64,000 nucleotides of DNA, from assembly GCF_030655415.1 (NCBI RefSeq), contig NZ_JAURVN010000011.1:62001-126000 (forward strand). The letters are read 5' to 3'. Shown piece by piece: positions 1 to 64,000 of this stretch (within the stretch, counting starts at the first letter, position 1; the number at the start of each line of letters is the position of its first letter). The translations under genes and the position numbers were made by a program. A model generated the notes under the pieces. The model was not told where the DNA came from and searched no databases. It saw nothing but the letters and a program-made list of their open reading frames with translations. The DNA comes from Herminiimonas sp. Lineage in GTDB: Bacteria > Pseudomonadota > Gammaproteobacteria > Burkholderiales > Burkholderiaceae.

Positions 1-1236
1 GACGGCATCAAGATTATCGATTTCACCCACGTACAAGCCGGCCCTTCCTGCACGCAGCAACTCGCCTGGTTTGGCGCCGACGTCACCAAGGTCGAGCGCC
101 CGGGTACCGGCGACGCAACGCGGACCTCGCTGCAGGATATTCCCGGTGCCGACGCGCTGTACTTCACCATGTTGAACTGCAATAAAAAATCGTTGACGCT
201 GGATACCAAAAAACCGGAAGGCAAGGAAGTATTGGAAAAACTGATCAAGCAATCCGACATCATGGTCGAGAACTTTGCGCCGGGCGCACTCGATCGCATG
301 GGCTTCACTTGGGAAACGATTCAAAAACTGAATCCACGTTTGATTCTGGCATCGGTCAAAGGCTTCAACGATGGCCACTTTTATGAAGACCTGAAAGTCT
401 ATGACAACGTCGCGCAGGCAGCGGGCGGCGCAGCCAGCACAACAGGTTTCTGGGACGGCCCACCAACCGTCAGCGGCGCGGCACTGGGCGACAGCAACAC
501 CGGCATGCATTTGACGATCGGCATTCTGGCAGCGCTGCAGCAGCGTCATACCACCGGCCTTGGTCAAAAAGTTGCGGTGTCGATGCAAGACGCCGTACTC
601 AATCTGTGTCGCGTCAAATTGCGTGACCAACAACGCCTTGATCGCACCGGCGTGCTGGAAGAATATCCGCAATATCCGCACGGCACGTTCAGTGATGTCG
701 TACCACGCGGCGGCAACGCAGGTGGCGGCGGTAACCCGGGTTGGATCCTGAAATGCAAAGGCTGGGAAAAAGATCCGAACGCGTACATCTACTTCACGAT
801 TCAAGGCACTGCCTGGCCGCAAACCTGCCGCGCCATCAACAAGGAAGAATGGATAGACGATCCTGCGTACATGACAGCGCGCGCACGCCAGGACAAAATT
901 TTCGACATTTTTGCGTACATCGAAACATGGCTGCAAGACAAAGACAAATTCGAAGCGATTGAAATCTTCCGCAAATTCGATATTCCATGCGGCCCGGTTT
1001 TATCGATGAAGGAAATCGCCAATGATCCGTCCTTGCGCAAAAGCGAAACCATTGTCGAAGTCGATCACAAGGTACGCGGCAAATATTTGACCGTCGGCAG
1101 CCCGATCAAGATGTCCGCCAACAAAGTGGAAATTACTCAGTCGCCGTTGCTGGGCGAGCATACGGATGAAGTGTTAGCCAAGCTCGGTTACAACGCGCAA
1201 CAGATTGCAGCATTGCACGCAGCAGAAGCAGTTTGA
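1..1236 (+). CDS. frc: Formyl-CoA:oxalate CoA-transferase (5' end outside window)
   Basis: Class III (CaiB/BaiF) CoA-transferase that moves CoA from formyl-CoA to oxalate, the first step of oxalate catabolism in the cytoplasm. The frame is open from base 1 through an in-frame ATG at 169 that lies inside the fold, so the gene begins upstream. The visible 411 residues are roughly 15 short of the usual length of about 425. The N-terminal stretch reads [20 protein letters not shown], as in Frc. The Asp codon at 589-591 (in MQDAVLN) matches the catalytic aspartate that forms the acyl anhydride, and the glycine loop [13 protein letters not shown] that closes over the active site is present. These two motifs favour Frc over the carnitine and bile-acid relatives. 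A strong terminator follows directly. Any oxalyl-CoA decarboxylase partner would lie outside the window. Confidence 0.9.
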
Positions 1237-1254
1237 TGTTGTGTAACTAGTGTG

Positions 1255-1283
1255 AAAAAGAGCGCCGGGTGGCGCTCTTTTAT
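1255..1283 (+). terminator. Rho-independent terminator after frc
   Basis: The stem AAGAGCGCC / GGCGCTCTT with loop GGGT is followed by TTATTT. It starts about 20 bases after the frc stop codon and ends frc transcription before the regulator gene. Confidence 0.85.
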
Positions 1284-1393
1284 TTCCACCGCTGCATTTG
1301 CTATTCCCACGACAATTCCTCTATGGCGCACAACTTGATATGATCGATGCACAATTCAATCTGTATTCATCACCATCACGGCCCATATCATCC

Positions 1394-2395
1394 ATGCGAA
1401 AAATTACTGTCGCCCTGCTGGTTTTCCCGCGCTTCCAGATGCTCGACATCGCTGCTCCCAGTGATGCGTTTGCAGAAGTGAAGGTGCTCAGCAATGGCGA
1501 ATGCGAATATGAAATCCTGACCATCGCGACCACGCGCGGACCGATACAGTCATCCAGCGGATTAACCATCACGCCAGACCGCACGATCTTCGATCCTGCT
1601 CCGCATTTCGACACATTGATCGTGCCGGGTGGACTCGGTGTTTTCGAGCTATTGGAAGACACACCGCTGATAGACTGGTTGTTACAGCAAGGCGAAAACT
1701 GCCGCCGCGTCGGTGCCATCTGCAATGGCGTATTCGCACTCGGTGCAGCCGGCATGATCAATGGCAAAACCGTCACCACGCACTGGATGGATGCAGCACG
1801 CTTGAGCACGATGTTCCGCAAAGCGAACGTTGAACCAGATCGCATCTACGTCAAGGATGATGCGCTGTACACGACCGCCGGAGTCACGGCAGGCATCGAT
1901 TTATCGCTGGCCTTGATTGAAGAAGATTTCGGCAAGAAAATGGCGCTGGATGTTGCCAAGTATTTGATCGTGTATCTGCGTCGAGCCGGTGGGCAATCGC
2001 AGTTCAGTCCTCTGCTCGAACTACAGGCGGAAACCGATTCGCCAGTCGGCGCGATCCAGGGCTACGTCCTTGCCAATCTGGATGTCGAACATACCTTGCC
2101 GTCGATCGCAGAAAAAATGCAGATGAGCGAACGTCATCTGTCGCGTATTTTCAAGCAGGAATGTGGCATGACGCTGATGACTTTCGTCAACGATGCGCGC
2201 ATCGATGCAGTGCGTCGTCATCTGGAAGCTACCGATATCAGCCTGACCGAAATTGCCAAACGCTGCGGCTTTACCAATGCAGCAACCTTGCGCCGCGTGT
2301 TTGCGAAACGGCTGGGGATCGGACCTATCGATTATCGCGAACGATTTAAAACCGATGATCCGGTGCAAAAGAATTCAAAAGCAGAAAAAGTTTGA
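1394..2395 (+). CDS. GlxA-type transcriptional regulator (DJ-1/PfpI domain plus AraC helix-turn-helix)
   Basis: Cytoplasmic regulator of about 333 residues. The N-terminal half is a DJ-1/PfpI-like sensor domain beginning MRKITVALLVFPRFQMLDIA; it carries VPGGLGVFELLE and the nucleophile-elbow-like GAICNGVFALG with a cysteine. The C-terminal 100 residues are an AraC-type double helix-turn-helix (MSERHLSRIFKQECGMT, then EIAKRCGFTNAATLRRVFAKRLG). An upstream ATG at 1298 in the same frame would add 32 residues unlike the family, so I chose 1394; no clear ribosome site marks either start. The gene sits between frc and a convergent ABC-importer operon, and either could be its target, but nothing in the sequence decides this. 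The ligand is unknown. Confidence 0.85.
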   Translation: MRKITVALLVFPRFQMLDIAAPSDAFAEVKVLSNGECEYEILTIATTRGPIQSSSGLTITPDRTIFDPAPHFDTLIVPGGLGVFELLEDTPLIDWLLQQGENCRRVGAICNGVFALGAAGMINGKTVTTHWMDAARLSTMFRKANVEPDRIYVKDDALYTTAGVTAGIDLSLALIEEDFGKKMALDVAKYLIVYLRRAGGQSQFSPLLELQAETDSPVGAIQGYVLANLDVEHTLPSIAEKMQMSERHLSRIFKQECGMTLMTFVNDARIDAVRRHLEATDISLTEIAKRCGFTNAATLRRVFAKRLGIGPIDYRERFKTDDPVQKNSKAEKV

Positions 2396-2406
2396 TCGCT
2401 GCGATT

Positions 2407-3237
2407 TTAGATTCCTGCAATCGCACACACTTCGCGCGTAATTGCGCCATCCATTGCCGCCAGTTCTTTCAGGATGGTGAAGTGATTTAGCTGCGGCAGC
2501 GGCACTACCTCACCCGGCAGGCTACGTCGCGCCTCACCAAATTGTTCAGATTGTCTTTGCAGTTCAGGTAACTCACCAGTGCCATAAGTAATCGTCAGCG
2601 GCTTTGCACTCAAAGGTAAATGCAAAGGACTGAGCGCCATTTCTTCTTCACCGCTCAAACGCAATTTATCGTTCAGGTATGAAAGTCGTACCGGTTCCAG
2701 ATCGTAGATGCCGCTGATGGCAACGCCACCAATTACACCTGGCTCGTCCAGGCACATTGCCGTCAAATGGCCGCCAGCCGACCAGCCGGAGACGATCATG
2801 CGTTCCGTATCGCCACCAAATTCAGCAGCATTATTTTTCAACCAGGCGATCGCTGCGCGCACTTCGGCAACGATCTCGGTCAGCGTTGCGTCGGGCGCCA
2901 GCGTATAGCCGATCATCGCGACATGGACGCCATGAGCGAGCGGACCGGCAGCCAGAAAACTGAAGGTTTCCTTGGCGCGGATTTGCCAGTAACCACCGTG
3001 AATAAATATCAGTAGCGGACCCGGTTTATCAGCAGCAAAATAATCGATACGATTGCGCGGTGCAGGACCGTAACGTAAGTCCAGGTGTTCGCCATTCGCG
3101 TCACGCAATGCAGCGCTACGCTCATCGAAATCCTGCAGCAAGGCAGAACTCTCGCGGACCGCCAGCGTATTGTTATAGCCGGCGTCCAGCGCAGCCTGAT
3201 CCATTCCGCGATAGATTGCAGTCACACCTGTCGTCAT
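2407..3237 (-). CDS. Alpha/beta hydrolase, arylformamidase-like
   Basis: Soluble alpha/beta-hydrolase of 276 residues. It has the oxyanion-hole motif FIHGGYW and the nucleophile elbow GWSAGGH, followed by an acidic residue and the late histidine in LNHFTIL. HGGYW is typical of kynurenine formamidase-like and BD-FAE esterases, so a small amide or ester (for example an N-formyl group) is a plausible substrate, but this is inference. Its start overlaps the stop of the ABC ATPase gene by 4 bases (ATGA), which makes it the last gene of the importer operon and suggests it processes the imported compound. No tryptophan-catabolism genes are nearby to support a kynurenine role. Confidence 0.75.
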   Translation of the reverse strand: MTTGVTAIYRGMDQAALDAGYNNTLAVRESSALLQDFDERSAALRDANGEHLDLRYGPAPRNRIDYFAADKPGPLLIFIHGGYWQIRAKETFSFLAAGPLAHGVHVAMIGYTLAPDATLTEIVAEVRAAIAWLKNNAAEFGGDTERMIVSGWSAGGHLTAMCLDEPGVIGGVAISGIYDLEPVRLSYLNDKLRLSGEEEMALSPLHLPLSAKPLTITYGTGELPELQRQSEQFGEARRSLPGEVVPLPQLNHFTILKELAAMDGAITREVCAIAGI

Positions 3238-4043
3238 GCAGCAACCTTGGTAGAAACGTGGCTGGTCAAATATTGCGTGATATCGCGACGTACTTGATTG
3301 AACTCAATCGCAGTGATGTCACGCGGACGCTCCAGCTCAAGCTTGATGTCTTCTTCAATGCGGCCTGGTCCTGCGGTCATGACGACCACGCGATCCGACA
3401 ACATCACCGCTTCTTCCACTGCATGCGTGACGAAGACGATCGTGACCTTGGTGCGCTCCCAGATTTCCAGTAAATCCTGTTGCAGCTTTTCGCGCGTCAA
3501 TGCATCGAGCGCGCCGAACGGTTCATCCATCAACAGGACTTCGCAATCGTTAGCCAGCACGCGCGCAATCGATACGCGTTGCTTCATGCCGCCTGATAAT
3601 TGACCGGGATAGTAATCGGCGAACTTCGTGAGGCCGACCATCTCTGTGTAATACGCGGAAATTTCTCCCAGCTTGGCTTTCGGCAGATTGCGTTGACGCT
3701 GACCAAAGCCGATGTTTTCTTTCACCGTCAGCCACGGGAACAGGCCGTAATCCTGAAACACCATGCCGCGCTCGGGACTCGGTCCATTGATAGGCATGCC
3801 GTACATATTGACCATGCCGGACGATGCAGTTTCAAAGCCGGCCATGATGCGCAACAGCGTCGATTTACCGCAACCGGAGGCACCGATCAGGCAAACGAAT
3901 TCACCTTTTTTGATGGTCAGGTTGACGTCACGCAAAGCTTGCACGGTTTGATTGCCAACCGAAAAAACCTTGCCGACGTTCTTGATTTCGATCGCCGGCA
4001 ATGGCTGGCGATCTGCATACACTACAGGTTTGATTTCAGACAT
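3234..4043 (-). CDS. ABC transporter ATP-binding protein (nitrate/sulfonate/taurine type)
   Basis: Cytoplasmic ATPase of about 269 residues that powers the importer encoded by the two upstream genes. It has Walker A GASGCGKST, Q-loop FQDYGLFPW, signature LSGGMKQR, Walker B LLMDEPFGALDA and the switch histidine in VFVTHAVEEA. The family resembles SsuB/TauB/NrtD and ThiZ. The start MSEIKPVV at 4043 is preceded by GGAG and overlaps the permease stop by 8 bases; an ATG at 4121 would add 26 residues of permease-overlapping sequence and is unlikely. Co-translated with its neighbours. Confidence 0.9.
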   Translation of the reverse strand: MSEIKPVVYADRQPLPAIEIKNVGKVFSVGNQTVQALRDVNLTIKKGEFVCLIGASGCGKSTLLRIMAGFETASSGMVNMYGMPINGPSPERGMVFQDYGLFPWLTVKENIGFGQRQRNLPKAKLGEISAYYTEMVGLTKFADYYPGQLSGGMKQRVSIARVLANDCEVLLMDEPFGALDALTREKLQQDLLEIWERTKVTIVFVTHAVEEAVMLSDRVVVMTAGPGRIEEDIKLELERPRDITAIEFNQVRRDITQYLTSHVSTKVAA

Positions 4044-4929
4044 GATGTTGCGGGCTCCATCTAAGCAAGCGGTTATTGAGCAAGACCAGCAGGCGATCCG
4101 TTGAGTAACCAACGATACCAATCACGACCATGCCGGCAATCACCAGATCGGTACGCGACAGCATGCGGCCATCCATGATTACCGCGCCCAAGCCTTCCGG
4201 CACGCCAGTCATTTCACCCACCACGATCAAGATCCAGGCGAAGCCGTGACCAAGACGCAAGCCATTCAGAATCGATGGAATCGCGGCCGGTAATACCACC
4301 TGACGGAACAGCGAAGAACCCGAACAGCCGAGCATCAACGCGGCTTCAAACAAACGGCCGTCGACAGCTTTCACGCCAAAAATCGTATTGAAGACGATAG
4401 GATAAAACGCGCCCAGGAACACCAGGAAAATGGCAGCGTTAGGGCCGATACCGAAGAAAATCATCGACAACGGCAACCACGCCGTCACCGGCACTGGACG
4501 CAACAATTGCAAAGTCGGATCCAGCAAATCGCGGATCAGTTTGATACGGCCAATCAGCAAACCCAAAGGAATCGCAACCAGCGCTGCGGCAAAAAATCCA
4601 CCGTAAACGCGGGTCACTGATTTCCATAAATGCAGCCACAGGGTTTCACTGAATGCATCATCGTAGATACCGCCGAATGCGAAGTCATACAACATCAAGC
4701 CGACTTCTTTAGGTGCTGGAATCAATTGCGTACCTGAGATGCGTACCGCTGCATGCCAGGCCAGCAACAATAGAAATGGCACCACTAACGGCGTGAGTAT
4801 GCGTTTAACGCGCGGCAAAAAAGTTGACTTGGCAACGGCCTTGTCTATTGCCTTCGCCACGTCTGCAGGTGGACTGCTTTCAGCAGCCCCTCCTACATTA
4901 TTGGTCGATAGTTCGGCGGTATGTTCCAC
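4036..4929 (-). CDS. ABC transporter permease (SsuC/TauC type)
   Basis: Inner-membrane permease of 297 residues with about six hydrophobic helices after a 45-residue hydrophilic N-terminus. The EAA-type cytoplasmic loop reads EAALMLGCSGSSLFRQVVLP, which contacts the ATPase. The start is GTG, chosen because a very strong ribosome site (AAGGAAGGAAA) lies 4 to 6 bases before it. The family imports sulfonates, nitrate, taurine or thiamine precursors; the specificity cannot be read from the permease. It lies between the binding protein and the ATPase genes in one minus-strand operon. Confidence 0.88.
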   Translation of the reverse strand: MEHTAELSTNNVGGAAESSPPADVAKAIDKAVAKSTFLPRVKRILTPLVVPFLLLLAWHAAVRISGTQLIPAPKEVGLMLYDFAFGGIYDDAFSETLWLHLWKSVTRVYGGFFAAALVAIPLGLLIGRIKLIRDLLDPTLQLLRPVPVTAWLPLSMIFFGIGPNAAIFLVFLGAFYPIVFNTIFGVKAVDGRLFEAALMLGCSGSSLFRQVVLPAAIPSILNGLRLGHGFAWILIVVGEMTGVPEGLGAVIMDGRMLSRTDLVIAGMVVIGIVGYSTDRLLVLLNNRLLRWSPQHHV

Positions 4930-5000
4930 GATGTTTCCTTCCTTACGCAGTGCACATTCCTGCGCACTTGCGTGTTCACTTATTTATAAATTTTCAGCAG

Positions 5001-5948
5001 TTACTTGATTTGCTGCACGAAGCTGGAGTTGATGAACACGCTGTAATCAGGCAACTGGCGAATCTGTTTTTTATCCAGCATTTGCGAACCGTAGTATTTA
5101 GCGCGCTTGATCCAGTCTTCATCCAGTTTCCATGTCAGCTCCACATTCGGAGCAGCCAGTTCAGCAGTTTTCGCAGGCAAGCCGAGTTTTTGTACCGACA
5201 TATTCACGAACTCAGCGCGATTCGACATTGCGTATTCGGTCGCCTGTTTATGGATTTTCAGGAAGACCTTTATCAATTCAGCTTTGTCTTTGATGTTGTC
5301 CGCATGCGTGGTCATCACCATGTTGACGGTGCCGGTTGGTGTTGAATATGGATACTCAACAATCTTGCCTACGCCTTTGCCGACTGCGATCGATGGGCCT
5401 GGTTCTGCACCGACGAATGCATCGATATCGCTACGTTCCAATGCAGATGCCATTTCGCTGAAAGAAACGCGTACTGGCTTGATGTCTTTGATGGTCATGC
5501 CTTCTTGTTTCAAGCGGTCGAGAATCACGACTTCTTGTGTTGAGCCAGGAAGAATGCCGACGCGTTGATCTTTCAAATCCTTGATTGTGTTGATCTTGCT
5601 ATCAGCACGTGCGACGACTGCCATACCGCGATTGCATTGTGCGGCGATGATTACGACTGGTTCACCGGCAGCGCCACCGAGTGTTGCTGCTGCGAGACCG
5701 TAGGTGCCGAAATCAACTGACTTGGTAACAACAGCATTTTTGCCATCAGTTGGCGTTTCAAATGGAATCACTTCGATCTTGTAACCAGGTGGCGTAAATT
5801 TATCGTAGAAATAAGGGGTGATGCCGTGCATCAGTTTGAGCGTACCGACCTTGATGACTTGATCTGCTGCGAAGGCAGAAGTGGCTCCTGCGGTCAGCGC
5901 GAATGAAGCGGCAATCAAGGTGGCGATGAATGTTCTGCGTGTTTGCAT
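5001..5948 (-). CDS. ABC transporter periplasmic substrate-binding protein (NitT/TauT, NMT1/THI5-like)
   Basis: Exported 315-residue binding protein, first gene of the operon. The signal peptide covers about residues 1-28 (MQTRRTFIATLIAASF..., cleavage after AFA). The mature part has the two-lobed NMT1/SsuA-type fold, with the stretches VDFGTYGLAAATLGGA, LKDQRVGILPGSTQEV and SDIDAFVGAEPGPS. These proteins bind aliphatic sulfonates, nitrate, or formyl-aminopyrimidine thiamine precursors. The ligand is not identifiable here; a downstream amidase/esterase-like hydrolase would fit an amide- or formyl-bearing ligand (inference). The 71-base gap to the permease holds only the strong permease ribosome site. 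Confidence 0.87.
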   Translation of the reverse strand: MQTRRTFIATLIAASFALTAGATSAFAADQVIKVGTLKLMHGITPYFYDKFTPPGYKIEVIPFETPTDGKNAVVTKSVDFGTYGLAAATLGGAAGEPVVIIAAQCNRGMAVVARADSKINTIKDLKDQRVGILPGSTQEVVILDRLKQEGMTIKDIKPVRVSFSEMASALERSDIDAFVGAEPGPSIAVGKGVGKIVEYPYSTPTGTVNMVMTTHADNIKDKAELIKVFLKIHKQATEYAMSNRAEFVNMSVQKLGLPAKTAELAAPNVELTWKLDEDWIKRAKYYGSQMLDKKQIRQLPDYSVFINSSFVQQIK

Positions 5949-6274
5949 GGCGGTTCCTTAGAGTGAACGGATTAACAGGTGTCGACGCGAGCCGGCGGCT
6001 AAATACCTTCTTGTGTACAAGTTTTGTATTGCAAGGTCTGTGCCATGTCAGTCTGAAGGTAACAATAGGGCTGGATCGCCAGTGAGAGCCAAGGTCTGCG
6101 CGGGATAGAAAGGTAAACGGGACCACTTAAAGTGTTGGTATCGTGCTGGTGCAAACGTGCACCTCATGTGTGCGCCATGATGAACAGAAGCGCTTTCGCA
6201 TATGATGTGCAGCTTCCTGTAAGCAGCATCAAGCGTGCATGCAGGCAATTAACTTTTGGCGTGTGTAAAACAAA
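5949..6274. other. Intergenic region with one copy of a 30-bp repeat
   Basis: Spacer of 326 bases between the divergent ABC operon and the lone gene at 6275. It must hold the promoter of the ABC operon, but I see no convincing -35/-10 pair. The only clear structure is the repeat at 6148-6177. No coding sequence is supported. Confidence 0.5.
6148..6177 (+). repeat. 30-bp direct repeat, left copy
   Basis: Begins GGTGCAAACGTGCAC and ends TGTGCGCCA. It matches 27 of 30 bases of a second copy at 7007-7036 in the same orientation. The two copies enclose the gene at 6275-6979 and little else. Confidence 0.75.
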
Positions 6275-6979
6275 ATGACGATCATCGAACTACCGTTTCG
6301 CGCAACAACCGAACAGGCGTGTGACTGGCTGGCGCAGCAAACCGACAAGCCATGGAGCTTGGCGCGCATGCTGGAGCATGGCTTGACGCCCTACGTCTGG
6401 CTGGATTATGACGCCGACCACCCGGCGCTGTTCGGTGATGCGAACGGTGGTTATGCGGCGCCGATTTTTTTCGAAGAAGACACGCAGCGACTTGCCGCTG
6501 GTAGCGAACACGTCCTCATCACGATCACGAAAGACGCCTACAAGATAGTGACGCAACTGCCGCCACCGGGTTTTCGCAGGGAGTTGCATGAGTTGCGTTT
6601 TCTTAAAAAGGATCTCGAGCACCTGGTAAAAAAACTCAAGCGCGAGGCGGAACCAGTCAAAGTCGAGGAAATCAAGGAATCACAAGTCGGCATCAACAAG
6701 GACGAAGTGTTGACCGCATTTTCCAGCTTCGTAAAAATTGATCTGGAACAGGCACTGGCTAGCGGCGGCGGCATATTCGGCGATGAGGGTGCGAGGATCA
6801 AGGGCAGCGGAAAAAAGGCCAAGAACAAAGCGATGTGGAATCCGATCACGCTGGCGCTGGGCTTGAATGATGTGTACCGAGTACCGATGTCACACTTGAA
6901 AAGATCGTTCAATACGCATGCGTTCTTGGATGCATGGAATGCGGAGTGGGAGCAAACGCTGACGCTGTTAGGGAAATAA
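6275..6979 (+). CDS. Unknown protein, 234 residues, flanked by direct repeats
   Basis: I do not recognise a named family with confidence. The N-terminal 100 residues are compact and aromatic-rich (ACDWLAQQTDKPWSLARMLE, then TPYVWLDYDADHPALFGD) and resemble uncharacterised proteins I associate with prophage or accessory regions. A charged helical linker with LKKDLEHLVKKLKRE follows at about residues 108-125, then a lysine-rich loop (GSGKKAKNKAMWNP) and a C-terminal SHLKRSFNTHAFLDAWNAEW. The lysine-rich segment suggests nucleic-acid contact, which is a guess. No Shine-Dalgarno sequence is visible before the ATG (GTGTGTAAAACAAA). It stands alone and is bounded by 30-bp direct repeats, which suggests an inserted cassette. 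Confidence 0.7.
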   Translation: MTIIELPFRATTEQACDWLAQQTDKPWSLARMLEHGLTPYVWLDYDADHPALFGDANGGYAAPIFFEEDTQRLAAGSEHVLITITKDAYKIVTQLPPPGFRRELHELRFLKKDLEHLVKKLKREAEPVKVEEIKESQVGINKDEVLTAFSSFVKIDLEQALASGGGIFGDEGARIKGSGKKAKNKAMWNPITLALGLNDVYRVPMSHLKRSFNTHAFLDAWNAEWEQTLTLLGK

Positions 6980-7006
6980 TGTGCGCTTGCAAGATGAGTG
7001 CGGGCA

Positions 7007-7036
7007 GGTGCAAACGTGCATCGCAGGTGTGCGCCA
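7007..7036 (+). repeat. 30-bp direct repeat, right copy
   Basis: Begins GGTGCAAACGTGCAT and ends TGTGCGCCA, starting 28 bases after the stop of the unknown gene. It differs from the left copy (6148-6177) at three positions only. Confidence 0.75.
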
Positions 7037-7044
7037 CATTAAGG

Positions 7045-7071
7045 CTGTCATTCCTGCGGGGGGAATGACAG
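7045..7071. repeat. Palindromic CTGTCATTCC stem-loop element
   Basis: Perfect 10-bp stem CTGTCATTCC / GGAATGACAG around the 7-base loop TGCGGGG. It looks like the short dispersed GTCATTCC...GGAATGAC palindromes found in many proteobacterial intergenic regions. Only this copy was seen in the window. Confidence 0.6.
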
Positions 7072-7104
7072 AGATAGCTTGGTCTATCCCACTAATTCAT
7101 AACA

Positions 7105-7140
7105 AAAAGAGCCGCACGGTATAAACCGTGCGGCTCTTTT
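7105..7140. terminator. Strong bidirectional terminator
   Basis: A 16-bp stem runs from AAAAGAGCCGCACGGT to its complement ACCGTGCGGCTCTTTT around the loop ATAA. It has A/T tracts on both sides, so it can end transcription from either direction: the thiolase operon on the minus strand and the lone gene on the plus strand. Confidence 0.9.
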
Positions 7141-7162
7141 AAACAGTACTAAACAATACTGC

Positions 7163-8359
7163 TTAAATACGTTCGAAAATCCCCGCAGCTCCCATGCCGG
7201 TTCCCACGCACATAGTGACCATGCCGTACTTCAGATTTTTACGACGCAAGGCATGCAGCACCGTCGCTGAACGAATCGCACCAGTTGCACCTAGCGGATG
7301 ACCCAGTGCGATCGCACCGCCCATAGGATTGACCTTGGATGGATCGAGGCCGAGATCCTGAATCACTGCGAGCGCTTGCGCAGCGAAGGCTTCATTCAGT
7401 TCGATCCAGTCCATCTGATCCTGTTTCAATCCGGCGGCGCGCAAGGCGGCAGGGATCGCTTCCTTCGGTCCTATGCCCATGATTTCCGGCGGTACGCCGC
7501 GCACTGCAAATGAGACGAAGCGCGCTAATGGCGTCAGGTTGAATTGCTTGAGAATTTTTTCGCTGACCAGAATCAATGCGCCTGCGCCATCGGAAGTTTG
7601 CGAGCTGTTGCCAGCAGTGACTGAGCCTTTTGGTGAAAAGACCGGACGCAGTTTTGCCAGCACTTCCAGGCTGGTATCCGCGCGCGCGCCTTCATCCATA
7701 TTCACCATGCGCGTGGCGATATCGATTTCGCCACTGGAAAGATTCGGGAATCGCTCAACGATATCGACAGACGTCATCTCATTGTTGAACTCACCGCTCT
7801 GTTGCGCCGCCAAAGCTTTTAAATGTGAATTCAACGCAAACTGATCTTGCGCTTCGCGTGAAACTTTCCATTGCGTAGCGACGCGCTCAGCAGTCAAACC
7901 CATGCCGTAAGCCATGCCGATATTTTCATCCTTGAAAATACCCATATTCATTGAAGGATGATGGCCCATCATCGGCACCATCGACATCGACTCGGCACCG
8001 GCCGCGATCATCACGTCGGCTTCACCGACACGGATACGATCTGCCGCCATTGCAATCGCGGTCAGACCCGATGCGCAATAACGATTGACGGTGACGCCAC
8101 CAACTGTCTTCGGCAAACCCGCCAGCAGCACGCCCATACGCGCCAGATTCAAACCCTGTTCGGCTTCCGGAAAAGAGCAACCGACGATCGCATCTTCAAT
8201 CACATTCGGATCGAGGTTAGGCACTTGCGCCAAAGCCGACTGCAACACACGCACCAGCAAATCATCGGGCCGCGTGTTCTTGAACATCCCGCGCGGCGCC
8301 TTGCCGATCGGTGTGCGGGTCGCGGCAACGATGTAGGCATCTTGAAGTTGTTTGCTCAT
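7163..8359 (-). CDS. fadA: Acetyl-CoA C-acyltransferase (3-ketoacyl-CoA thiolase)
   Basis: Thiolase of 398 residues, the last step of beta-oxidation (3-ketoacyl-CoA plus CoA to acetyl-CoA and a shortened acyl-CoA). The active-site Cys95 lies in NRYCASGLTA, His354 in GGAIALGHPLGATGA, and the second cysteine Cys384 in CVGTGMGAAG, all family-typical. The start ATG has AGGAG at a good distance. It is the promoter-distal gene after the acyl-CoA dehydrogenase and the bifunctional dehydrogenase/hydratase, and its stop is followed by a strong terminator. The exact chain-length preference cannot be told from sequence. Confidence 0.93.
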   Translation of the reverse strand: MSKQLQDAYIVAATRTPIGKAPRGMFKNTRPDDLLVRVLQSALAQVPNLDPNVIEDAIVGCSFPEAEQGLNLARMGVLLAGLPKTVGGVTVNRYCASGLTAIAMAADRIRVGEADVMIAAGAESMSMVPMMGHHPSMNMGIFKDENIGMAYGMGLTAERVATQWKVSREAQDQFALNSHLKALAAQQSGEFNNEMTSVDIVERFPNLSSGEIDIATRMVNMDEGARADTSLEVLAKLRPVFSPKGSVTAGNSSQTSDGAGALILVSEKILKQFNLTPLARFVSFAVRGVPPEIMGIGPKEAIPAALRAAGLKQDQMDWIELNEAFAAQALAVIQDLGLDPSKVNPMGGAIALGHPLGATGAIRSATVLHALRRKNLKYGMVTMCVGTGMGAAGIFERI

Positions 8360-8515
8360 CTTGTGCTCCTGAAATAGGATTTAACTTATTAGATATCAAA
8401 AGGGTTGAGTAAGCGTAGCGAGCGGTTCAAGGTCAGTGCGAGAAGTGCAGTCGTACGCGAGTACGGCGAGCATTCACAGCAGTGAGATTGGTTTGCGCAG
8501 TAGCTTTACCCCACT

Positions 8516-10927
8516 TCAATTTCTAACGGGCTTACCGGTTTGCATCATGCCCATGATGCGCTCTTGGGTTTTTGGATTGTTCAGCAATTCCATGAACGCT
8601 TTGCGCTCACGATCGAGCAACCATTGCTCATCGACCAGCGAACCTTGCTCGATATCACCACCACTGACAATCTCGGCGATCATCATGCCCAGCTTGTAAT
8701 CATGCGCAGAGATGAAACCGCCATCGCGCATATTGACGAGCTGCGCACCGATAGTCGCCAAACCATATTTTCCGGTGACGGGCACCAACGTTTTACGCGG
8801 TGCGCGATAGCCGGCGTCGAACATTGCACGTGCCTGCACCTTGGCGATATGCAGCAACTCATACGGATTGAAGACGATCACATCATCGCTCTTCAGATAA
8901 CCCATGGTCTGCGCTTCGAGTGCAGATTTGGAAACGGCCGCCGTAGCTGCGCTCATGTAATAGTGTTTGAGGAATTGCAGGATGTCGTTGCCCTTGGCTT
9001 CGTTCGCAGCACGCACTGCAGCTTCTTTCAAACCGCCACCGGCTGGAATCAAACCGACGCCAACTTCCACCAGACCGATATACGATTCGATAGACGCGAC
9101 GCGCTTGGCTGCATGTAACAACAATTCACAACCACCGCCCAGTGCCAAACCTGCAACTGCTGCGACAACCGGCACGTTCGCATATTTTAAAGCCTGATGC
9201 GCTTGCTGCAACTTGACGACTTCCGGCTCGATCGCCTTGACGCCGCCAGACATAAACAGCGGCAGCATCGATTGCAAATCAGCACCGGCCGAGAACGCGC
9301 CACCTTCGGCCGCATCCGCATGCCAGATCACCAGACCTTTGTAATTCTTTTCTGCTTCGTCGATAGCCTTCGCGATACCTGCGGTCACGCCGGCACCGAT
9401 CACATGCATCTTGGTTTTGAACGACAAGATCAGTACTTCATCGTCCTGATGCCAGATGCGCACCGACTCATCTTCGAATACCGTAGTGCCGGCTGCACTA
9501 CCATTCGCAGCCTGCTCACCGAAGATACTCGCGCGGAATGCCTGGCGTTGATACACAGCCAGGTCGGAACGCGGCACATTCTTTTTCTGCGCAGGCGACC
9601 ATGAACCATCTGGTGCATGCACGCCTGCATTCTTCGCAACTTGACCTTCGAAAACCCAAGCTGACAACGGCGCATTGCTGAGCGCTTTACCGGCGTCTAT
9701 ATCTTCCTTGACCCACGTTGCGATCTGTTCCCAGCCTGCGGCTTGCCATGTTTCAAACGGGCCGCTAGTCCAGCCGAAGCCCCAGCGCAAAGCGAAATCG
9801 ATATCGCGTGCGTTGTCAGCGACTGATTCCAGATGCACGGCAATGTAATGGAACATGTCGCGATAAATAGCCCATAGGAATTGCGCTTGCGGGTTGGTCG
9901 AATCGTGCAAAGCCTTCATGCGCTTAGAAGGATCTTTTTCTTTCAGGATGCGCGCGACCAGATCATCTGCCTTGCCGCCACCGGCGACGTAATCTGCTTT
10001 TGCCGGATCAATTCGGAGAATGTCCTTGCCGACTTTCTTGTAAAACCCGGCGCCCGCTTTTGCACCCAGTGCGCCGCCACCTATCAGCTTGGTCAAAATT
10101 TCCGGCGTCTGATATACAGGGAAGAAAGGATCATCCTGCAAGGTGTTTTGCATCGTCGTGATGACGTGCGCCATCGTGTCCAACCCGACCACATCAGCGG
10201 TACGGAAAGTGCCGGATTTGGCACGACCGAGTTTGCTGCCAGTTAGGTCATCCACGACATCAACTGTCAGTCCGAATTTTTCAGCTTCATGCATCGTTGC
10301 CAGCATGCCGAAGATGCCGACGCGATTGGCGATGAAGTTTGGCGTATCGAATGCACGAACTACGCCTTTGCCTAAAGTCGATGTAAGAAAACCTTCGAGC
10401 TGATCGAGAATTTCTGGCTTGGTCGCAGCAGTCGGAATCAATTCCACCAGATGCATATAACGCGGCGGATTGAAGAAATGCACGCCGCAGAAACGCGACT
10501 TCAAATCAGCATCGAATCCTTCCGACAAAGCCGTGATCGACAAGCCGGAGGTATTCGACGCAAAGATAGTATTCGGACCGATATGCGGTGCCACCTTTTT
10601 ATACAGATCGTGCTTCCAATCCATGCGCTCGGCAATCGCCTCGATGATCAGATCGCAATCCTGCAACAATTCAAGATGATCTTCGTAGTTCGCGACTTCG
10701 ATCAACGCTGCGTAATCGGGATTGGCAAGCGGCGCGGGATTGAGTTTTTTCAGATTCTCGATGGCGCGTAATACGACGCCATTCTTGACCACACTTTTCG
10801 TCTCATCCTTGGAGGGCAGATCGAACAAGATGACCGGCACTTTGGCATTCACGCAGTGCGCGGCAATTTGCGCACCCATCACGCCGGCGCCAAGCACCGC
10901 TACTTTTTTAACGATGAAATTTGACAT
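8516..10927 (-). CDS. 3-hydroxyacyl-CoA dehydrogenase / enoyl-CoA hydratase, bifunctional
   Basis: Fused beta-oxidation enzyme of 803 residues. The dehydrogenase half comes first (NAD site VAVLGAGVMGAQIAAH at about residue 9; catalytic HFFNPPRYMHLVELIP near 150; C-terminal dehydrogenase domains to about 460). The crotonase half follows (oxyanion-hole region GGAFSAGADLQSM, then AVAGLALGGGCELLLHA). This order is the reverse of E. coli FadB and matches the FadN/YusL type common in Burkholderiales. It hydrates enoyl-CoA and oxidises the 3-hydroxyacyl-CoA for the thiolase downstream. A GAGAGG ribosome site precedes the ATG. The 156-base gap to the thiolase gene has no promoter that I can support. 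Confidence 0.92.
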   Translation of the reverse strand: MSNFIVKKVAVLGAGVMGAQIAAHCVNAKVPVILFDLPSKDETKSVVKNGVVLRAIENLKKLNPAPLANPDYAALIEVANYEDHLELLQDCDLIIEAIAERMDWKHDLYKKVAPHIGPNTIFASNTSGLSITALSEGFDADLKSRFCGVHFFNPPRYMHLVELIPTAATKPEILDQLEGFLTSTLGKGVVRAFDTPNFIANRVGIFGMLATMHEAEKFGLTVDVVDDLTGSKLGRAKSGTFRTADVVGLDTMAHVITTMQNTLQDDPFFPVYQTPEILTKLIGGGALGAKAGAGFYKKVGKDILRIDPAKADYVAGGGKADDLVARILKEKDPSKRMKALHDSTNPQAQFLWAIYRDMFHYIAVHLESVADNARDIDFALRWGFGWTSGPFETWQAAGWEQIATWVKEDIDAGKALSNAPLSAWVFEGQVAKNAGVHAPDGSWSPAQKKNVPRSDLAVYQRQAFRASIFGEQAANGSAAGTTVFEDESVRIWHQDDEVLILSFKTKMHVIGAGVTAGIAKAIDEAEKNYKGLVIWHADAAEGGAFSAGADLQSMLPLFMSGGVKAIEPEVVKLQQAHQALKYANVPVVAAVAGLALGGGCELLLHAAKRVASIESYIGLVEVGVGLIPAGGGLKEAAVRAANEAKGNDILQFLKHYYMSAATAAVSKSALEAQTMGYLKSDDVIVFNPYELLHIAKVQARAMFDAGYRAPRKTLVPVTGKYGLATIGAQLVNMRDGGFISAHDYKLGMMIAEIVSGGDIEQGSLVDEQWLLDRERKAFMELLNNPKTQERIMGMMQTGKPVRN

Positions 10928-10958
10928 GCTTCAACCTCTCGATAAACTTTTGATGAAT

Positions 10959-11004
10959 GGTGTGCCATCAACGTATTAACTAATACATAGTCAATGGCGC
11001 ACCG
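10959..11004. promoter_or_regulatory. Nested inverted repeat between beta-oxidation genes
   Basis: Outer arms GGTGTGCCAT (10959-10968) and ATGGCGCACC (10995-11004) pair with one G-T mismatch. Inside lies the perfect palindrome GTATTA-AC-TAATAC (10973-10986). There is no T-tract, so it is not a classical terminator. It may be an operator for a fatty-acid regulator or an RNA processing or stability hairpin. No function is proven. Confidence 0.45.
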
Positions 11005-11033
11005 TTTCAATCGCAATAATGTTGGGTCTAGTT

Positions 11034-12824
11034 TTAAAACAGATCGGCATCCAGTGCCATCAGATTGGCAGAGCCGGAACGCGCCTGACGAATCAGCATC
11101 GCGGTTTCCGGCAGCAGACGGCCGAAGTAGAAACGCGCGGTTCCCAGTTTGGATTTGTAGAAGGTGTCGCCGCCATCCTGTTTCGCCAATGCGATCTTTG
11201 CCATTTGCGCAAAGAAGTAGGCGTAGATCAGATGACCCACCACGCGCAGATATGGCACCGCAGCGGCACCGACTTCATCCGGATTCTGGAAGGCCTTCAT
11301 GCCGATTTCCATGGTCAGCTTTTGCACTTTTTCTGCAAGGTCAGCCAGCGGAGTAATAAATTCCGACATCGCTTCATCGGTGCCATTCTCTTCGATGAAG
11401 ACGCGGATTTTTTCGCCGAACTTGCGCAACTTGGCGCCGTTATCCATCAGGATTTTGCGGCCCAGCAAATCCAGCGACTGGATCGTGTTGGTGCCTTCAT
11501 AAATCATGTTGATGCGCGAGTCGCGTACGTATTGCTCCATGCCCCATTCGGAAATGAAGCCGTGACCGCCGTACACCTGCATCGCTTCCGAAGTCGAGAT
11601 CCAGCCATTGTCCGTAAGGAAGGCCTTGATGATCGGTGTCAGTAAAGCGACTTCATCGACCGCTTCCGCGCGTATCGCTTCATCCGGATGATTGAGTTCT
11701 TTGTCGATCTGCAGCGCGACATACGAACTGAATGCGCGACCACCTTCGGCATAGGCTTTGGCCGTTAACAACATGCGACGAACATCGGGATGCACGATGA
11801 TAGGGTCAGCCGGTTTGCTCGCTTCTTTCGGGCCGGTCAGGCTGCGCATTTGCAAACGGTCCTTCGCGTAGATCAAGGCGTTTTGATACGCGACTTCGGT
11901 CAAACCCAGCGACTGCATGCCAACACCGAGGCGCGCAGCATTCATCATCACGAACATCGCATTCAAACCTTTGTTCGGCTCACCTATCATCCAGCCTATC
12001 GCGCCATCGATATTCATCTGGCAGGTGGCGTTGCCATGAATGCCCATCTTCTCTTCCAGCGCACCGCAGAAAATCGGATTGCGCGCGCCGATACTGCCAT
12101 CTGCGTTCGGCAAAAATTTCGGTACGATGAACAGTGAAATACCTTTAGTGCCTGCAGGCGCATCCGGCAAACGCGCGAGCACCAGATGCAAAATGTTTTG
12201 CGCCATGTCGTGCTCACCAGCCGAGATGAAAATCTTGCTGCCGGTGATTTTGTAGGAGCCATCGCCTTGCGGTTCAGCCTTCGAACGCAGCAAGCCTAGA
12301 TCGGTCCCGCAATGTGCTTCGGTCAGACACATGGTGCCTGTCCATTCGCCGGAAACCAGCTTCGGCAGATACAGCGCTTTCTGCTCATCCGTGCCGTGTT
12401 CATGCAGGCATTCATACGCGCCATGCGATAAACCCGGATACATGGTCCACGCCTGATTCGACGCGTTCAACATTTCGTAAAAAGAGTTTTGCACCACCAT
12501 CGGCAAACCCTGGCCGCCGTATTCCGGATCGCAGGTCAGCGATGGCCAGCCAGCCGCAACGTATTGTTCATACGCAGCCTTGAATCCTTTTGGTGGAGTA
12601 ACTTCATGCGTCGTCGTGTCCAGCTTGCAGCCTTCGCGATCGCCTGAATGATTGAGTGGGAACAGTACTTCTGAAGTGAACTTGCCGCCTTCTTCCAGTA
12701 CCTGATTGATGATGTCGGCGTCGATATCGACATGCTTAGGTAATTGCTTCAATTCATCTGCAACGTGCAGCAGTTCGTGCAGTACAAATTGCATATCGCG
12801 CAGAGGCGCAACGTATTGACCCAT
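11034..12824 (-). CDS. Acyl-CoA dehydrogenase (long form with C-terminal extension)
   Basis: FAD enzyme of 596 residues that introduces the first double bond in beta-oxidation. The FAD/substrate region reads GTMCLTEAHCGTDLGLLRSKA, and the catalytic-base motif is MYEGTNTIQSLDLLGRKI. It has the extra C-terminal domain of the roughly 600-residue acyl-CoA dehydrogenases (DmdC-like group) rather than the 380-residue short form. It is the first gene of the minus-strand operon and has an AGGAGA ribosome site. Substrate is probably straight-chain acyl-CoA judging by its partners; some relatives act on methylmercaptopropionyl-CoA, so specificity remains open. Confidence 0.9.
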   Translation of the reverse strand: MGQYVAPLRDMQFVLHELLHVADELKQLPKHVDIDADIINQVLEEGGKFTSEVLFPLNHSGDREGCKLDTTTHEVTPPKGFKAAYEQYVAAGWPSLTCDPEYGGQGLPMVVQNSFYEMLNASNQAWTMYPGLSHGAYECLHEHGTDEQKALYLPKLVSGEWTGTMCLTEAHCGTDLGLLRSKAEPQGDGSYKITGSKIFISAGEHDMAQNILHLVLARLPDAPAGTKGISLFIVPKFLPNADGSIGARNPIFCGALEEKMGIHGNATCQMNIDGAIGWMIGEPNKGLNAMFVMMNAARLGVGMQSLGLTEVAYQNALIYAKDRLQMRSLTGPKEASKPADPIIVHPDVRRMLLTAKAYAEGGRAFSSYVALQIDKELNHPDEAIRAEAVDEVALLTPIIKAFLTDNGWISTSEAMQVYGGHGFISEWGMEQYVRDSRINMIYEGTNTIQSLDLLGRKILMDNGAKLRKFGEKIRVFIEENGTDEAMSEFITPLADLAEKVQKLTMEIGMKAFQNPDEVGAAAVPYLRVVGHLIYAYFFAQMAKIALAKQDGGDTFYKSKLGTARFYFGRLLPETAMLIRQARSGSANLMALDADLF

Positions 12825-12884
12825 GAATGTCTCCTGGCAGCTGTTTTGGTTTGAATGCTATTGAATACTATCACCTGAAATCAA

Positions 12885-13265
12885 TTACTGATTCGTCTTG
12901 TCGAGCAAACGTCGATCACGTTTTGTCGGCCTTCCCTTGAGCGTCAGCCCCGGCTCCTTGAAGAACTTTCTTTTCTCCGCATCCTGCTGTCGCTTGACGA
13001 TGCTTTGCTCTGTTTCTGTGTAAAGCTTCTGCGCCATTTCTGCCGAGCCGCGCACATCAGACAAAGCCATCACAGTCACTTCCCATTCGGTCGCGCCGTT
13101 ATCGATGTGTAAAACCTCACCGATCTTGACGTTGCGTGCCGGCTTGATGCGATCGCGATCAAGTTTCACTTTACCGTTATCGACAGCATCGGCTGCCAGC
13201 GTTCTGGTTTTAAAAAAGCGCGCAGCCCACAACCACTTATCGATACGTACGTTTTCTGTTGCCAT
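12885..13265 (-). CDS. hslR: Hsp15, S4-domain heat-shock RNA-binding protein
   Basis: Small basic protein of 126 residues. The S4 RNA-binding domain covers about residues 6-70 (VRIDKWLWAARFFKTRTLAA, NGKVKLDRDRIKPARNVKIG), and the C-terminal tail is rich in Arg/Lys (KGRPTKRDRRLLDKTNQ). Hsp15 binds stalled 50S subunits carrying nascent-chain tRNA and helps recycle them. The length fits the family (about 130). It is transcribed toward the beta-oxidation genes but is separated from them by 60 bases; co-transcription is possible. Confidence 0.9.
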   Translation of the reverse strand: MATENVRIDKWLWAARFFKTRTLAADAVDNGKVKLDRDRIKPARNVKIGEVLHIDNGATEWEVTVMALSDVRGSAEMAQKLYTETEQSIVKRQQDAEKRKFFKEPGLTLKGRPTKRDRRLLDKTNQ

Positions 13266-13515
13266 ATTTATAAATTATCACTTGATTACGAAACACCATT
13301 GTAGCGATGGCAGCAAAAGATCTCGTTTTTAAGCAATTTATGCGGACGAGGAAGCATAGGTGCAAAACCTGATTGTGAACTTTTGAAAATATGGCCTAAA
13401 AGAAATAGCCAAACTCCCTTAATTTGTTAAAAAGATGTTATTTTCCTTTCACACAAGAAAGTATAAATAACACAACGAAATATTGCCTTAAGTCAATAAA
13501 ATCAAGGGACTACGT

Positions 13516-14373
13516 TTGGCAACGCCTCCACCCGGTCTTGCGCCACCGCACTTGGTGACCCCGGACTTCTCACTGGACAATATCCCGCCTAGGCCTGCGC
13601 TGCTGATGGCATTGCAACGTGAGATCCGGAAAGACAATCCGAATACCAAACGATTTGCTGACTTGATACGGCGCGACGTTGCGATGACAGGTACCTTGTT
13701 GCAAATCGCCAATTCCGCCTACTTCAATGCGGGACGGCGCATTACAACGATAGAAGACGCGATCGTCCTGCTCGGACTGAATCAGTGCAATGCAGTCATG
13801 TCCGGCCTGATCCTGCGCAAGTCGCTCAATTTCGGCAACAAGATGATGGCAAGGTTCTGGGACGGTTCGGAAAAGCGTGCGATCGGCATCAGCATGCTGG
13901 CGAAAAGATCGCGCATTCTTTCATCCGATATTGCCTACAGTTTTGGCTTGTTTTGCGATGCGGGTATTCCGCTTTTGAAAAATGCGTTTCCGACCTATCT
14001 GGAAACATTGAAGGAAGCCAACCTCACCGCTGCCAGCGATTTTCTGCAAGTAGAAAACGACAAACATGGTGTGAATCACGCGGTCGTCGGTGCCTTACTC
14101 GCGGAACATTGGTCGCTTGAGCCCGAGGTCGTTGCAGCGATACGCGTGCATCACTCGCATCAGGTGTTGTTCGACAAAGCGTACTCGCCGGTAGTACGTA
14201 CCTTGATCGCGCTCAACTACGTCGTCGAAAAAGCAATTCAGGAATATCGCGGCCAGACCGGCTCGCTGGAATGGGTCGCAGCAGGCTTGCATGCCTCCAA
14301 GGCTTTGCGCATCTCGCATAGAGAAGTCGACAATTTATGCGAAACGCTGATTAGCCGATTCAGGGTTTTCTAA
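13516..14373 (+). CDS. HDOD domain signalling protein
   Basis: Stand-alone HDOD protein of 285 residues, a non-catalytic relative of HD phosphohydrolases used in bacterial signalling and regulation. The HDOD core is at about residues 20-215, with the typical stretches LLQIANSAYFNAGRRITTIE, DAIVLLGLNQCNAVMSG and VNHAVVGALLAEHWSLEP. The start is TTG, preceded by AAGGGA at 7 bases; there is no better ATG. It stands alone, and its 3' end overlaps the convergent MFS gene by 14 bases. The 250-base upstream region is A/T-rich and probably contains its promoter, though I see no clear consensus. Confidence 0.85.
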   Translation: MATPPPGLAPPHLVTPDFSLDNIPPRPALLMALQREIRKDNPNTKRFADLIRRDVAMTGTLLQIANSAYFNAGRRITTIEDAIVLLGLNQCNAVMSGLILRKSLNFGNKMMARFWDGSEKRAIGISMLAKRSRILSSDIAYSFGLFCDAGIPLLKNAFPTYLETLKEANLTAASDFLQVENDKHGVNHAVVGALLAEHWSLEPEVVAAIRVHHSHQVLFDKAYSPVVRTLIALNYVVEKAIQEYRGQTGSLEWVAAGLHASKALRISHREVDNLCETLISRFRVF

Positions 14374-15712
14374 ACGGCAGCGGCGTCACAAACAAACGTG
14401 AAAAGCTCGCAATGCTACCGGCAACGGCAAAACCAGCGCCCAGCATCAATGCGTACAACTCGCCGTTATTAATCGAAATCGTAAAACAAAACGCCACCAG
14501 CGCGCCACCCGATGCCTGTCCGATCAAACGAGACGTCGCGATGATGCCGCTGGCGCCACCGCTACGTTCCGGCGGTACGCTGTGCATGATGGCCTTCAGA
14601 TTCGGCGCCTGAAAAAAACCGAAGCCTATGCCACACACTGCCATGCGCCAGCAGATCGCAAATGTCGATGGTTCCACCGGCATCAGGATCAATGAAACCA
14701 GCCCGCCCGAGAGTACCGCCAATCCGATGCCACCCAACAGACCGGGCGAATAATGATCGCTCAGGCGGCCTGCAATCGGCGCCATGACGGCTACCAGCAC
14801 TGCCCATGGCGTAATCAAAAAACCTGTTTCCACGGCTGAACGACCGAGCACAGACTGGAAGTAAAACGGCAGCGAAACGAAGGCCAGACTTTGAGCGGCA
14901 AACGTACACACGGCGGTCAGTGAAGAAAGCGCAAACAGCGGCCGGCGAAATAAATCCACCGGCAACATCGGCGCCTGATGCCCGCCCTGCCGACGCACCA
15001 GCAGGACGAAGAACGCAACAGTGATCGTCGCTTCGATAATCAGTCTTTTCCACCCTACCAAATGTGCCGCATCGCCTATCGTCAGAATCAGCATGCCGAA
15101 GGCACCGACGTTATAGATTACGGTCAGCACGTCGAACGTGTGTGTGGCCTGCGGGGTCACTGGCAAAGCCTTGCGGGCCAACAGCAAAGCGATCACACCG
15201 AGCGGCACATTGATGGCAAACAACCATGGCCATGACCAGGCAGACAGAATCAGCGATGCCACACTTGGGCCTGCGGTGAACGCCACTGCCACCACCATGG
15301 CGTTGGTGCCGAGGCCACGCCCGAGAATGCGCGACGGATAGATCGCGCGCAGCATCGCCGTGTTGACGCCCATGATCGCACTCGCACCCACGCCCTGAAA
15401 CAAACGCGCAATGATCAGCGTGGGCAAGTTCCACGCGCAAGCGCAGGCTAGCGACGCCAGCGTGAACAAAAATAATCCAAAGATACTGACGCGGCGATAA
15501 CCGAGTATTTCGCCCAGAGCGGCAAACGGCAGCAAGGTTGCAACCATCGCCAGTTGGTAGGCATTGACGATCCAAACCGAATCAGCCGCCGTCGCATGCA
15601 ACTGACTCGCCATTGCCGGCAAGGCGGTATTGGCGATTGCGGTGTCCAGTGAAGACATCGCCACGCCTATCGAGACAGCAACAAGCGCCCAGCGGCGTTG
15701 CTCCAGCGGCAA
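14360..15712 (-). CDS. MFS transporter, DHA2 (drug:H+ antiporter) family
   Basis: Inner-membrane exporter of about 450 residues with some 12-14 hydrophobic helices. It opens with the DHA2-type signature SLDTAIANTALPAMASQL; VWIVNAYQLAMVATLLP and the motif-A region GEILGYRRV follow. It resembles EmrB/QacA-type multidrug and small-molecule efflux pumps; the substrate is unknown. The only plausible start is TTG at 15712, since no ATG or GTG occurs between it and the upstream in-frame stop. The gene has no membrane-fusion partner or TetR/MarR gene beside it. A 9-bp inverted repeat lies about 90 bases upstream. Confidence 0.85.
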   Translation of the reverse strand: MPLEQRRWALVAVSIGVAMSSLDTAIANTALPAMASQLHATAADSVWIVNAYQLAMVATLLPFAALGEILGYRRVSIFGLFLFTLASLACACAWNLPTLIIARLFQGVGASAIMGVNTAMLRAIYPSRILGRGLGTNAMVVAVAFTAGPSVASLILSAWSWPWLFAINVPLGVIALLLARKALPVTPQATHTFDVLTVIYNVGAFGMLILTIGDAAHLVGWKRLIIEATITVAFFVLLVRRQGGHQAPMLPVDLFRRPLFALSSLTAVCTFAAQSLAFVSLPFYFQSVLGRSAVETGFLITPWAVLVAVMAPIAGRLSDHYSPGLLGGIGLAVLSGGLVSLILMPVEPSTFAICWRMAVCGIGFGFFQAPNLKAIMHSVPPERSGGASGIIATSRLIGQASGGALVAFCFTISINNGELYALMLGAGFAVAGSIASFSRLFVTPLPFRKP

Positions 15713-15797
15713 ACCGTCCTGTTCACTATCTTCAATATGCTTAACAGGCTGTGGCTTCAGAATTTTCTCCGCACTTGCTAATCAGACGTGGAAATGA

Positions 15798-15823
15798 CAT
15801 GACGCCAGCTCGCGGGCGTCATG
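15798..15823. promoter_or_regulatory. Perfect inverted repeat upstream of the MFS gene
   Basis: CATGACGCC and GGCGTCATG are separated by 8 bases. It lies 86-111 bases upstream of the MFS start and is followed by a short GAATAGTT direct repeat. No T-tract is present. It could be an operator for a regulator of the exporter; this is inference. Confidence 0.35.
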
Positions 15824-15971
15824 AATAGTTGAATAGTTGACTAGTGTAGTGGGAATTTTTACGGCGCGTGATCGAGCATCATTTTCGAGCAGTCATTTGC
15901 TGACAAAGCAAGCTATACAAAACCATTCATGCAAAAGCTTGATGTCCTTCACTCATGCATACATGATTCCG

Positions 15972-17138
15972 TTATTCAGCCGACTTGCCCCAAGTGATCA
16001 AGCGCAGCACATTTTTGTAGATCAAATAAGCGAAGCGATAAAACGCTTTTTTGTACCAAGGTATTTTGTCGAATTCGGCCAGCTCGACTGGGACACCTTC
16101 GGCCACGCCGCGCTCGATATGCGCGCGCAACTGTTCGGAAAAATCAGTGTCGATCACGACCACATTCGCTTCCTGATTTACAAACAAACTGAAGCCATCG
16201 TAATTACTCGAACCAACAGTGGCCCAACGATCATCGACGACGGCGACCTTGCCATGCAATTGGGTTTTTCTGTACTCGACTATCTTGACGCCGCATTTCA
16301 ACAGCTTCGGATAAAACGAACGCGCAATCACATCTTGAAAACGATATTGGCCTACACCGAGTAACAAGGTCACATCAACACCGCGCAAGGCTGCTGAGCA
16401 CAAGCTTTTACGCAACTTGCGTCCAGGAGCGAAATACGGATTCGCCAGCAATGCCGACTCGCGCGCGCCACCCAACGCTTTTAAGTAAGCATTTTGTATC
16501 GTGCGGCGATTACGTAAATTATCACGCACCACCAAACCGGCAACGATAGGTTCGCGCGCATCGGTAGACTTGCGTGAACGCTGCTCTCTGAATGTCGCCC
16601 AGCGCGTGCGCAAACTGATGTTGCCGAGACGCGCCCAGTTGACGGCCATTTCCCAATGAATAGTGGCGACCAGCGGGCCGACGATACGCACGCCAAAATC
16701 CCAACGCGGAGCCGGCAACATGATGCTCGGATCGTCATCGTCGTGCATATCGTCGACGATATTCACGCCACCAAGAAAAGCGACCGTGCGATCAACCACA
16801 CAGAGTTTTCTATGCATGCGCGCGATGCCACGCAAGAACCACGGATTGAAACTGCGATATTCCACACCGCCAGCCTCGAACTCGCTTTGCAATGTGCGCG
16901 ATGCCAGGTTGCCTGTGCCTATCCAATCAACGGTGACAGCAACCTTGACGCCGCGTTGCGCTGCGCGGATCAGCGCTGCCTTGATTTCGTTTGCGGATTT
17001 ATCCGCTGCGAAAATATACGTCTCTAGATAAATTTCCGTTTGCGCAGCGTCGAACGCCTCCACCATTGCAGGGAAATATTCCGCACCGCAATGCAAGAGC
17101 TGGATATCGTTTTGACCGATAAAGCTGACCGAGCGCAT
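15972..17138 (-). CDS. clsB: Cardiolipin synthase B-type phospholipase D-family enzyme
   Basis: Membrane-associated phosphatidyltransferase of about 388 residues. Two HKD motifs are visible: HRKLCVVDRTVAFLGGVNIV with His at about 109, and HGKVAVVDDRWATVGSSNYD with His at about 295. The short N-terminus without transmembrane helices matches ClsB (YbhO) rather than ClsA. A YbhP-like phosphatase gene is just upstream, as in the E. coli ybhP-clsB pair, and this supports the assignment. ATG at 17138 was chosen over a TTG at 17156; it has AAGGT upstream. The last 35 residues (after ELAEF) contain an aromatic hydrophobic stretch that may bind membrane. Confidence 0.88.
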   Translation of the reverse strand: MRSVSFIGQNDIQLLHCGAEYFPAMVEAFDAAQTEIYLETYIFAADKSANEIKAALIRAAQRGVKVAVTVDWIGTGNLASRTLQSEFEAGGVEYRSFNPWFLRGIARMHRKLCVVDRTVAFLGGVNIVDDMHDDDDPSIMLPAPRWDFGVRIVGPLVATIHWEMAVNWARLGNISLRTRWATFREQRSRKSTDAREPIVAGLVVRDNLRNRRTIQNAYLKALGGARESALLANPYFAPGRKLRKSLCSAALRGVDVTLLLGVGQYRFQDVIARSFYPKLLKCGVKIVEYRKTQLHGKVAVVDDRWATVGSSNYDGFSLFVNQEANVVVIDTDFSEQLRAHIERGVAEGVPVELAEFDKIPWYKKAFYRFAYLIYKNVLRLITWGKSAE

Positions 17139-17196
17139 AGGGGATTTACCTTGCAATGAATGATTAAGGATGCGGAATTACCTATGCCGATTTTTT

Positions 17197-17253
17197 GGGA
17201 CATGTGCATCTCAAGCACATGCCCACTTTTTAGTGATGACCGTTCAGGTCATC
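17197..17253. other. Two tandem hairpins between the YbhP-like gene and clsB
   Basis: GGGACATGTGC / GCACATGCCC pairs with one bulged A (17197-17224), and GATGACC / GGTCATC is a perfect 7-bp stem with a 5-base loop (17235-17253). Neither has a U-run on the minus-strand transcript, so they look like processing or stability hairpins rather than terminators. Confidence 0.45.
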
Positions 17254-17268
17254 TTATTTCAGCTTCAA

Positions 17269-18063
17269 TTATTTCAGGACTAAATTCGCCACGATAGGTG
17301 CGTGATCGGACAGCTTGGCCCACATCGCGCCATGCAAGACTTCGGCAGATTCCACTTTGAATCCACGCACATAAATTCTGTCCAACTGCAGGAAAGGCAT
17401 CGCCGCCGGAAAAGTCCGCGCTGGTTGAATCTTGGTGCCGCGTCCACTCAGTTGGCGCAGGTACGAGCCGAAACCGCGACGCGAAAGATTTTCATCAAAC
17501 ACTTCGGTCACGCCTAACTTGGCGCGCAACTCTTCGCTTAAATGATTACCCCAATCGTTGAAATCGCCGGCGATGATTAATGGCGCATCAGCAGGCGCAG
17601 AATTGGACACCGCTTCGATCAGGGAATCCGTCTGACGTTTTCTACTGCCCGCAAACAAACCGAGATGAATCACGAAGCAATGCACTTCTGCTTCTGGCGC
17701 CTGCACTACACAGTGCAGAATGCCGCGCGACTCATACTTGTGATCAGAAATATTTTGATTACGCGAGGACAGGATCGGAAAGCAACTCAGCAAGGCGTTG
17801 CCGTGATGGCCATGATCATAGATCGCGTTCATGCCATACGCGCACTGATGCGAATCGCCGGCAAGAAAATCCTGCTGCGATAATTCCGGCCAATCGGTGG
17901 CGTGTTTGAGCGCATGCAAATCGTGACGTCCCTGCACTTCTTGCAAGAAAAGAACGTCGGATTGCATCGAAGTGATGGCTTGTTTTAAAGCGTGTATCCG
18001 CGGACGGGCACCAAACGAAGACACGCCCTTGTGAATGTTGTAAGTTGTAATACGTAGTTTCAT
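17269..18063 (-). CDS. Endonuclease/exonuclease/phosphatase family protein (YbhP-like)
   Basis: Metal-dependent phosphodiesterase-fold protein of 264 residues. Family motifs are TYNIHKG near the N-terminus, LFLQEV (metal-binding Glu), IIAGDFNDW (Asp/Asn pair) and the terminal SDHAPI (catalytic Asp-His). It precedes clsB in the same direction, matching the conserved ybhP-clsB arrangement, so a role in phospholipid or phosphate-ester turnover is likely; the substrate is unknown. No signal peptide is visible. Confidence 0.85.
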   Translation of the reverse strand: MKLRITTYNIHKGVSSFGARPRIHALKQAITSMQSDVLFLQEVQGRHDLHALKHATDWPELSQQDFLAGDSHQCAYGMNAIYDHGHHGNALLSCFPILSSRNQNISDHKYESRGILHCVVQAPEAEVHCFVIHLGLFAGSRKRQTDSLIEAVSNSAPADAPLIIAGDFNDWGNHLSEELRAKLGVTEVFDENLSRRGFGSYLRQLSGRGTKIQPARTFPAAMPFLQLDRIYVRGFKVESAEVLHGAMWAKLSDHAPIVANLVLK

Positions 18064-18149
18064 GCAGTCTGTACCTGGCTAATTAAATTGTATCGATGAT
18101 CGAGTAAATCTGTTCCAGGGTATCAATTGCAAGTGTTCTTTATAGAACC

Positions 18150-18656
18150 TTATCCCCTCGCATCAACATACTTGGGCAACATTAAAATTGCCTCGGCATT
18201 CGATGCAGAAAAACATTTATCAGCAGCTTCGCGGTAAGGCAGCCACATGAAGTTCAAATGCTCACGTGGTGCCAACACAACCGGAATGTCGCGTGGCACC
18301 AGCAAACCGAATACGTGCTCGGTATTGCGGGTCACGTCCGGTCCATAACGATGTTGCCATACAGGATAGATGTCATAGACATTGGAAAGTTGCCAATCCT
18401 TTAGATTTTCCAGCGAAACATGGCCAGACAAGGATGCCAGCTCTTGCTCTGAAGGCAAATTCCGCACGGCAATGCCGGTTTCTTCTGCGACTTCACGCAC
18501 CGCAGTTTCCAGAAAAAGCTCATCCACGCTGTCTTTGGAACCCGTCACCGATTGCCAAAAACCCGGCCTGTCGGCGCGTTCGATCAACAGCACTTCCAGT
18601 TTGGCGGTATGGATCACCACCAAAACCGATTCAGGAATTTTGTAAGGCCGGCTCAT
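18150..18656 (-). CDS. nudB: Dihydroneopterin triphosphate diphosphatase, Nudix
   Basis: Nudix hydrolase of about 168 residues that removes pyrophosphate from dihydroneopterin triphosphate in folate synthesis. It starts MSRPYKIPESVLVVIHT, typical of NudB. The Nudix box runs through TGSKDSVDELFLE to AVREVAEETGI, with REVAEETG intact and one extra residue between the first Gly and Glu compared with the canonical GX5E. ATG at 18656 is preferred to a TTG at 18674. It lies directly after aspS, a conserved Burkholderiales neighbourhood, but a terminator separates the two. Confidence 0.88.
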   Translation of the reverse strand: MSRPYKIPESVLVVIHTAKLEVLLIERADRPGFWQSVTGSKDSVDELFLETAVREVAEETGIAVRNLPSEQELASLSGHVSLENLKDWQLSNVYDIYPVWQHRYGPDVTRNTEHVFGLLVPRDIPVVLAPREHLNFMWLPYREAADKCFSASNAEAILMLPKYVDARG

Positions 18657-18702
18657 ACCAATTGTGTCTTTCAAAGTACAAACTACTACAGCATCAGAGC
18701 GA

Positions 18703-18731
18703 AAAAAAGGCGCGGAATTCCGCGCCTTTTT
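18703..18731 (-). terminator. Terminator after aspS
   Basis: AAAAAGGCGCGG and CCGCGCCTTTTT form a 12-bp stem with an AATT loop, 33 bases beyond the aspS stop. The tracts are symmetrical, so it may work in both directions. It partly isolates nudB from the aspS operon. Confidence 0.85.
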
Positions 18732-18763
18732 ATTATGCCGTAAAAAGCAATAAGTCTATGGAC

Positions 18764-20572
18764 TTAGCCTTTTACTGCGGGTGGTTCTACATTGCGCAAA
18801 CGAATATGCAATTCGCGCAATTGCTTCTCGTCGACTTCCGACGGTGCTTGTGTCAACAGACATTGCGCACGTTGCGTTTTCGGGAAGGCGATCACGTCGC
18901 GGATCGATTCTGCACCGGTCATCATGGTGACGATACGATCCAGACCGAAGGCCAGACCACCGTGTGGTGGAGCCCCGTATTGCAATGCATCCAGCAAGAA
19001 ACCGAACTTCAATTGCGCTTCTTCAGCACCGATTTTCAATGCGCGGAATACTTTGCTTTGTACATCGGCACGATGGATACGGACTGAACCGCCGCCCAGT
19101 TCCCAACCGTTCAAGACCATATCGTAAGCTTTGGACAGGCATTTACCTGGATCGGTTTCCATCAAGTCTTCATGTCCATCTTTAGGCGCGGTGAATGGGT
19201 GATGGGTGGCCGACCAGCGTTGGTTGTCTTCGTCGAATTCGAACATAGGGAAATCAACAACCCACAATGGACGCCATTCGTCGTCGAACAAACCGTTCTT
19301 TTTGCCGAAATCACTGTGACCAACTTTGACGCGCAAAGCGCCGATCGCATCGTTCACAACTTTCGCTTTATCAGCGCCGAAGAAAATCAGATCGCCATCT
19401 TGTGCGCCAGTTGCTTCGATGATTTTTGCCAATGCTTCATCGTGAATATTTTTAACGATAGGCGATTGCAGACCTTCACGGCCTTTGGCTTTTTCGTTGA
19501 TCTTGATGTAAGCCAGACCTTTGGCGCCGTAGATCGCGACGAACTGCGTGTACGCATCGATCTCGGAACGTGGCATTGCGCCGCCGCCTGGAACACGCAA
19601 GCCAACTACACGGCCGCCGTCCATATTTGCCGCACCGGAGAATACCTTGAACTCGACGTCTTTCATGATGCTGGTCAAATCTGTGAATTCCAGTTTGACG
19701 CGCATATCAGGCTTGTCCGAACCATACGTACCCATCGCGGTGGCGTAATCCATTACAGGGAATGGATTTGGCAGATCAACGTTCAGGCAGTTTTTAAATA
19801 CCAGACGAATCATGCCTTCGAACAAATCGCGAATTTCCTGTTCATTCATGAACGAAGTTTCGCAATCTATCTGCGTAAATTCAGGCTGACGATCAGCGCG
19901 CAAATCTTCGTCGCGGAAGCATTTAACGATTTGGTAATAGCGATCGAAGTTGGCAACCATCAGCAATTGTTTGAACAATTGCGGCGATTGCGGCAGCGCG
20001 AAGAAGTGACCTGCGTTGACACGCGATGGCACCAGATAATCGCGCGCGCCTTCTGGCGTTGACTTGGTCAGCATCGGTGTTTCGATATCGATAAAGCCTT
20101 GCGCATCGAGGAACTTGCGCACTTCCATCGTGACCTTGTAACGCAGGCGCAGATTGTTTTGCATTTGCGGACGACGCAGATCCAGTACGCGATGTGTCAG
20201 GCGTGTGGTTTCCGACAGGTTGTCATCATCCAGCTGGAACGGTGGCGTGACGGAAGGATTCAACACTTCCAGTTCATGCGCCAGCACTTCGATCTTGCCG
20301 GAAGTCAGATTGCTGTTGGTGGTGCCGTCAGGACGGTTACGCACGACGCCGGTGATACGCAGACAGAATTCGTTACGTACCGATTCAGCAGCTTTGAATA
20401 CATCAACGCGATCTGGATCGCAAACGATTTGCACCAGGCCTTCACGATCGCGCAGATCGATGAAGATGACGCCGCCATGATCGCGCCGACGATGAACCCA
20501 GCCGCACAGGCTGACGGTTTGATCGAGCAGCGCTTCAGAAGTAAGGCCGCAGTAGTGAGTTCGCATAGACAT
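18764..20572 (-). CDS. aspS: Aspartyl-tRNA synthetase
   Basis: Class II synthetase of about 602 residues that charges tRNA-Asp, and often tRNA-Asn in bacteria lacking AsnRS. The N-terminal OB fold begins [20 protein letters not shown]. Motif 2 is [19 protein letters not shown] and motif 3 is [15 protein letters not shown]. The bacterial insertion (GAD) domain lies between, making it the long bacterial form. The start is ATG 20572 (MSMRTHYCG); a TTG two codons upstream is also in frame. It is the third gene of an FmdB-DUF502-aspS unit. Confidence 0.96.
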
Positions 20573-20691
20573 ATTCAAATTCCAGTTTCAGGTTCTTTGT
20601 TTGCTATCGCCAAAAACGGCGATCGCTACTTAATTATTACGTGATTCGATTTAATTTTTGCAGCTACAAATGCTGCAAGTACATAGTTCGA

Positions 20692-21333
20692 TTACACAAG
20701 GTCCGATGACGATTTACTCGGATCAATAATCTGTGTCTTGTCAAAAAATTCGGGAGTAACCACGCCCATGGAAACAATGTACTTCAATGCTTCATCCACG
20801 TTCATGTCGAGTTCTATCGTATCTGCACGCGGCACCATCAGGAAGAAACCCGAAGTCGGATTCGGCGTTGTCGGCACATACACGCTGACATAATCGCCGA
20901 CCAAATGATTGCGCACATCGCCGCCCGGCACACCGGTCATGAATGCGATGGTCCACGAACCTTGACGCGGATATTGCACCAACAGCGCCTTGCGGAATGC
21001 ATTACCCGATGACGAAAACAAGGTATCCGACACTTGTTTGACGCTGGAATAAATCGTATTGAATACCGGGATGCGTTTCAACACTGCTTCCCACAACGCG
21101 ACCACACGATTACCAATGAAGTTGCGTGTCGCCAGACCCGTCAGGAAAATAATCAACAGCGTCAGAATGGTGCCCAGGCCAGGAATGGCGAAGCCGAACA
21201 AGGCTTCCGGCCGCCAGCTCATAGGCAGCAGCAGCAAGGATTTATCCATGGTGCCGACGATCAGGTTCAACACCCACAAGGTAATCGCGAGAGGAACAAG
21301 AATCAGCAAACCGGTAATGAAATATTTACGCAT
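20692..21333 (-). CDS. DUF502 family membrane protein
   Basis: Membrane protein of about 213 residues with two N-terminal transmembrane helices (FITGLLILVPLAITLWVLNL and IPGLGTILTLLIIFLTGLAT). A conserved soluble domain follows, with RIPVFNTIYSSVKQVSDTL, VQYPRQGSWTIAFMTG and the proline-glycine-rich VYVPTTPNPTSGFFLMVP. These are the hallmarks of DUF502; its function is unknown. ATG 21333 (MRKYFITG) is chosen over one 15 codons upstream. It sits between the FmdB-like gene and aspS, a conserved order in related genomes. Confidence 0.9.
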   Translation of the reverse strand: MRKYFITGLLILVPLAITLWVLNLIVGTMDKSLLLLPMSWRPEALFGFAIPGLGTILTLLIIFLTGLATRNFIGNRVVALWEAVLKRIPVFNTIYSSVKQVSDTLFSSSGNAFRKALLVQYPRQGSWTIAFMTGVPGGDVRNHLVGDYVSVYVPTTPNPTSGFFLMVPRADTIELDMNVDEALKYIVSMGVVTPEFFDKTQIIDPSKSSSDLV

Positions 21334-21381
21334 GGTGGTTACCGTTAAAATCGGCCGGATTGTTCCGGCGCGATACATTCG

Positions 21382-21717
21382 TCAAGAATCAGATTTGTTG
21401 GTTGAAGAAGCCGCAGGCGTTGCTGCCGGTGCAGTTGCAGCAGGAGCTGCGGTCGATGTGCTTGCCGCATCGGATTTGGCTGCCGGCGCATCACCGCCAG
21501 TCGTCGCCACTGCAGGCGCTGTCGTGCCGCCCTGACCACCGCGAAAATCGGTGACATACCAACCGGTACCTTTGAGTTGAAAGCCTGCCGCCGTCAATTG
21601 TTTCTTGAACGTGGACTTGCCGCACTGTGGGCACTCGGTCAGGACTGGATCAGATATTTTTTGCAACGCATCTTTGGCAAAACCACAGGCTTCACAACGG
21701 TACGCATAAATTGGCAT
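21382..21717 (-). CDS. FmdB-family zinc ribbon protein
   Basis: Small protein of 111 residues. An N-terminal zinc ribbon (MPIYAYRCEACGF, then ECPQCGKSTFKKQ) has the two CxxC pairs of the FmdB regulatory family. It is followed by LKGTGWYVTDFRGG and a low-complexity Ala/Thr/Pro tail. The role is not established; FmdB was named for a formamidase regulator, but most members are of unknown function. First gene of the unit leading to aspS; an exact TATAAT lies about 35 bases upstream. Confidence 0.88.
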   Translation of the reverse strand: MPIYAYRCEACGFAKDALQKISDPVLTECPQCGKSTFKKQLTAAGFQLKGTGWYVTDFRGGQGGTTAPAVATTGGDAPAAKSDAASTSTAAPAATAPAATPAASSTNKSDS

Positions 21718-21751
21718 GACAAATTCCCGCGAAAATCTTACAAAACCCTGA

Positions 21752-21757
21752 ATTATA
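21752..21757 (-). promoter_or_regulatory. Candidate -10 element of the FmdB-DUF502-aspS operon
   Basis: Read on the minus strand this is TATAAT, about 35 bases before the FmdB-like gene start. The -35 position (AGTAAA at 17 bases) is weak, so support is moderate. Confidence 0.4.
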
Positions 21758-21871
21758 AAGGTTTTCAGACCCGATTTACTGGGGATTTGGGCGACACTAC
21801 ATTCCCAGCAGGCGAAAAAAGCTAGATTAATTGCAGTGGCAAGTTCGCCGCCAGCTGCATATGGGTTATTC

Positions 21872-21908
21872 CTTGCGAAGATGACATCAAAATTATCCTC
21901 TTCGCAAG
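21872..21908 (-). terminator. Stem-loop downstream of potD, possible terminator
   Basis: CTTGCGAAGA and TCTTCGCAAG form a perfect 10-bp stem around a 17-base loop, 14 bases after the potD stop. There is no U-tract, so it may act as a 3'-end stabiliser rather than an intrinsic terminator. Confidence 0.4.
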
Positions 21909-21921
21909 AAATGGAGCGCCA

Positions 21922-22995
21922 TTATTTGGCGCGAATTTCGGTCCAGATACGATTCAAAGCACGACGCTGCTTGCTGTTCAAGTCTTTCAGCATTTCCAGT
22001 TTCGCCGCATTGGCAGCATCCGGGAAGATCGCCGGGTTCTTGGAAATCTCAGGCTTGATGTAAGCCAGCGCAGCGCTGTTTGGATTACCGGTACCTATCA
22101 TATTGGTCAGCTCGGCCGAATTTTTACCATCCAGCACCAGATTGATGAACTGATGCGCCAGATCCGCACGCGGCGCATCTTTTGGAATCACCAGACTATC
22201 CAGCGACATCGCCGCGCCTTCTTTAGGCAAAGCATGACGAATGCGGAATTTGCGACCGGCTTTTTGTGCGTCGATATCAGCCTGGAAAATATCGCTTGAA
22301 TAACCGTGCACCAACCAGATATCGCCTACCGTCAAACCTTTGATATAGCTTGTACCGTTGAAAGCAGCCCAGTAAGGCTTGGCTTTCAGGATGACATTTT
22401 TGGCTTCCGCCCAATGTTTTTCATCCGTGTCGTTGACCGAGTAACCGAGGTATTTCAAAGCCGCCGCCATCAACTCGTTGGCTGAATCGAGAACAGTCAC
22501 CTTGCCTTTGATCTTGGCCAAAATCGCCGGATCGAAAATCGCGGCCCAGCTGTCAACCGGCACGCCCAGCTCTTTCATTTTTTGCTCGTTATAACCAAGC
22601 AAGGTGATCGTGTACGCGTACGGCACTGAGTACTGATTGCCTTTGTCGAAATCGGTATTCAGATATTGCGGATTCAGGTTCTTGAAGTTGCTCAACTTGC
22701 TCTTGTCGATAGGCTGCAAAGCGTTTTGCTTGATCAGCGATTGCAAGGCGTTTCCGGTCGGCACGATCAAGTCGTAACCTTTCGCACCAGCAGCCAGCTT
22801 GGCCAGCATCTCTTCGTTATCGCCGTAATAGCTTTGCACCAGCTGGCATTTGCATGCGGCTTCAAAGCGCTGCACGGTTTCTGCCGCAAGATAATTGTTC
22901 CAGTTATACAGATGCAGCTTGTTTTGCGCCTGCGCGGAAGTGGCGGTAGAAACAGCAAGCAACATCAGCGAAGCAAGTGCGAATAATTTTTTCAT
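21922..22995 (-). CDS. potD: Polyamine ABC transporter substrate-binding protein (PotD/PotF type)
   Basis: Periplasmic binding protein of 357 residues. The signal peptide covers about residues 1-23 (MKKLFALASLMLLAVSTATS..., cleavage after AQA). The mature start NKLHLYNWNNYLAAETVQRF and the YDLIVPTGNALQSL stretch are typical of spermidine/putrescine-binding proteins. The acidic pocket residues cannot be checked without an alignment, so spermidine versus putrescine stays open. It is the last gene of the operon ATPase-permease-permease-binding protein, 21 bases after the second permease. Confidence 0.87.
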   Translation of the reverse strand: MKKLFALASLMLLAVSTATSAQAQNKLHLYNWNNYLAAETVQRFEAACKCQLVQSYYGDNEEMLAKLAAGAKGYDLIVPTGNALQSLIKQNALQPIDKSKLSNFKNLNPQYLNTDFDKGNQYSVPYAYTITLLGYNEQKMKELGVPVDSWAAIFDPAILAKIKGKVTVLDSANELMAAALKYLGYSVNDTDEKHWAEAKNVILKAKPYWAAFNGTSYIKGLTVGDIWLVHGYSSDIFQADIDAQKAGRKFRIRHALPKEGAAMSLDSLVIPKDAPRADLAHQFINLVLDGKNSAELTNMIGTGNPNSAALAYIKPEISKNPAIFPDAANAAKLEMLKDLNSKQRRALNRIWTEIRAK

Positions 22996-23016
22996 GGCGA
23001 GTCCAGAGAAAAAGAA

Positions 23017-23802
23017 TCAGGAACGAAATGCGTTAGGTGACAGTTTTGAAGCGACAACAATCAGAAGCAAAGTCAATGCCATCAACAGCGTAGAAACAGC
23101 GTTCACTTCCGGCGTAACCGCAATCTTGATCATCGAATAAATCTGCAATGGCAAGGTCGAAGTATTCGCCCCAGCGGTAAAGAAGGTGATCACGAAATCA
23201 TCGATCGACAGCGTGAACGCCATCAGCGCCCCCGCCGCCACGCCCGGCATGATCAGCGGTAAAGTCACGCGCTTGAATGCCTGCCACGGCGTCGCACCGC
23301 AATCGCGCGCTGCCTCGGTCAGGCTTTCATCCATCCCGCTCAAACGCGAACGTACCACAATCGCGACGAAGCCCATGCTGAAAGCGATATGCGCCAGCGT
23401 CACCGACAACATGCCCAAAGTCAGATTCAGCATCACGAAGAAAATCAGTAGCGACACGCCAACCAGAATTTCCGGAATCGCGATCGGCGTCAGCACCAGT
23501 ATCTGCAATGCGCGGATTTTATAGCGATGCAACGCAAAGCCGGCCATGGTTCCCAGCACCGTGGATACCGCGCTCGACACCAGCGCAATGATCAGCGAAT
23601 TACCCGCTGCGCGCAGCATCTCTTCATTGGCGAACAGCTTGCGATACCAGTCCAGCGTAAAGCCCACCCACTCCGCATTCAGACGCGAATCGTTGAATGA
23701 ATACACAACCACGATCACCAGCGGCAAATACAAAAATACATAGACCAGCACTGCTGTCAGGATCAGCAATGTCGATTGGCGCTTCACTATTTTCTTAGCC
23801 AT
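23017..23802 (-). CDS. potC: Polyamine ABC transporter permease (PotC/PotI type)
   Basis: Inner-membrane permease of 261 residues with six predicted helices. The EAA loop reads EAARDCGATPWQAFKRVTLPLIMPG, where the ATPase docks, and the conserved C-terminal FTLSIDDFVITFFTAG of PotC/PotI proteins is present. Its start overlaps the upstream permease stop by 8 bases, so the two are translationally coupled and presumably form a heterodimeric channel. Confidence 0.88.
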   Translation of the reverse strand: MAKKIVKRQSTLLILTAVLVYVFLYLPLVIVVVYSFNDSRLNAEWVGFTLDWYRKLFANEEMLRAAGNSLIIALVSSAVSTVLGTMAGFALHRYKIRALQILVLTPIAIPEILVGVSLLIFFVMLNLTLGMLSVTLAHIAFSMGFVAIVVRSRLSGMDESLTEAARDCGATPWQAFKRVTLPLIMPGVAAGALMAFTLSIDDFVITFFTAGANTSTLPLQIYSMIKIAVTPEVNAVSTLLMALTLLLIVVASKLSPNAFRS

Positions 23803-24718
23803 TCGCCCTCCTGCGCGGTCTTGCCAGCAAGGCCGCTAAACCGGCCGCCGCCAATGCAGCGACCGTCAACATGATGGAAAGCACACTGCCGAAAGGCCAG
23901 TCGCGCGAATCGAGGAATTGCTGCTTGATGACGTTGCCGATCATGATGCCGCCAGTACCGCCCAGCAAATCCGATACTGCAAAAATTCCCAGCGCCGGAA
24001 TGAAGACTAAAGCCGCGCCTGCATACACACCTGGCAGAGACAACGGAAACGTCACGCGCCAAAAACGTTGCCATGCATTCGCGCCCAAATCCTGCGCCGC
24101 ATCGAGCAAGGCCGGATCGTGCTTTTCCAGATTGGCATACAGCGGCAACACCATGAACGGCAGATGCACATACACAAGGCCGACGATCACCGCAAAAGCG
24201 CTGTAGAGCAAAGTCACAGGTTCAAAACCGAACGCGCCGAGCACCGCATTCACCCCACGCGTCAACGCCGATTGCGGACCAAGAATAATGATCCACGCAT
24301 AAATACGAATCAGGAAATTGCTCCAGAACGGCAGGATCACCAACAGCACCAGCAAGCTGCGCCACTTCTGCGGGCTGCGCGCAATCAGCAACGCCAGCGG
24401 ATATGCCATCAACAAGCAAATCAGCGTCGTAATCACCGCGAACAAAAATGATTTCAGAAAAATCGCGGTGTAAACGAAATCGGAAAAAAATGGCGTGAAG
24501 CTTTCCAGCGTCAAATCAAGCGCGCCGCTCTCGTCAAACAAAGGCGCGAGTCCGCCGTAATCACCTGGATAACGAAATGCCGCAAACGCCATGATCAGTG
24601 TCGGCACTGCGAAGAAGAAAATCAGATACAGCAGCGGCGGACCACTGATCAACCAGCGCGCCAAGGATTGCTTGCCGCTGCTGGAGTTGCTCACTGATTT
24701 TGCACCTGCTTTAGACAT
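23795..24718 (-). CDS. potB: Polyamine ABC transporter permease (PotB/PotH type)
   Basis: Inner-membrane permease of about 307 residues. It has the large first periplasmic loop after the first helix that is typical of PotB/PotH, the LLVILPFWSNFLIRIYAWII motif, and the EAA loop DAAQDLGANAWQRFWRVTFPLSLPG. The open frame reaches back to 25012 inside the ATPase gene, but that upstream part is non-native in character; ATG 24718 (MSKAGAKS) overlaps the ATPase stop by 8 bases and is the natural start. Confidence 0.87.
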   Translation of the reverse strand: MSKAGAKSVSNSSSGKQSLARWLISGPPLLYLIFFFAVPTLIMAFAAFRYPGDYGGLAPLFDESGALDLTLESFTPFFSDFVYTAIFLKSFLFAVITTLICLLMAYPLALLIARSPQKWRSLLVLLVILPFWSNFLIRIYAWIIILGPQSALTRGVNAVLGAFGFEPVTLLYSAFAVIVGLVYVHLPFMVLPLYANLEKHDPALLDAAQDLGANAWQRFWRVTFPLSLPGVYAGAALVFIPALGIFAVSDLLGGTGGIMIGNVIKQQFLDSRDWPFGSVLSIMLTVAALAAAGLAALLARPRRRANG

Positions 24719-25811
24719 GAACAGTTTCAGCCAGGAAGTGACCTGCATCGACGCGCCACGCGACGTCAACGGTGTCGCCGACTTCAAAGAAACGCGGTCT
24801 GCCAATTGCGGAATTAGCCAGCATGGTTTCAATACGCACACCGCCTTCGGTCTCGACGATATACACGGTGACGCCGCCCATGTAGAGCAATTCTTTGACG
24901 TAGCCGTCGAAGTGATTTTCATCCGGCACACCGCGCACGATCTCGGCACTGACCTGAATTTTTTCCGGACGCAAAGCAATCGTGCCTTTGCTGCCAACCT
25001 GTACACCAGCAACCGTCAATGCTTTCACCGCGCCCATACCAGGCACATCCAGCAACATCATATTGCCGTCGATGTGCGTCACGGTGCCGTCGAACAAATT
25101 GCAGGTGCCGATAAAGTCCGCGACGAAACGACTACGTGGATAACTGTAAATACGCGTAGGTTCATCCAGTTGCTCGACCTGCCCTTTATTCATCACGGCG
25201 ATGCGATGCGACAGCGCCAGCGCTTCAGCCTGGTCATGCGTCACGTAGACAAAAGTAATGCCGACTTCCTTCTGCAAATTGATCAACTCGATCTGCATCT
25301 GTTCGCGCAATTGCGCATCGAGTGCCGACAGCGGCTCATCCAAAAGTAGCAATTTAGGGCGCGTTACCAGTGCACGCGCAATCGATACACGTTGTCGCTG
25401 ACCGCCGGACAATTCATGTGGATAGCGCGCAGCGAAACCTGTGAGGCGCACGTCTTCCAGGGCTTCATCGACTTTTTGTTTGATTTCGGATTTCGGCGTA
25501 TTCGCCATTTCCAGCGGAAACGCGATATTGCCTGCCACCGTCATGTGCGGGAACAAGGCGTAATTCTGAAACACAGTGCGCACCGCGCGCTGCTCCGGCG
25601 GCACGCCGGTCAGGTCTACGCCATCCAGCAGGATTTGACCTTCGTCTGGCTCGTCGAAGCCGGCGATCATGCGCAGCAGCGTCGTCTTGCCACAGCCCGA
25701 CGGACCGAGCAGAGTAAAGAACTCGCCAGCCTCAATCGAAAGACTGATGTTGTCGACTACAGTGTTATCGCCAAAACGGCGAGTGAGATTGCGAATTTCG
25801 AGGAGCGCCAT
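24711..25811 (-). CDS. potA: Polyamine ABC transporter ATP-binding protein (PotA/PotG type)
   Basis: ATPase of about 366 residues. Walker A is GPSGCGKTT, the Q loop FQNYALFPH, the signature LSGGQRQR, Walker B LLLDEPLSALDA, and the switch is VFVYVTHDQAEA-like. The C-terminal TOBE domain (about residues 280-366) is the usual regulatory extension of polyamine importers. The start MALLEIRN at 25811 has AGGA 4 bases upstream; an ATG 23 codons earlier is less likely. First gene of the potABCD-type operon. Confidence 0.9.
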   Translation of the reverse strand: MALLEIRNLTRRFGDNTVVDNISLSIEAGEFFTLLGPSGCGKTTLLRMIAGFDEPDEGQILLDGVDLTGVPPEQRAVRTVFQNYALFPHMTVAGNIAFPLEMANTPKSEIKQKVDEALEDVRLTGFAARYPHELSGGQRQRVSIARALVTRPKLLLLDEPLSALDAQLREQMQIELINLQKEVGITFVYVTHDQAEALALSHRIAVMNKGQVEQLDEPTRIYSYPRSRFVADFIGTCNLFDGTVTHIDGNMMLLDVPGMGAVKALTVAGVQVGSKGTIALRPEKIQVSAEIVRGVPDENHFDGYVKELLYMGGVTVYIVETEGGVRIETMLANSAIGRPRFFEVGDTVDVAWRVDAGHFLAETVHV

Positions 25812-25863
25812 CTTGTCCTGGGCCGGGCTGCAAGGGTTACGGGGAATGAAAAAAACCGGGGCA

Positions 25864-25869
25864 ATTGTA
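25864..25869 (-). promoter_or_regulatory. Candidate -10 element of the potABCD operon
   Basis: On the minus strand TACAAT, preceded by TTGCTATTTGC. It would place the transcript start about 46 bases before potA. The -35 match is poor. Confidence 0.35.
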
Positions 25870-25894
25870 GCAAATAGCAACGCTGATTTCTAAA

Positions 25895-25925
25895 AAAATG
25901 GCGCTCCAAAATGGAGCGCCATTTT
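25895..25925 (-). terminator. Terminator between the 123-residue unknown gene and potA
   Basis: A 13-bp stem AAAATGGCGCTCC / GGAGCGCCATTTT with a 5-base loop begins just after the stop of the upstream minus-strand gene. The flanking A and T runs make it potentially bidirectional. Confidence 0.85.
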
Positions 25926-25929
25926 CATG

Positions 25930-26301
25930 CTATTCGTACTTGGAAAACTGGATTCCCAACTTGCGCTCCATGCTCTCGCCAAGACGAGGGCCCAGACCGG
26001 GCAAAAGCGAACGTAATATCCGAGGGAATTCGTGCAAACCCGCCCTCATTTCAGTCACCAATTTCTGGCAGCCAGGCTCATCTATCTCATTCGCCAGCGC
26101 CTCCCTGCAGCGCACGACAGAACCCACAACACCATCGGCCAGATTATCCAGCCCTTCGTCGTAGGTTTCTCTTAAGAGCGCGATCAAGTGATCGTAAGTA
26201 ACCAACAACTCTCTCAGCTCGTAAGCGGCGCTTGCAGAAGCTGGTTTCGCTGCACGTTTGAAGGGCAATACGTTATTGCTGTCGGTGTTATTCATAGACA
26301 T
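25930..26301 (-). CDS. Unknown protein, 123 residues
   Basis: No family recognised. It is a mainly alpha-helical soluble protein with a Ser/Asn/Ala-rich N-terminus, a helix YELRELLVTYDHLIALLRET, a conserved-looking CREALANEIDEPGCQKLV and a C-terminus LGPRLGESMERKLGIQF. Neither signal peptide nor membrane helix is present. It has a terminator of its own and is flanked by the polyamine importer and a Pr6Pr-like membrane protein gene, so it is probably monocistronic. The coding call rests on an open frame with a good terminator directly after the stop. Confidence 0.7.
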   Translation of the reverse strand: MSMNNTDSNNVLPFKRAAKPASASAAYELRELLVTYDHLIALLRETYDEGLDNLADGVVGSVVRCREALANEIDEPGCQKLVTEMRAGLHEFPRILRSLLPGLGPRLGESMERKLGIQFSKYE

Positions 26302-26469
26302 CGCTGCTTTGTCTTGGCGCTACTTAAACTACCCGGGAATCAAATTACTAAAGAAATTCTAGCAAATAGCGGGCCTGATATCTAAAAATGACACTCTTGA
26401 ATCGACAAAATTTTCTATTCAATATCCTTCAACCTTCTTAATTGCTGGACTGACAAACCTTACCCCAAG

Positions 26470-27099
26470 CTAGCGCGCTGCATATTGTGATCTAGCGCTT
26501 GCAAGGCGATTGCCAACCTCGAGCAAAACCCAAGCAGCCAGAAGAAATGTGACGGTGATACCCAAGGAATACATCGCGACCCCGCCGTAGCCGCCAACGT
26601 TCGCTGGATTGAGAAATGGATAGGGATACCAGCCAATCATTGCTCCACGCACGACGACATATACGAGATAAATGGCAGGAAAAACGCACGCAAAAAGGAG
26701 GGTCTTTGTATGCAGCTTAACGGCTGGGGGATGGACTAACCAGTCCAGTACAATCGCCACGGGCATGACGTAGTGCAGGACGAAATTAACCCAGGGAAGC
26801 AAGGCGCCAAGATCAACGTTGCGAAGCAGCACGGCGAAAACAAGACCAACTACGGCCATGTTGACGACTGATATGTACCTGGTCAAGTCCATAGCGCCTC
26901 TGTCCCGCTTGAATACGCAGAGCAGCAAGACTGAGGCGGCGATAAGGTTGGAGAGATTGGTGAAGTAGCTGAAGAAATTCAGCACACTGTAGGACGCGGC
27001 GACGTGCAATATCAGTTGTTGAACTATGGCAGTGAGGGCCGCTACCGCTAGACCTGCGCGTATGGTTTTAAGAACGCTTGGTCTGAAGTTGCGAATCAT
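26470..27099 (-). CDS. Pr6Pr-like integral membrane protein
   Basis: Membrane protein of 209 residues with about six helices. Motifs FSYFTNLSNLIAASVLL, LPWVNFVLHYVMPVAIVLDW and YPYPFLNPANVGGYGG are typical of Pr6Pr family proteins; the last, with its YPYPFL segment, is the most diagnostic. The role of the family is unknown. It ends 10 bases short of nothing related and begins 10 bases after the ubiB stop, reading in the same direction as ubiB, so it may ride on the ubiJ-ubiB transcript. The spacing to the next gene (26301) is 168 bases. Confidence 0.75.
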   Translation of the reverse strand: MIRNFRPSVLKTIRAGLAVAALTAIVQQLILHVAASYSVLNFFSYFTNLSNLIAASVLLLCVFKRDRGAMDLTRYISVVNMAVVGLVFAVLLRNVDLGALLPWVNFVLHYVMPVAIVLDWLVHPPAVKLHTKTLLFACVFPAIYLVYVVVRGAMIGWYPYPFLNPANVGGYGGVAMYSLGITVTFLLAAWVLLEVGNRLASARSQYAAR

Positions 27100-27109
27100 A
27101 CTTCCCTAC

Positions 27110-28672
27110 TTAACCGCCAAAAGTAAAAAACACCAACGTCAACAAACCGCCACCGACCAACCCACCACCAAAGTAAATCGCAATTCCCAGCAGCAGATTC
27201 GTACGCTTCTGCTCTTCCAGCAAGCGCCGCATCAACTCGGTATTGTCATTGCGTGGCTCCGACGCTTGCGTCAACGCTTGATGTGCGAGGCGTGGCAATT
27301 GCGGTAGCAATTTGCTGTAGCGCGGTGCTTCTGCTTTCAGATTCTCGAGGAAGCCGCGCCAGCCGACTTGTTCGTTCATCCAATTTTCCAAATACGGTTT
27401 TGCAGTCTTCCATAGATCCAGTTCTGGATCGAGCTGACGTCCCAAGCCCTCTACATTCAACAAGGTCTTTTGCAGCAGTACTAATTGGGGTTGTACTTCT
27501 ACATTGAAGCGGCGCGAGGTTTGAAATAGACGCAGCAAAACCTGGCCGAATGAAATTTCACTCAGTGGTCTGTCGAAGATCGGTTCGCAGCATGCGCGTA
27601 CTGCCGATTCCAGTTCATCGACACGGGTTTCTTTCGGTGCCCAGCCAGATTCGATATGCGCTTCGGCGACGCGTTTGTAATCGCGGCGGAAGAAGGCGAG
27701 GAAGTTTTGCGACAAATAATCTTTGTCGAAATCATTCAGCGTTCCAACGATCCCGAAGTCGAGTGCAATGTAGCGACCGAAAGTATCTGCGGCGATCGAT
27801 ACCTGAATATTCCCAGGATGCATATCGGCATGGAAGAAACCATCGCGGAAAACCTGCGTGAAGAAAATTTCCACACCATCGCGCGAGAGTTTTTTCAGGT
27901 CGATGCCGGCGGCGATCAATCGATCGGTTTGCGAAATCGGAATACCGATCATGCGCTCCATCACGATGACGGACGTCGAGCAATAGTCCCAATACATTTC
28001 CGGCACGACCAACAAATTGGATTTGGCAAAATTGCGGCGCAACTGGCTGCCGTTCGCAGCTTCGCGCATCAAGTCCAGCTCATCGTGCAGATATTTATCA
28101 AACTCGGCGACGACTTCTTTCGGCTTCAGCCGTTTGCCATCGGCCCATAGTTTTTCTACCATGCTGGCCACGATGTGCATCAGCGCGACGTCATCATCTA
28201 TGGATTTCTTGATGCCGGGACGCAGCACTTTGACGGCGACGTCTTTACCGTTTTTCAGGCGTGCGAAATGGACTTGTGCAATTGAAGCGGAAGCGACTGG
28301 TTCGATTTCAAACTCTGCAAACAATACATCTGGATGCGCACCTAATGATTTGATGATTTGTGCAATCGCCAGCTCGGATGAAAACGGCGGCACGCGATCT
28401 TGCAGGCGCGCCAGTTCATCAGCGATATCCATAGGCATCAAATCGCGACGCGTCGACAAGACTTGGCCGAATTTAACAAAGATAGGACCGAGATCTTCCA
28501 GCGCACGTCGCAAACGCACGCCGCGTGGCTCGGACAGATCACGCCAGAATAAAAGTTGATTCAGTAATTTTGTCGTGCGTGGAATCGACAAGCCGGACAT
28601 CGCAATGTCATCCAGGCCGTAGCGGATAGCGACGCGCAGTATTTTAAAAACACGGAGGAATTTCAATATCAT
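27110..28672 (-). CDS. ubiB: UbiB, atypical kinase-like ubiquinone biosynthesis protein
   Basis: Membrane-anchored ABC1/ADCK/UbiB-family protein of 520 residues needed for ubiquinone biosynthesis. It carries the KxGQ motif ([16 protein letters not shown]), the Lys of the nucleotide site in [13 protein letters not shown], the catalytic-loop region [13 protein letters not shown], and two C-terminal hydrophobic helices ([20 protein letters not shown]). The start overlaps the ubiJ stop by 4 bases (ATGA). It acts with UbiJ, encoded just upstream, and UbiE in the same neighbourhood. Confidence 0.95.
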
Positions 28673-29259
28673 TTATTGCTGCCCTTCAGCTTTTCTATAC
28701 GCTTGGCCAGGCGCGCAACGTCATCGCGCAATCTGGTCACATCGGCGGTAAATTCGGTTACTGCTTGCGGACGAATCAACATCGGCTTTTCTTCCAGAAA
28801 ATATTCGGCCACGTTTTCGCTAACAGATAGCTGCAGCGATTTGGCTGTATCAAATGCAGAACGCGCACCGCCAACGATACGATTCGCCGCAATATCGCCG
28901 ACAAACTTGCTCAGGTCGTCTTCTGCTTCCCAACGCAAACCATTACTCAATTGCGAAATCGTATTCGCAAAATCGGCATCGCCTTCTATCTTCACATACG
29001 AGAATGCGCGCTCACGATTTTGCATGATGACCGGCAGGTCGGATAAGGCGACGCGGATAGTAACTGTCGCCAGCTCACCGGCTGTGGCTGACTCCAGCAT
29101 CCCGTCGGCAGTGACCTTTAAACGCGCCGTCAGAACGCCACCGTCGAGCACCGCGACCTTGCCTGCATGCGGAATCAGTTTGGCGCGTGCCCACCCTTCC
29201 TGCGCAAGCAGGTGATTGATGGCAGCAGGGAAAATGTTTGCGGGAGAAAAAGAAGTCAT
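28669..29259 (-). CDS. ubiJ: UbiJ, SCP2-domain ubiquinone biosynthesis factor
   Basis: Accessory lipid-binding protein of about 196 residues with an N-terminal SCP2 sterol-carrier domain and a C-terminal coiled coil ([20 protein letters not shown]). UbiJ assembles the soluble ubiquinone-modifying enzyme complex. ATG 29259 ([10 protein letters not shown]) fits the family better than the ATG 14 codons upstream; no strong ribosome site marks either. Translationally coupled to ubiB. Confidence 0.88.
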
Positions 29260-29290
29260 AGAAAAAATGGTGATGCGAAAAATGGTGACG

Positions 29291-29330
29291 CAAAAAAACA
29301 AAGCCGCCAGTGACTATTCACGGGCGGCTT
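29291..29330 (-). terminator. Terminator after the Tim44-like gene
   Basis: AAGCCGCC / GGCGGCTT arms with an inner GTGA / TCAC stem are followed on the minus strand by TGTTTTTTT. It separates ubiE-Tim44 from ubiJ-ubiB. Confidence 0.8.
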
Positions 29331-29388
29331 CAAGTTTAGCAGTTTGCCGTAAGGCGGGCTAACTATCTACATAAGAGCAAATTTCTGA

Positions 29389-30348
29389 TTACAGTTGTTG
29401 AATACCAGCCAGTACCCAACCGCCGTTGCCATTGACTGGCTTCGACAAATTCCACGCTTCGCTGAATGGTTCTGTCGGCGCGCCGGCACCTTCATTGATC
29501 AGGCCGGTGAACTTGATGCTGGCAATGTAATCGTCACCTACGGTTTCAACACCGTAGAACACGCCTTCCAGCGAAATCACGTCGGTATGATTTTCCGATG
29601 CGCCGCGTTCCAGCAATTGCGCTTTCAATTCGCCAAACATTTCTGGTGTGGTGAACTCACGGATGTCGTTGACATCAGCTTTGTCCCACGCCGCTTGCAA
29701 GCGGATGAAATACGTTTTTGCGTTGCGGATAAACGATTGCACGTCGAAATCTGGCGGCAAATCTGCATCATTAACCGCTTCATGCGGTGTACCAAACGCC
29801 GAACCGGATGCCAAAGGTGCTGCTGATTGCAGAGCCGAAGGTTGACCGTAGGATTGGTCGAGACGCGAACCGATTTCAGGTGTGCTGCTTTTTTCCGAGA
29901 AGTTATTCGGGAAAGAAGGTTGCAGACCGGATTGGTTACCAGCTTGATTGCCAGCGCTTCTGTTTTTGATCATGCGATAGATGAACATCGCTGCGAATGC
30001 GAACAAGGCGATCATTAACATGGTGCTGATCATGCTGGCCATTGCGCCACCCAAACCGAAGTGCGACAACAATGCGCCCAAGCCAAGACCCAGCAATGCG
30101 CCACCGAGGATGTTACGCATCATGCTTGGTTTTGCCGCGGCTGCAGCACCGGTCGCGCGAGCCGCGGCTGGTGCAGCTGCAGGTTTCGCAGTGTTGGTTG
30201 GCGAAGATTGTGCTGGTGCTGCGCGCTGGAAGCTTTGGGATTGTTTACCCATCGAACCGCCGCCGCCCATACGTTTAGCTTGCACTTCGGTCGCGATGAA
30301 AGTCATCGAGCTGACCAAAACTGCCGCTACCAATAATAATTTCTTCAT
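29389..30348 (-). CDS. Tim44-like domain protein
   Basis: Exported or membrane-anchored protein of 319 residues. A signal-like N-terminus (MKKLLLVAAVLVSSMTFIAT, AKRMGGGGSMGKQSQSFQRA) is followed by an Ala/Pro-rich stretch, a glycine-rich hydrophobic segment (about residues 80-120, GGALLGLGLGALLSHFGLGG and the next helix), and a C-terminal Tim44-like domain (about 205-319) with FIRNAKTYFIRLQAAWDKAD and FTTPEMFGELKAQL. Bacterial Tim44-like proteins are poorly understood and have been linked to respiration or membrane protein handling. It lies between ubiE and ubiJ in the same direction, 8 bases after ubiE. Confidence 0.85.
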   Translation of the reverse strand: MKKLLLVAAVLVSSMTFIATEVQAKRMGGGGSMGKQSQSFQRAAPAQSSPTNTAKPAAAPAAARATGAAAAAKPSMMRNILGGALLGLGLGALLSHFGLGGAMASMISTMLMIALFAFAAMFIYRMIKNRSAGNQAGNQSGLQPSFPNNFSEKSSTPEIGSRLDQSYGQPSALQSAAPLASGSAFGTPHEAVNDADLPPDFDVQSFIRNAKTYFIRLQAAWDKADVNDIREFTTPEMFGELKAQLLERGASENHTDVISLEGVFYGVETVGDDYIASIKFTGLINEGAGAPTEPFSEAWNLSKPVNGNGGWVLAGIQQL

Positions 30349-30356
30349 GCCGTCTC

Positions 30357-31091
30357 CTAAAGTTTTATTCCGGTGTGCAATGCAGCTACACCGGCCGTCA
30401 AATTGAAATACTCAACTCTTTCGAGTCCTGCATCCTGCATCATTTTTTTCAGTGTTTCTTGATCGGGGTGCATGCGTATCGATTCGGCCAGATAGCGATA
30501 ACTATCGGCGTCACCTGCAATGCGTTGACCCAACCACGGCAACACTGAAAACGAATAAACGTCATATGGTTTTTTCAAAGGTTCCCAGACCTTAGAAAAC
30601 TCCAGCACCAGCAACTTGCCGCCGGGTTTCAAAACACGCCGCATTTCTGCCAGCGCTGCATCTTTATGCGTCATGTTGCGCAGGCCAAAAGCCACGCTCA
30701 CACGATCAAAATAGTTATTGGGAAATGGCAATTTCTCCGCATCACACAAGGATGTTGGGGTGATCAAGCCATTATTCAACAGCCGGTCGCGCCCGACGCG
30801 CAACATCGACTCATTAATATCCGTCAACCAGACTTCACCAGTTGGACCGGCTTTTTTGGCGAATGCCTTGGCCAAATCACCAGTGCCGCCTGCAATATCC
30901 AACACCTTGAAGCCAGGACGTATGCCAGCCTGCGCAATCGTGAACGTCTTCCACAAGCGGTGCAGCCCGGCTGACATGACATCGTTCATCACGTCGTACT
31001 TTGCTGCCACTGAATGAAACACTTCAGCGACCTTGTGAACCTTCTCTTCTTCAGCGACGGTTTGATAACCGAAATGTGTTGAATTTGTCAT
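30357..31091 (-). CDS. ubiE: Ubiquinone/menaquinone C-methyltransferase UbiE
   Basis: SAM-dependent C-methyltransferase of 244 residues in ubiquinone synthesis. SAM motif I is [15 protein letters not shown]. UbiE signatures are [13 protein letters not shown] near the N-terminus, [18 protein letters not shown], and the C-terminal [17 protein letters not shown]. Length and motifs fit. It starts the ubiE/Tim44-like/ubiJ/ubiB neighbourhood. An exact TATAAT about 25 bases upstream is a likely promoter element. Confidence 0.96.
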
Positions 31092-31113
31092 GTCTGGCAG
31101 CTCAATTAACTAG

Positions 31114-31119
31114 ATTATA
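31114..31119 (-). promoter_or_regulatory. Candidate -10 element of ubiE
   Basis: TATAAT on the minus strand, about 23-28 bases before the ubiE ATG. At 17 bases the -35 hexamer is ATTTCA, a partial match. It lies in the short gap after the DUF971 gene. Confidence 0.42.
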
Positions 31120-31184
31120 CATGCGTTAAGAAAATGTGAAATATGCGTGAAATTTATTTTTTGGCCGGGCAAAAAGTTGTCAAA

Positions 31185-31622
31185 TCAGTGACTGCCGCAA
31201 CCGCTGCCGCTAACTACGGCCGCGCTCATCGCCACATCGCGACCAGTTTCGCGCGTGAAGCCAGCGGCTTCCAGGCGGCGCAAATAATCTTCCCACAAAG
31301 CATCTTTATCAGTGCCCAAGTGATGCAAATATTCCCACGAAAAAATGCCTGTGTCGTGACCATCAGAGAACACAGGTTTGATCGCGTAATTGCCGACTGG
31401 TTCGACTGCAGTGATTTCTACATTGCGTTGGCCGGTTTGCAGGGTTTCTTGCCCTGGGCCGTGGCCGCGCACTTCTGCAGATGGCGACCAGACGCGCAGC
31501 AATTCAAACGGCAATGAAAAACTTTTACCATCGTCAAATTCGATTTCCAGTACGCGCGATTGCTTGCGTACGGTCAAACCGGTTGGCTGTGGCGTTGGGA
31601 GTGTTTGTTTGGAACCAGTCAT
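31185..31622 (-). CDS. DUF971 (GBBH-like) domain protein
   Basis: Protein of 145 residues made mostly of a DUF971 domain (about 15-110), the fold found at the N-terminus of gamma-butyrobetaine hydroxylases and in iron-sulfur-associated proteins. Motifs are LEIEFDDGKSFSLPFELLRV, NYAIKPVFSDGHDTGIFSW and the tyrosine-rich YLHHLG. The tail carries GSGCGSH. The function is unknown; the fold can bind metal. It lies upstream of ubiE on the same strand in a conserved Burkholderiales neighbourhood. Confidence 0.85.
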   Translation of the reverse strand: MTGSKQTLPTPQPTGLTVRKQSRVLEIEFDDGKSFSLPFELLRVWSPSAEVRGHGPGQETLQTGQRNVEITAVEPVGNYAIKPVFSDGHDTGIFSWEYLHHLGTDKDALWEDYLRRLEAAGFTRETGRDVAMSAAVVSGSGCGSH

Positions 31623-31698
31623 GATCGTCTCTCGTTCTAATTGTGCAAAGCAAACTAGGTTTGCATCTGCAATGGATATCTGTCACTGAAATTGGTGG

Positions 31699-32130
31699 TC
31701 AGCCTACGCAAGATGCGTGGCGTGTTACGGCCTCGCGCAAAGCCGGCAACAATGCACGCCGTTGCGACAACACATCATCGGCAGTTTCTCTTACCGCTGC
31801 TGCCCAGATCGGATTTGGGAAATGTGCATCATCGGTAAAACGTGGAATCAGAAGCCAGTGCAGATGCGGCACCATATTGCCGAGGCAAGCCAGATTGATT
31901 TTTTCCGGCTGCATAATTTCGCGCAGCGCAGCTTCAACCTGACACACTGCGCGCATCAAGGTCGAACGATCTTCGATGGCCAGATCGGTCATTTCCTTGA
32001 CGTGTGCATTCCAGATTACGCGACAGAAGCCCGAATAATTTGCATCTGCGATCAACACGACCCGTAACTGCTCATTGCGGAAAAGAATTTCTCCACCGGA
32101 TTCTTCGCACAACTCGCAAGCTGCCGTCAT
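31699..32130 (-). CDS. HIT-family protein with an altered histidine triad
   Basis: Histidine-triad superfamily nucleotide-binding protein of 143 residues. N-terminal CELCEESGG and the WNAHVKEMTDL segment are typical. The triad motif, normally His-x-His-x-His, reads PHLHWLLIPRF: His89 and His91 (the usual nucleophile) are kept but the third His is Leu93, encoded by CTT at 31852-31854 on the minus strand. The rest of the fold is intact and the frame is open, so this is substitution rather than decay; activity may be reduced or changed. It lies 2 bases after the large oxidoreductase gene ends and is likely co-transcribed with it. Confidence 0.87.
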   Translation of the reverse strand: MTAACELCEESGGEILFRNEQLRVVLIADANYSGFCRVIWNAHVKEMTDLAIEDRSTLMRAVCQVEAALREIMQPEKINLACLGNMVPHLHWLLIPRFTDDAHFPNPIWAAAVRETADDVLSQRRALLPALREAVTRHASCVG

Positions 32131-32132
32131 GC

Positions 32133-35100
32133 CTATACCAACACTCGCTCGATGCCGCCATTGTTGGCGCGTGCGACATAGTCAGGCAACCAGTTTGGCC
32201 CGAGCAAATGCTTGGCCATCTCGACCACAATGTAATCGGCAGTGGTTTCGGAATCATCGTTGTAACGCGACAAACCTTGCAAGCATGATGGGCAGGAAGT
32301 CAAAATCTTGACCTCGCCGGTAAAGCCATCGGCGCGCAATTTATCTGCGCCCTTGACCATCTCTTCTTCCTTGCGGAAGCGCACTTGGGTCGAGATATCA
32401 GGACGCGTAACAGCCAGCGTGCCGGATTCGCCGCAGCATCGATCGTTCTTTTCAATCTTTTGCGCATCGACAGTCGTGATCAGTGCATTCACCGTTTTCA
32501 ACGGATCCTGCAACTTCATCGGTGTATGACAAGGGTCGTGATACATGTAGCGCACGCCGCCCACGCCTTCCAGCTTGACGCCTTTTTCCATCAGGTATTC
32601 GTGAATATCGATGATGCGGCAACCTGGGAAAATCTTCTCGAATTCATAGCCCTGCAACTGATCGTAGCAAGTGCCGCAAGAGACGATAACGGTTTTGATA
32701 TCCAGATAATTCAGCGTGTTCGCCATGCGATGGAACAGCACACGATTGTCGGTGATGATCTTTTCAGCCTTGTCGAAATCGCCGGAACCACGTTGCGGAT
32801 AACCGCAGCACAGATAACCCGGCGGCAAGACAGTTTGCACGCCGACGTTCCACAACATCGCCTGCGTTGCGAGACCGACTTGCGAGAACAGACGCTCGGA
32901 ACCGCAGCCCGGGAAGTAGAACACCGCTTCGGTATCCATCGTCGTAGCTCTTGGATCGCGAATAATCGGCACGACGGTATCGTCTTCAATATCCAGCAAG
33001 GCGCGCGCGGTCTTCTTCGGCAAATTACCAGGCATCTTCTTGTTGATGAAGTGGATCACCTGTTCTTTGATCGGTGGCTTGCCGACCGTCGAACGCGGAG
33101 CTGCAGTTTGTTTCTTCGCAAATTTCTTGAAGAAGTCGTGGCCGAAACGTTGCGCCTTATAACCCCAATCAATCATGACTTTACGCGTCGCATTGATCGT
33201 CGCAGGATCGCTCGCATTCAAGAAGAACATCGAGGCCGCAGTACCCGGATTAAACGACTTCTTGTCCATCTTGCGCAGCAAATTGCGCATGTTCATAGAC
33301 ACATCGCCAAAGTCGATATCAACCGGGCAAGGCGTCAAACATTTATGGCAAACCGTGCAGTGATCGGCGACGTCTTCGAACTCTTCCCAATGCTTGATCG
33401 AGATGCCGCGTCGCGTTTGCTCTTCATACAAGAAGGCTTCGACCAGCAAAGAGGTCGCAAGAATTTTGTTACGCGGCGAGTACAACAGATTCGCGCGCGG
33501 TACGTGTGTAGCGCACACAGGTTTGCATTTACCGCAACGCAAGCAATCCTTGACGCTATTGGCAATCGCACCGATATCGCTTTGTTGCATGATCAGCGAT
33601 TCGTGGCCCATCAGCCCGAAAGATGGCGTGTAAGCGTTACGCAAATCTGCGCTCAACTCAGGCGCATCCATCAACTTGCCCTTGTTGAAGTGGCCATTCG
33701 GATCGATACGCTTTTTGTACGAGCGGAAATCGGCCAATTCTTCAGTGGTCAAAAATTCAAGCTTGGTAATGCCGATGCCATGTTCACCAGAAATCACACC
33801 ATCCAGTGAACGTGCCAGTTTCATGATGCGCGCAACCGCCGCGTGCGCATCCTGCAGCATTTGATAGTGATCGGAATTAACCGGAATATTCGTGTGCACA
33901 TTGCCATCGCCCGCATGCATGTGCAGCGCGACGAATACGCGGCCGCGCAAGATGCGCTTGTGGATCGCATTAGCTTCTTCGAGGATCAGACGGAATGCAG
34001 CACCGCTAAAAATCTGACGCAAAGGCACGCGCGCTTCCGCTTTCCACGAGATACGCACGGTGCGATCTTGCACTACGTCGAACACAGTCGCATCAGGCTG
34101 CACTTGCAAACGCTCGTTGAATACGGGCTCAAGTCTTTCCATGCCCAACGCCAGCAATTCATCTTTGGCAGCCAGCAAAGGCCGATCAAGATTTGCCAGC
34201 ACATAGGTCCAACGCGCTTGCGTCGCCGCGATCAATTCTTCAGCTTGATTGACGCGATCTTCCAGCAATTCAGCCGCAGGAATATCGTCGCCTTCAGCAT
34301 CGTCGCTTTTACCTAAAGGTAGATTGCCTTTGGCGAAAAATGCATGCAGCTCATCAAGGAATTGCAATTTATTCTTGATCGACAGCTCAACGTTAATACG
34401 TTCGATACCGTCGGAATATTCACCCATGCGATCAAGCGGGATCACCACGTCTTCATTGATCTTGAACGCGTTGGTATGCTTGGAAATCGCTGCAGTGCGG
34501 GCGCGATCCAGCCAGAATTTCTTGCGTGCTTCCGGACTAACGGCGATAAAACCTTCGCCTACGCGCGTGTTCGCGATACGCACCACTTCGGATGCGGCTT
34601 GCGCGACGGCGTTTTCATCATCGCCGACGATATCGCCGAACAAAGCCATCTTCGGCAAGATGCCGCGCTTGGATTTGGTTGCGTAACCAACTGCGCGCAA
34701 ATAGCGTTCGTCCAGATGCTCAAGGCCGGCCAGAATTGCACCGCCTTTTTTGGTTTCAGCATCGAGGAAATCCTTGATCTCAACAATCGATGGAATCGCA
34801 TCGCGCGAATGGCCGAAAAATTCCAGACAAACCGTACGCGTATGTTTCGGCATCTTGTGCAAAATCCAGCGCGCCGACGTGATCAAACCATCGCAACCTT
34901 CTTTTTGCACGCCAGGCAAACCGGACAGGAATTTATCGGTAACGTCCTTGCCCAAACCTTCTTTGCGGAAAGTACGGCCGACGATGTCCAGCGTTTCTGT
35001 TTTGAAGGGCTGATTGACTTTGCCCTTCTCGCTAGGATGCGTCCATTCCAGTTTGAACTTGGCCATTGGCGCATCATGAATCTTGCCGAGGTTGTGTTCA

Positions 35101-36131
35101 AGACGCGTGACTTCCAGCCAATCGCCGTTCGGGTCAACCATCTTCCAGCTCGCCAGATTGTCGAGCGCAGTGCCCCACAAAACGGCTTTCTTGCCGCCGG
35201 CGTTCATCGCGATATTGCCGCCTATGCATGACGCTTCGGCAGAAGTTGGATCGACCGCGAATACGAAGCCGGCTTTTTCAGCTGCATCGGAAACACGTTT
35301 GGTCACTACACCAGCGCCGGAATAAATTGTCGCGTATTCGCGGTCGACGCCAGGCAGCATCGTCATTTCGACGGCGCCCAAGCCTTCCAGTTTTTCGGTA
35401 TTGATGACAGCCGACATCGGCGTCAGCGGAATTGCGCCACCGGTGTAACCAGTACCGCCGCCGCGTGGAATGATGGTCAAGCCAAGTTCGATACAGCCTT
35501 TGACGAGGCCGGCCATTTCATCTTCGCCATCTGGCGTCAACACGACGAATGGATATTCAACACGCCAGTCGGTCGCGTCCGTCACATGTGACACACGGGA
35601 CAAACCGTCAAACTTGATATTGTCTTTTGCCGTGTAGCGACCCAAGACTTTGTTGGTACGCTTGCGCAAATCGTAGGTATTACGGAATTCTTCAGCAAAA
35701 TCAGCGACCGCTTTGCAGGCAGCTTGCACCAAAGCTTCAACCGCGACAGCACGTCGTTCGGCTTTCACATCGCCGGTATTCGCCAGATCATTCTTGCGGC
35801 GTTTGTCGACTTCACCCAAGCGATGATTCAGCGCATCGATCAAGGCCTGACGACGCTTGGGATTGTCCAGCATGTCGTCTTGCAGATACGGATTGCGCTG
35901 CATGACCCAAATATCGCCCAAGACTTCATACAGCATGCGTGCCGAACGGCCGGTCTGACGCTCGCCGCGCAATTCATCCAGCAAAGCCCATGCATCTTCG
36001 CCCAATAGGCGAATCACAATCTCGCGATCGGAAAACGACGTGTAGTTATAGGGAATTTCGCGCAAACGCGTAGGCACAGCGCCGCCGGGAGCATCGGCAA
36101 GTAAAGTCTGAATTTGTACTGGAGCGTTCAT
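32133..36131 (-). CDS. Very large FAD-linked oxidase / Fe-S oxidoreductase (DUF3683, YdiJ-like)
   Basis: Multi-domain enzyme of 1332 residues. Order: N-terminal DUF3683-like region (1-190); FAD-binding PCMH domain ([19 protein letters not shown], then [17 protein letters not shown]); FAD-linked oxidase C-terminal domain with [15 protein letters not shown] and [10 protein letters not shown]; two Cys-rich 4Fe-4S motifs ([11 protein letters not shown] and [12 protein letters not shown]); and CCG domains ([24 protein letters not shown]). The layout is that of membrane-associated D-2-hydroxyacid dehydrogenases such as YdiJ, but longer by about 300 residues. Likely substrate is D-lactate or D-2-hydroxyglutarate, passing electrons to the quinone pool; this is inference. 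It is the promoter-proximal gene of a unit with the HIT gene. Confidence 0.88.
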
Positions 36132-36312
36132 TGATGGGCGTTCATTAGTGGTTCATTCACGCTAAATACGCATTTTAGCTGATTGCAGTGCAACACGTTT
36201 GAACTACCGATAGGGAAAACAGCGGTGAAAATGGCAAAACCGGTGGGATTTTATTTCCTCGGATAGAGAGAAATCAGCTATCGGTAAGACATCGCATCAA
36301 ATCAACGAGCAA

Positions 36313-36801
36313 TCAAAACAACTTGATCAGATATTGCCAAAACCCGTCGGGCACATACAACAGCAACCAGGTCATAGTCACATAACGCAGGAACTTGCCA
36401 ATCGCCATATAAGCGACGCAAGGCCAGAACGGCAGCTTCAGCCAACCACCCAACAGGCAAATCGGATCACCTATCACCGGCAACCAGGCCAGCAACATGG
36501 TTTTTGCACCGAAGCGATGGAGCCAGCCGAACCAGCGCGTTTGCTGTTCTTTCGCAAAAACTGTTTTTGCGCCAGCGCCCATCCAGTAATTAATCACGCC
36601 GCCCAGGGTATTGCCGACGGTTGCTACCAAGATCACCGGCCAGAACAAAGCCGCATTGGCCTTGATGACGGCAAATACCGCCGGCTCGGAGCCCAGCGGC
36701 AGCAAGGTCGCCGAAACCGTACTGATGATAAATACCGCAAACAGCCCGATCTCGGGCACAGCCAGAAAGGCCAGTAACCACTGCACACTGGCTTCAATCA
36801 T
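36313..36801 (-). CDS. YqaA family membrane protein (DedA-like)
   Basis: Inner-membrane protein of 162 residues with about four hydrophobic segments and the family motifs STVSATLLPLGSEPAVFAVI, GNTLGGVINYWMG, WLPVIGDPICLLGGWLKLP and FLRYVTMTWLL. It belongs to the SNARE-associated/DedA superfamily, which includes lipid scramblases and transporters; the role of YqaA itself is unknown. It is divergent from ilvA, with 173 bases between the two starts. Confidence 0.87.
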   Translation of the reverse strand: MIEASVQWLLAFLAVPEIGLFAVFIISTVSATLLPLGSEPAVFAVIKANAALFWPVILVATVGNTLGGVINYWMGAGAKTVFAKEQQTRWFGWLHRFGAKTMLLAWLPVIGDPICLLGGWLKLPFWPCVAYMAIGKFLRYVTMTWLLLYVPDGFWQYLIKLF

Positions 36802-36901
36802 GTGTTCGCTTCAGTAAATATTTCAAATCGGATATCCCGGCCCAATAATCGGTTTTTAACAAGAAAGCTGCAGGAATGCGGCATCGCAAAAAGTCGTCCA
36901 T

Positions 36902-36907
36902 TATAAT
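36902..36907 (+). promoter_or_regulatory. Candidate -10 element of ilvA
   Basis: TATAAT in CCATTATAATGATCGG, placing the transcript start some 35-60 bases before the ilvA start codon. No good -35 element lies at 17 bases. Confidence 0.42.
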
Positions 36908-36974
36908 GATCGGCTGCACAAGGTCGTTTCAACTTATTTCCAACTGAATGGCCGTGCCAATCACATTGATCGCT

Positions 36975-38507
36975 ATGACAACCGACTACCTGAAGAAAAT
37001 CCTCACCGCGCGCGTTTATGACGTTGCCGTGGAATCACCACTTGAATTGGCGCCCACGCTGTCGCAGCGTTTCGGCAACCAGATTTATTTCAAGCGCGAA
37101 GATATTCAAAGCGTATTCAGCTTCAAGTTGCGCGGTGCGTACAACAAGATGGCAAATTTGCCGCCGGCACAATTGAAGCGCGGCGTGATTTGCGCATCCG
37201 CCGGCAATCACGCGCAAGGCGTTGCCTTATCCGCGACCAAACTCGGTTGCCGCGCAGTGATCGTGATGCCGACCACCACGCCGCCAGTAAAGATCGACGC
37301 GGTCAAAGCACGCGGCGGCGAGAATGTGGAAGTCGTCTTGTTCGGCGAGTCGTACACCGATGCGTACAACCACGCGCTGACCCTGGAGAAAAAACGCAAG
37401 CTGACCTTCGTACATCCGTTCGACGATCCTGATGTGATCGCCGGCCAAGGCACAATCGCGATGGAAATTTTGCGCCAGCATCCCGGCCCTATCCACGCCA
37501 TTTTTGTCGCCATCGGCGGCGGTGGTTTGATCTCGGGCATAGGTGCGTATGTCAAAGCCGTGCGTCCGGATATCAAAATCATCGGCGTGCAAACGACCGA
37601 CTCTGACGCGATGGCGCGCAGCCTGAAAGCAGGACGCCGCGTGTCTTTGCCGGACGTCGGCCTGTTTTCTGACGGCACTGCAGTCAAGCTGGTTGGCGAA
37701 GAAACCTTCCGCATCGCCAAGCTGGTAGTCGATGACATCATCCTGGTCGATACCGATGCGGTCTGTGCTGCGATCAAGGATGTATTCCAGGACACGCGTA
37801 GCATTCTGGAACCTGCAGGCGCACTGGCAATTGCCGGCGCCAAGGCGTATATCGAACGCGCCAAACAAGATAAACAAGCGCTGAAAAATGAAACGCTGAT
37901 CACGGTCGCATGTGGCGCCAACATGAACTTCGATCGCTTGCGCTTTGTCGCTGAACGCGCTGAAGTCGGTGAATCGCGCGAAGCCATTTTTGCTGTGACG
38001 ATTCCAGAAGAACGTGGCAGCTTCAAGCGATTCTGCGAATTGATCGGTCCGCGCAATGTAACTGAGTTCAACTACCGGATCAGCGATGCGAAGCAGGCGC
38101 ACATTTTCGTCGGCATGCAAATCGCCGATCGCGATGAGCCAGGCAAGATCACCAAGCATTTCGAAAAACAAGGCTTCAAGGCGCTGGATCTAACGCATGA
38201 CGAACTGGCCAAAGGTCACATTCGTCATCTGGTCGGCGGCAAGAGCGAACTCGCACATGATGAGTTGCTGTACCGCTTTGAATTTCCGGAACGTCCGGGT
38301 GCGTTGATGCGCTTCCTAGATAGCGTTGCGCCTAACTGGAATATCAGTTTGTTCCACTATCGCAATCAAGGCGGCGATGTCGGTCGCATTCTCGTCGGCT
38401 TGCAAGTACCGAAAAAAGAAATGAAAGCCTTCCGTACTTCGCTGGCAGGACTCGGCTACCGCTATTGGGATGAAAACGATAATCCCGCGTATAAATTATT
38501 TCTATAA
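36975..38507 (+). CDS. ilvA: Threonine ammonia-lyase, biosynthetic
   Basis: PLP enzyme of about 510 residues that deaminates threonine to 2-oxobutyrate, first step of isoleucine synthesis. The PLP lysine is Lys51 in SVFSFKLRGAYNKM, and the glycine-rich phosphate loop is GGGGLISGIG. Two C-terminal ACT-like regulatory domains run from about residue 330 to 510 (REAIFAVTIPEERGSFKRFC, then YRFEFPERPGALMRFLDSV), so isoleucine feedback control is expected. ATG 36975 (MTTDYLKKIL) is preferred; another ATG at 36948 is in frame. Followed by queF after 11 bases. Confidence 0.95.
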   Translation: MTTDYLKKILTARVYDVAVESPLELAPTLSQRFGNQIYFKREDIQSVFSFKLRGAYNKMANLPPAQLKRGVICASAGNHAQGVALSATKLGCRAVIVMPTTTPPVKIDAVKARGGENVEVVLFGESYTDAYNHALTLEKKRKLTFVHPFDDPDVIAGQGTIAMEILRQHPGPIHAIFVAIGGGGLISGIGAYVKAVRPDIKIIGVQTTDSDAMARSLKAGRRVSLPDVGLFSDGTAVKLVGEETFRIAKLVVDDIILVDTDAVCAAIKDVFQDTRSILEPAGALAIAGAKAYIERAKQDKQALKNETLITVACGANMNFDRLRFVAERAEVGESREAIFAVTIPEERGSFKRFCELIGPRNVTEFNYRISDAKQAHIFVGMQIADRDEPGKITKHFEKQGFKALDLTHDELAKGHIRHLVGGKSELAHDELLYRFEFPERPGALMRFLDSVAPNWNISLFHYRNQGGDVGRILVGLQVPKKEMKAFRTSLAGLGYRYWDENDNPAYKLFL

Positions 38508-38518
38508 GGGGCTAAGTG

Positions 38519-39358
38519 ATGGCCAACCCTTCCGGAGCAGATGCTTCACCACTAGGCAAATCGTCTGCCTATAAAACGCAATACGACCCGTCTTTACTGT
38601 TCGCCATTCCACGTCAGTACAAGCGTGATGAAATCGGCTTGAGTACCGGCACCTTGCCGTTTTTCGGTGTCGATATCTGGAACGCGTATGAAATTTCATG
38701 GTTGAACATGCGCGGCAAACCGCAAGTGGCGATGGCGAAAATCATTGTGCCAGCCGACTCGCCAAATATCGTCGAGTCGAAATCCTTCAAGCTGTATTTG
38801 AATTCGCTGAACCAAACCAAGCTGGGCGGCACTGAAGCCTTGCTTGAATTGCTGCGTGAGGATTTGGCCGCCAACTTTGGCGCACCAGTACAAATTTCGC
38901 TGACGATGCCTGAGAATTTTTCCAAAATACCTATGGGCGAACTCGATGGCATGTTGCTGGATAGACTGGATATCGAGGTAACCGAATATTCGCCAGATGC
39001 ATCCTTGCTGTCGGCAGCAAAAGACGAGCCTGCAGTTGAGGAAACCCTGGTCTCGCATTTATTGAAATCGAATTGTCTGGTCACCGGCCAACCGGATTGG
39101 GCCAGTGTGCAGATCAAGTATGTAGGCGGCGCGATTGATCAAGAAGGCTTGCTGCAATATCTGATCGGCTTCCGCGAACACAATGAATTTCATGAGCAAT
39201 GTGTAGAGCGCATCTTCATGGACATCATGCGTCAATGCAAACCACAGAGGCTGGCGGTGTATGCGCGCTATACCCGACGCGGTGGTTTGGACATTAATCC
39301 GTGGCGCAGCAATTTCAGTTCTGGGCAACCATCCAACGCACGTAACGCACGTCAATAA
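38519..39358 (+). CDS. queF: NADPH-dependent preQ0 reductase
   Basis: Two-domain (long) QueF of about 279 residues that reduces 7-cyano-7-deazaguanine to preQ1 in queuosine synthesis. It has the QueF motif [15 protein letters not shown] in the N-terminal half, the catalytic Cys186 and Asp193 in [13 protein letters not shown], and the substrate-binding Glu region [16 protein letters not shown] 38519 sits 7 bases after AAGGGG; a GTG just upstream would be too close. It lies 11 bases after ilvA, so the two are likely co-transcribed. It is the last housekeeping gene before the pigment locus. Confidence 0.94.
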
Positions 39359-39489
39359 ATAAGTCGGCAATTGACCACAGGATGCTGCAACTTTCCAGCG
39401 TTCTGTGCGCTCTATAACAGTCAATCCTGCAATAACGTTGTTTTATAGATGGCCGCACTATTTTCCGAAAAATTGGATAGTGCTGCATA

Positions 39490-39495
39490 TATAAT
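39490..39495 (+). promoter_or_regulatory. Candidate -10 element of the aryl polyene plus-strand operon
   Basis: Exact TATAAT within GCATATATAATCAGC, about 38 bases before the acyl carrier protein start. No consensus -35 hexamer lies at 16-18 bases, so activator dependence is possible. The 175-base gap after queF is the only long gap before this operon. Confidence 0.42.
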
Positions 39496-39532
39496 CAGCG
39501 CCGACCAAGAACACATTAGAGACTTTCCCATC

Positions 39533-39823
39533 ATGTCAAATCCAACCAGCAATACCGCAACATCCGACGACGCTTTCACCCAAGAAGTGGCTAAATTGAT
39601 TGTGCATGCGCTCAATCTTGATGTCGATCCGACCACGATCAGCCCGGATGATTCACTTTACGGCAGCGGCCTTGGCCTTGATTCAATTGACATCCTGGAA
39701 GTGGCATTAGTCGTGTCAAAAAACTACGGCATTCAATTGCGCGCCGATCACGAAGATAACGAAAAAATCTTCAGCTCACTGCGCTCGCTGTCCGACTATA
39801 TTGCTGCCAATAAAACGCAATAA
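39533..39823 (+). CDS. Acyl carrier protein of the aryl polyene locus
   Basis: Carrier protein of 96 residues. The phosphopantetheine serine is Ser51 in GLGLDSIDILEVALV, followed by the typical helix and LRSLSDYIAAN end. Carriers of this type hold the starter and growing chain during polyene assembly. ATG 39533 starts MSNPTSNTATSD; the frame is open 28 codons further upstream but that part overlaps the promoter region. First gene of the operon; the AMP-ligase gene follows after 5 bases. It is the only carrier protein I can find in the locus, and no phosphopantetheinyl transferase gene is present. Confidence 0.9.
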   Translation: MSNPTSNTATSDDAFTQEVAKLIVHALNLDVDPTTISPDDSLYGSGLGLDSIDILEVALVVSKNYGIQLRADHEDNEKIFSSLRSLSDYIAANKTQ

Positions 39824-39828
39824 CTTGC

Positions 39829-41265
39829 ATGCCGCGCATTACTTGCGCTGACATCAAAGGATGCGTGCCGTTGACTTCAACTATTCCTCTTCTCAGTCAT
39901 ACCTCCCCTGACCGGATCGTCGCATGGCGCGACGGCATTTCGGTCACGGCAGCGCAATTCCTGAGCGACGTCGAAAAACTGGCCACGCTTTTGCCAGCCA
40001 GTCGTCACGTCCTCAACGACTGCCATGACCGCTATCATTTTCTTGTCGCATTTTCGGCAATCCTAGTTTCAGGCAAGGTAAACCTGCTGCCCTCGACCCG
40101 CACGGCAGAAACCATACGCCAGCTGCTGAGCTTTGCCCCTGATGCCGTGTGTCTGACCGATCAAGCGCATTGCGCAATCGACTTGCCGCGGACGGCCTAT
40201 CCGACATCCTCTTTTTTCGGCCTGGTCGGTAGCAGCGGCATTCATACCTTCCAGATTCCGCAGATCGAGAACGACCGTCTGGTGGCCTACGTATTTACGT
40301 CGGGCTCGACCGGATTACCGATAGCGCATAGGAAAACCTGGGCAACGCTGGTGCGCAATGTGCAGATGGAAGCCGTTCAACTTGGCCTGCAGCCCGACGT
40401 TAACTATAGTGTGGTCGGAACAGTGCCGGCGCAGCACATGTATGGTTTCGAGTCGACCGTATTGATGCCATTAGTGAACGGTTTTTCGCTGACCAGCGCA
40501 CTCTCGTTTTACCCGGCCGATATCTGCAGTTCGCTAGAACAAGTTCCCGAGCCGCGCGTGCTGGTGACGACGCCGGTGCATCTACGTTCGCTGATCGGCT
40601 CTGAATTACCGCTGCCAAAAATAGAAGTTATGGTGTCGGCCACAGCGCCGCTGTCGCCACAACTGGCTCTGCAGGCAGAGCAAGCCTTCCACGCTCCCTT
40701 GCAGGAAATTTACGGCAGTACCGAGACCGGACAGATTGCGAGCAGACAACCGTCGCACTCTCCAGAATGGATGCTGTTTCCAAGCTTGAAAATGACGCGT
40801 TGTCCACATCAGGATGCAAGCGACGAGCGTATGTGGATTTCCGGCGGCCACGTGGAAACACCGATGCCTATGAACGACGCCATCGAAATGACTGGTGATG
40901 GAACATTCCTGCTGCATGGCCGTATCACCGACCTGATCAACATCGCCGGTAAACGCAGTTCGCTTGCATATTTGAATCATCACTTGAATGCGATTCCGGG
41001 CGTAGTTGATGGCGCGTTCTTCATGCCACCAGAAAAAAGCACAGGCGAAGTGACTCGACTCAAGGCTTTTGTCGTCGCCCCCACACTAGCGGTCAGCGAT
41101 CTGATCGACGCCTTGCGCCAAAAGATCGATCCTGCCTTTTTGCCAAGGCCTTTGTACAAGGTCGACAGCCTGCCCCGTAACGCAACCGGCAAATTGCCGC
41201 AGGCGTCACTTGCTGAATTACTGCATACGCTGGCGGCTGCGCCATGTGATACCTCGCACAGTTGA
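39829..41265 (+). CDS. AMP-dependent aryl-acid ligase (acyl-ACP/CoA synthetase-like)
   Basis: Adenylate-forming enzyme of up to 478 residues. The P-loop is YVFTSGSTGLP, the A5-like motif IYGSTETGQIASR, and the C-terminal hinge region HGRITDLINIAGKRSS; the terminal lysine is in LPRNATGKLPQ. In aryl polyene pathways this enzyme activates the aryl starter acid and loads the carrier protein. The first ATG (39829) has no ribosome site; a TTG at 39871 with AAAGGA 9 bases upstream may be the real start, which would remove 14 residues. Its stop lies inside the next reading frame's upstream part. Confidence 0.87.
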   Translation: MPRITCADIKGCVPLTSTIPLLSHTSPDRIVAWRDGISVTAAQFLSDVEKLATLLPASRHVLNDCHDRYHFLVAFSAILVSGKVNLLPSTRTAETIRQLLSFAPDAVCLTDQAHCAIDLPRTAYPTSSFFGLVGSSGIHTFQIPQIENDRLVAYVFTSGSTGLPIAHRKTWATLVRNVQMEAVQLGLQPDVNYSVVGTVPAQHMYGFESTVLMPLVNGFSLTSALSFYPADICSSLEQVPEPRVLVTTPVHLRSLIGSELPLPKIEVMVSATAPLSPQLALQAEQAFHAPLQEIYGSTETGQIASRQPSHSPEWMLFPSLKMTRCPHQDASDERMWISGGHVETPMPMNDAIEMTGDGTFLLHGRITDLINIAGKRSSLAYLNHHLNAIPGVVDGAFFMPPEKSTGEVTRLKAFVVAPTLAVSDLIDALRQKIDPAFLPRPLYKVDSLPRNATGKLPQASLAELLHTLAAAPCDTSHS

Positions 41266-41276
41266 AGACACAATCC

Positions 41277-41567
41277 ATGACCACATTGTCGTTTCATATT
41301 CCTGCCGATCATCCGGCGTTTGCCGGGCATTTCCCCGGCATGCCGATTACCCCCGGCGTGGTTCTTCTCGACGAGGCTCTGCATGCCATAGCGGCAGACC
41401 GGCAGATGGACATGCAAAAATACAAAATCAGCAGCGTCAAATTTCTCAGTCCGGTACTGCCGGATACACAACTGAGTCTGCATTACGACATCAATGCCAA
41501 TGGCGGCATTCAATTCGATATCAAACAAGGTGAGCGCGTGGCGGTCACGGGAGTCTTCAATGCGTAA
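41277..41567 (+). CDS. Hot-dog 3-hydroxyacyl-ACP dehydratase (ApeI/FabZ-like)
   Basis: Small hot-dog fold protein of 96 residues with the FabA/FabZ-like motif HPAFAGHFPGMPITPGVVLL, whose His is the usual catalytic residue. It likely dehydrates 3-hydroxyacyl-ACP intermediates during polyene growth. ATG 41277 is chosen; a TTG at 41262 overlapping the ligase stop is also in frame. The last 8 bases overlap the LolA-like gene. The length is short compared with FabZ (about 150) but normal for this subgroup. Confidence 0.85.
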   Translation: MTTLSFHIPADHPAFAGHFPGMPITPGVVLLDEALHAIAADRQMDMQKYKISSVKFLSPVLPDTQLSLHYDINANGGIQFDIKQGERVAVTGVFNA

Positions 41568-42141
41568 ATCAACTGGCCTGCATGGCCTGATCGTTGCACT
41601 TCTGCTGTCGTGCACATGCCTGGCCCATGCGGCCGACATCACGATGGAACAATTGATGACTGGCCTGGCGCAAGCCAAACCCGCCAAGGTTAATTTCACT
41701 GAGAAAAAGTACATCGCCACATTAGATCGTCCGATTGAATCATCCGGCGAAATGCTCTTTACCCCGCCTGACAAATTGGAGAAACGTACCTTCAAGCCAA
41801 AGCCGGAAGTGATGACACTGAATCGAGACTCGGTAGTACTGGAGCGCGGCAAAAACAAGTACGCGATGCAGCTCGGCGATTCACCGGAACTGGCAGCATT
41901 GATCGAAAGTATACGGGCGACGCTGGCCGGCGACCGCCGTACATTGGAACTGAACTTCGTTGTGGCGTTGCAGGGCACGCGTGAAAACTGGACCATGATG
42001 CTGACTCCGAGCAATCTGGATGCACGTCAAAAGGTCAAACGGATTCGTCTGGCCGGCAACAACTTTGAAGTTCGCGAAATTGAAGTGCTGCAAGGCGATG
42101 GCGACCGCTCCGTGACTACCATCGAAAAAATCAAGCCATGA
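41560..42141 (+). CDS. LolA-like outer-membrane carrier protein of the polyene locus
   Basis: Periplasmic protein of about 193 residues. The signal peptide covers about residues 1-25 (MRKSTGLHGLIVALLLSCTC..., cleavage after AHA). The mature part has a LolA/LolB-like beta fold with FTEKKYIATLDRPIESSGEM and FTPPDKLEKRTFKPK. Such proteins accompany MMPL exporters in aryl polyene clusters and probably carry the lipidated pigment across the periplasm. The start overlaps the dehydratase gene by 8 bases, and the stop overlaps the MMPL start by 4 (ATGA). Confidence 0.85.
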   Translation: MRKSTGLHGLIVALLLSCTCLAHAADITMEQLMTGLAQAKPAKVNFTEKKYIATLDRPIESSGEMLFTPPDKLEKRTFKPKPEVMTLNRDSVVLERGKNKYAMQLGDSPELAALIESIRATLAGDRRTLELNFVVALQGTRENWTMMLTPSNLDARQKVKRIRLAGNNFEVREIEVLQGDGDRSVTTIEKIKP

Positions 42142-44612
42142 CGCAAACTGTGCAAGAGCTGCCAACGCCAAAACGCGCGTGGTCGGCAATCGGAATCTGG
42201 CTGGTGCTGGTATTGATCGGCATCTTCGTTCTGTTCCGCTCAACATTTACCGCTGACCTTTCCGCCTTCCTGCCTAGTAATCCGACGCAGGAACAGCAAC
42301 TGATGGTCGAGCAACTGCGCGACGGCATGGTGTCACGCCTCATTTTGGTCGGCATCGAAGGTACCGATGCGCAAGGACAAGCTGCATTGTCGAAGTCGCT
42401 TGCGACGCGGATGCGCAGCAATGATGAATTCATTTCAGTCAACAATGGCGAGCCGGTCAATCAAGACAAAGATCGCACCTATCTCTTCAACAACCGGTAT
42501 TTATTGAGTCCTGCGGTTACACCAGAACGCTTTACCACCGAAGGTTTGCACGAAGCGCTGAGCGAGACGGTAGATCTGCTGGCCTCGCCCGCCGGACTGA
42601 TAGTCAAAGACATCTTGCCGCAGGATCCGACCGGTGAACTGACGGCACTGATCGGACAGTTCAATGGCGGCCAGCAACCGCGAAAAATGCAAGGCGTATG
42701 GGTTGCAAAAGACGGCAATCGTGCTCTGCTGCTGGCGCAAACCCGCGCGCTCGGCTCCGATACCGATGGCCAGGAAGCCGCCATCAATCACATCAAAGAA
42801 AAATTCGAAGCAGCAAAAACAGAACTCGCAGCAACACTGCCACAGGTGGCCAGCGCCAAACTGGTCATGACCGGCCCCGGCGTCTTTGGCGTCAATGCAC
42901 GCAATACGATCACAACAGAAGCCGCAATGTTTTCCATCATCAGCGCGACGCTGATCATGGCCTTGCTGTTCATTGTCTATCGTTCAGGCGCAGCGGTTTT
43001 GCTTGGACTGGCACCTGTGCTCAGCGGCGTGCTGGCTGGCACAGTAGCGGTTAGTCTCGGCTTTGGCATGGTGCATGGATTGACGATGGGTTTCGGCACC
43101 ACGCTGATAGGCGAGGCCATTGATTATTCGATCTATCTGTTCATACAGTCTGGCAGCGCAAAGAACAGCGCAGACTGGGCGAAGAAATCATGGCCGACAA
43201 TTCGGCTCGGTGTATTGACCTCGATGGCCGGCTTCGGCTGCTTGTTGTTCTCAGGTTTTCCAGGACTGGCACAGCTCGGCCTGTACACCATCGCGGGTTT
43301 GACTTCCGCAGCCTTCGTCACCCGCTTCGTATTGCCGTCGCTGCTGCCGCGCAATTTCGTCGTGCGTGATCTGACACATATTGGCCTCGTCGTGCAAAAA
43401 GTACTGCATCAGTTGCAAAAGCTGCGCAAAGGATTTTTCATTATTGCGCTGGCCGCATGTGCCGTGCTTTGGGTCAATCGCGATCACCTGTGGGAGCCGG
43501 AGCTTGGCGCTTTGAGCCCTATCAGCAAAGTTGATATCGACCTTGATGAAAATCTGCGCAAGGATGTAGGCGCGCCAGACGTAAGCTACCTGATAGTCGT
43601 GAAGGGAAAAACGCTGGAAGAAGTCTTGCAGTCCACCGAAAAAGTCTCTACGCAACTCGATACCATGGTCAATGCCGGCACGCTGGCTGCATTTGAATCG
43701 CCTAGCCGCTACCTGCCGAGTCTGGCAACGCAGCAAGCTCGTCTGAATGCATTGCCGCCGACCGACGTTCTGCAGCAACGTCTGAATCAAGCAGTCGCTG
43801 GCCTGCCATTCCAGGCTACGTTGCTGGCACCGTTTGTCGCCTCCATTGATGAGCTGACGAAAGTCGCCAAACAACCGGACGAATTGAAGGCGCGACTGCT
43901 GACACGCAAGGATCTGGCCGGCACCTCGATGGCACTGGCAACCGATTCGCTGCTGATCGAGAAGGACGGCGTTGTCAGTGGTCTGCTGCCACTGACGGCA
44001 GGTGGCGATCAGCCTCTTGATATGGCACTGATCCAGACTGCGTTACAGAAATCGGGGGTGGAGCAAGCCTACTTCATTGATCTCAAAACCGAAACCGGCA
44101 AACTGTATAGCGGCTACATGCAGGAAGCCGTCATGCTGGCCTTGTGCGGATTGGTAGCAATGACGGTACTGCTTGGTTTCAATCTGCGCTCGCTTGCCGG
44201 ACTGGCGCGCGTCATGGTGCCACTGATCACTGCAGTGCTGACCGTTGCTGCGATTTTGTCGCTGACCGGCCAACGCATGACCATCCTGCATCTGGTCGGA
44301 CTGTTGCTGATCGTCGCCGTGGGTTCCAATTACGCGCTGTTCTTTGCGCAGCCGGCAACGGTACTGGTAAAGGATCCTGTAACGGGTGTTGAAACCTCGG
44401 TGGCGCAAATCAAACCGACGACACTGGCGTCACTGATCTTTGCCAATATCACCACCGTCATCGGCTTTGGTGTGCTCGGATTTTCATCCGTGCCGGTACT
44501 CAATGCGATTGGTATTACCGTCGGTATCGGCGTGATACTTGCGCTCGTCTTTTCCGCCACTTTTTCCAATAGCACGTATATCGCTGCTTCCACTGATTCG
44601 AAAGCGCCATGA
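42138..44612 (+). CDS. MMPL/RND-family lipid exporter
   Basis: Inner-membrane exporter of 824 residues made of two repeats, each with one N-terminal helix, a large periplasmic domain and a bundle of five helices. Examples are the helices IGIWLVLVLIGIFVLFRST at the start and GLVAMTVLLGFNLRSLAGL in the second half. The first bundle has the GFGTTLIGEAIDYSIYLFIQ motif and the second VAVGSNYALFFAQ, which carry the proton-relay type positions of RND proteins. It probably exports the polyene-lipid product, handing it to the LolA-like carrier. The frame overlaps its neighbours by 4 bases on each side. Confidence 0.9.
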   Translation: MTQTVQELPTPKRAWSAIGIWLVLVLIGIFVLFRSTFTADLSAFLPSNPTQEQQLMVEQLRDGMVSRLILVGIEGTDAQGQAALSKSLATRMRSNDEFISVNNGEPVNQDKDRTYLFNNRYLLSPAVTPERFTTEGLHEALSETVDLLASPAGLIVKDILPQDPTGELTALIGQFNGGQQPRKMQGVWVAKDGNRALLLAQTRALGSDTDGQEAAINHIKEKFEAAKTELAATLPQVASAKLVMTGPGVFGVNARNTITTEAAMFSIISATLIMALLFIVYRSGAAVLLGLAPVLSGVLAGTVAVSLGFGMVHGLTMGFGTTLIGEAIDYSIYLFIQSGSAKNSADWAKKSWPTIRLGVLTSMAGFGCLLFSGFPGLAQLGLYTIAGLTSAAFVTRFVLPSLLPRNFVVRDLTHIGLVVQKVLHQLQKLRKGFFIIALAACAVLWVNRDHLWEPELGALSPISKVDIDLDENLRKDVGAPDVSYLIVVKGKTLEEVLQSTEKVSTQLDTMVNAGTLAAFESPSRYLPSLATQQARLNALPPTDVLQQRLNQAVAGLPFQATLLAPFVASIDELTKVAKQPDELKARLLTRKDLAGTSMALATDSLLIEKDGVVSGLLPLTAGGDQPLDMALIQTALQKSGVEQAYFIDLKTETGKLYSGYMQEAVMLALCGLVAMTVLLGFNLRSLAGLARVMVPLITAVLTVAAILSLTGQRMTILHLVGLLLIVAVGSNYALFFAQPATVLVKDPVTGVETSVAQIKPTTLASLIFANITTVIGFGVLGFSSVPVLNAIGITVGIGVILALVFSATFSNSTYIAASTDSKAP

Positions 44613-45340
44613 GCAACGACGCGATGAACCATCTTTTTACTGCAGCCTGCAGTCCTTACCGCCAAGCCGGTCGCTTCGCGTGGCATTTTGCACATGGCAA
44701 ACTGAGTCGCGATCCGGTATTCAAGGGCATGCTCCAGCTGGGACTATTACCAAGCGGCCATCCTATCAAGGTGCTGGATATTGGTTGTGGACAAGGACTG
44801 CTGTCGTCATGGCTGCTGTCAGCCGAGGCGCAACATGCAAAAGGCGACTGGCCAATCGGCTGGCCCGCGCCACCAGTGATCACGCATGTGCATGGCATCG
44901 AATTAATGCCGCGGGATGTGGAGCGTGCCGAACGCGCATTACAGTCTGTGGCAGACCGCGCCACATTTGAAGTCGGCAATATGTGTACCGCCACTTTCGC
45001 GCCATCGGATGCGGTTGTCATCCTTGATGTGCTGCATTACGTGGACTTCCCGGCGCAAGATGACGTGCTGAAAAAAGTACATGCGTGCCTGTCACCAGAC
45101 GGCGTGCTGTTACTGCGCGTCGGCGATGCTGCCGGTGGTTTGCCATTCAAGATCAGCAACTGGGTCGACAATGTCGTGACCTCGATACGCGGCCATAAAA
45201 CACTGCCGACTTTTTGCCGGACCATCGCTGACTGGCAACGTGATATCACGGCCATCGGCTTTGCCGTTCAAGCAATTCCGATGAACGTGGGAACGCCTTT
45301 CGCCAATATCCTGCTGGTCTGCAAAAAAGGCGCCGCGTGA
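44609..45340 (+). CDS. Class I SAM-dependent methyltransferase of the polyene locus
   Basis: Soluble methyltransferase of 243 residues. SAM motif I is KVLDIGCGQGLLSSWLL, preceded by a short basic N-terminus, and the acidic motif II region is VVILDVLHYVDF. Neither a transmembrane helix nor a signal peptide is present. In related clusters methyltransferases modify the aryl ring or the hydroxyl; the site here cannot be told. It overlaps both neighbours by 4 bases, so it is a fixed member of the operon. Confidence 0.85.
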   Translation: MSNDAMNHLFTAACSPYRQAGRFAWHFAHGKLSRDPVFKGMLQLGLLPSGHPIKVLDIGCGQGLLSSWLLSAEAQHAKGDWPIGWPAPPVITHVHGIELMPRDVERAERALQSVADRATFEVGNMCTATFAPSDAVVILDVLHYVDFPAQDDVLKKVHACLSPDGVLLLRVGDAAGGLPFKISNWVDNVVTSIRGHKTLPTFCRTIADWQRDITAIGFAVQAIPMNVGTPFANILLVCKKGAA

Positions 45341-45825
45341 ACATAGATCGCAACTGGATCCTTGCGCATATCCCGCATCAGGGCAGCATGTGCCTGCTGG
45401 ATCATGTCGAATCATGGGACAGTGAACGCATGAGCGCGATTGCGCACAGCCATTTACAGATGGACAATCCCTTGCGCGCACATGACCGACTCGGTGCAGC
45501 CAACGGTATTGAATACGCTGCTCAGGCAATGGCCGTACACAGCGCATTGCTGGCAACGTCGCAGCCCGACATGCAAGACATGGCGCGTCCGACTGCAGGA
45601 TTTCTTGCCAGCGTGCGTAGTACGGTATTACATGTAGCTAGGCTGGATGACATCGCCGAGGCGTTGCAGATTGAAGTGACCTGCACGCATAGCGAGCCAA
45701 ATCTCATTTTGTATCAGTTTGCAGTGCGCGGCCTCGACACTCAGCAGCCTTTGCTGGACGGTCGCGCCACCATCATCATCGACGCATCGCTGGTCACCAA
45801 CAACACAGGAGCAAACCCATCATGA
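45337..45825 (+). CDS. Hot-dog 3-hydroxyacyl-ACP dehydratase (ApeP-like)
   Basis: Protein of 162 residues with a hot-dog fold and the motif ILAHIPHQGSMCLLDHVESW, which carries the histidine of the ApeP-like dehydratase group; a helix NGIEYAAQAMAVHSALL follows. It is the second dehydratase of the locus and probably partners with the first at different stages or chain lengths. The start is GTG, overlapping the methyltransferase stop by 4 bases, and the end overlaps the reductase by 4 bases. Confidence 0.85.
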   Translation: MNIDRNWILAHIPHQGSMCLLDHVESWDSERMSAIAHSHLQMDNPLRAHDRLGAANGIEYAAQAMAVHSALLATSQPDMQDMARPTAGFLASVRSTVLHVARLDDIAEALQIEVTCTHSEPNLILYQFAVRGLDTQQPLLDGRATIIIDASLVTNNTGANPS

Positions 45826-46541
45826 AACGCGCACTGGTAACGGGTGGCAGCGGCGGCATCGGCGCTGCAATCTGCAAGCGCTTGGCCGCAGACGAATTGC
45901 ATGTGATCGTGCATGCCAATCGCGGACGCGACAAGGCCGAGCTGATTTGCAAAGAAATTATTGCTGCAGGCGGCAGTGCGGAAGTGGCGGTATTCGATAT
46001 CACAGATGCTGACGCGACCAAAATTGCGTTGGAAGCATTGTTGGAATCAGGTCCTATCCAGGTACTGGTGAACAATGCCGGCATCCATTCCGACGCGGTC
46101 TTTCCGGGCATGACAAGTACTCAGTGGCATGATGTGATTGATGTATCGCTGCATGGTTTTTTCAATGTGACGCAACCGCTGACGATGCCGATGATACGTA
46201 CCCGCTGGGGCCGCATCATTAATGTCTCGTCGATTGCTGCGGTGACCGGCAATCGCGGCCAGGTTAATTATTCGGCGGCCAAGGGTGCGCTGCATTCCGC
46301 AACAAAATCACTGGCACTCGAACTGGCCAGTCGCGGCATCACAGTCAATGCGGTGGCACCGGGCATCATCGCCACAGGCATGATAGAAGAAGCGTTTGAC
46401 GACAAGGCGATCCAGACCATCGTGCCGATGAAACGCGCGGGAAAACCGGAAGAAGTCGCAGACCTGATCGGCTTCCTGGCGTCACCCAACTCCGCTTATA
46501 TTTCCGGCCAGATCATCTCGATCAACGGCGGCATGATCTAG
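45822..46541 (+). CDS. 3-ketoacyl-ACP reductase (FabG-like)
   Basis: Short-chain dehydrogenase of 239 residues. The NADPH motif is VTGGSGGIGAAIC, NNAG is present, and the catalytic Ser137, Tyr150 and Lys154 are in INVSSIAAVTG and NYSAAKGAL. The C-terminus SPNSAYISGQIISINGGMI matches FabG. It reduces the 3-keto group after each condensation. It is the last gene of the plus-strand operon, 4-base overlap with the dehydratase, and is followed by a strong terminator. Confidence 0.92.
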   Translation: MKRALVTGGSGGIGAAICKRLAADELHVIVHANRGRDKAELICKEIIAAGGSAEVAVFDITDADATKIALEALLESGPIQVLVNNAGIHSDAVFPGMTSTQWHDVIDVSLHGFFNVTQPLTMPMIRTRWGRIINVSSIAAVTGNRGQVNYSAAKGALHSATKSLALELASRGITVNAVAPGIIATGMIEEAFDDKAIQTIVPMKRAGKPEEVADLIGFLASPNSAYISGQIISINGGMI

Positions 46542-46561
46542 CTTCTTATTAAGTACAAATG

Positions 46562-46589
46562 AAAAGGGCCGCTGATGCGGCCCTTTTTT
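46562..46589. terminator. Convergent terminator after the ketoreductase gene
   Basis: AAAAGGGCCGC and GCGGCCCTTTT form the stem with a TGAT loop, followed by further T residues. It lies between convergent genes and can serve both. The minus-strand flavoprotein gene ends at its edge. Confidence 0.88.
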
Positions 46590-47917
46590 TATATGACAGG
46601 ATCGACCGCATCCTGAATATTGATCTTGCGGCGACGCCATGCATTAAGCGTGCGCATCGGATTAAATATGGACGAGATGTAGTAAATACCCTTGAAGACA
46701 TACAAGGACGGCCAGATTGCCTTGTTGTGAAAAATATCGCCCGCCAGCACTGACATGACTGCCGCTTTCGCCTGCAGAAAATTGCGCGGCTCGACAAACA
46801 GCGCGCGCATTGCGGGATTGGTCACACGATAAATGAACCAGCAGAAAATCGAAGGACCACGGCGCATATGACGATCAAATTTGGCCAGCGCACGCGGCGC
46901 ATTGGCCGGATCGCGCAAGAAGGTAGTGACTGCTTCAGTACCTACAAAGGCGCTTTGCATCGCCAGGAAAACACCGGATGAAAACACCGGATCGACAAAG
47001 GCAAACGCGTCGCCAAGCAACATGCAGCGATTGTCGTAGCTCTTGCTGCTGGTGTACGAATAATTTCCCGTCGCTTCAACGGGACCCACGCGCACCGCAT
47101 CCTTCATGCGCATCGCCAGCTTAGGCGCGAGCGCAATCGTATCCATCAGAAATTGCTCGACACTGACCTTGCGCGAAGCAAGATAGGCGGGCCAGCATAC
47201 GGCGCCAACACTGGTTGTGCCATCCGCCAACGGAATGAACCAGAACCATCCGTGCTCGAACCAGAACAGGCTGATATCGCCTTCACGTTTGCCTTCCAGC
47301 CGTTCGACATTAGTAAAGTGGCTGTAAATCGCCGAACTGTTGTGCTTCTTGTTCTTCTGTTTGCTTTTCAGTTTGTTTGCCAGAAAAGTGTCGCGGCCTG
47401 ACGCATCTATCACGTAATCGGCTACATATTCCTGCATGCTGCCGTCGTCACACTGCGCCTTGATGCTGACATTGTCCTTGTGGAATTCGACATCCCGCAC
47501 GCGGCAGCCCTCAACGACATCCGCACCCTTGGCTTTGGCATTTTTTATCAGAATGTGATCGAAGTCGGCGCGTCGTACCTGATAGGCATACGGCATGGAT
47601 TTGTCCCATGCTTCGGCGAATTCGATATTGGTGCGGACGTCGTGTTCGAGCGCATTGAATTCCACGCCCCACTTCGGCATGCCGATTGCAGCGACCTGCT
47701 CGCTCAAACCCATTTTTTCCAGCAGCGGCATGTTTGCCGGCAACAGCGATTCACCGATATGAAAACGTGGATGTACCGCTTTTTCCAGCAGGCTGACCTT
47801 GAAACCTTTTTCAACCAGCAATGCAGCGGCGGTAGAACCAGCTGGCCCGCCGCCGATGATGACGATGTCGGTCTTGATACGCGCGGCGTTGCTGGTCAAG
47901 GTATCAGTGCTGGTCAT
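46589..47917 (-). CDS. FAD-dependent halogenase-like monooxygenase 1
   Basis: Flavoprotein of about 442 residues. The FAD motif is DIVIIGGGPAGSTAAALLVEKG, 20-residue core at residues 15-35; FHIGESLLPAN, typical of phenolic flavin-dependent halogenases and related enzymes, follows. The halogenase signature WxWxIP is present as WFWFIP in the stretch EHGWFWFIPLADG. A C-terminal helical region follows (about 340-440). It could chlorinate or brominate an aryl ring, or act as an oxidase or reductase as some relatives do. ATG 47917 (MTSTDTL) is preferred to one 5 codons upstream. It is separated from the other pigment genes by terminators, so it is probably its own unit. Confidence 0.82.
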   Translation of the reverse strand: MTSTDTLTSNAARIKTDIVIIGGGPAGSTAAALLVEKGFKVSLLEKAVHPRFHIGESLLPANMPLLEKMGLSEQVAAIGMPKWGVEFNALEHDVRTNIEFAEAWDKSMPYAYQVRRADFDHILIKNAKAKGADVVEGCRVRDVEFHKDNVSIKAQCDDGSMQEYVADYVIDASGRDTFLANKLKSKQKNKKHNSSAIYSHFTNVERLEGKREGDISLFWFEHGWFWFIPLADGTTSVGAVCWPAYLASRKVSVEQFLMDTIALAPKLAMRMKDAVRVGPVEATGNYSYTSSKSYDNRCMLLGDAFAFVDPVFSSGVFLAMQSAFVGTEAVTTFLRDPANAPRALAKFDRHMRRGPSIFCWFIYRVTNPAMRALFVEPRNFLQAKAAVMSVLAGDIFHNKAIWPSLYVFKGIYYISSIFNPMRTLNAWRRRKINIQDAVDPVI

Positions 47918-47982
47918 AAAATATCCATCCAAAGCGGGTTAGTGAAACAAATAACTATTTTATAAATAGCAGAATTGCTGGG

Positions 47983-48738
47983 TTACTCACATCTAGGTAA
48001 CACGGAGCGATCAAGAAATGAGGCCCACAGTCTTTGCCAAGGCTGCCATTCATGACCACCATCCGTGGTCGTGACTCTTTCCGCCGGCAACACCTTCGCG
48101 ATAATCTGGTTACTACCTGCAAAACGATCTTCGGTACCGTATCCAATGTACAGCGGCGGTCTATCAGGTTTGCCTGCATAGACTGGATCGCTATAGCCTT
48201 TGATCCAAGACCATAGCAGGCGATCGTAATCGGCAGCAGGGATGTCACCGACCTTCCAATCGGCGAGACCAGTCTTGGCGATTTCCGCAATCAGGCTGCG
48301 ATTTCCCAAAAACGGCGCCATCAGAAACATGCCGTCTATGTCAGCACCATGTTCTTTCGCATACAGCAGCGAACCGTAGCCACCAAGAGAAATACCGGTC
48401 ATCCATATCTGCCGATAACCTTTTTTACGCGCTGGGGCAACGATGTCGTCGTGCAAACGCTGCACCACCAATCCCTCCGGATAGTAGCCCATATGTGTAT
48501 CGGCAATCACTAGGTCGGCGGCAATCTGCCGTTCACGTAATGCCCGTACGAATCCTTGCTTCACAAAATCAGCAGGCGTGTCGTATGCACCGGGCAATAA
48601 AACTATTAATACCTCGGCTGGCGCTTTACAAGACGCGGCATCCTCAATAACATCCAGCTTGCTTTTAACGATCCCTGTAGACATGCACGCAGTAAGAAGT
48701 AGAGATGAGAGACAAGCTGCTAAGCTGACATTTTTCAT
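47983..48738 (-). CDS. Alpha/beta hydrolase lipoprotein
   Basis: Putative lipoprotein of 251 residues. The signal peptide ends in the lipobox LLTAC at Cys18 (MKNVSLAACLSSLLLTAC), so it is probably anchored in a membrane facing the periplasm. The hydrolase fold has the nucleophile elbow GISLGGYGSL, an Asp in YGTEDRFAG and the late His in GGHEWQPW. A periplasmic esterase acting on an exported ester, for example the lipid-linked polyene, is a plausible but unproven role. It diverges from the chorismatase gene with 118 bases between starts, and a 50-base gap separates it from the flavoprotein gene downstream on the same strand. Confidence 0.8.
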   Translation of the reverse strand: MKNVSLAACLSSLLLTACMSTGIVKSKLDVIEDAASCKAPAEVLIVLLPGAYDTPADFVKQGFVRALRERQIAADLVIADTHMGYYPEGLVVQRLHDDIVAPARKKGYRQIWMTGISLGGYGSLLYAKEHGADIDGMFLMAPFLGNRSLIAEIAKTGLADWKVGDIPAADYDRLLWSWIKGYSDPVYAGKPDRPPLYIGYGTEDRFAGSNQIIAKVLPAERVTTTDGGHEWQPWQRLWASFLDRSVLPRCE

Positions 48739-48856
48739 TGGTTTTTATTATACAAGGCAACAATAATCGCAAGGTCGTGTCTAACCAAAATTGCCGACCG
48801 CATAAACATCTTTGCAACATACTTTTATCCGCAACCAACCGTGAGACATCATTTGC

Positions 48857-49852
48857 ATGCTTAAGGTCTCCTACTGCAACACATCCGCACAATTGCCGCA
48901 CGATCTTTCCGGCGTATTGGGCACGCTTTGCTTTGTCCCTGACATTCCTGAAGCCTTGATTGCTTCAGGCACCGCCATGCAAATCATGATGCCGGTACTG
49001 GATGGACAGACCCATCTATTTGAAATGTTTCATGCCGACAATGCGCTCACCACACAAGTCGAAGGCGATATTTGCTATCGCTTCAATGAACATCTTTTGT
49101 TCGGTGTCGTTACGCTCGACGAAGCCCGCTTTGCCAGCTCTGCTGAAAGTTCGCCACTGCAGGCTGCCAGCCGGTCTGCCTACGAACAAATCTTCGCCCT
49201 GCTGGACTCGCATGATTTTCCGTTTGTACTGCGCTTCTGGAATTACATGGCGGACATCAATAGCGTGAGTCATGAGCTGGAACGTTATCGCCAATTCAAT
49301 CTGGGACGCCAGCAGGCATTTTCCGCCAAGGAAAAAGAACGCGCAGGCAACGTTCCGGCAGCTTGCGCGCTGGGTGCCAGCAAGGGACCGCTGACGATTG
49401 CTTTCCTGGCTGGACGTACGCCTTCACTGCCAATCGAGAATCCGCGACAAGTCAGTGCCTACGATTACCCTGTGCAATACGGGCCGCGCAGCCCACTATT
49501 TTCGCGCGCAAGTGTGGCACCGCTGGGAGATGCGAGTCTGTTTTTCCTGTCAGGCACGGCGAGTATCGTCGGCCATGAGACTTTGCATCCAAATGATGTC
49601 GCCGCTCAAACAGAAGAATCCCTCACCAACGTGGAAGCCGTACTGGATGAGGCATGCCGAAAAACCGGCAAGCAGTTTGAACTGGCTAGCCTCGATTACA
49701 TCGTCTACATCCGCCATCCTACGGATCTGCCCGCAATCAAAAATATTATGGAGCGCCGCATTGGCCCGAATTTAAAAGCGGCGTACGTGCAGGCTGATAT
49801 TTGTCGATCAGATCTGTTGGTAGAAATTGAAGGATCGGCAGAGCTGAGCTAA
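48857..49852 (+). CDS. xanB2: Chorismatase, hydroxybenzoate-forming (XanB2/Hyg5-type)
   Basis: Chorismate-derived starter enzyme of 331 residues. The diagnostic stretch is VLRFWNYMADINSVSHELER followed by YRQFNLGRQQAF, and the C-terminal VQADICRSDLLVEIEG, both seen in XanB2 of Xanthomonas and in Hyg5/FkbO. XanB2 turns chorismate into 3- and 4-hydroxybenzoate; the 3- and 4-isomer ratio cannot be read here. It lies between the two halves of the pigment locus with no aromatic-amino-acid ammonia-lyase gene nearby, so the aryl starter is likely hydroxybenzoate made directly from chorismate. 4-Hydroxybenzoate could also feed ubiquinone synthesis. It is monocistronic and ends at a strong terminator. 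Confidence 0.87.
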   Translation: MLKVSYCNTSAQLPHDLSGVLGTLCFVPDIPEALIASGTAMQIMMPVLDGQTHLFEMFHADNALTTQVEGDICYRFNEHLLFGVVTLDEARFASSAESSPLQAASRSAYEQIFALLDSHDFPFVLRFWNYMADINSVSHELERYRQFNLGRQQAFSAKEKERAGNVPAACALGASKGPLTIAFLAGRTPSLPIENPRQVSAYDYPVQYGPRSPLFSRASVAPLGDASLFFLSGTASIVGHETLHPNDVAAQTEESLTNVEAVLDEACRKTGKQFELASLDYIVYIRHPTDLPAIKNIMERRIGPNLKAAYVQADICRSDLLVEIEGSAELS

Positions 49853-49876
49853 ACCTTCCTTCTTGCTTCAGATGTA

Positions 49877-49913
49877 AAAAAAGCCGGTGAACATAAAATT
49901 CACCGGCTTTTTT
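49877..49913. terminator. Convergent terminator between chorismatase and lipoprotein genes
   Basis: AAAAAAGCCGGTGAA and TTCACCGGCTTTTTT make a 15-bp stem around CATAAAA-type loop bases. Placed between convergent genes and symmetrical, so it serves both. Confidence 0.9.
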
Positions 49914-49937
49914 GCGCTTTTAAAACGCACATTTCAA

Positions 49938-50561
49938 TTATTGAAAGCCGCGTTCAGTTTTGTCGTATTCAATTACGGTCAGGCCGCTGCCATCATTCAC
50001 GCCTATCGCATACGCACCCGCGCCACCGGAGAAAGTCAGGCGACCCACGCCCTTGTAATAAAAGATCGTTTCATAGCGGCCCGATCCAAAATAGAAAGGG
50101 ATCCAGGCTTTGCCTGTGATGTGTGAATTGGTATCGGTCGGGGTACCGGCAATACTGATGACTTCGTTCAAGCCCATGCCGATCTTGAGACCACTGAATT
50201 TGCCTTTGACAGGCGTGCCGATAATCTGGCCGGACCAGTCGTTGATACCTTTGACTTCTTGCGGTTTGCCGTTTGAAGCAGTGGCTGGTGCTGGAGTTGG
50301 TGCCGATGCAGCTTCCTGCTGTGCTTTTTTCTCGGCTGCTGCAGCTTGCTGCGCTGCCTTGCGATCTTCCGCATCTTTTTTGGCTTGTGCCTTTGGACCA
50401 AGTTTTTTCTGTGGCGCAGCCGGCTTGGCTGGCGCCGCTACAACTGGCGCTGGGGCGGGAGTCGCCTTGACTTCGGGTGCTGGCGCGGCTTCCTTCTTCT
50501 GCATGGTTTCACAACCGGCAAGCAACACTATGACGGCCGCAACCGTGATCAGTTTTTTCAT
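49938..50561 (-). CDS. BamE/SmpA-like lipoprotein with a long Ala/Pro/Lys linker
   Basis: Outer-membrane lipoprotein of about 207 residues. The lipobox LLAGC gives Cys17 as the acylated residue (MKKLITVAAVIVLLAGC). A long low-complexity linker (about 25-105) of Ala, Pro, Gln and Lys follows, then a small domain with GLKIGMGLNEVISIAGTPTD and AWIPFYFGSGRYETIFYYKG that resembles the SmpA/OmlA (BamE) fold. The role is unknown; a cell-envelope scaffold is likely. ATG 50561 has AAGGGGAG in a good position. It is last in the minus-strand unit after the chain-length factor, and may or may not belong to the pathway. Confidence 0.78.
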   Translation of the reverse strand: MKKLITVAAVIVLLAGCETMQKKEAAPAPEVKATPAPAPVVAAPAKPAAPQKKLGPKAQAKKDAEDRKAAQQAAAAEKKAQQEAASAPTPAPATASNGKPQEVKGINDWSGQIIGTPVKGKFSGLKIGMGLNEVISIAGTPTDTNSHITGKAWIPFYFGSGRYETIFYYKGVGRLTFSGGAGAYAIGVNDGSGLTVIEYDKTERGFQ

Positions 50562-50626
50562 TATTCTCTCCCCTTCAATCATTTAAAAATTGGCATGTGG
50601 TCGGCATGAATACGCTGCCAGCATGC

Positions 50627-51433
50627 TCAAGCTGCGACAAATTTTACGCGAAGCGACTGTTGATTGACATATTCCAGATAAATATCCGCAGCCGCGGCCT
50701 GCTCCGGAAGTTGCGCCAAGACCTGCATCAACGGTAACCCGCGCGCAGCGGGAATGCCGACACGAACGTTTTCCAGCTCGCTGCTTTCCATCGTGGTCGA
50801 AGGTGTTTTTTCCAGACTGACATCGATGGCGGTGATGCTGCCTTGTGTCACATCAGGCGTCAGCAAAATGCTGATGGCGAACTGGTCAGCGACAGGGCGC
50901 ACACCATGAATAGGTTCCGGATAAGGCGTATCGTAGACCACCAGCAAAACCGGCCGCTTTTCGACAGAGCACTGCACTGCGGCTTCCAGCAAACCAACGG
51001 CAAAGCCCGCGTCATAGGCACACAGGCTGGTTGATGGCAGCATCGCGCCGCTCGCAATCCCCCAATAACCCGACGGTGCGTTATGCACGGAATTATGAAA
51101 ACGTGTCGGCGAAATCATGCGATCGCTGCTGGCAAGTGCTTCGCAGATGAGATGACAGTTTTCACCGTCGCCACCAGACGAGCAAAATACTGTCGTCATG
51201 CTGCTCGGATCGATGCCGGCGGCAGCCAACGCTTCGAGTCCGCTGGCCAGCGCGATCTTGACGCCGATACCGACGCGACGGCGTTCGGCACTAGGCAATA
51301 CATTCAATACAGGATTGACAGTGCGCGCAGGCTGATAGGCAACTTCCTTGCGCAAAATGCTGCGCCATTCCGGCCAGTTGTTGGCACCAGGACCGATTGC
51401 ACCTATCGCTTCGATATAGACCTTGACGCTCAT
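50627..51433 (-). CDS. Beta-ketoacyl synthase chain-length factor
   Basis: Ketosynthase-like partner of 268 residues, much shorter than the ketosynthase (396). It has the N-terminal KS fold, the motif RFHNSVHNAPSGYWGIASGA and a cysteine at Cys138 (TSLCAYDAG) near the place of the KS cysteine, but lacks the two catalytic histidine motifs because the C-terminal half is missing. This matches the chain-length-factor subunit of aryl polyene synthases, which pairs with the KS. The start overlaps the KS stop by 4 bases, so the two subunits are made together. Confidence 0.85.
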   Translation of the reverse strand: MSVKVYIEAIGAIGPGANNWPEWRSILRKEVAYQPARTVNPVLNVLPSAERRRVGIGVKIALASGLEALAAAGIDPSSMTTVFCSSGGDGENCHLICEALASSDRMISPTRFHNSVHNAPSGYWGIASGAMLPSTSLCAYDAGFAVGLLEAAVQCSVEKRPVLLVVYDTPYPEPIHGVRPVADQFAISILLTPDVTQGSITAIDVSLEKTPSTTMESSELENVRVGIPAARGLPLMQVLAQLPEQAAAADIYLEYVNQQSLRVKFVAA

Positions 51434-52620
51434 GACACGATTCCCAACACCAGGCTGCAGTTGGAACCGCCAAAGCCGAATGAATTATTGACTGCGTAAT
51501 GAATGGAGCCGGCTCGATTGGCCAGCACGTAATCGACATCCAGCGCGCTATCCACCTTGGTAGTGTTGATCCCTGCTGGCGTCACGCCGTGCTGCATCGC
51601 CATCACGCAAATGATGGCCTCGACGCCGCCCGCTGCACCCAGCGTATGGCCGGTTGCGCCCTTGGTAGAGCTGCACGCGGTGCTATTGCCGAATACAGCG
51701 TGAACCGCTTTACCCTCTGCCGCATCATTACTTGGTGTAGCAGTGCCATGCAGATTGATATAGCCAATCTGATCCGGCTGAATCCCGGCCGCAGCAAGCG
51801 CCGCCTTCATGGCCATTTGTGCGCCCATGCCTTCCGGATGCGGCGATGACATGTGATGCGCATCGCTGGATTCGCCGACGCCGTGCAACAGGATCGTACC
51901 GGCAGCCGACAACGATGTTGGCTTGCTCAGCAAAACGAAGGCCGCGCCCTCAGCAATCGATATGCCATTGCGTCCTTCGCCATACGGTTGCGCTGGCGTC
52001 GGTGCCAGCAATTGCAGGGAATTGAAACCGTAAAGCGTCGTCAGACACAAGCTGTCCACACCACCCACGACCGCGGCATCGATCAATCCGGCTTCTATCA
52101 TGCGAGCAGCATTGCCGAATACCTTGGCACTGGAAGAACATGCCGATGAAACCGTCAACGCCGGACCGGTCAGGCCAAGAAAGGCACTGACATAGGCTGC
52201 GACAGAATAAGTATTATGTGTTTCGGCGTAATGAAAATCGGCTGGCAGCGCGCCATCCTGCTGACGCTGTCGATATGCCAGCTCCGTCTGCAAGATGCCA
52301 GAGGTACTGGTGCCGAGAAAAAGACCAACCCGATCCGAACCGTACTGTGCGATGGCATCGTTGACAGCATCGACAAAACCATCCTGCTGCAAGGCTAGAT
52401 GGGCAAGGCGGTTATTACGGCAATCGAATCTCGACAAGTTTTTCGGCAGGAGCACATCGTCCACGCCATCCACTTCGCCGATGAAAGTGGGCAAGTCGAC
52501 TGTCTCGAAATCGCAAGGCTTTAATCCTCCCTGCTGAGTCGATAATTTCTTCCAGTTAGCCTCCAGGCCCAAACCCAGGCAGGTGCTTAATGTGTATTTT
52601 TTTAGTTCAAGGGTTTGCAT
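51430..52620 (-). CDS. Beta-ketoacyl-ACP synthase of the aryl polyene pathway
   Basis: Condensing enzyme of 396 residues. The catalytic triad is complete: Cys161 in TVSSACSSSAKV, His291 in INLHGTATPSNDAAE, and His325 in GATGHTLGAAGG. It extends the aryl starter by repeated decarboxylative condensation, in a heterodimer with the chain-length factor encoded just downstream (type II PKS-like). Its start is ATG 52620; the upstream gene is 64 bases away. It belongs to the minus-strand operon. Confidence 0.93.
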   Translation of the reverse strand: MQTLELKKYTLSTCLGLGLEANWKKLSTQQGGLKPCDFETVDLPTFIGEVDGVDDVLLPKNLSRFDCRNNRLAHLALQQDGFVDAVNDAIAQYGSDRVGLFLGTSTSGILQTELAYRQRQQDGALPADFHYAETHNTYSVAAYVSAFLGLTGPALTVSSACSSSAKVFGNAARMIEAGLIDAAVVGGVDSLCLTTLYGFNSLQLLAPTPAQPYGEGRNGISIAEGAAFVLLSKPTSLSAAGTILLHGVGESSDAHHMSSPHPEGMGAQMAMKAALAAAGIQPDQIGYINLHGTATPSNDAAEGKAVHAVFGNSTACSSTKGATGHTLGAAGGVEAIICVMAMQHGVTPAGINTTKVDSALDVDYVLANRAGSIHYAVNNSFGFGGSNCSLVLGIVS

Positions 52621-52684
52621 GGGATCTTATCGATTGCATGTAATTACTCAATAATTCAACGAACTCAAATTTCGGCAGCGCGAT

Positions 52685-53515
52685 TCAACCGCGCATACCT
52701 TCTTCCAGCCTAACGAACTGCAGATTCTGTTTCGTGTATGCCGCGACCAGTTGCGGCAGCACATCCAGAATCACAGGACGGCCATCACTACCTGGTGCCG
52801 CATTGCCATCATGGAGCAGCAAAATATCCCCGGGACCGGCATTTTTCAGCAAACGCTGCGCCACTTTCTGCGCATCACCTACCCGCGTATCGAATCCACG
52901 ACGGGTCCAGCTGACTAGTCGAAGGTCGAGCTGGTGTAACACTGGATCAAGAAAAGGATTTCGTAAACCGGCAGGTGCGCGGAAAAATAGCGGCTTTCTT
53001 CCTGTTACCTCTTCAATGACCTGTTGAGCGGCAGCAAGTTCCTTTTTGATGCCATTCAATCCGAGGATGGAAAAATAATGCCGGTGCACCATGCTGTGAT
53101 TTTCGATGTGATGACCTTCCGCGATCATTCTGCGCGCCAGTTCTGGATGATTTTTGACCTTGGTGGCAATGCAGAAGAACGTGGCCTTTATGCCATGCTC
53201 TTTCAATACATCCAGCACCTGCGGCGTGATCTCTGGATCAGGGCCATCGTCGATGGTCAGTGCAATCTCGCGGCGCCCACCGGGCAGGCGCAGGGTATTC
53301 GGTCCCAGCAAAGTACTCTTGGGCCATAGTCCGGCTGCCGTTAACACAACGTGATTAGCAATCAGCGCTGCAATACAAACGAAAACCGTTTCTGGCCACA
53401 ACAATGTCGACGCAGCTGCGCCTACATGAATGGCAGCGGATGCCTTGATAAAACTGCTGGGCTGCCACTTTGCAGGCCTGATCATGGTTGCATCGTTCAC
53501 GTTATCTCTATTCAA
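52685..53515 (-). CDS. Polysaccharide deacetylase-like (NodB homology) protein
   Basis: Protein of 276 residues with a hydrophobic N-terminal half (two helices, about residues 25-65) and a NodB domain (about 75-265). Motifs are ALTIDDGPDPEITP with the metal Asp pair and HHIENHSMVHRHY with the two metal histidines; a late LLLHDGN is present. So it is a membrane-anchored carbohydrate esterase-type enzyme. A role in removing an N-acetyl group from the sugar head of the pigment glycolipid is possible. The first start is TTG 53515, overlapping the flavoprotein stop by 4 bases; ATG 53485 (codon 11) is also possible. Confidence 0.82.
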   Translation of the reverse strand: MNRDNVNDATMIRPAKWQPSSFIKASAAIHVGAAASTLLWPETVFVCIAALIANHVVLTAAGLWPKSTLLGPNTLRLPGGRREIALTIDDGPDPEITPQVLDVLKEHGIKATFFCIATKVKNHPELARRMIAEGHHIENHSMVHRHYFSILGLNGIKKELAAAQQVIEEVTGRKPLFFRAPAGLRNPFLDPVLHQLDLRLVSWTRRGFDTRVGDAQKVAQRLLKNAGPGDILLLHDGNAAPGSDGRPVILDVLPQLVAAYTKQNLQFVRLEEGMRG

Positions 53516-55158
53516 TAGGCTGCGTTGGAGAACAGCATAGGCGCCTTGCCGCCATATGGCGCCTGCAACATGTCATCGAGTACGCGCTTCAATTCCACGC
53601 CCTCTGCCGACGTGGCAAGGCCATGATGCTCGCCGCATGCGCGTGCAAGCATTGCATCCGCCAGTTGCTGCAACAAGAGGAAATTATCTGCCATGCGCTG
53701 CGCGAAACCGGCGTCATCCAGCTGATCCTTCAAGCCGCGATTCAATTCGGAAAACCAGTCGATCTCGGTCTGGTCCAGCAGCTGTGACGGATTGCGCTTC
53801 TGGCTGACCTTGCCCCATGCACGGAAAAAATTCTGCATGGCGATATTGATTTTTTGAACTTGCATCAGCGGCTTGTGCAGACGTCCCATGGTCGACACGT
53901 CGACTAGACGATTCTGGATAAACAACGGGCACATGATGCCCCAGTAATAAGCGTAATCCCACGACACCTTGTGCGGCAATACTTCAGGATCACCAAACAG
54001 CGCGTATTGATCTACATAGACCGACAGCGTGGTCTCATACATCGAAAAGAAAATTTGCTGATAAAAATCGGCATACATCGCCACCGGCGCCTTGTTGCGG
54101 TCATGCGCAATCAGTTCGGTGATGTAAGTATTACCTATCGCGATGAAGTCGCTACCGGGCGAATAGAACGGATCAAGGAACAGGCCTGCTTCGCCAGTCA
54201 ATGCCCAGCGGTTATCGCCCGAGAAGACCTGCTTGCAACCATATGAAAAGCGTTTGAAGAAGGCGAAATCCTGCAGCTTGTCGCGCTCACCTTCCAGATG
54301 ATCGAACAGGCGCGGCTGATGAATCTTCAGCCAGTCCATCGCCTTTTCGAAGGTATTCATGTTTTCAACTGGATGCATGGTGGCATCTGCCACGATGCCG
54401 ACCGAATGCGAGCCGGATGCCAGTGGAATCAACCATACCCAGTAGCCTTCACCGACCAGGTGGTTGGTGGACAGCCAGCGATTCGGCGGATTGCAGGATT
54501 CCAACCAGTCCTTGTCTTCAGACCAATCGTGAATGTCGATGCGGCTGCCGATACGGAACCAGACCGCGCCCGCGTTATGGCCATTTTCTTGGGCCAGATC
54601 GAGTTTGCGTTTGATAAGTCCGGCGCGACCCGATGCATCAATCAACCAGCGCGCACTCGCATGCACCGTCTGTTTGTCGGATTCGTAATTGACCTGATGC
54701 AAGGCATCGCCTTCTCCGATCGAAAACTGGCGAATCACGGCGTCGTCGACAAACTGTACGCCTGCATCCAAAGCCAGATTCGCCAACTTGTTTTCAAAAA
54801 TGCCGCGATCAATCTGATACGTAAACGTCGGCAGGATTTTGCTGCCGCCGAGTTCTGTGACCTTGTCGAAATCGCGACGTCCTTCGGAAAAGAAAAAACG
54901 GAAGCCGAATTTTTTCAGCTGCTCGGTTTGCATGTGCTCCTTGAGGCCGAGCACAGTATCAAAATAATGGGCGCCAATTTCGACCGATGATTCACCGACC
55001 TTGTGCGCTGCCAGTGGCACAGGATGGGAACGACGCTCGATGACGAGAATCGACAGATCGCTAAAGCGCTTCTTGAGTTGCAAGGACAGCGTCAGACCAG
55101 CCAATCCCCCACCCATGATGACGACATCATACTGCCGGGAATTGGTGATATCAGTCAT
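53512..55158 (-). CDS. FAD-dependent halogenase-like monooxygenase 2
   Basis: Flavoprotein of about 548 residues, longer than the other one by about 100. The FAD motif is DVVIMGGGLAGLTLSLQLKK, and the segment KVGESSVEIGAHYF takes the place of the GESLLP site. The halogenase signature WxWxIP is present as WVWLIP in EGYWVWLIPLASG. A C-terminal extension of about 150 residues follows. It shares the halogenase-like fold but diverges from the first, so the two could act on different sites or one could be an oxidase. ATG 55158 has AGGAA and overlaps the acyltransferase stop by 4 bases. Within the minus-strand operon. Confidence 0.82.
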   Translation of the reverse strand: MTDITNSRQYDVVIMGGGLAGLTLSLQLKKRFSDLSILVIERRSHPVPLAAHKVGESSVEIGAHYFDTVLGLKEHMQTEQLKKFGFRFFFSEGRRDFDKVTELGGSKILPTFTYQIDRGIFENKLANLALDAGVQFVDDAVIRQFSIGEGDALHQVNYESDKQTVHASARWLIDASGRAGLIKRKLDLAQENGHNAGAVWFRIGSRIDIHDWSEDKDWLESCNPPNRWLSTNHLVGEGYWVWLIPLASGSHSVGIVADATMHPVENMNTFEKAMDWLKIHQPRLFDHLEGERDKLQDFAFFKRFSYGCKQVFSGDNRWALTGEAGLFLDPFYSPGSDFIAIGNTYITELIAHDRNKAPVAMYADFYQQIFFSMYETTLSVYVDQYALFGDPEVLPHKVSWDYAYYWGIMCPLFIQNRLVDVSTMGRLHKPLMQVQKINIAMQNFFRAWGKVSQKRNPSQLLDQTEIDWFSELNRGLKDQLDDAGFAQRMADNFLLLQQLADAMLARACGEHHGLATSAEGVELKRVLDDMLQAPYGGKAPMLFSNAAY

Positions 55159-56066
55159 CGTGCATTTCCTTGCCAAAAATCGTAAAAATTGAACCAGTTA
55201 TACGGTGCGAGGCGGGCAAAATGTTCCAGCCGACCTACATACGCAATGATCGCGGCATCAATTGCCTGCTGCGAATTGCGACGCTCACCGTTTTCGTCAT
55301 CGCTGAAATCGGCAATTTTCTCAATATTGATTTCATATCGATTACCGCCGCGATACATACCGACCATCAGGAACACCGGCCTGCGCATCATGGCGGCCAT
55401 CCGGAACGGCCCCACTGCAAAATATGCGGTTTCACCCAAGAAGGTAATCGGGAAGTTACGTTCATGACCAAGCGTACGATCGGCCAGAATGCCGATGATG
55501 CCGCCTTCTGCCAACCTGTCCTTGACCGTCAACATGGCACTTAAGTTTCCCAAAGGGACAATTTCCTGCTGTGCTTGCGGATTAATCGCAGCCATTAGCG
55601 CACCGATCTTGCGCGCATTTTCTTCATACATCAGCAATACAAGTTTGAGCTCTTCCCGCTTGCGGGACACCAACCTGACCGCCTCAAAACTACCCATGTG
55701 AGCGCCCATGACAAAAACTCCTCCTGCACGCTCTGCATCGGTCTGGTCTTCGTAATCATCGCGCAACACTTGGATGTCGAATAAATCAGCGCGATTGAGT
55801 AGAAAATAAACACGATCCAGCAGAACACCCGCGAAAACAAGGAAGTGTTTGAATATTTCGTGCCAGCGCGGCTTGCGGCCAAGCACACGCGATAGATACG
55901 CTGCCGACGCCTTGCGCGAATCGGCGACCACAATAAAAAAATACAGTGAAATCGGATACAGCAACAGGCGCGTCGCACGTCTGCCAAACAAGGTTGCCAT
56001 CTTCACCATGAAGCGCAGCAGCCCGATGGAGCCGCGCTCCTTCTTTTCAGTCCAGTCCTGCGACAT
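55155..56066 (-). CDS. LpxL/HtrB-type acyltransferase of the polyene locus
   Basis: Membrane acyltransferase of about 303 residues. The HxxxxE catalytic motif is HMGSFE in VMGAHMGSFEAVRL, and an N-terminal hydrophobic segment (ATRLLLYPISLYFFIVVADS) anchors it. The family moves acyl groups to lipids; in aryl polyene clusters an enzyme of this type attaches the polyene to its lipid anchor. ATG 56066 (MSQDWTEKK) with AAGGGAAAA upstream fits; an earlier ATG 15 codons up is less likely. It precedes the flavoprotein by a 4-base overlap. Confidence 0.85.
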   Translation of the reverse strand: MSQDWTEKKERGSIGLLRFMVKMATLFGRRATRLLLYPISLYFFIVVADSRKASAAYLSRVLGRKPRWHEIFKHFLVFAGVLLDRVYFLLNRADLFDIQVLRDDYEDQTDAERAGGVFVMGAHMGSFEAVRLVSRKREELKLVLLMYEENARKIGALMAAINPQAQQEIVPLGNLSAMLTVKDRLAEGGIIGILADRTLGHERNFPITFLGETAYFAVGPFRMAAMMRRPVFLMVGMYRGGNRYEINIEKIADFSDDENGERRNSQQAIDAAIIAYVGRLEHFARLAPYNWFNFYDFWQGNAR

Positions 56067-56138
56067 AAAATTTGTTTTCCCTTGTAGTGACATTTTTACT
56101 GATATTTTCAAGCGCCGGATTATATAGACGAGAAGGTT

Positions 56139-56807
56139 TCAGACCTTGTTTTTGCTATTGAAATAAGCGGACACGCTTTCCTTGATCGTCGCATGCTTGA
56201 AATCGGGATTGACCCGTTTCCTGCAGAAATATTCTCCGACAAACATCAGGATAACCAGCGGCCAGTTCAGAATATTGGCAAATACCGACCATGTTTCGAT
56301 CGACGCCACATAAAAAATCAGCAACGAAACCAGCAACTGCATGGCGAAGAAAATGGCCCATGCAGCAGTTACGGTACGCGTATAGCGCACCACATCATCC
56401 GGCATGTCTGGATGTATCGTACGAGCCAGAGTAGTAATGATTGGTGTACGTCCCACAAGCAACGTCTGCGCAAAAAACCAGCACAGCATCGTATTGCAGG
56501 CGATATGCTGAATCAGATAAATCCAGTCCAGCCGTACCAGCAGCGTCGACCATAATGCGATCGTGATGCACGTCAGCACCACACCTACCGTCAGTCCTGC
56601 CACCAGCCTCACCATGGCATTGCTGATGACTTGCTTCAGCGCCGCAGCCGTGCCCCAAGCGGCGATACCAATAATCGGCACCACCAGCATGAAGACAGCA
56701 ATCTGCCGCCAGATGCTTTGTGCGTCCTGCACCATCAGGGCGACGTGACTCAGCGATACATAGACGATGATTGCGGCAACGAATAACAGTGTTTTTACAA
56801 ACGGCAT
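56139..56807 (-). CDS. Polytopic membrane protein of the polyene locus (COG4648-like)
   Basis: Membrane protein of 222 residues with about six hydrophobic segments, from FVAAIIVYVSLSHVALMV to VFANILNWPLVILMFVGEYF. A proline-bearing MPDDVVRYTRTVTAAW loop and a C-terminal KNKV tail are visible. It resembles uncharacterised COG4648-type membrane proteins that recur in aryl polyene and xanthomonadin loci. No enzyme motif is seen. Its role might be in lipid-linked transport or in organising the membrane complex. The gene lies between the GT2 and the acyltransferase genes, with gaps of 85 and 72 bases. Confidence 0.78.
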   Translation of the reverse strand: MPFVKTLLFVAAIIVYVSLSHVALMVQDAQSIWRQIAVFMLVVPIIGIAAWGTAAALKQVISNAMVRLVAGLTVGVVLTCITIALWSTLLVRLDWIYLIQHIACNTMLCWFFAQTLLVGRTPIITTLARTIHPDMPDDVVRYTRTVTAAWAIFFAMQLLVSLLIFYVASIETWSVFANILNWPLVILMFVGEYFCRKRVNPDFKHATIKESVSAYFNSKNKV

Positions 56808-56892
56808 GGCTACTTCGCTTTACAAAATCATCGTTGTTGGTGAGCAGCAAAAACCTGCGTGAAAAACTGTTTGATGGCAGTTCGGCACGGGA

Positions 56893-57651
56893 TCATCGCG
56901 CAGTCAGTTTGCGCGCAAGCAGAATCGGCAGCCGAACAAGAAAACCAAAAAATAGCCGTGTATGCATCCATGTCAGCAGCTTGTTGTCGCGCCAGTAGTT
57001 GAAGTGGGAGACGCCACCTTCATCAGCATTAAGGTACTTGACCTTGGCCGGCACATTGATGGGCTTGACGCCATACCAGCATAGGCGCACCACTGCTTCC
57101 GGATCGAAATCAAAACGTCGCATCCAGTGATGCGAACGCATGATGTCCACCAACGGTCCGATCGGGTAGACGCGAAAGCCAAACAACGAATCGCCTATGC
57201 CAGCCCAGCAGGTTTCCAGATTGGCCCACCAGTTCGAAATCTTGCGTCCCTTAACCCGCAAGCTGGGTGCGCTGGCATCGAATACCGGTACGCCGAGCAC
57301 CATCGCTGCAGGACTCGCGATCGATTTTTCCATGAAGAGCGGAATCATTGTCGCGTCATGCTGGCCATCCGAATCCATCGTCAGAATATGCGTGTAACCC
57401 TGCTGTGCGGCCAGCTCCATCCCGCGCAAAACTGCCGCGCCTTTGCCGCCATTCTTCGGCAACAACACGACATGCAAACCGTCATCCTGCTCTGCCATAC
57501 GCTGCAATTCAGCGGCAGATCCGTCGGTACTACCATCGACGACGACCCACACCGGATTCCACTGCTGCCTGGCCGACTGCACGGTTGCATAAACGGTACT
57601 GCCCGGGTTGTAGCTCGGGATCAGCACCAGATGCGTTGAAGAAACTTGCAT
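56893..57651 (-). CDS. Family 2 glycosyltransferase of the polyene locus
   Basis: GT-A fold enzyme of 252 residues. N-terminal VLIPSYNPGSTVYATVQSA and the GGKGAAVLRGM segment are family-typical; the metal-binding motif is DSDGQHD. The C-terminal HWMRRFDFDPEAVVRLCWYG is the usual acceptor side. Neither TM helix nor signal is obvious. It may transfer a sugar to the aryl polyene or its lipid. It follows the PlsC-like gene by 21 bases. Confidence 0.86.
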   Translation of the reverse strand: MQVSSTHLVLIPSYNPGSTVYATVQSARQQWNPVWVVVDGSTDGSAAELQRMAEQDDGLHVVLLPKNGGKGAAVLRGMELAAQQGYTHILTMDSDGQHDATMIPLFMEKSIASPAAMVLGVPVFDASAPSLRVKGRKISNWWANLETCWAGIGDSLFGFRVYPIGPLVDIMRSHHWMRRFDFDPEAVVRLCWYGVKPINVPAKVKYLNADEGGVSHFNYWRDNKLLTWMHTRLFFGFLVRLPILLARKLTAR

Positions 57652-57672
57652 GAAGAAAAATCCTGAAAATGA

Positions 57673-58476
57673 TTAATGTTGCGCTTCAATCGATGCGCAG
57701 CAATTGGGTTCGGTGCTTGCAGGTTGTCGCGCGGTAGACAACTCTTGCTCAAAATATTCCTGCATCTCGGCGATCAGGTTTTTGACGTTCGATGTCGGGG
57801 AAAAACGTCGCCCGACGCGCACGCGAAAATGGACAGGAAATTCCGGCACCCGATAAATGGGCCAGCCCTTGCCTAAAAATCCGGAATCGGATTCGATCAA
57901 TATTGTCTGAACATCGGAGCCGGTTCGCTTGGCGATCACCGCAACTGTTCCCTGGAATTCATTGACCGTTGCATTACGTGTACGCGTCCCTTCCGGAAAC
58001 AGTAGCAACTGGCTGCCGATACTCAGTTCTTGTCCTGCGATATTCACGATATCGCGTATCGATTTATTCGGAATGTAACCGGCCATTTTTGCGCCATGCC
58101 CAAATAACACGTTCTTCAGAACCTGCTCTTTCATGATGCACACCACATTGGACAGACGTGACGTAATCAACAAAGCGTCCAGCAGCGAGGGATGATTACA
58201 GGCGAGGATGATGCCGCGGTCGTTCAGCAAGGCATCAATTTCGGAAAGATCCAGATGAAGGATATTCAATGACTGCAAGACACTGAAATACATGCGAAAC
58301 GTATGTGTAATCGCATTGCGTGCATTCTGCTTGCGCTGATCAGACGGCAAGACCAGTGAATACAGAAGCAGTCCGATCGAACCGGCAATCATGACGGCGC
58401 CCAGCAGCAACAGTCCAAACAGAAGGATCAGGAAATTATGCGCATTCTGAAGTCGTTTTTTTAACAGGTGCATCAT
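57673..58476 (-). CDS. PlsC-like lysophospholipid acyltransferase of the polyene locus
   Basis: Acyltransferase of 267 residues. The NHxxxxD motif reads ILACNHPSLLDALLI and the acceptor motif FPEGTRTRNA; an N-terminal membrane helix (FLILLFGLLLLGAVMIAGSIG) precedes them. It belongs to the 1-acylglycerol-3-phosphate acyltransferase superfamily. In the context of a polyene cluster it probably builds the lipid tail or acylates the head group. It is the promoter-proximal gene of the minus-strand operon; no convincing promoter is visible in the 480 bases upstream. Both ATG codons at 58476 and 58473 are possible. Confidence 0.86.
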   Translation of the reverse strand: MMHLLKKRLQNAHNFLILLFGLLLLGAVMIAGSIGLLLYSLVLPSDQRKQNARNAITHTFRMYFSVLQSLNILHLDLSEIDALLNDRGIILACNHPSLLDALLITSRLSNVVCIMKEQVLKNVLFGHGAKMAGYIPNKSIRDIVNIAGQELSIGSQLLLFPEGTRTRNATVNEFQGTVAVIAKRTGSDVQTILIESDSGFLGKGWPIYRVPEFPVHFRVRVGRRFSPTSNVKNLIAEMQEYFEQELSTARQPASTEPNCCASIEAQH

Positions 58477-58957
58477 GTCGTGAAATTCAAAAACACTATC
58501 GGGTCTTGCTCTCGTAAAGATGCGCTAATTTCCGCGCATCGCTTTAAATCTCTTGCATCACCCTATCCGTGCAGAAGCATACCGACAGCTTGCAGATGTT
58601 AGATTGATCGAGTGAAAATTATAGCGTGAATGATCGCGATTACCTTCGCATTTCAGAGCTGCGGACGACTGTGTGTTGTGATATCCACGCTTTTGTAAAA
58701 TCTGCATGGTTATGGGATTGACAAGCGAAATTGAAATAGCAATATCATGTACGAGCGCATCGCTCGATGAACTGCGTTTCATCACTTCAGCGGCGACCTT
58801 AGGAAGCAATCTGGAGACAAAAGCAAGCGCCGTGAAACAGAATGGGGCTATTGCACAACAATCCAGCGCGACACCGGCTTGCGTTCCGCCAATCTGGCCC
58901 TATCGCAAAAAAATAGGCCTATAATTCTTGCCAGAGCCCTTTCTTGTGCATCGTGTA
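58477..58957. other. 481-base gap between the pigment locus and ptsN
   Basis: No gene is supported. Both strands have only short frames without family features. It must hold the divergent promoters of the minus-strand pigment operon and of ptsN. In many Burkholderiales hpf (a ribosome hibernation gene) and rpoN lie directly before ptsN; neither is here. Confidence 0.5.
58920..58925 (+). promoter_or_regulatory. Candidate -10 element of ptsN
   Basis: TATAAT in GGCCTATAATTC, 32-37 bases before the ptsN ATG. The -35 region is weak. Confidence 0.42.
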
Positions 58958-59431
58958 ATGAACCATTTAAGCCAGATTCTCCCTCCCAGCAATGTCGTGC
59001 TCGACTTAGATGTCTCCAGCAAAAAACGTACATTTGAGCAGGTCGGTTTGATTTTTGAAAATAATTGCGGCATCGCCCGTTCGGTCGTCTCCGAGAACCT
59101 GTTCGCGCGCGAACGTCTGGGCTCGACCGGCCTCGGTCACGGCGTTGCGGTTCCACACGGCCGTATCAAGGGATTGAAAGCGCCACTGGCAGCATTTGTT
59201 CGCCTGGCCCAACCTATCCCTTTTGAGTCACCAGACGGACAGCCGGTCAACCTGCTGATTTTTCTGCTGATCCCCGACAACGTCACGCAACAGCATCTGG
59301 AAATCCTGTCAGAACTGGCAGAAATGTTTTCCGATGAAGCTTTCCGCACCTTGCTGTCGACGACCGAAGATGCGGCTGCTGTGCATGCACGTTTGATCAC
59401 TTGGCAACCTAGCCTGCAAAGTTCAAACTAA
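58958..59431 (+). CDS. ptsN: Nitrogen PTS enzyme IIA (PtsN)
   Basis: Regulatory phosphotransferase protein of about 157 residues that takes phosphate from NPr and controls potassium, nitrogen and stress responses. The phosphorylated His lies in GHGVAVPHGRIKG, and the start MNHLSQILPPSNV is typical. ATG 58958 is preferred to a TTG at 58928. It is followed by hprK after 78 bases, and then rapZ, which is the conserved nitrogen-PTS order. Confidence 0.93.
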   Translation: MNHLSQILPPSNVVLDLDVSSKKRTFEQVGLIFENNCGIARSVVSENLFARERLGSTGLGHGVAVPHGRIKGLKAPLAAFVRLAQPIPFESPDGQPVNLLIFLLIPDNVTQQHLEILSELAEMFSDEAFRTLLSTTEDAAAVHARLITWQPSLQSSN

Positions 59432-59509
59432 GCTGTCGCCCGGTTCGTACGGCGCGCATCTGTTTTCGTCTCTGGTTTCCGCCACTTAGTCCAAGTACTT
59501 ACGCACACC

Positions 59510-60448
59510 ATGCCATTACCGACCCCGCTCACTATCCAGCAACTCTACGACGACAACCGTGAATCGCTGCAGTTGGGTTGGTTCGCCGGATTTCCCGGTG
59601 GCGAGCGATTGATTTCCGGCGATGCGACTTCTGCCGCCGATCAGGTCGGACATTTAAATCTGATTCATCCTGGCCGTATCCAGATTTTCGGTCATCAGGA
59701 AATCGAATACTACAAACGTCTTTCTGCAGCCTCGCGCGCCTATCAAGGTGCAGAACTGGTTGCGGGAGAACCGCCAGCATTCATCATTGCGCAAGGTCTG
59801 GACACACCGGAAGACATCATGGCGATCTGTGATGAGAAAAATATTCCGCTGTTCTCGACACCGCTGCCCGCTGCGCAAGTCATCGATTACCTGCGCGTTT
59901 ATCTTTCCAAAAAACTGGCGCAACGCATCACAATGCACGGCGTGTTCATGGATGTGCTCGGCGTCGGCGTATTGATCACAGGCGAATCGGGTTTGGGTAA
60001 AAGCGAACTCGGCCTCGAATTAATTTCGCGCAATCATGGTCTGGTAGCAGATGACGCAGTGGAATTTGCCCGCATTGCACCGCACATGATTGAAGGTCGT
60101 TGCCCGCCGTTGCTGCAAAATTTACTGGAAGTACGCGGCCTCGGTTTGCTCGATATCCGCACCATCTTTGGCGAAACTGCAGTCCGTCGCAAAATGCGAC
60201 TCAAGCTGATCGTGCATCTGGTGCGCCGTACTACGCTGGAAGAAAATTACGAACGCTTGCCGCTCGCGCAAAGTGAAGAAATTCTCGGCCTGCCGATACG
60301 CAAAGTAGTGATTCCCGTTGAAGCCGGTCGAAATTTGGCGGTTTTGCTAGAAGCGGCGGTACGCAATACGATCTTGCAGTTACGTGGCATCGACACGCTA
60401 AAAGACTTCATGCTGCGCCAGCAAAAAGCGATGGAAAGCGACGACTAA
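59510..60448 (+). CDS. hprK: HPr kinase/phosphorylase
   Basis: Bifunctional enzyme of 312 residues that phosphorylates or dephosphorylates a Ser in HPr-like proteins. The P-loop is [15 protein letters not shown], followed by [14 protein letters not shown] with the conserved acidic pair and the C-terminal signature region [19 protein letters not shown]. Proteobacterial homologues act with the nitrogen PTS, which fits the neighbouring ptsN and rapZ. Ribosome site not obvious. Confidence 0.95.
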
Positions 60449-60593
60449 CGGTCGGCTTAAAAACCACTGTAGTCCGCGTCACCCATGTTTTTCTCTGCGA
60501 CTCATCATCAACAGCTATAGTCAATTTTCTAAATTCCACAAAGCTCTTGCCGCTGTCGTGTAGCTCATCGCCGCTTGCGGTATGATTGACGCC

Positions 60594-61457
60594 ATGCGGA
60601 TTATTCTCATCACAGGCATCTCCGGCTCCGGCAAATCTGTCGGGCTCAAAGTTCTCGAAGACGCGGGTTATTTTTGCGTCGACAACCTGCCTCCAAATTT
60701 ATTACGCGCGCTGGTTGCCACCTGCATACAAGAACATACCGACACGCTGGCCGTCGCAGTGGATGCGCGCAGCGCAAGTTCTCTGCTCAGTCTGCCTACA
60801 GATATCATCTGGCTGCGCGAGCAAGGTCACGAGGTAAAAGTTCTGTTCCTGACTGCAAAAACTGATTCGCTGATCGCTCGGTTTTCTGAAACACGCCGCA
60901 GTCATCCACTTTCACATCGCGTCTTTAGCCCGCAAAATACCGCTGGCCCCAGCACCTTGACCGAATGCATACGCGAAGAACGCGAAATGCTGGCCGACAT
61001 CGAAGAAATTGGTCACGTCATCGACACCTCAGGCATGAGCGCCAACAAATTACGGGCATGGATCAAGGGCTTGGTAGCCAGTGAACATTCGCCGCTGACT
61101 TTGCTGTTCGAATCATTTGCTTTTAAATTTGGTGTGCCGCTCGATGCCGATCTGGTATTCGATGTGCGCGTATTACCGAATCCACATTACGACGCCACTT
61201 TACGTCCGCTGACTGGCCGCGACGCGCCAGTGCAAGCTTTTCTGCAGGCGCAAACCGATGCTACTGAATTAATCGCTGATATTCGCGGCTTTGTCGAAAA
61301 ATGGCTGCCGGCCTTCAAGCAAGATAACCGCAGCTATCTGACGGTCGCGATTGGTTGCACCGGAGGTCAACATAGGTCGGTTTATATCGTTGAGCAACTC
61401 GCGCAATATTTCCGTCCGGCTGAACACGTATTGGTGCGTCATCGCGAACTCGATTGA
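60594..61457 (+). CDS. rapZ: RNase adapter protein RapZ
   Basis: P-loop protein of about 287 residues (Walker A GISGSGKS at residues 8-15) that in E. coli targets small RNAs GlmZ/GlmY to RNase E and controls glucosamine-6-phosphate synthesis. Typical segments are [15 protein letters not shown] near the N-terminus and the C-terminal [24 protein letters not shown] 60594 ([10 protein letters not shown]) is chosen, with an earlier in-frame ATG at 60582. In betaproteobacteria the target may differ. It follows ptsN and hprK. Confidence 0.93.
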
Positions 61458-61529
61458 TGCAATGAAAAATCTGCGTTGTATTTACTTGTACAAGTAAATA
61501 CGCAAACTCTACCTTGCTCCATTTTCATC

Positions 61530-62153
61530 ATGCCTGAAAACGAAAACTGGCTTCCGCTGTTCCCCCTCAACACCGTCCTTTTCCCTGACGGCATACTGCC
61601 TCTCAAAATTTTTGAAACGCGCTACATAGACATGGTGCGCGATTGCATGAAAAAGGATGCGCCATTTGGCGTTGTCTTGATCAAATCGGGGCAAGAAATT
61701 GGCACGGCTGCAGAACCGGAAAACGTCGGTTGTCTGGCGGTCATTACCAACTGGGACGCGCCACAACTCGGTGTGCTGCTGTTGCGTACGCAAGGTGGCT
61801 CACGTTTTCGTATCCTAGAAATCCGTACGCACAAAGATCAACATCTGGAAGCACGCGTTGAAATATTGGACAACATCGCCAGTGGAATAAAGAAGGAACA
61901 TGCGGCCTGCGCCAACACGCTGGAACTCGTGATCCACGATATCAACAACACGGGACGCGCTGAACATGGAGCGGATTTTGAAAATCCATTTGCAAAAAAA
62001 TTGCAGTTGAATGATGCTGGCTGGGTCGCTAATCGGTGGAGTGAAATATTGCCGATACCGTTAAAGGCGAAGCAAAAATTACTGGAATTGGATGATCCGC
62101 AAATTCGTTTGACGATTGTGTATCAGTATCTGCAACAGCATCAGATTATCTAA
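61530..62153 (+). CDS. Lon N-terminal (substrate-binding) domain protein
   Basis: Stand-alone LON substrate-binding-domain protein of about 207 residues, without ATPase or protease domains. It starts MPENENWLPLFPLNTVLFPD, followed by LPLKIFETRYIDMVRDCMKK, the characteristic N-terminal Lon fold. ATG 61530 is better than an earlier ATG 18 codons upstream. The function of these isolated domains is unclear. It converges on mutY with an 8-base gap between stops. Confidence 0.88.
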   Translation: MPENENWLPLFPLNTVLFPDGILPLKIFETRYIDMVRDCMKKDAPFGVVLIKSGQEIGTAAEPENVGCLAVITNWDAPQLGVLLLRTQGGSRFRILEIRTHKDQHLEARVEILDNIASGIKKEHAACANTLELVIHDINNTGRAEHGADFENPFAKKLQLNDAGWVANRWSEILPIPLKAKQKLLELDDPQIRLTIVYQYLQQHQII

Positions 62154-62161
62154 AGTCTTAC

Positions 62162-63352
62162 TCAAGCTAGATTAGATAACAGATCCGGCTCGCCTATCAG
62201 CGCAAGCAACAATTTCTTGATAGGTGCAGGCAAAGGCGCAACCGCCATTCTGCTTAATGGATACCAGTTCTGAGTAGTTTGTCCGGCGCTTTGCAAACGA
62301 CGTGACAAATTAATTCGATATGGCGTGATATGCAATTTGAAGTGCGTGAAGGTATGCGAAAACTCTGTCAGTTTTTCCACTGAAGCAGGCACGCCAAATA
62401 CTGCGGTTGCACGAGTCACTGCGATATCAAAATCTGCATTACCTGGTTCTAGCGCCGCATCCATTTCCGGCAAGGACAACAAACCGCCCCAAATGCCTTT
62501 GTCCGGACGCTGCTCCAGCAAGATCTGATCATCATCAATAATCAACAACATCGCTATCGATTTTTCCGGCACAGTTTTTTTCGGTTTGCGTATCGGTAGT
62601 TCGTTGGTTCTACCGGTCGCATATGCAACGCAGCGCTGCGCCAGCGGGCAGCGATTGCACGATGGTCGATTACGCGTACACAAAGTCGCGCCCAAATCCA
62701 TCAAACCTTGCGTGTACGCTTCCACACCAGTTGCAGGAAGCAAGGCAACTGCGCGCAACCACATTTCATTCTCTACAGCTTTTTCACCGGGATAGCGTTC
62801 GACGCCAAACACCCGCGCAAATACGCGCTTGACGTTACCGTCCAGAATTGCCGCACGCGTGCCGTAGGAAAATGCTGCGATCGCCGCCGCAGTCGAGCGG
62901 CCAATGCCGGGCAACTCCTCAAGCACGGCAGGATCGCTGGGAAATATGCCGCCGTGTTGCGCGACAATCGCCTGCGCACATTTATGCAGATTGCGCGCGC
63001 GTGAGTAATAGCCGAGCCCGCTCCAATGCGCCATCACTTCTTCGGACGGCGCTGTAGCCAGCGATTCTACGGTCGGGAAAGTTTGCAGGAAGCGTTGGTA
63101 GTAAGGGATCACAGCCGCAACCTGCGTCTGCTGCAACATGATCTCGGACAACCAGACACGATAAGCATCGCGCGTATTTTGCCAAGGCAAGGCATGACGT
63201 CCGTGCTGCTTTTGCCAATCAATCACATCTTTTGAAAAAGATGGATCGGTTAAATTCGCTGCAAGTACATCCTTTGCAGCATCCTTTTTTACATTTGCTT
63301 TTTGATCTGAAGAACCTGCAACAGCTTGCTGCTCATTGACTACACGTTTCAT
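62162..63352 (-). CDS. mutY: A/G-specific adenine glycosylase
   Basis: DNA repair enzyme of 396 residues that removes A mispaired with 8-oxoG. The HhH-GPD motif is ELPGIGRSTAAAIAAFSYG with the catalytic Asp in AAILDGNVKRVFARV. The 4Fe-4S motif CTRNRPSCNRCPLAQRC is C-x6-C-x2-C-x5-C. The C-terminal Nudix-like domain (about 245-390) recognises 8-oxoG. An N-terminal extension of about 35 residues, Lys/Ala/Asp-rich, precedes the catalytic region. The start lies immediately next to the stop of the dynamin-like gene. Confidence 0.95.
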   Translation of the reverse strand: MKRVVNEQQAVAGSSDQKANVKKDAAKDVLAANLTDPSFSKDVIDWQKQHGRHALPWQNTRDAYRVWLSEIMLQQTQVAAVIPYYQRFLQTFPTVESLATAPSEEVMAHWSGLGYYSRARNLHKCAQAIVAQHGGIFPSDPAVLEELPGIGRSTAAAIAAFSYGTRAAILDGNVKRVFARVFGVERYPGEKAVENEMWLRAVALLPATGVEAYTQGLMDLGATLCTRNRPSCNRCPLAQRCVAYATGRTNELPIRKPKKTVPEKSIAMLLIIDDDQILLEQRPDKGIWGGLLSLPEMDAALEPGNADFDIAVTRATAVFGVPASVEKLTEFSHTFTHFKLHITPYRINLSRRLQSAGQTTQNWYPLSRMAVAPLPAPIKKLLLALIGEPDLLSNLA

Positions 63353-64000
63353 CTAGGCCGCTACTTTATACAAACCCAACTGCGCCAGAATCGCAGTTTT
63401 CAATTCATTTTCCAAACGCTTCAATTCGGTTTTCTGCGCTTCGAGCTCGGCTTGCATTTGTTCAAATGCCTGTACTTTTTCTTCCAGGCTGTCGGTTGCC
63501 AGATGGATTTTTTCTATCGATTTTCGACGACGTTTCAGTTGCAGTTTATGCTCGCCGATTTGCGCTTCCAGCGGCGCCATCACTACTTTCAACCAAGCTT
63601 CGACATCGCGGTTGGCTTGCAGAAAACTTTGTTTGACGCGTGATGCGATAGAGTCGAAAAACTTTTGCATCAACACGACTTGCGGCGTGGTCAGGATGGT
63701 CGCTGCACCGAATTGCTTGTGGTACAGCTTTTCGATCATGTCGATTTCTTTCATGTATTTTTCGAGAGAAAACGGCATAGGCGTGGACAACGCCAAACCA
63801 TGCTCGGTCGAAAACTTACGATACATGACAGACATCATCTCGCCGATTTCATCGGTTTTCTGCGCAGAACGATTCAGATTAGTCAGTGCTTGATGGAAGA
63901 ATTCTTTTACTGCCGTACGCAAACCTGCAGAGAATCTGCTGTTTTCCATTGCGTCGCGTGTCTGGCGAATATTTTCTTTCAAAACGCCCATGCCAAGATG
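63353..64000 (-). CDS. Probable dynamin-family protein, C-terminal part (5' end outside window)
   Basis: The frame is open to the window edge (bases 63992-64000 continue it), so the ATG at 63991 is probably internal. The 215 visible residues are strongly alpha-helical, with FFDSIASRVKQSFLQANRDV, then a long coiled coil (about residues 140-205 from the ATG, EAQIGEHKLQLKRRRKSIEK onward). This matches the C-terminal region I recall for Burkholderiales dynamin-like GTPases next to mutY. No GTPase motif is in view, so the assignment stays tentative. Confidence 0.6.
   Translation of the reverse strand, partial: HLGMGVLKENIRQTRDAMENSRFSAGLRTAVKEFFHQALTNLNRSAQKTDEIGEMMSVMYRKFSTEHGLALSTPMPFSLEKYMKEIDMIEKLYHKQFGAATILTTPQVVLMQKFFDSIASRVKQSFLQANRDVEAWLKVVMAPLEAQIGEHKLQLKRRRKSIEKIHLATDSLEEKVQAFEQMQAELEAQKTELKRLENELKTAILAQLGLYKVAA

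Follow-up and report, generated by a model that had tools for sequence, protein, structure and literature searches.

Gene content and layout of the locus

Within the window, the whole 64,000-nucleotide stretch of Herminiimonas sp. DNA that was analysed, profile searches, PDB sequence matches and catalytic motifs locate a complete aryl polyene gene set at 39533-58476. The genes lie in a plus-strand block (39533-46541) and a minus-strand block (46589-58476), which converge on a 47-base gap, and comprise the following features.

39533-39823, plus: acp, acyl carrier protein, 96 aa (NCBIfam NF006617, 137 bits, PP-binding; GLDSID Ser motif); a further in-frame ATG lies upstream, at 39449
39829-41265, plus: lig, aryl-acid AMP ligase, arcT counterpart (PF00501, 3.6e-20; TSGSTG and GKLP motifs)
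41277-41567, plus: dh1, short hot-dog dehydratase, ApeI-like (PF07977 (FabA), PF22818; 3esi_A 8.9e-6, 6qsr_A 0.0016; GHFPG)
41560-42141, plus: lolA, LolA-like periplasmic carrier (PF19574, 7.9e-24; NF053544, flexirubin LolA2, below its cutoff)
42138-44612, plus: mmpl, MMPL/RND exporter, 824 aa (PF03176, 1.2e-12)
44609-45340, plus: mt, SAM methyltransferase, proposed ring-OH O-methyltransferase (PF13649 and related; missing at the sister locus L081)
45337-45825, plus: dh2, second hot-dog dehydratase, ApeP-like (profile A2 to 6qsr_B; PHQG)
45822-46541, plus: kr, FabG-type ketoreductase (NF004200, 365 bits; YSAAK)
46562-46587, unstranded: terminator-like stem of 11 pairs, flanked by an A-run and a T-run (consensus match only)
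46589-47932, minus: fad1, flavin-halogenase-fold protein in arcA position (PDB 5buk (Mpy16), 3e1t (CndH), PltA; WFWFIP, Lys82); its ATG start is probably 47917
47983-48738, minus: abh, lipoprotein-like alpha/beta hydrolase in arcO position (weak PF12146/PF12697, below cutoffs; GISLGG; lipobox-like start)
48857-49852, plus: chor, FkbO/Hyg5-family chorismatase, arcB/XanB2 counterpart (TIGR04444, 2.5e-66; SGTAS, D-x-C-R)
49938-50582, minus: x214, small lipoprotein (weak OsmE match, below cutoff)
50627-51433, minus: clf, truncated chain-length factor (PF13723, 3.9e-29; profile A4 to 6qsp_B, 8.2e-23)
51430-52620, minus: ks, polyene ketosynthase (NF006618, 540 bits; CSSS, HGTAT, GATGH)
52685-53515, minus: pda, polysaccharide deacetylase family, arcN counterpart (PF01522, 8.8e-33; DDGPD, HIENH)
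53512-55176, minus: fad2, flavin-halogenase-fold protein, ATG start 55158 (GxGxxG, WxWxIP, Lys, fold)
55155-56111, minus: lat, LpxL-type acyltransferase (PF03279, 2.6e-7; HMGSFE)
56139-56807, minus: x222, membrane protein in arcU position (no Pfam family; retained at the five closest loci)
56893-57651, minus: gt, GT2 glycosyltransferase (PF00535, 3.7e-20)
57673-58476, minus: plsC, PlsC-type acyltransferase, arcD counterpart (PF01553, 8.9e-14; PEGTR)

A preliminary description of this DNA spoke of two opposed operons, which captures the convergent blocks but is approximate, since the plus-strand gene chor lies inside the minus block. It also stated that the plus-strand genes from 41277 onward are joined by overlaps of 4 or 8 bases, and this is what was observed: 8 bases for dh1/lolA (41560-41567) and 4 each for lolA/mmpl, mmpl/mt, mt/dh2 and dh2/kr, where the first value requires that lolA start at 41560, its longest ORF starting at 41494. 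Terminator-like sites numbered 29 against a shuffle mean of 22.0 (sd 5.0). It is therefore by its length and position, and not by this count, that the stem separating kr from fad1 is called; promoter-like sites were not enriched (13 against a shuffle mean of 16.8) and none was used.

All the gene classes named in that description are present: carrier protein, AMP ligase, two dehydratases, FabG-type ketoreductase (KR), ketosynthase (KS), truncated chain-length factor (CLF), LolA-like protein, MMPL exporter, methyltransferase, GT2 glycosyltransferase and acyltransferases of PF03279 and PF01553. Seven further genes were absent from its list, namely chor, fad1, fad2, pda, abh (a lipoprotein hydrolase), x214 and x222, and the most telling of them are the Hyg5-like chorismatase, fad1 and fad2.

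Core pathway and chorismatase

Family matches and profiles identify a type II core made up of the carrier protein (ACP), the AMP ligase, a KS with a half-size CLF, a KR and two hot-dog dehydratases, together with parts for anchoring and export (Pfam matches): the LolA-like protein, the MMPL exporter, acyltransferases and the GT2 enzyme. The motif check found the catalytic motifs of KS, ACP, KR, ligase and dehydratase all intact and relatives keep the same set, in agreement with the original claim of a complete aryl polyene locus. No significant Pfam match was obtained for dh2 (45337); its 12-sequence profile reached PDB chain 6qsr_B with an E-value of 2.7e-7, the next chain scoring only 0.16. 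The dh2 and clf profiles match 6qsr and 6qsp, which we take to be APE complexes. As for the Lysobacter CLF residue Q166, it could not be placed in clf, and the Gln of the LEAAVQC stretch varies among 11 aligned CLFs.

The chorismatase scores 224 bits against TIGR04444, under the 325-bit cutoff of that model, and lies above the cutoff of PF21168. Its SGTAS and D-x-C-R residues are common to PDB chain 5ag3_A and invariant across 10 aligned sequences; with such Hyg5-like residues, 3-hydroxybenzoate would be the expected product.

Variation of the tailoring genes among relatives

The 12 core proteins compared are 53-87% identical in the five closest genomes, and x214 was not found at the loci of several relatives. 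In relatives G151 and G110 the genes run acp-x222-lig-dh1-lat-lolA-mmpl-abh-pda-mt / ks-clf-dh2-kr / gt-plsC-chor-fad1, which, once extra arc genes are set aside, is the order of the arc loci as given in the available part of PMC3949708. Oxalicibacterium flavum and O. faecigallinarum have the same genes as the locus. On the yellow colour of Oxalicibacterium, nothing usable was found in the literature among the matches listed.

The tailoring genes show a nested distribution across 25 polyene genomes, fad2 occurring within the set that carries mt, and mt within the set that carries fad1; fad2, present in only 5 of the 25, was ruled out as an indicator of the pathway in general. In a sister genome, G124, the core sits at the same chromosomal site, and five of the locus genes are missing: mt, fad1 and fad2, together with an acyltransferase and a lipoprotein. 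The suggestion of tailoring genes particular to this strain is borne out, in a more precise form, by the nested variation of mt, fad1 and fad2 among relatives and by the absence of all three from G124. The window and G124 constitute a natural gene-loss pair, with the same site and the same core, differing in whether mt and the two flavoproteins are present. Provided that both make pigment, a comparison of the two tells directly what mt, fad1 and fad2 do, and the pair bears on which enzyme brominates xanthomonadins.

The two flavoproteins

Both fad1 and fad2 keep GxGxxG, WxWxIP and one aligned Lys (motif check and alignment), which, to judge from the alignment, is probably the catalytic Lys of flavin halogenases. 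Halogenases give the best fold and sequence matches for both, the flavoprotein 3nix also being among the top ones; for fad1 the halogenase-fold match comes from a predicted structure whose pLDDT is only 72, and its motifs do not in themselves establish activity. The fad2 gene lies near the KS-CLF pair, on the same strand and with only pda between it and ks, and the CLF gene ends at most 1.5 kb upstream of fad2 in 68 of 80 fad2 loci. Of the two, fad2 is probably the pigment halogenase. The arc pigment contains no bromine even though its cluster has a fad1-type gene; by analogy, fad1 itself might not be a halogenase. In view of that published pigment, the simple claim of two halogenases and hence two bromines was retained only within the doubtful reading given below.

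It is quite conceivable, if on balance improbable, that fad1 and fad2 are instead flavin hydroxylases or desaturase-like oxidases and that the pigment is methylated and halogen-free. Hydroxylases have the same fold, the model of the monooxygenase QhpG gives fad1 a good score, though one below cutoff, and arcuflavin contains no bromine although arcA is present (PMC3949708, available part). Against this, WxWxIP and the aligned Lys occur without exception in 29 fad2 and 9 fad1 proteins, and halogenases, with 3nix among them, head the matches of both.

Returning to halogenation, we tentatively suggest, while regarding it as doubtful, that mt, fad1 and fad2 make up a single functional decoration unit, acquired step by step in the order fad1, mt, fad2 and lost together. 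In such a unit fad1 would act on the ring phenol ahead of methylation, preparing or halogenating it, and fad2 would halogenate the polyene bound to KS-CLF. The pigment would then be methoxylated and possibly dihalogenated, and G124 would make a bare phenol polyene. Xanthomonadin I presumably carries bromine on the ring and on the chain, and the decoration unit, if real, would show which genes account for the 0, 1 or 2 bromines that xanthomonadins carry.

Proposed pathway and nature of the product

We consider the locus to be a xanthomonadin-type aryl polyene cluster, a type known to make yellow membrane pigments, with a probability of roughly 0.85 for this assignment and the pathway that goes with it. 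In the pathway that we infer from gene identity, catalytic motifs, fold class and the co-variation of the tailoring genes, the chorismatase would convert chorismate to 3-hydroxybenzoate, the AMP ligase would load it on the carrier protein, and KS-CLF, KR and the dh1/dh2 pair would extend it to a conjugated aryl polyene. The methyltransferase would cap the ring hydroxyl by O-methylation, fad2 would probably halogenate the pigment, and fad1 would act in a further flavoprotein step tied to methylation. Acyltransferases and the glycosyltransferase would then join the polyene acid to a lipid, and MMPL and LolA would export the product to the outer membrane.

The locus had been called xanthomonadin/flexirubin-like. 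The first half stands, as xanthomonadin/arcuflavin type, on the chorismatase and on gene function and order, which equal the arc set plus fad2 and a small lipoprotein; the flexirubin type is disfavoured by the chorismatase in the locus and the lack of dar signs. An arcuflavin/flexirubin-type product, with the polyene acid esterified to a dialkylresorcinol and dar genes elsewhere in the genome, is unlikely. It draws on the closeness of the gene set to the arc clusters (except for fad2, x214 and some genes found only in arc), which yield a dialkylresorcinol hybrid and have their dar genes at a separate locus (PMC3949708, available part). The window is only 64 kb of the genome and dar genes could sit outside it; no dialkylresorcinol (dar)-type families occur among the 46 window ORFs scanned. 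We assume that DarB belongs to the KASIII Pfam family used in a census of five close relatives, which counted two KASIII-type proteins each in G001, G002 and G003 and one each in G109 and G124. The extra copy of G001 is in a sugar-type operon and that of G003 is type III PKS-like, and neither adjoins dar-like genes; no sign of a DarB was seen in these two copies, the ones examined, and the relatives thereby hint that dar genes may be absent.

A xanthomonadin-type cluster could also have fallen silent or be in decay in this lineage, yielding no pigment. This is very unlikely: the sister genome is without five locus genes, but the listed ORFs are open, the checked motifs intact and the core proteins conserved across the five closest genomes as given above. 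A chance arrangement of unrelated genes was ruled out by the recurrence of this gene grouping in relatives.

Comparison with known systems

The APE cluster of E. coli CFT073 resembles the locus in core logic and in anchoring and export parts (PMC8253772, available part); that paper's main text does not contain the word halogenase. The yellow pigment cluster of Lysobacter enzymogenes shares with the locus a CSSS-motif KS and half-size CLF (ORF17/16), ACP, KR, two dehydratases, a XanB2 homologue, a LolA-like carrier, exporters and a dolichyl-phosphate mannose synthase type gene, but no halogenase gene is reported in the available part of PMC3691225 and the product is non-brominated. The Xanthomonas pig/xan cluster, from a different lineage and likened here by gene descriptions, has a halogenase gene, XanB1 (a putative reductase/halogenase), XanB2, AMP ligase, ACP, dehydratase, acyltransferases, a membrane protein and an exporter (PMC3838355, PMC3691225, available parts). 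In the portions of the cited literature at hand, xanthomonadin bromination is tied to the halogenase gene by its presence, and no enzyme assay or deletion was found.

The closest system is arc of Azoarcus sp. BH72, described in PMC3949708, the sole literature match that combines xanthomonadin, methyltransferase and bromination; the likeness is one of annotation and order, not of sequence comparison. According to the available part of that paper, disruption of arcK or arcT gives colourless strains, and the pigment is labelled by 4-fluoro-3-hydroxybenzoate and by the methionine methyl. Every gene of the locus except fad2 and x214 has an arc counterpart: arcV (acp), arcT (lig), arcS (dh1), arcR (lat), arcQ (lolA), arcP (mmpl), arcN (pda), arcM (mt), arcK (ks), arcJ (clf), arcI (dh2), arcH (kr), arcE (gt), arcD (plsC), arcB (chor) and arcA (fad1), with arcO/abh and arcU/x222 paired by position only. 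Counterparts of arcC, arcF, arcG, arcL and the regulators arcW/arcX, and dar genes, were not recognised in the window locus, which holds in one locus what arc has in two. This kind of cluster is already known, and the pattern of its tailoring genes, for which the comparative evidence is new here, is a modest advance, with fad2 a feature of the window beyond the arc set.

Gene content of the locus and its chromosomal setting

The aryl polyene cluster at 39533..58476 is real and complete; it is xanthomonadin-type, a kind already known. The preliminary description had called it xanthomonadin/flexirubin-like; all the gene classes listed there were confirmed, and the gene overlaps proved exact on checking. 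The second dehydratase, dh2 at 45337, gave no significant Pfam match; the best PDB hit of a 12-member dh2 profile was 6qsr_B (E 2.7e-7), the next chain reaching 0.16, and the profile of the chain-length factor (CLF; gene clf) reached 6qsp_B at 8.2e-23. We take 6qsr and 6qsp to be the aryl polyene ApeI-ApeP and ApeO-ApeC complexes, a point on which the PDB names are silent. The ketosynthase (KS; gene ks) carries the motifs CSSS, HGTAT and GATGH, and motifs were also found for the carrier protein, ketoreductase, ligase, methyltransferase, deacetylase and acyltransferases.

The cluster lies between ilvA-like and queF-like genes upstream and ptsN-like, hprK-like and rapZ-like genes downstream, flanks that, judged by sequence, are ordinary chromosome. 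The G+C content of the window is 52.3% over 64,000 bases. Two proteins of the locus, fad1 and fad2, have the flavin-halogenase fold; among the matches listed, the fad2 relatives with a genus name closest to the window belong to Oxalicibacterium (Oxalobacteraceae, a betaproteobacterium) and Keguizhuia. Elsewhere in the window, 32133-36131 encodes a 1332-aa protein in which DUF3683, FAD-linked oxidase, 4Fe-4S, cysteine-rich and DUF3400 domains are fused.

Distribution of the tailoring genes

We searched 145 genomes of the family to which Oxalicibacterium faecigallinarum (G001) belongs, a sample in which absences are soft because some genomes are fragmentary. The ligase lig (E up to 1e-40) and clf (1e-15) were each found in 24 genomes, fad1 (1e-60) in 19, the methyltransferase mt (1e-15) in 14, the chorismatase chor (1e-25) in 13 and fad2 (1e-60) in six. 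The clf set differs from the lig set in adding G020 and G094 and lacking G036 and G085; the 24 ligase genomes plus G020, where a contig end interrupts the ligase, make up 25 polyene genomes. Within these fall all 19 fad1 and all 13 chor genomes; all 14 mt genomes, two of them by weak matches (G020, 41% identity; G061, 37%), fall within the fad1 genomes, and five of the six fad2 genomes within the mt genomes. In G028, the remaining fad2 genome, the match is at 40% and the ligase was not found. Co-occurrence of fad1 with mt across the 25 gave Fisher p = 0.0026, kinship being ignored.

Ligase or KS matches at G005:C165, G022:C166 and G008:C3 contain one internal stop codon and are possibly broken or misassembled genes. 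Keguizhuia L123:3210-7806 encodes consecutively a type III PKS-like protein, a weak PRK06202-family match, a flavoprotein and a KS resembling FabF, a gene row that may be a small aromatic pathway of its own; Oxalicibacterium L122:1179-7693 holds a FabH-like synthase with Rieske oxygenase, SDR, hexapeptide acetyltransferase and sugar aminotransferase-like genes.

In the best 80 of 554 fad2 matches, a CLF gene ends at most 1.5 kb upstream of fad2 at 68 loci, preceded by a KS in 65 of these 68; dh2 and the ketoreductase kr intervene between CLF and fad2 in at least three (L031, L063, L068). From the 80 loci we picked 24 genomes, none titled MAG: 22 of them had fad1 (1e-40) and 21 the methyltransferase (1e-15). 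Neither gene was found at these thresholds in Peristeroidobacter and Steroidobacter (L040, L044), and Tahibacter (L078) had fad1 with no methyltransferase found (1e-15), so the nesting of tailoring genes is not universal.

Many Variovorax and related loci (among L008-L080, e.g. L020, L045) have KS, CLF and fad2 apart from the other polyene genes, and the ligase was on a different contig in all three genomes checked (G004, G006, G012). Some genomes carry two KS-CLF pairs (L025, L032, L083/L085): the core operon has one, and the other, more divergent, adjoins fad2.

Probable gene loss in a sister locus

The cluster of the sister genome G124 (L081) sits between queF and a 312-aa ORF that occupies the place of hprK. 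It retains acp, lig, dh1, lolA, mmpl, dh2, kr, abh, chor, clf, ks, pda, lat, x222 and gt, and is without mt, fad1, fad2, the acyltransferase plsC and the small lipoprotein x214; the exporter gene mmpl and dh2 directly overlap by ATGA. Permissive tblastn (E up to 10) found no remnant of mt, fad1, fad2 or plsC in L081 or in locus L089, and only two chance-level matches to x214, which is likewise absent at the loci of G002 and G003. Across the whole G124 genome, fad1 and fad2 (1e-60) and mt (1e-15) were absent at those thresholds.

Twelve core proteins were concatenated for the window and 14 genomes, the other 11 of the 25 polyene genomes, for the most part fragmentary, being set aside; in the resulting tree G124 and the window paired with an ultrafast bootstrap of 100. 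Under midpoint rooting the pair is nested in a clade with G001, G002, G109 and G003. Since all four of these have mt, fad1, fad2 and plsC, the simplest reading of the sequences is that G124 would have lost genes from separate places in the locus. Two features deserve follow-up: the nesting of the tailoring genes, and the pair formed by the window and G124.

Proposed pathway and comparison with known clusters

The evidence at the locus consists of gene identities, motifs, folds, gene order and co-variation. Following the cited work, chorismate would be converted to 3-hydroxybenzoate, which would be activated before chain building; methylation is placed after activation because 3-methoxybenzoate is described in PMC3949708 as not a good ArcT substrate, and the pathway would also include lipid attachment and export.

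Table 1 of the same paper, on the arcuflavin (arc) clusters of Azoarcus sp. BH72, offers a counterpart for every gene of the locus except fad2 and x214; arcO and arcU, which carry no annotation there, were matched by position. The arc gene order is retained in the relatives G151 and G110, and the split KS-CLF-fad2 arrangement of the Variovorax-type loci resembles the two-locus arrangement of arc. In PMC3949708, insertion into arcK or arcT abolished the pigment, feeding identified 3-hydroxybenzoate as the head and methionine as the methyl source, and the polyene is described as a non-brominated aryl heptaene.

In PMC3691225, the Figure 5 legend has the KS-CLF pair flanked by halogenase genes in the selected clusters, except in Lysobacter and Xylella, and the Lysobacter pigment is reported as non-brominated; the xanthomonadin cluster of cassava Xanthomonas is reported to include, besides a halogenase, the putative reductase/halogenase XanB1 (PMC3838355). 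Across the three pigments, those of arcuflavin, Lysobacter and Xanthomonas, the presence of bromine tracks a halogenase linked to the KS better than it tracks the chorismatase-linked type. Going by gene position, fad2 would be of the KS-linked type and fad1 of the chorismatase-linked type; fad2 would be the likelier halogenase, and fad1 a putative partner of methylation.
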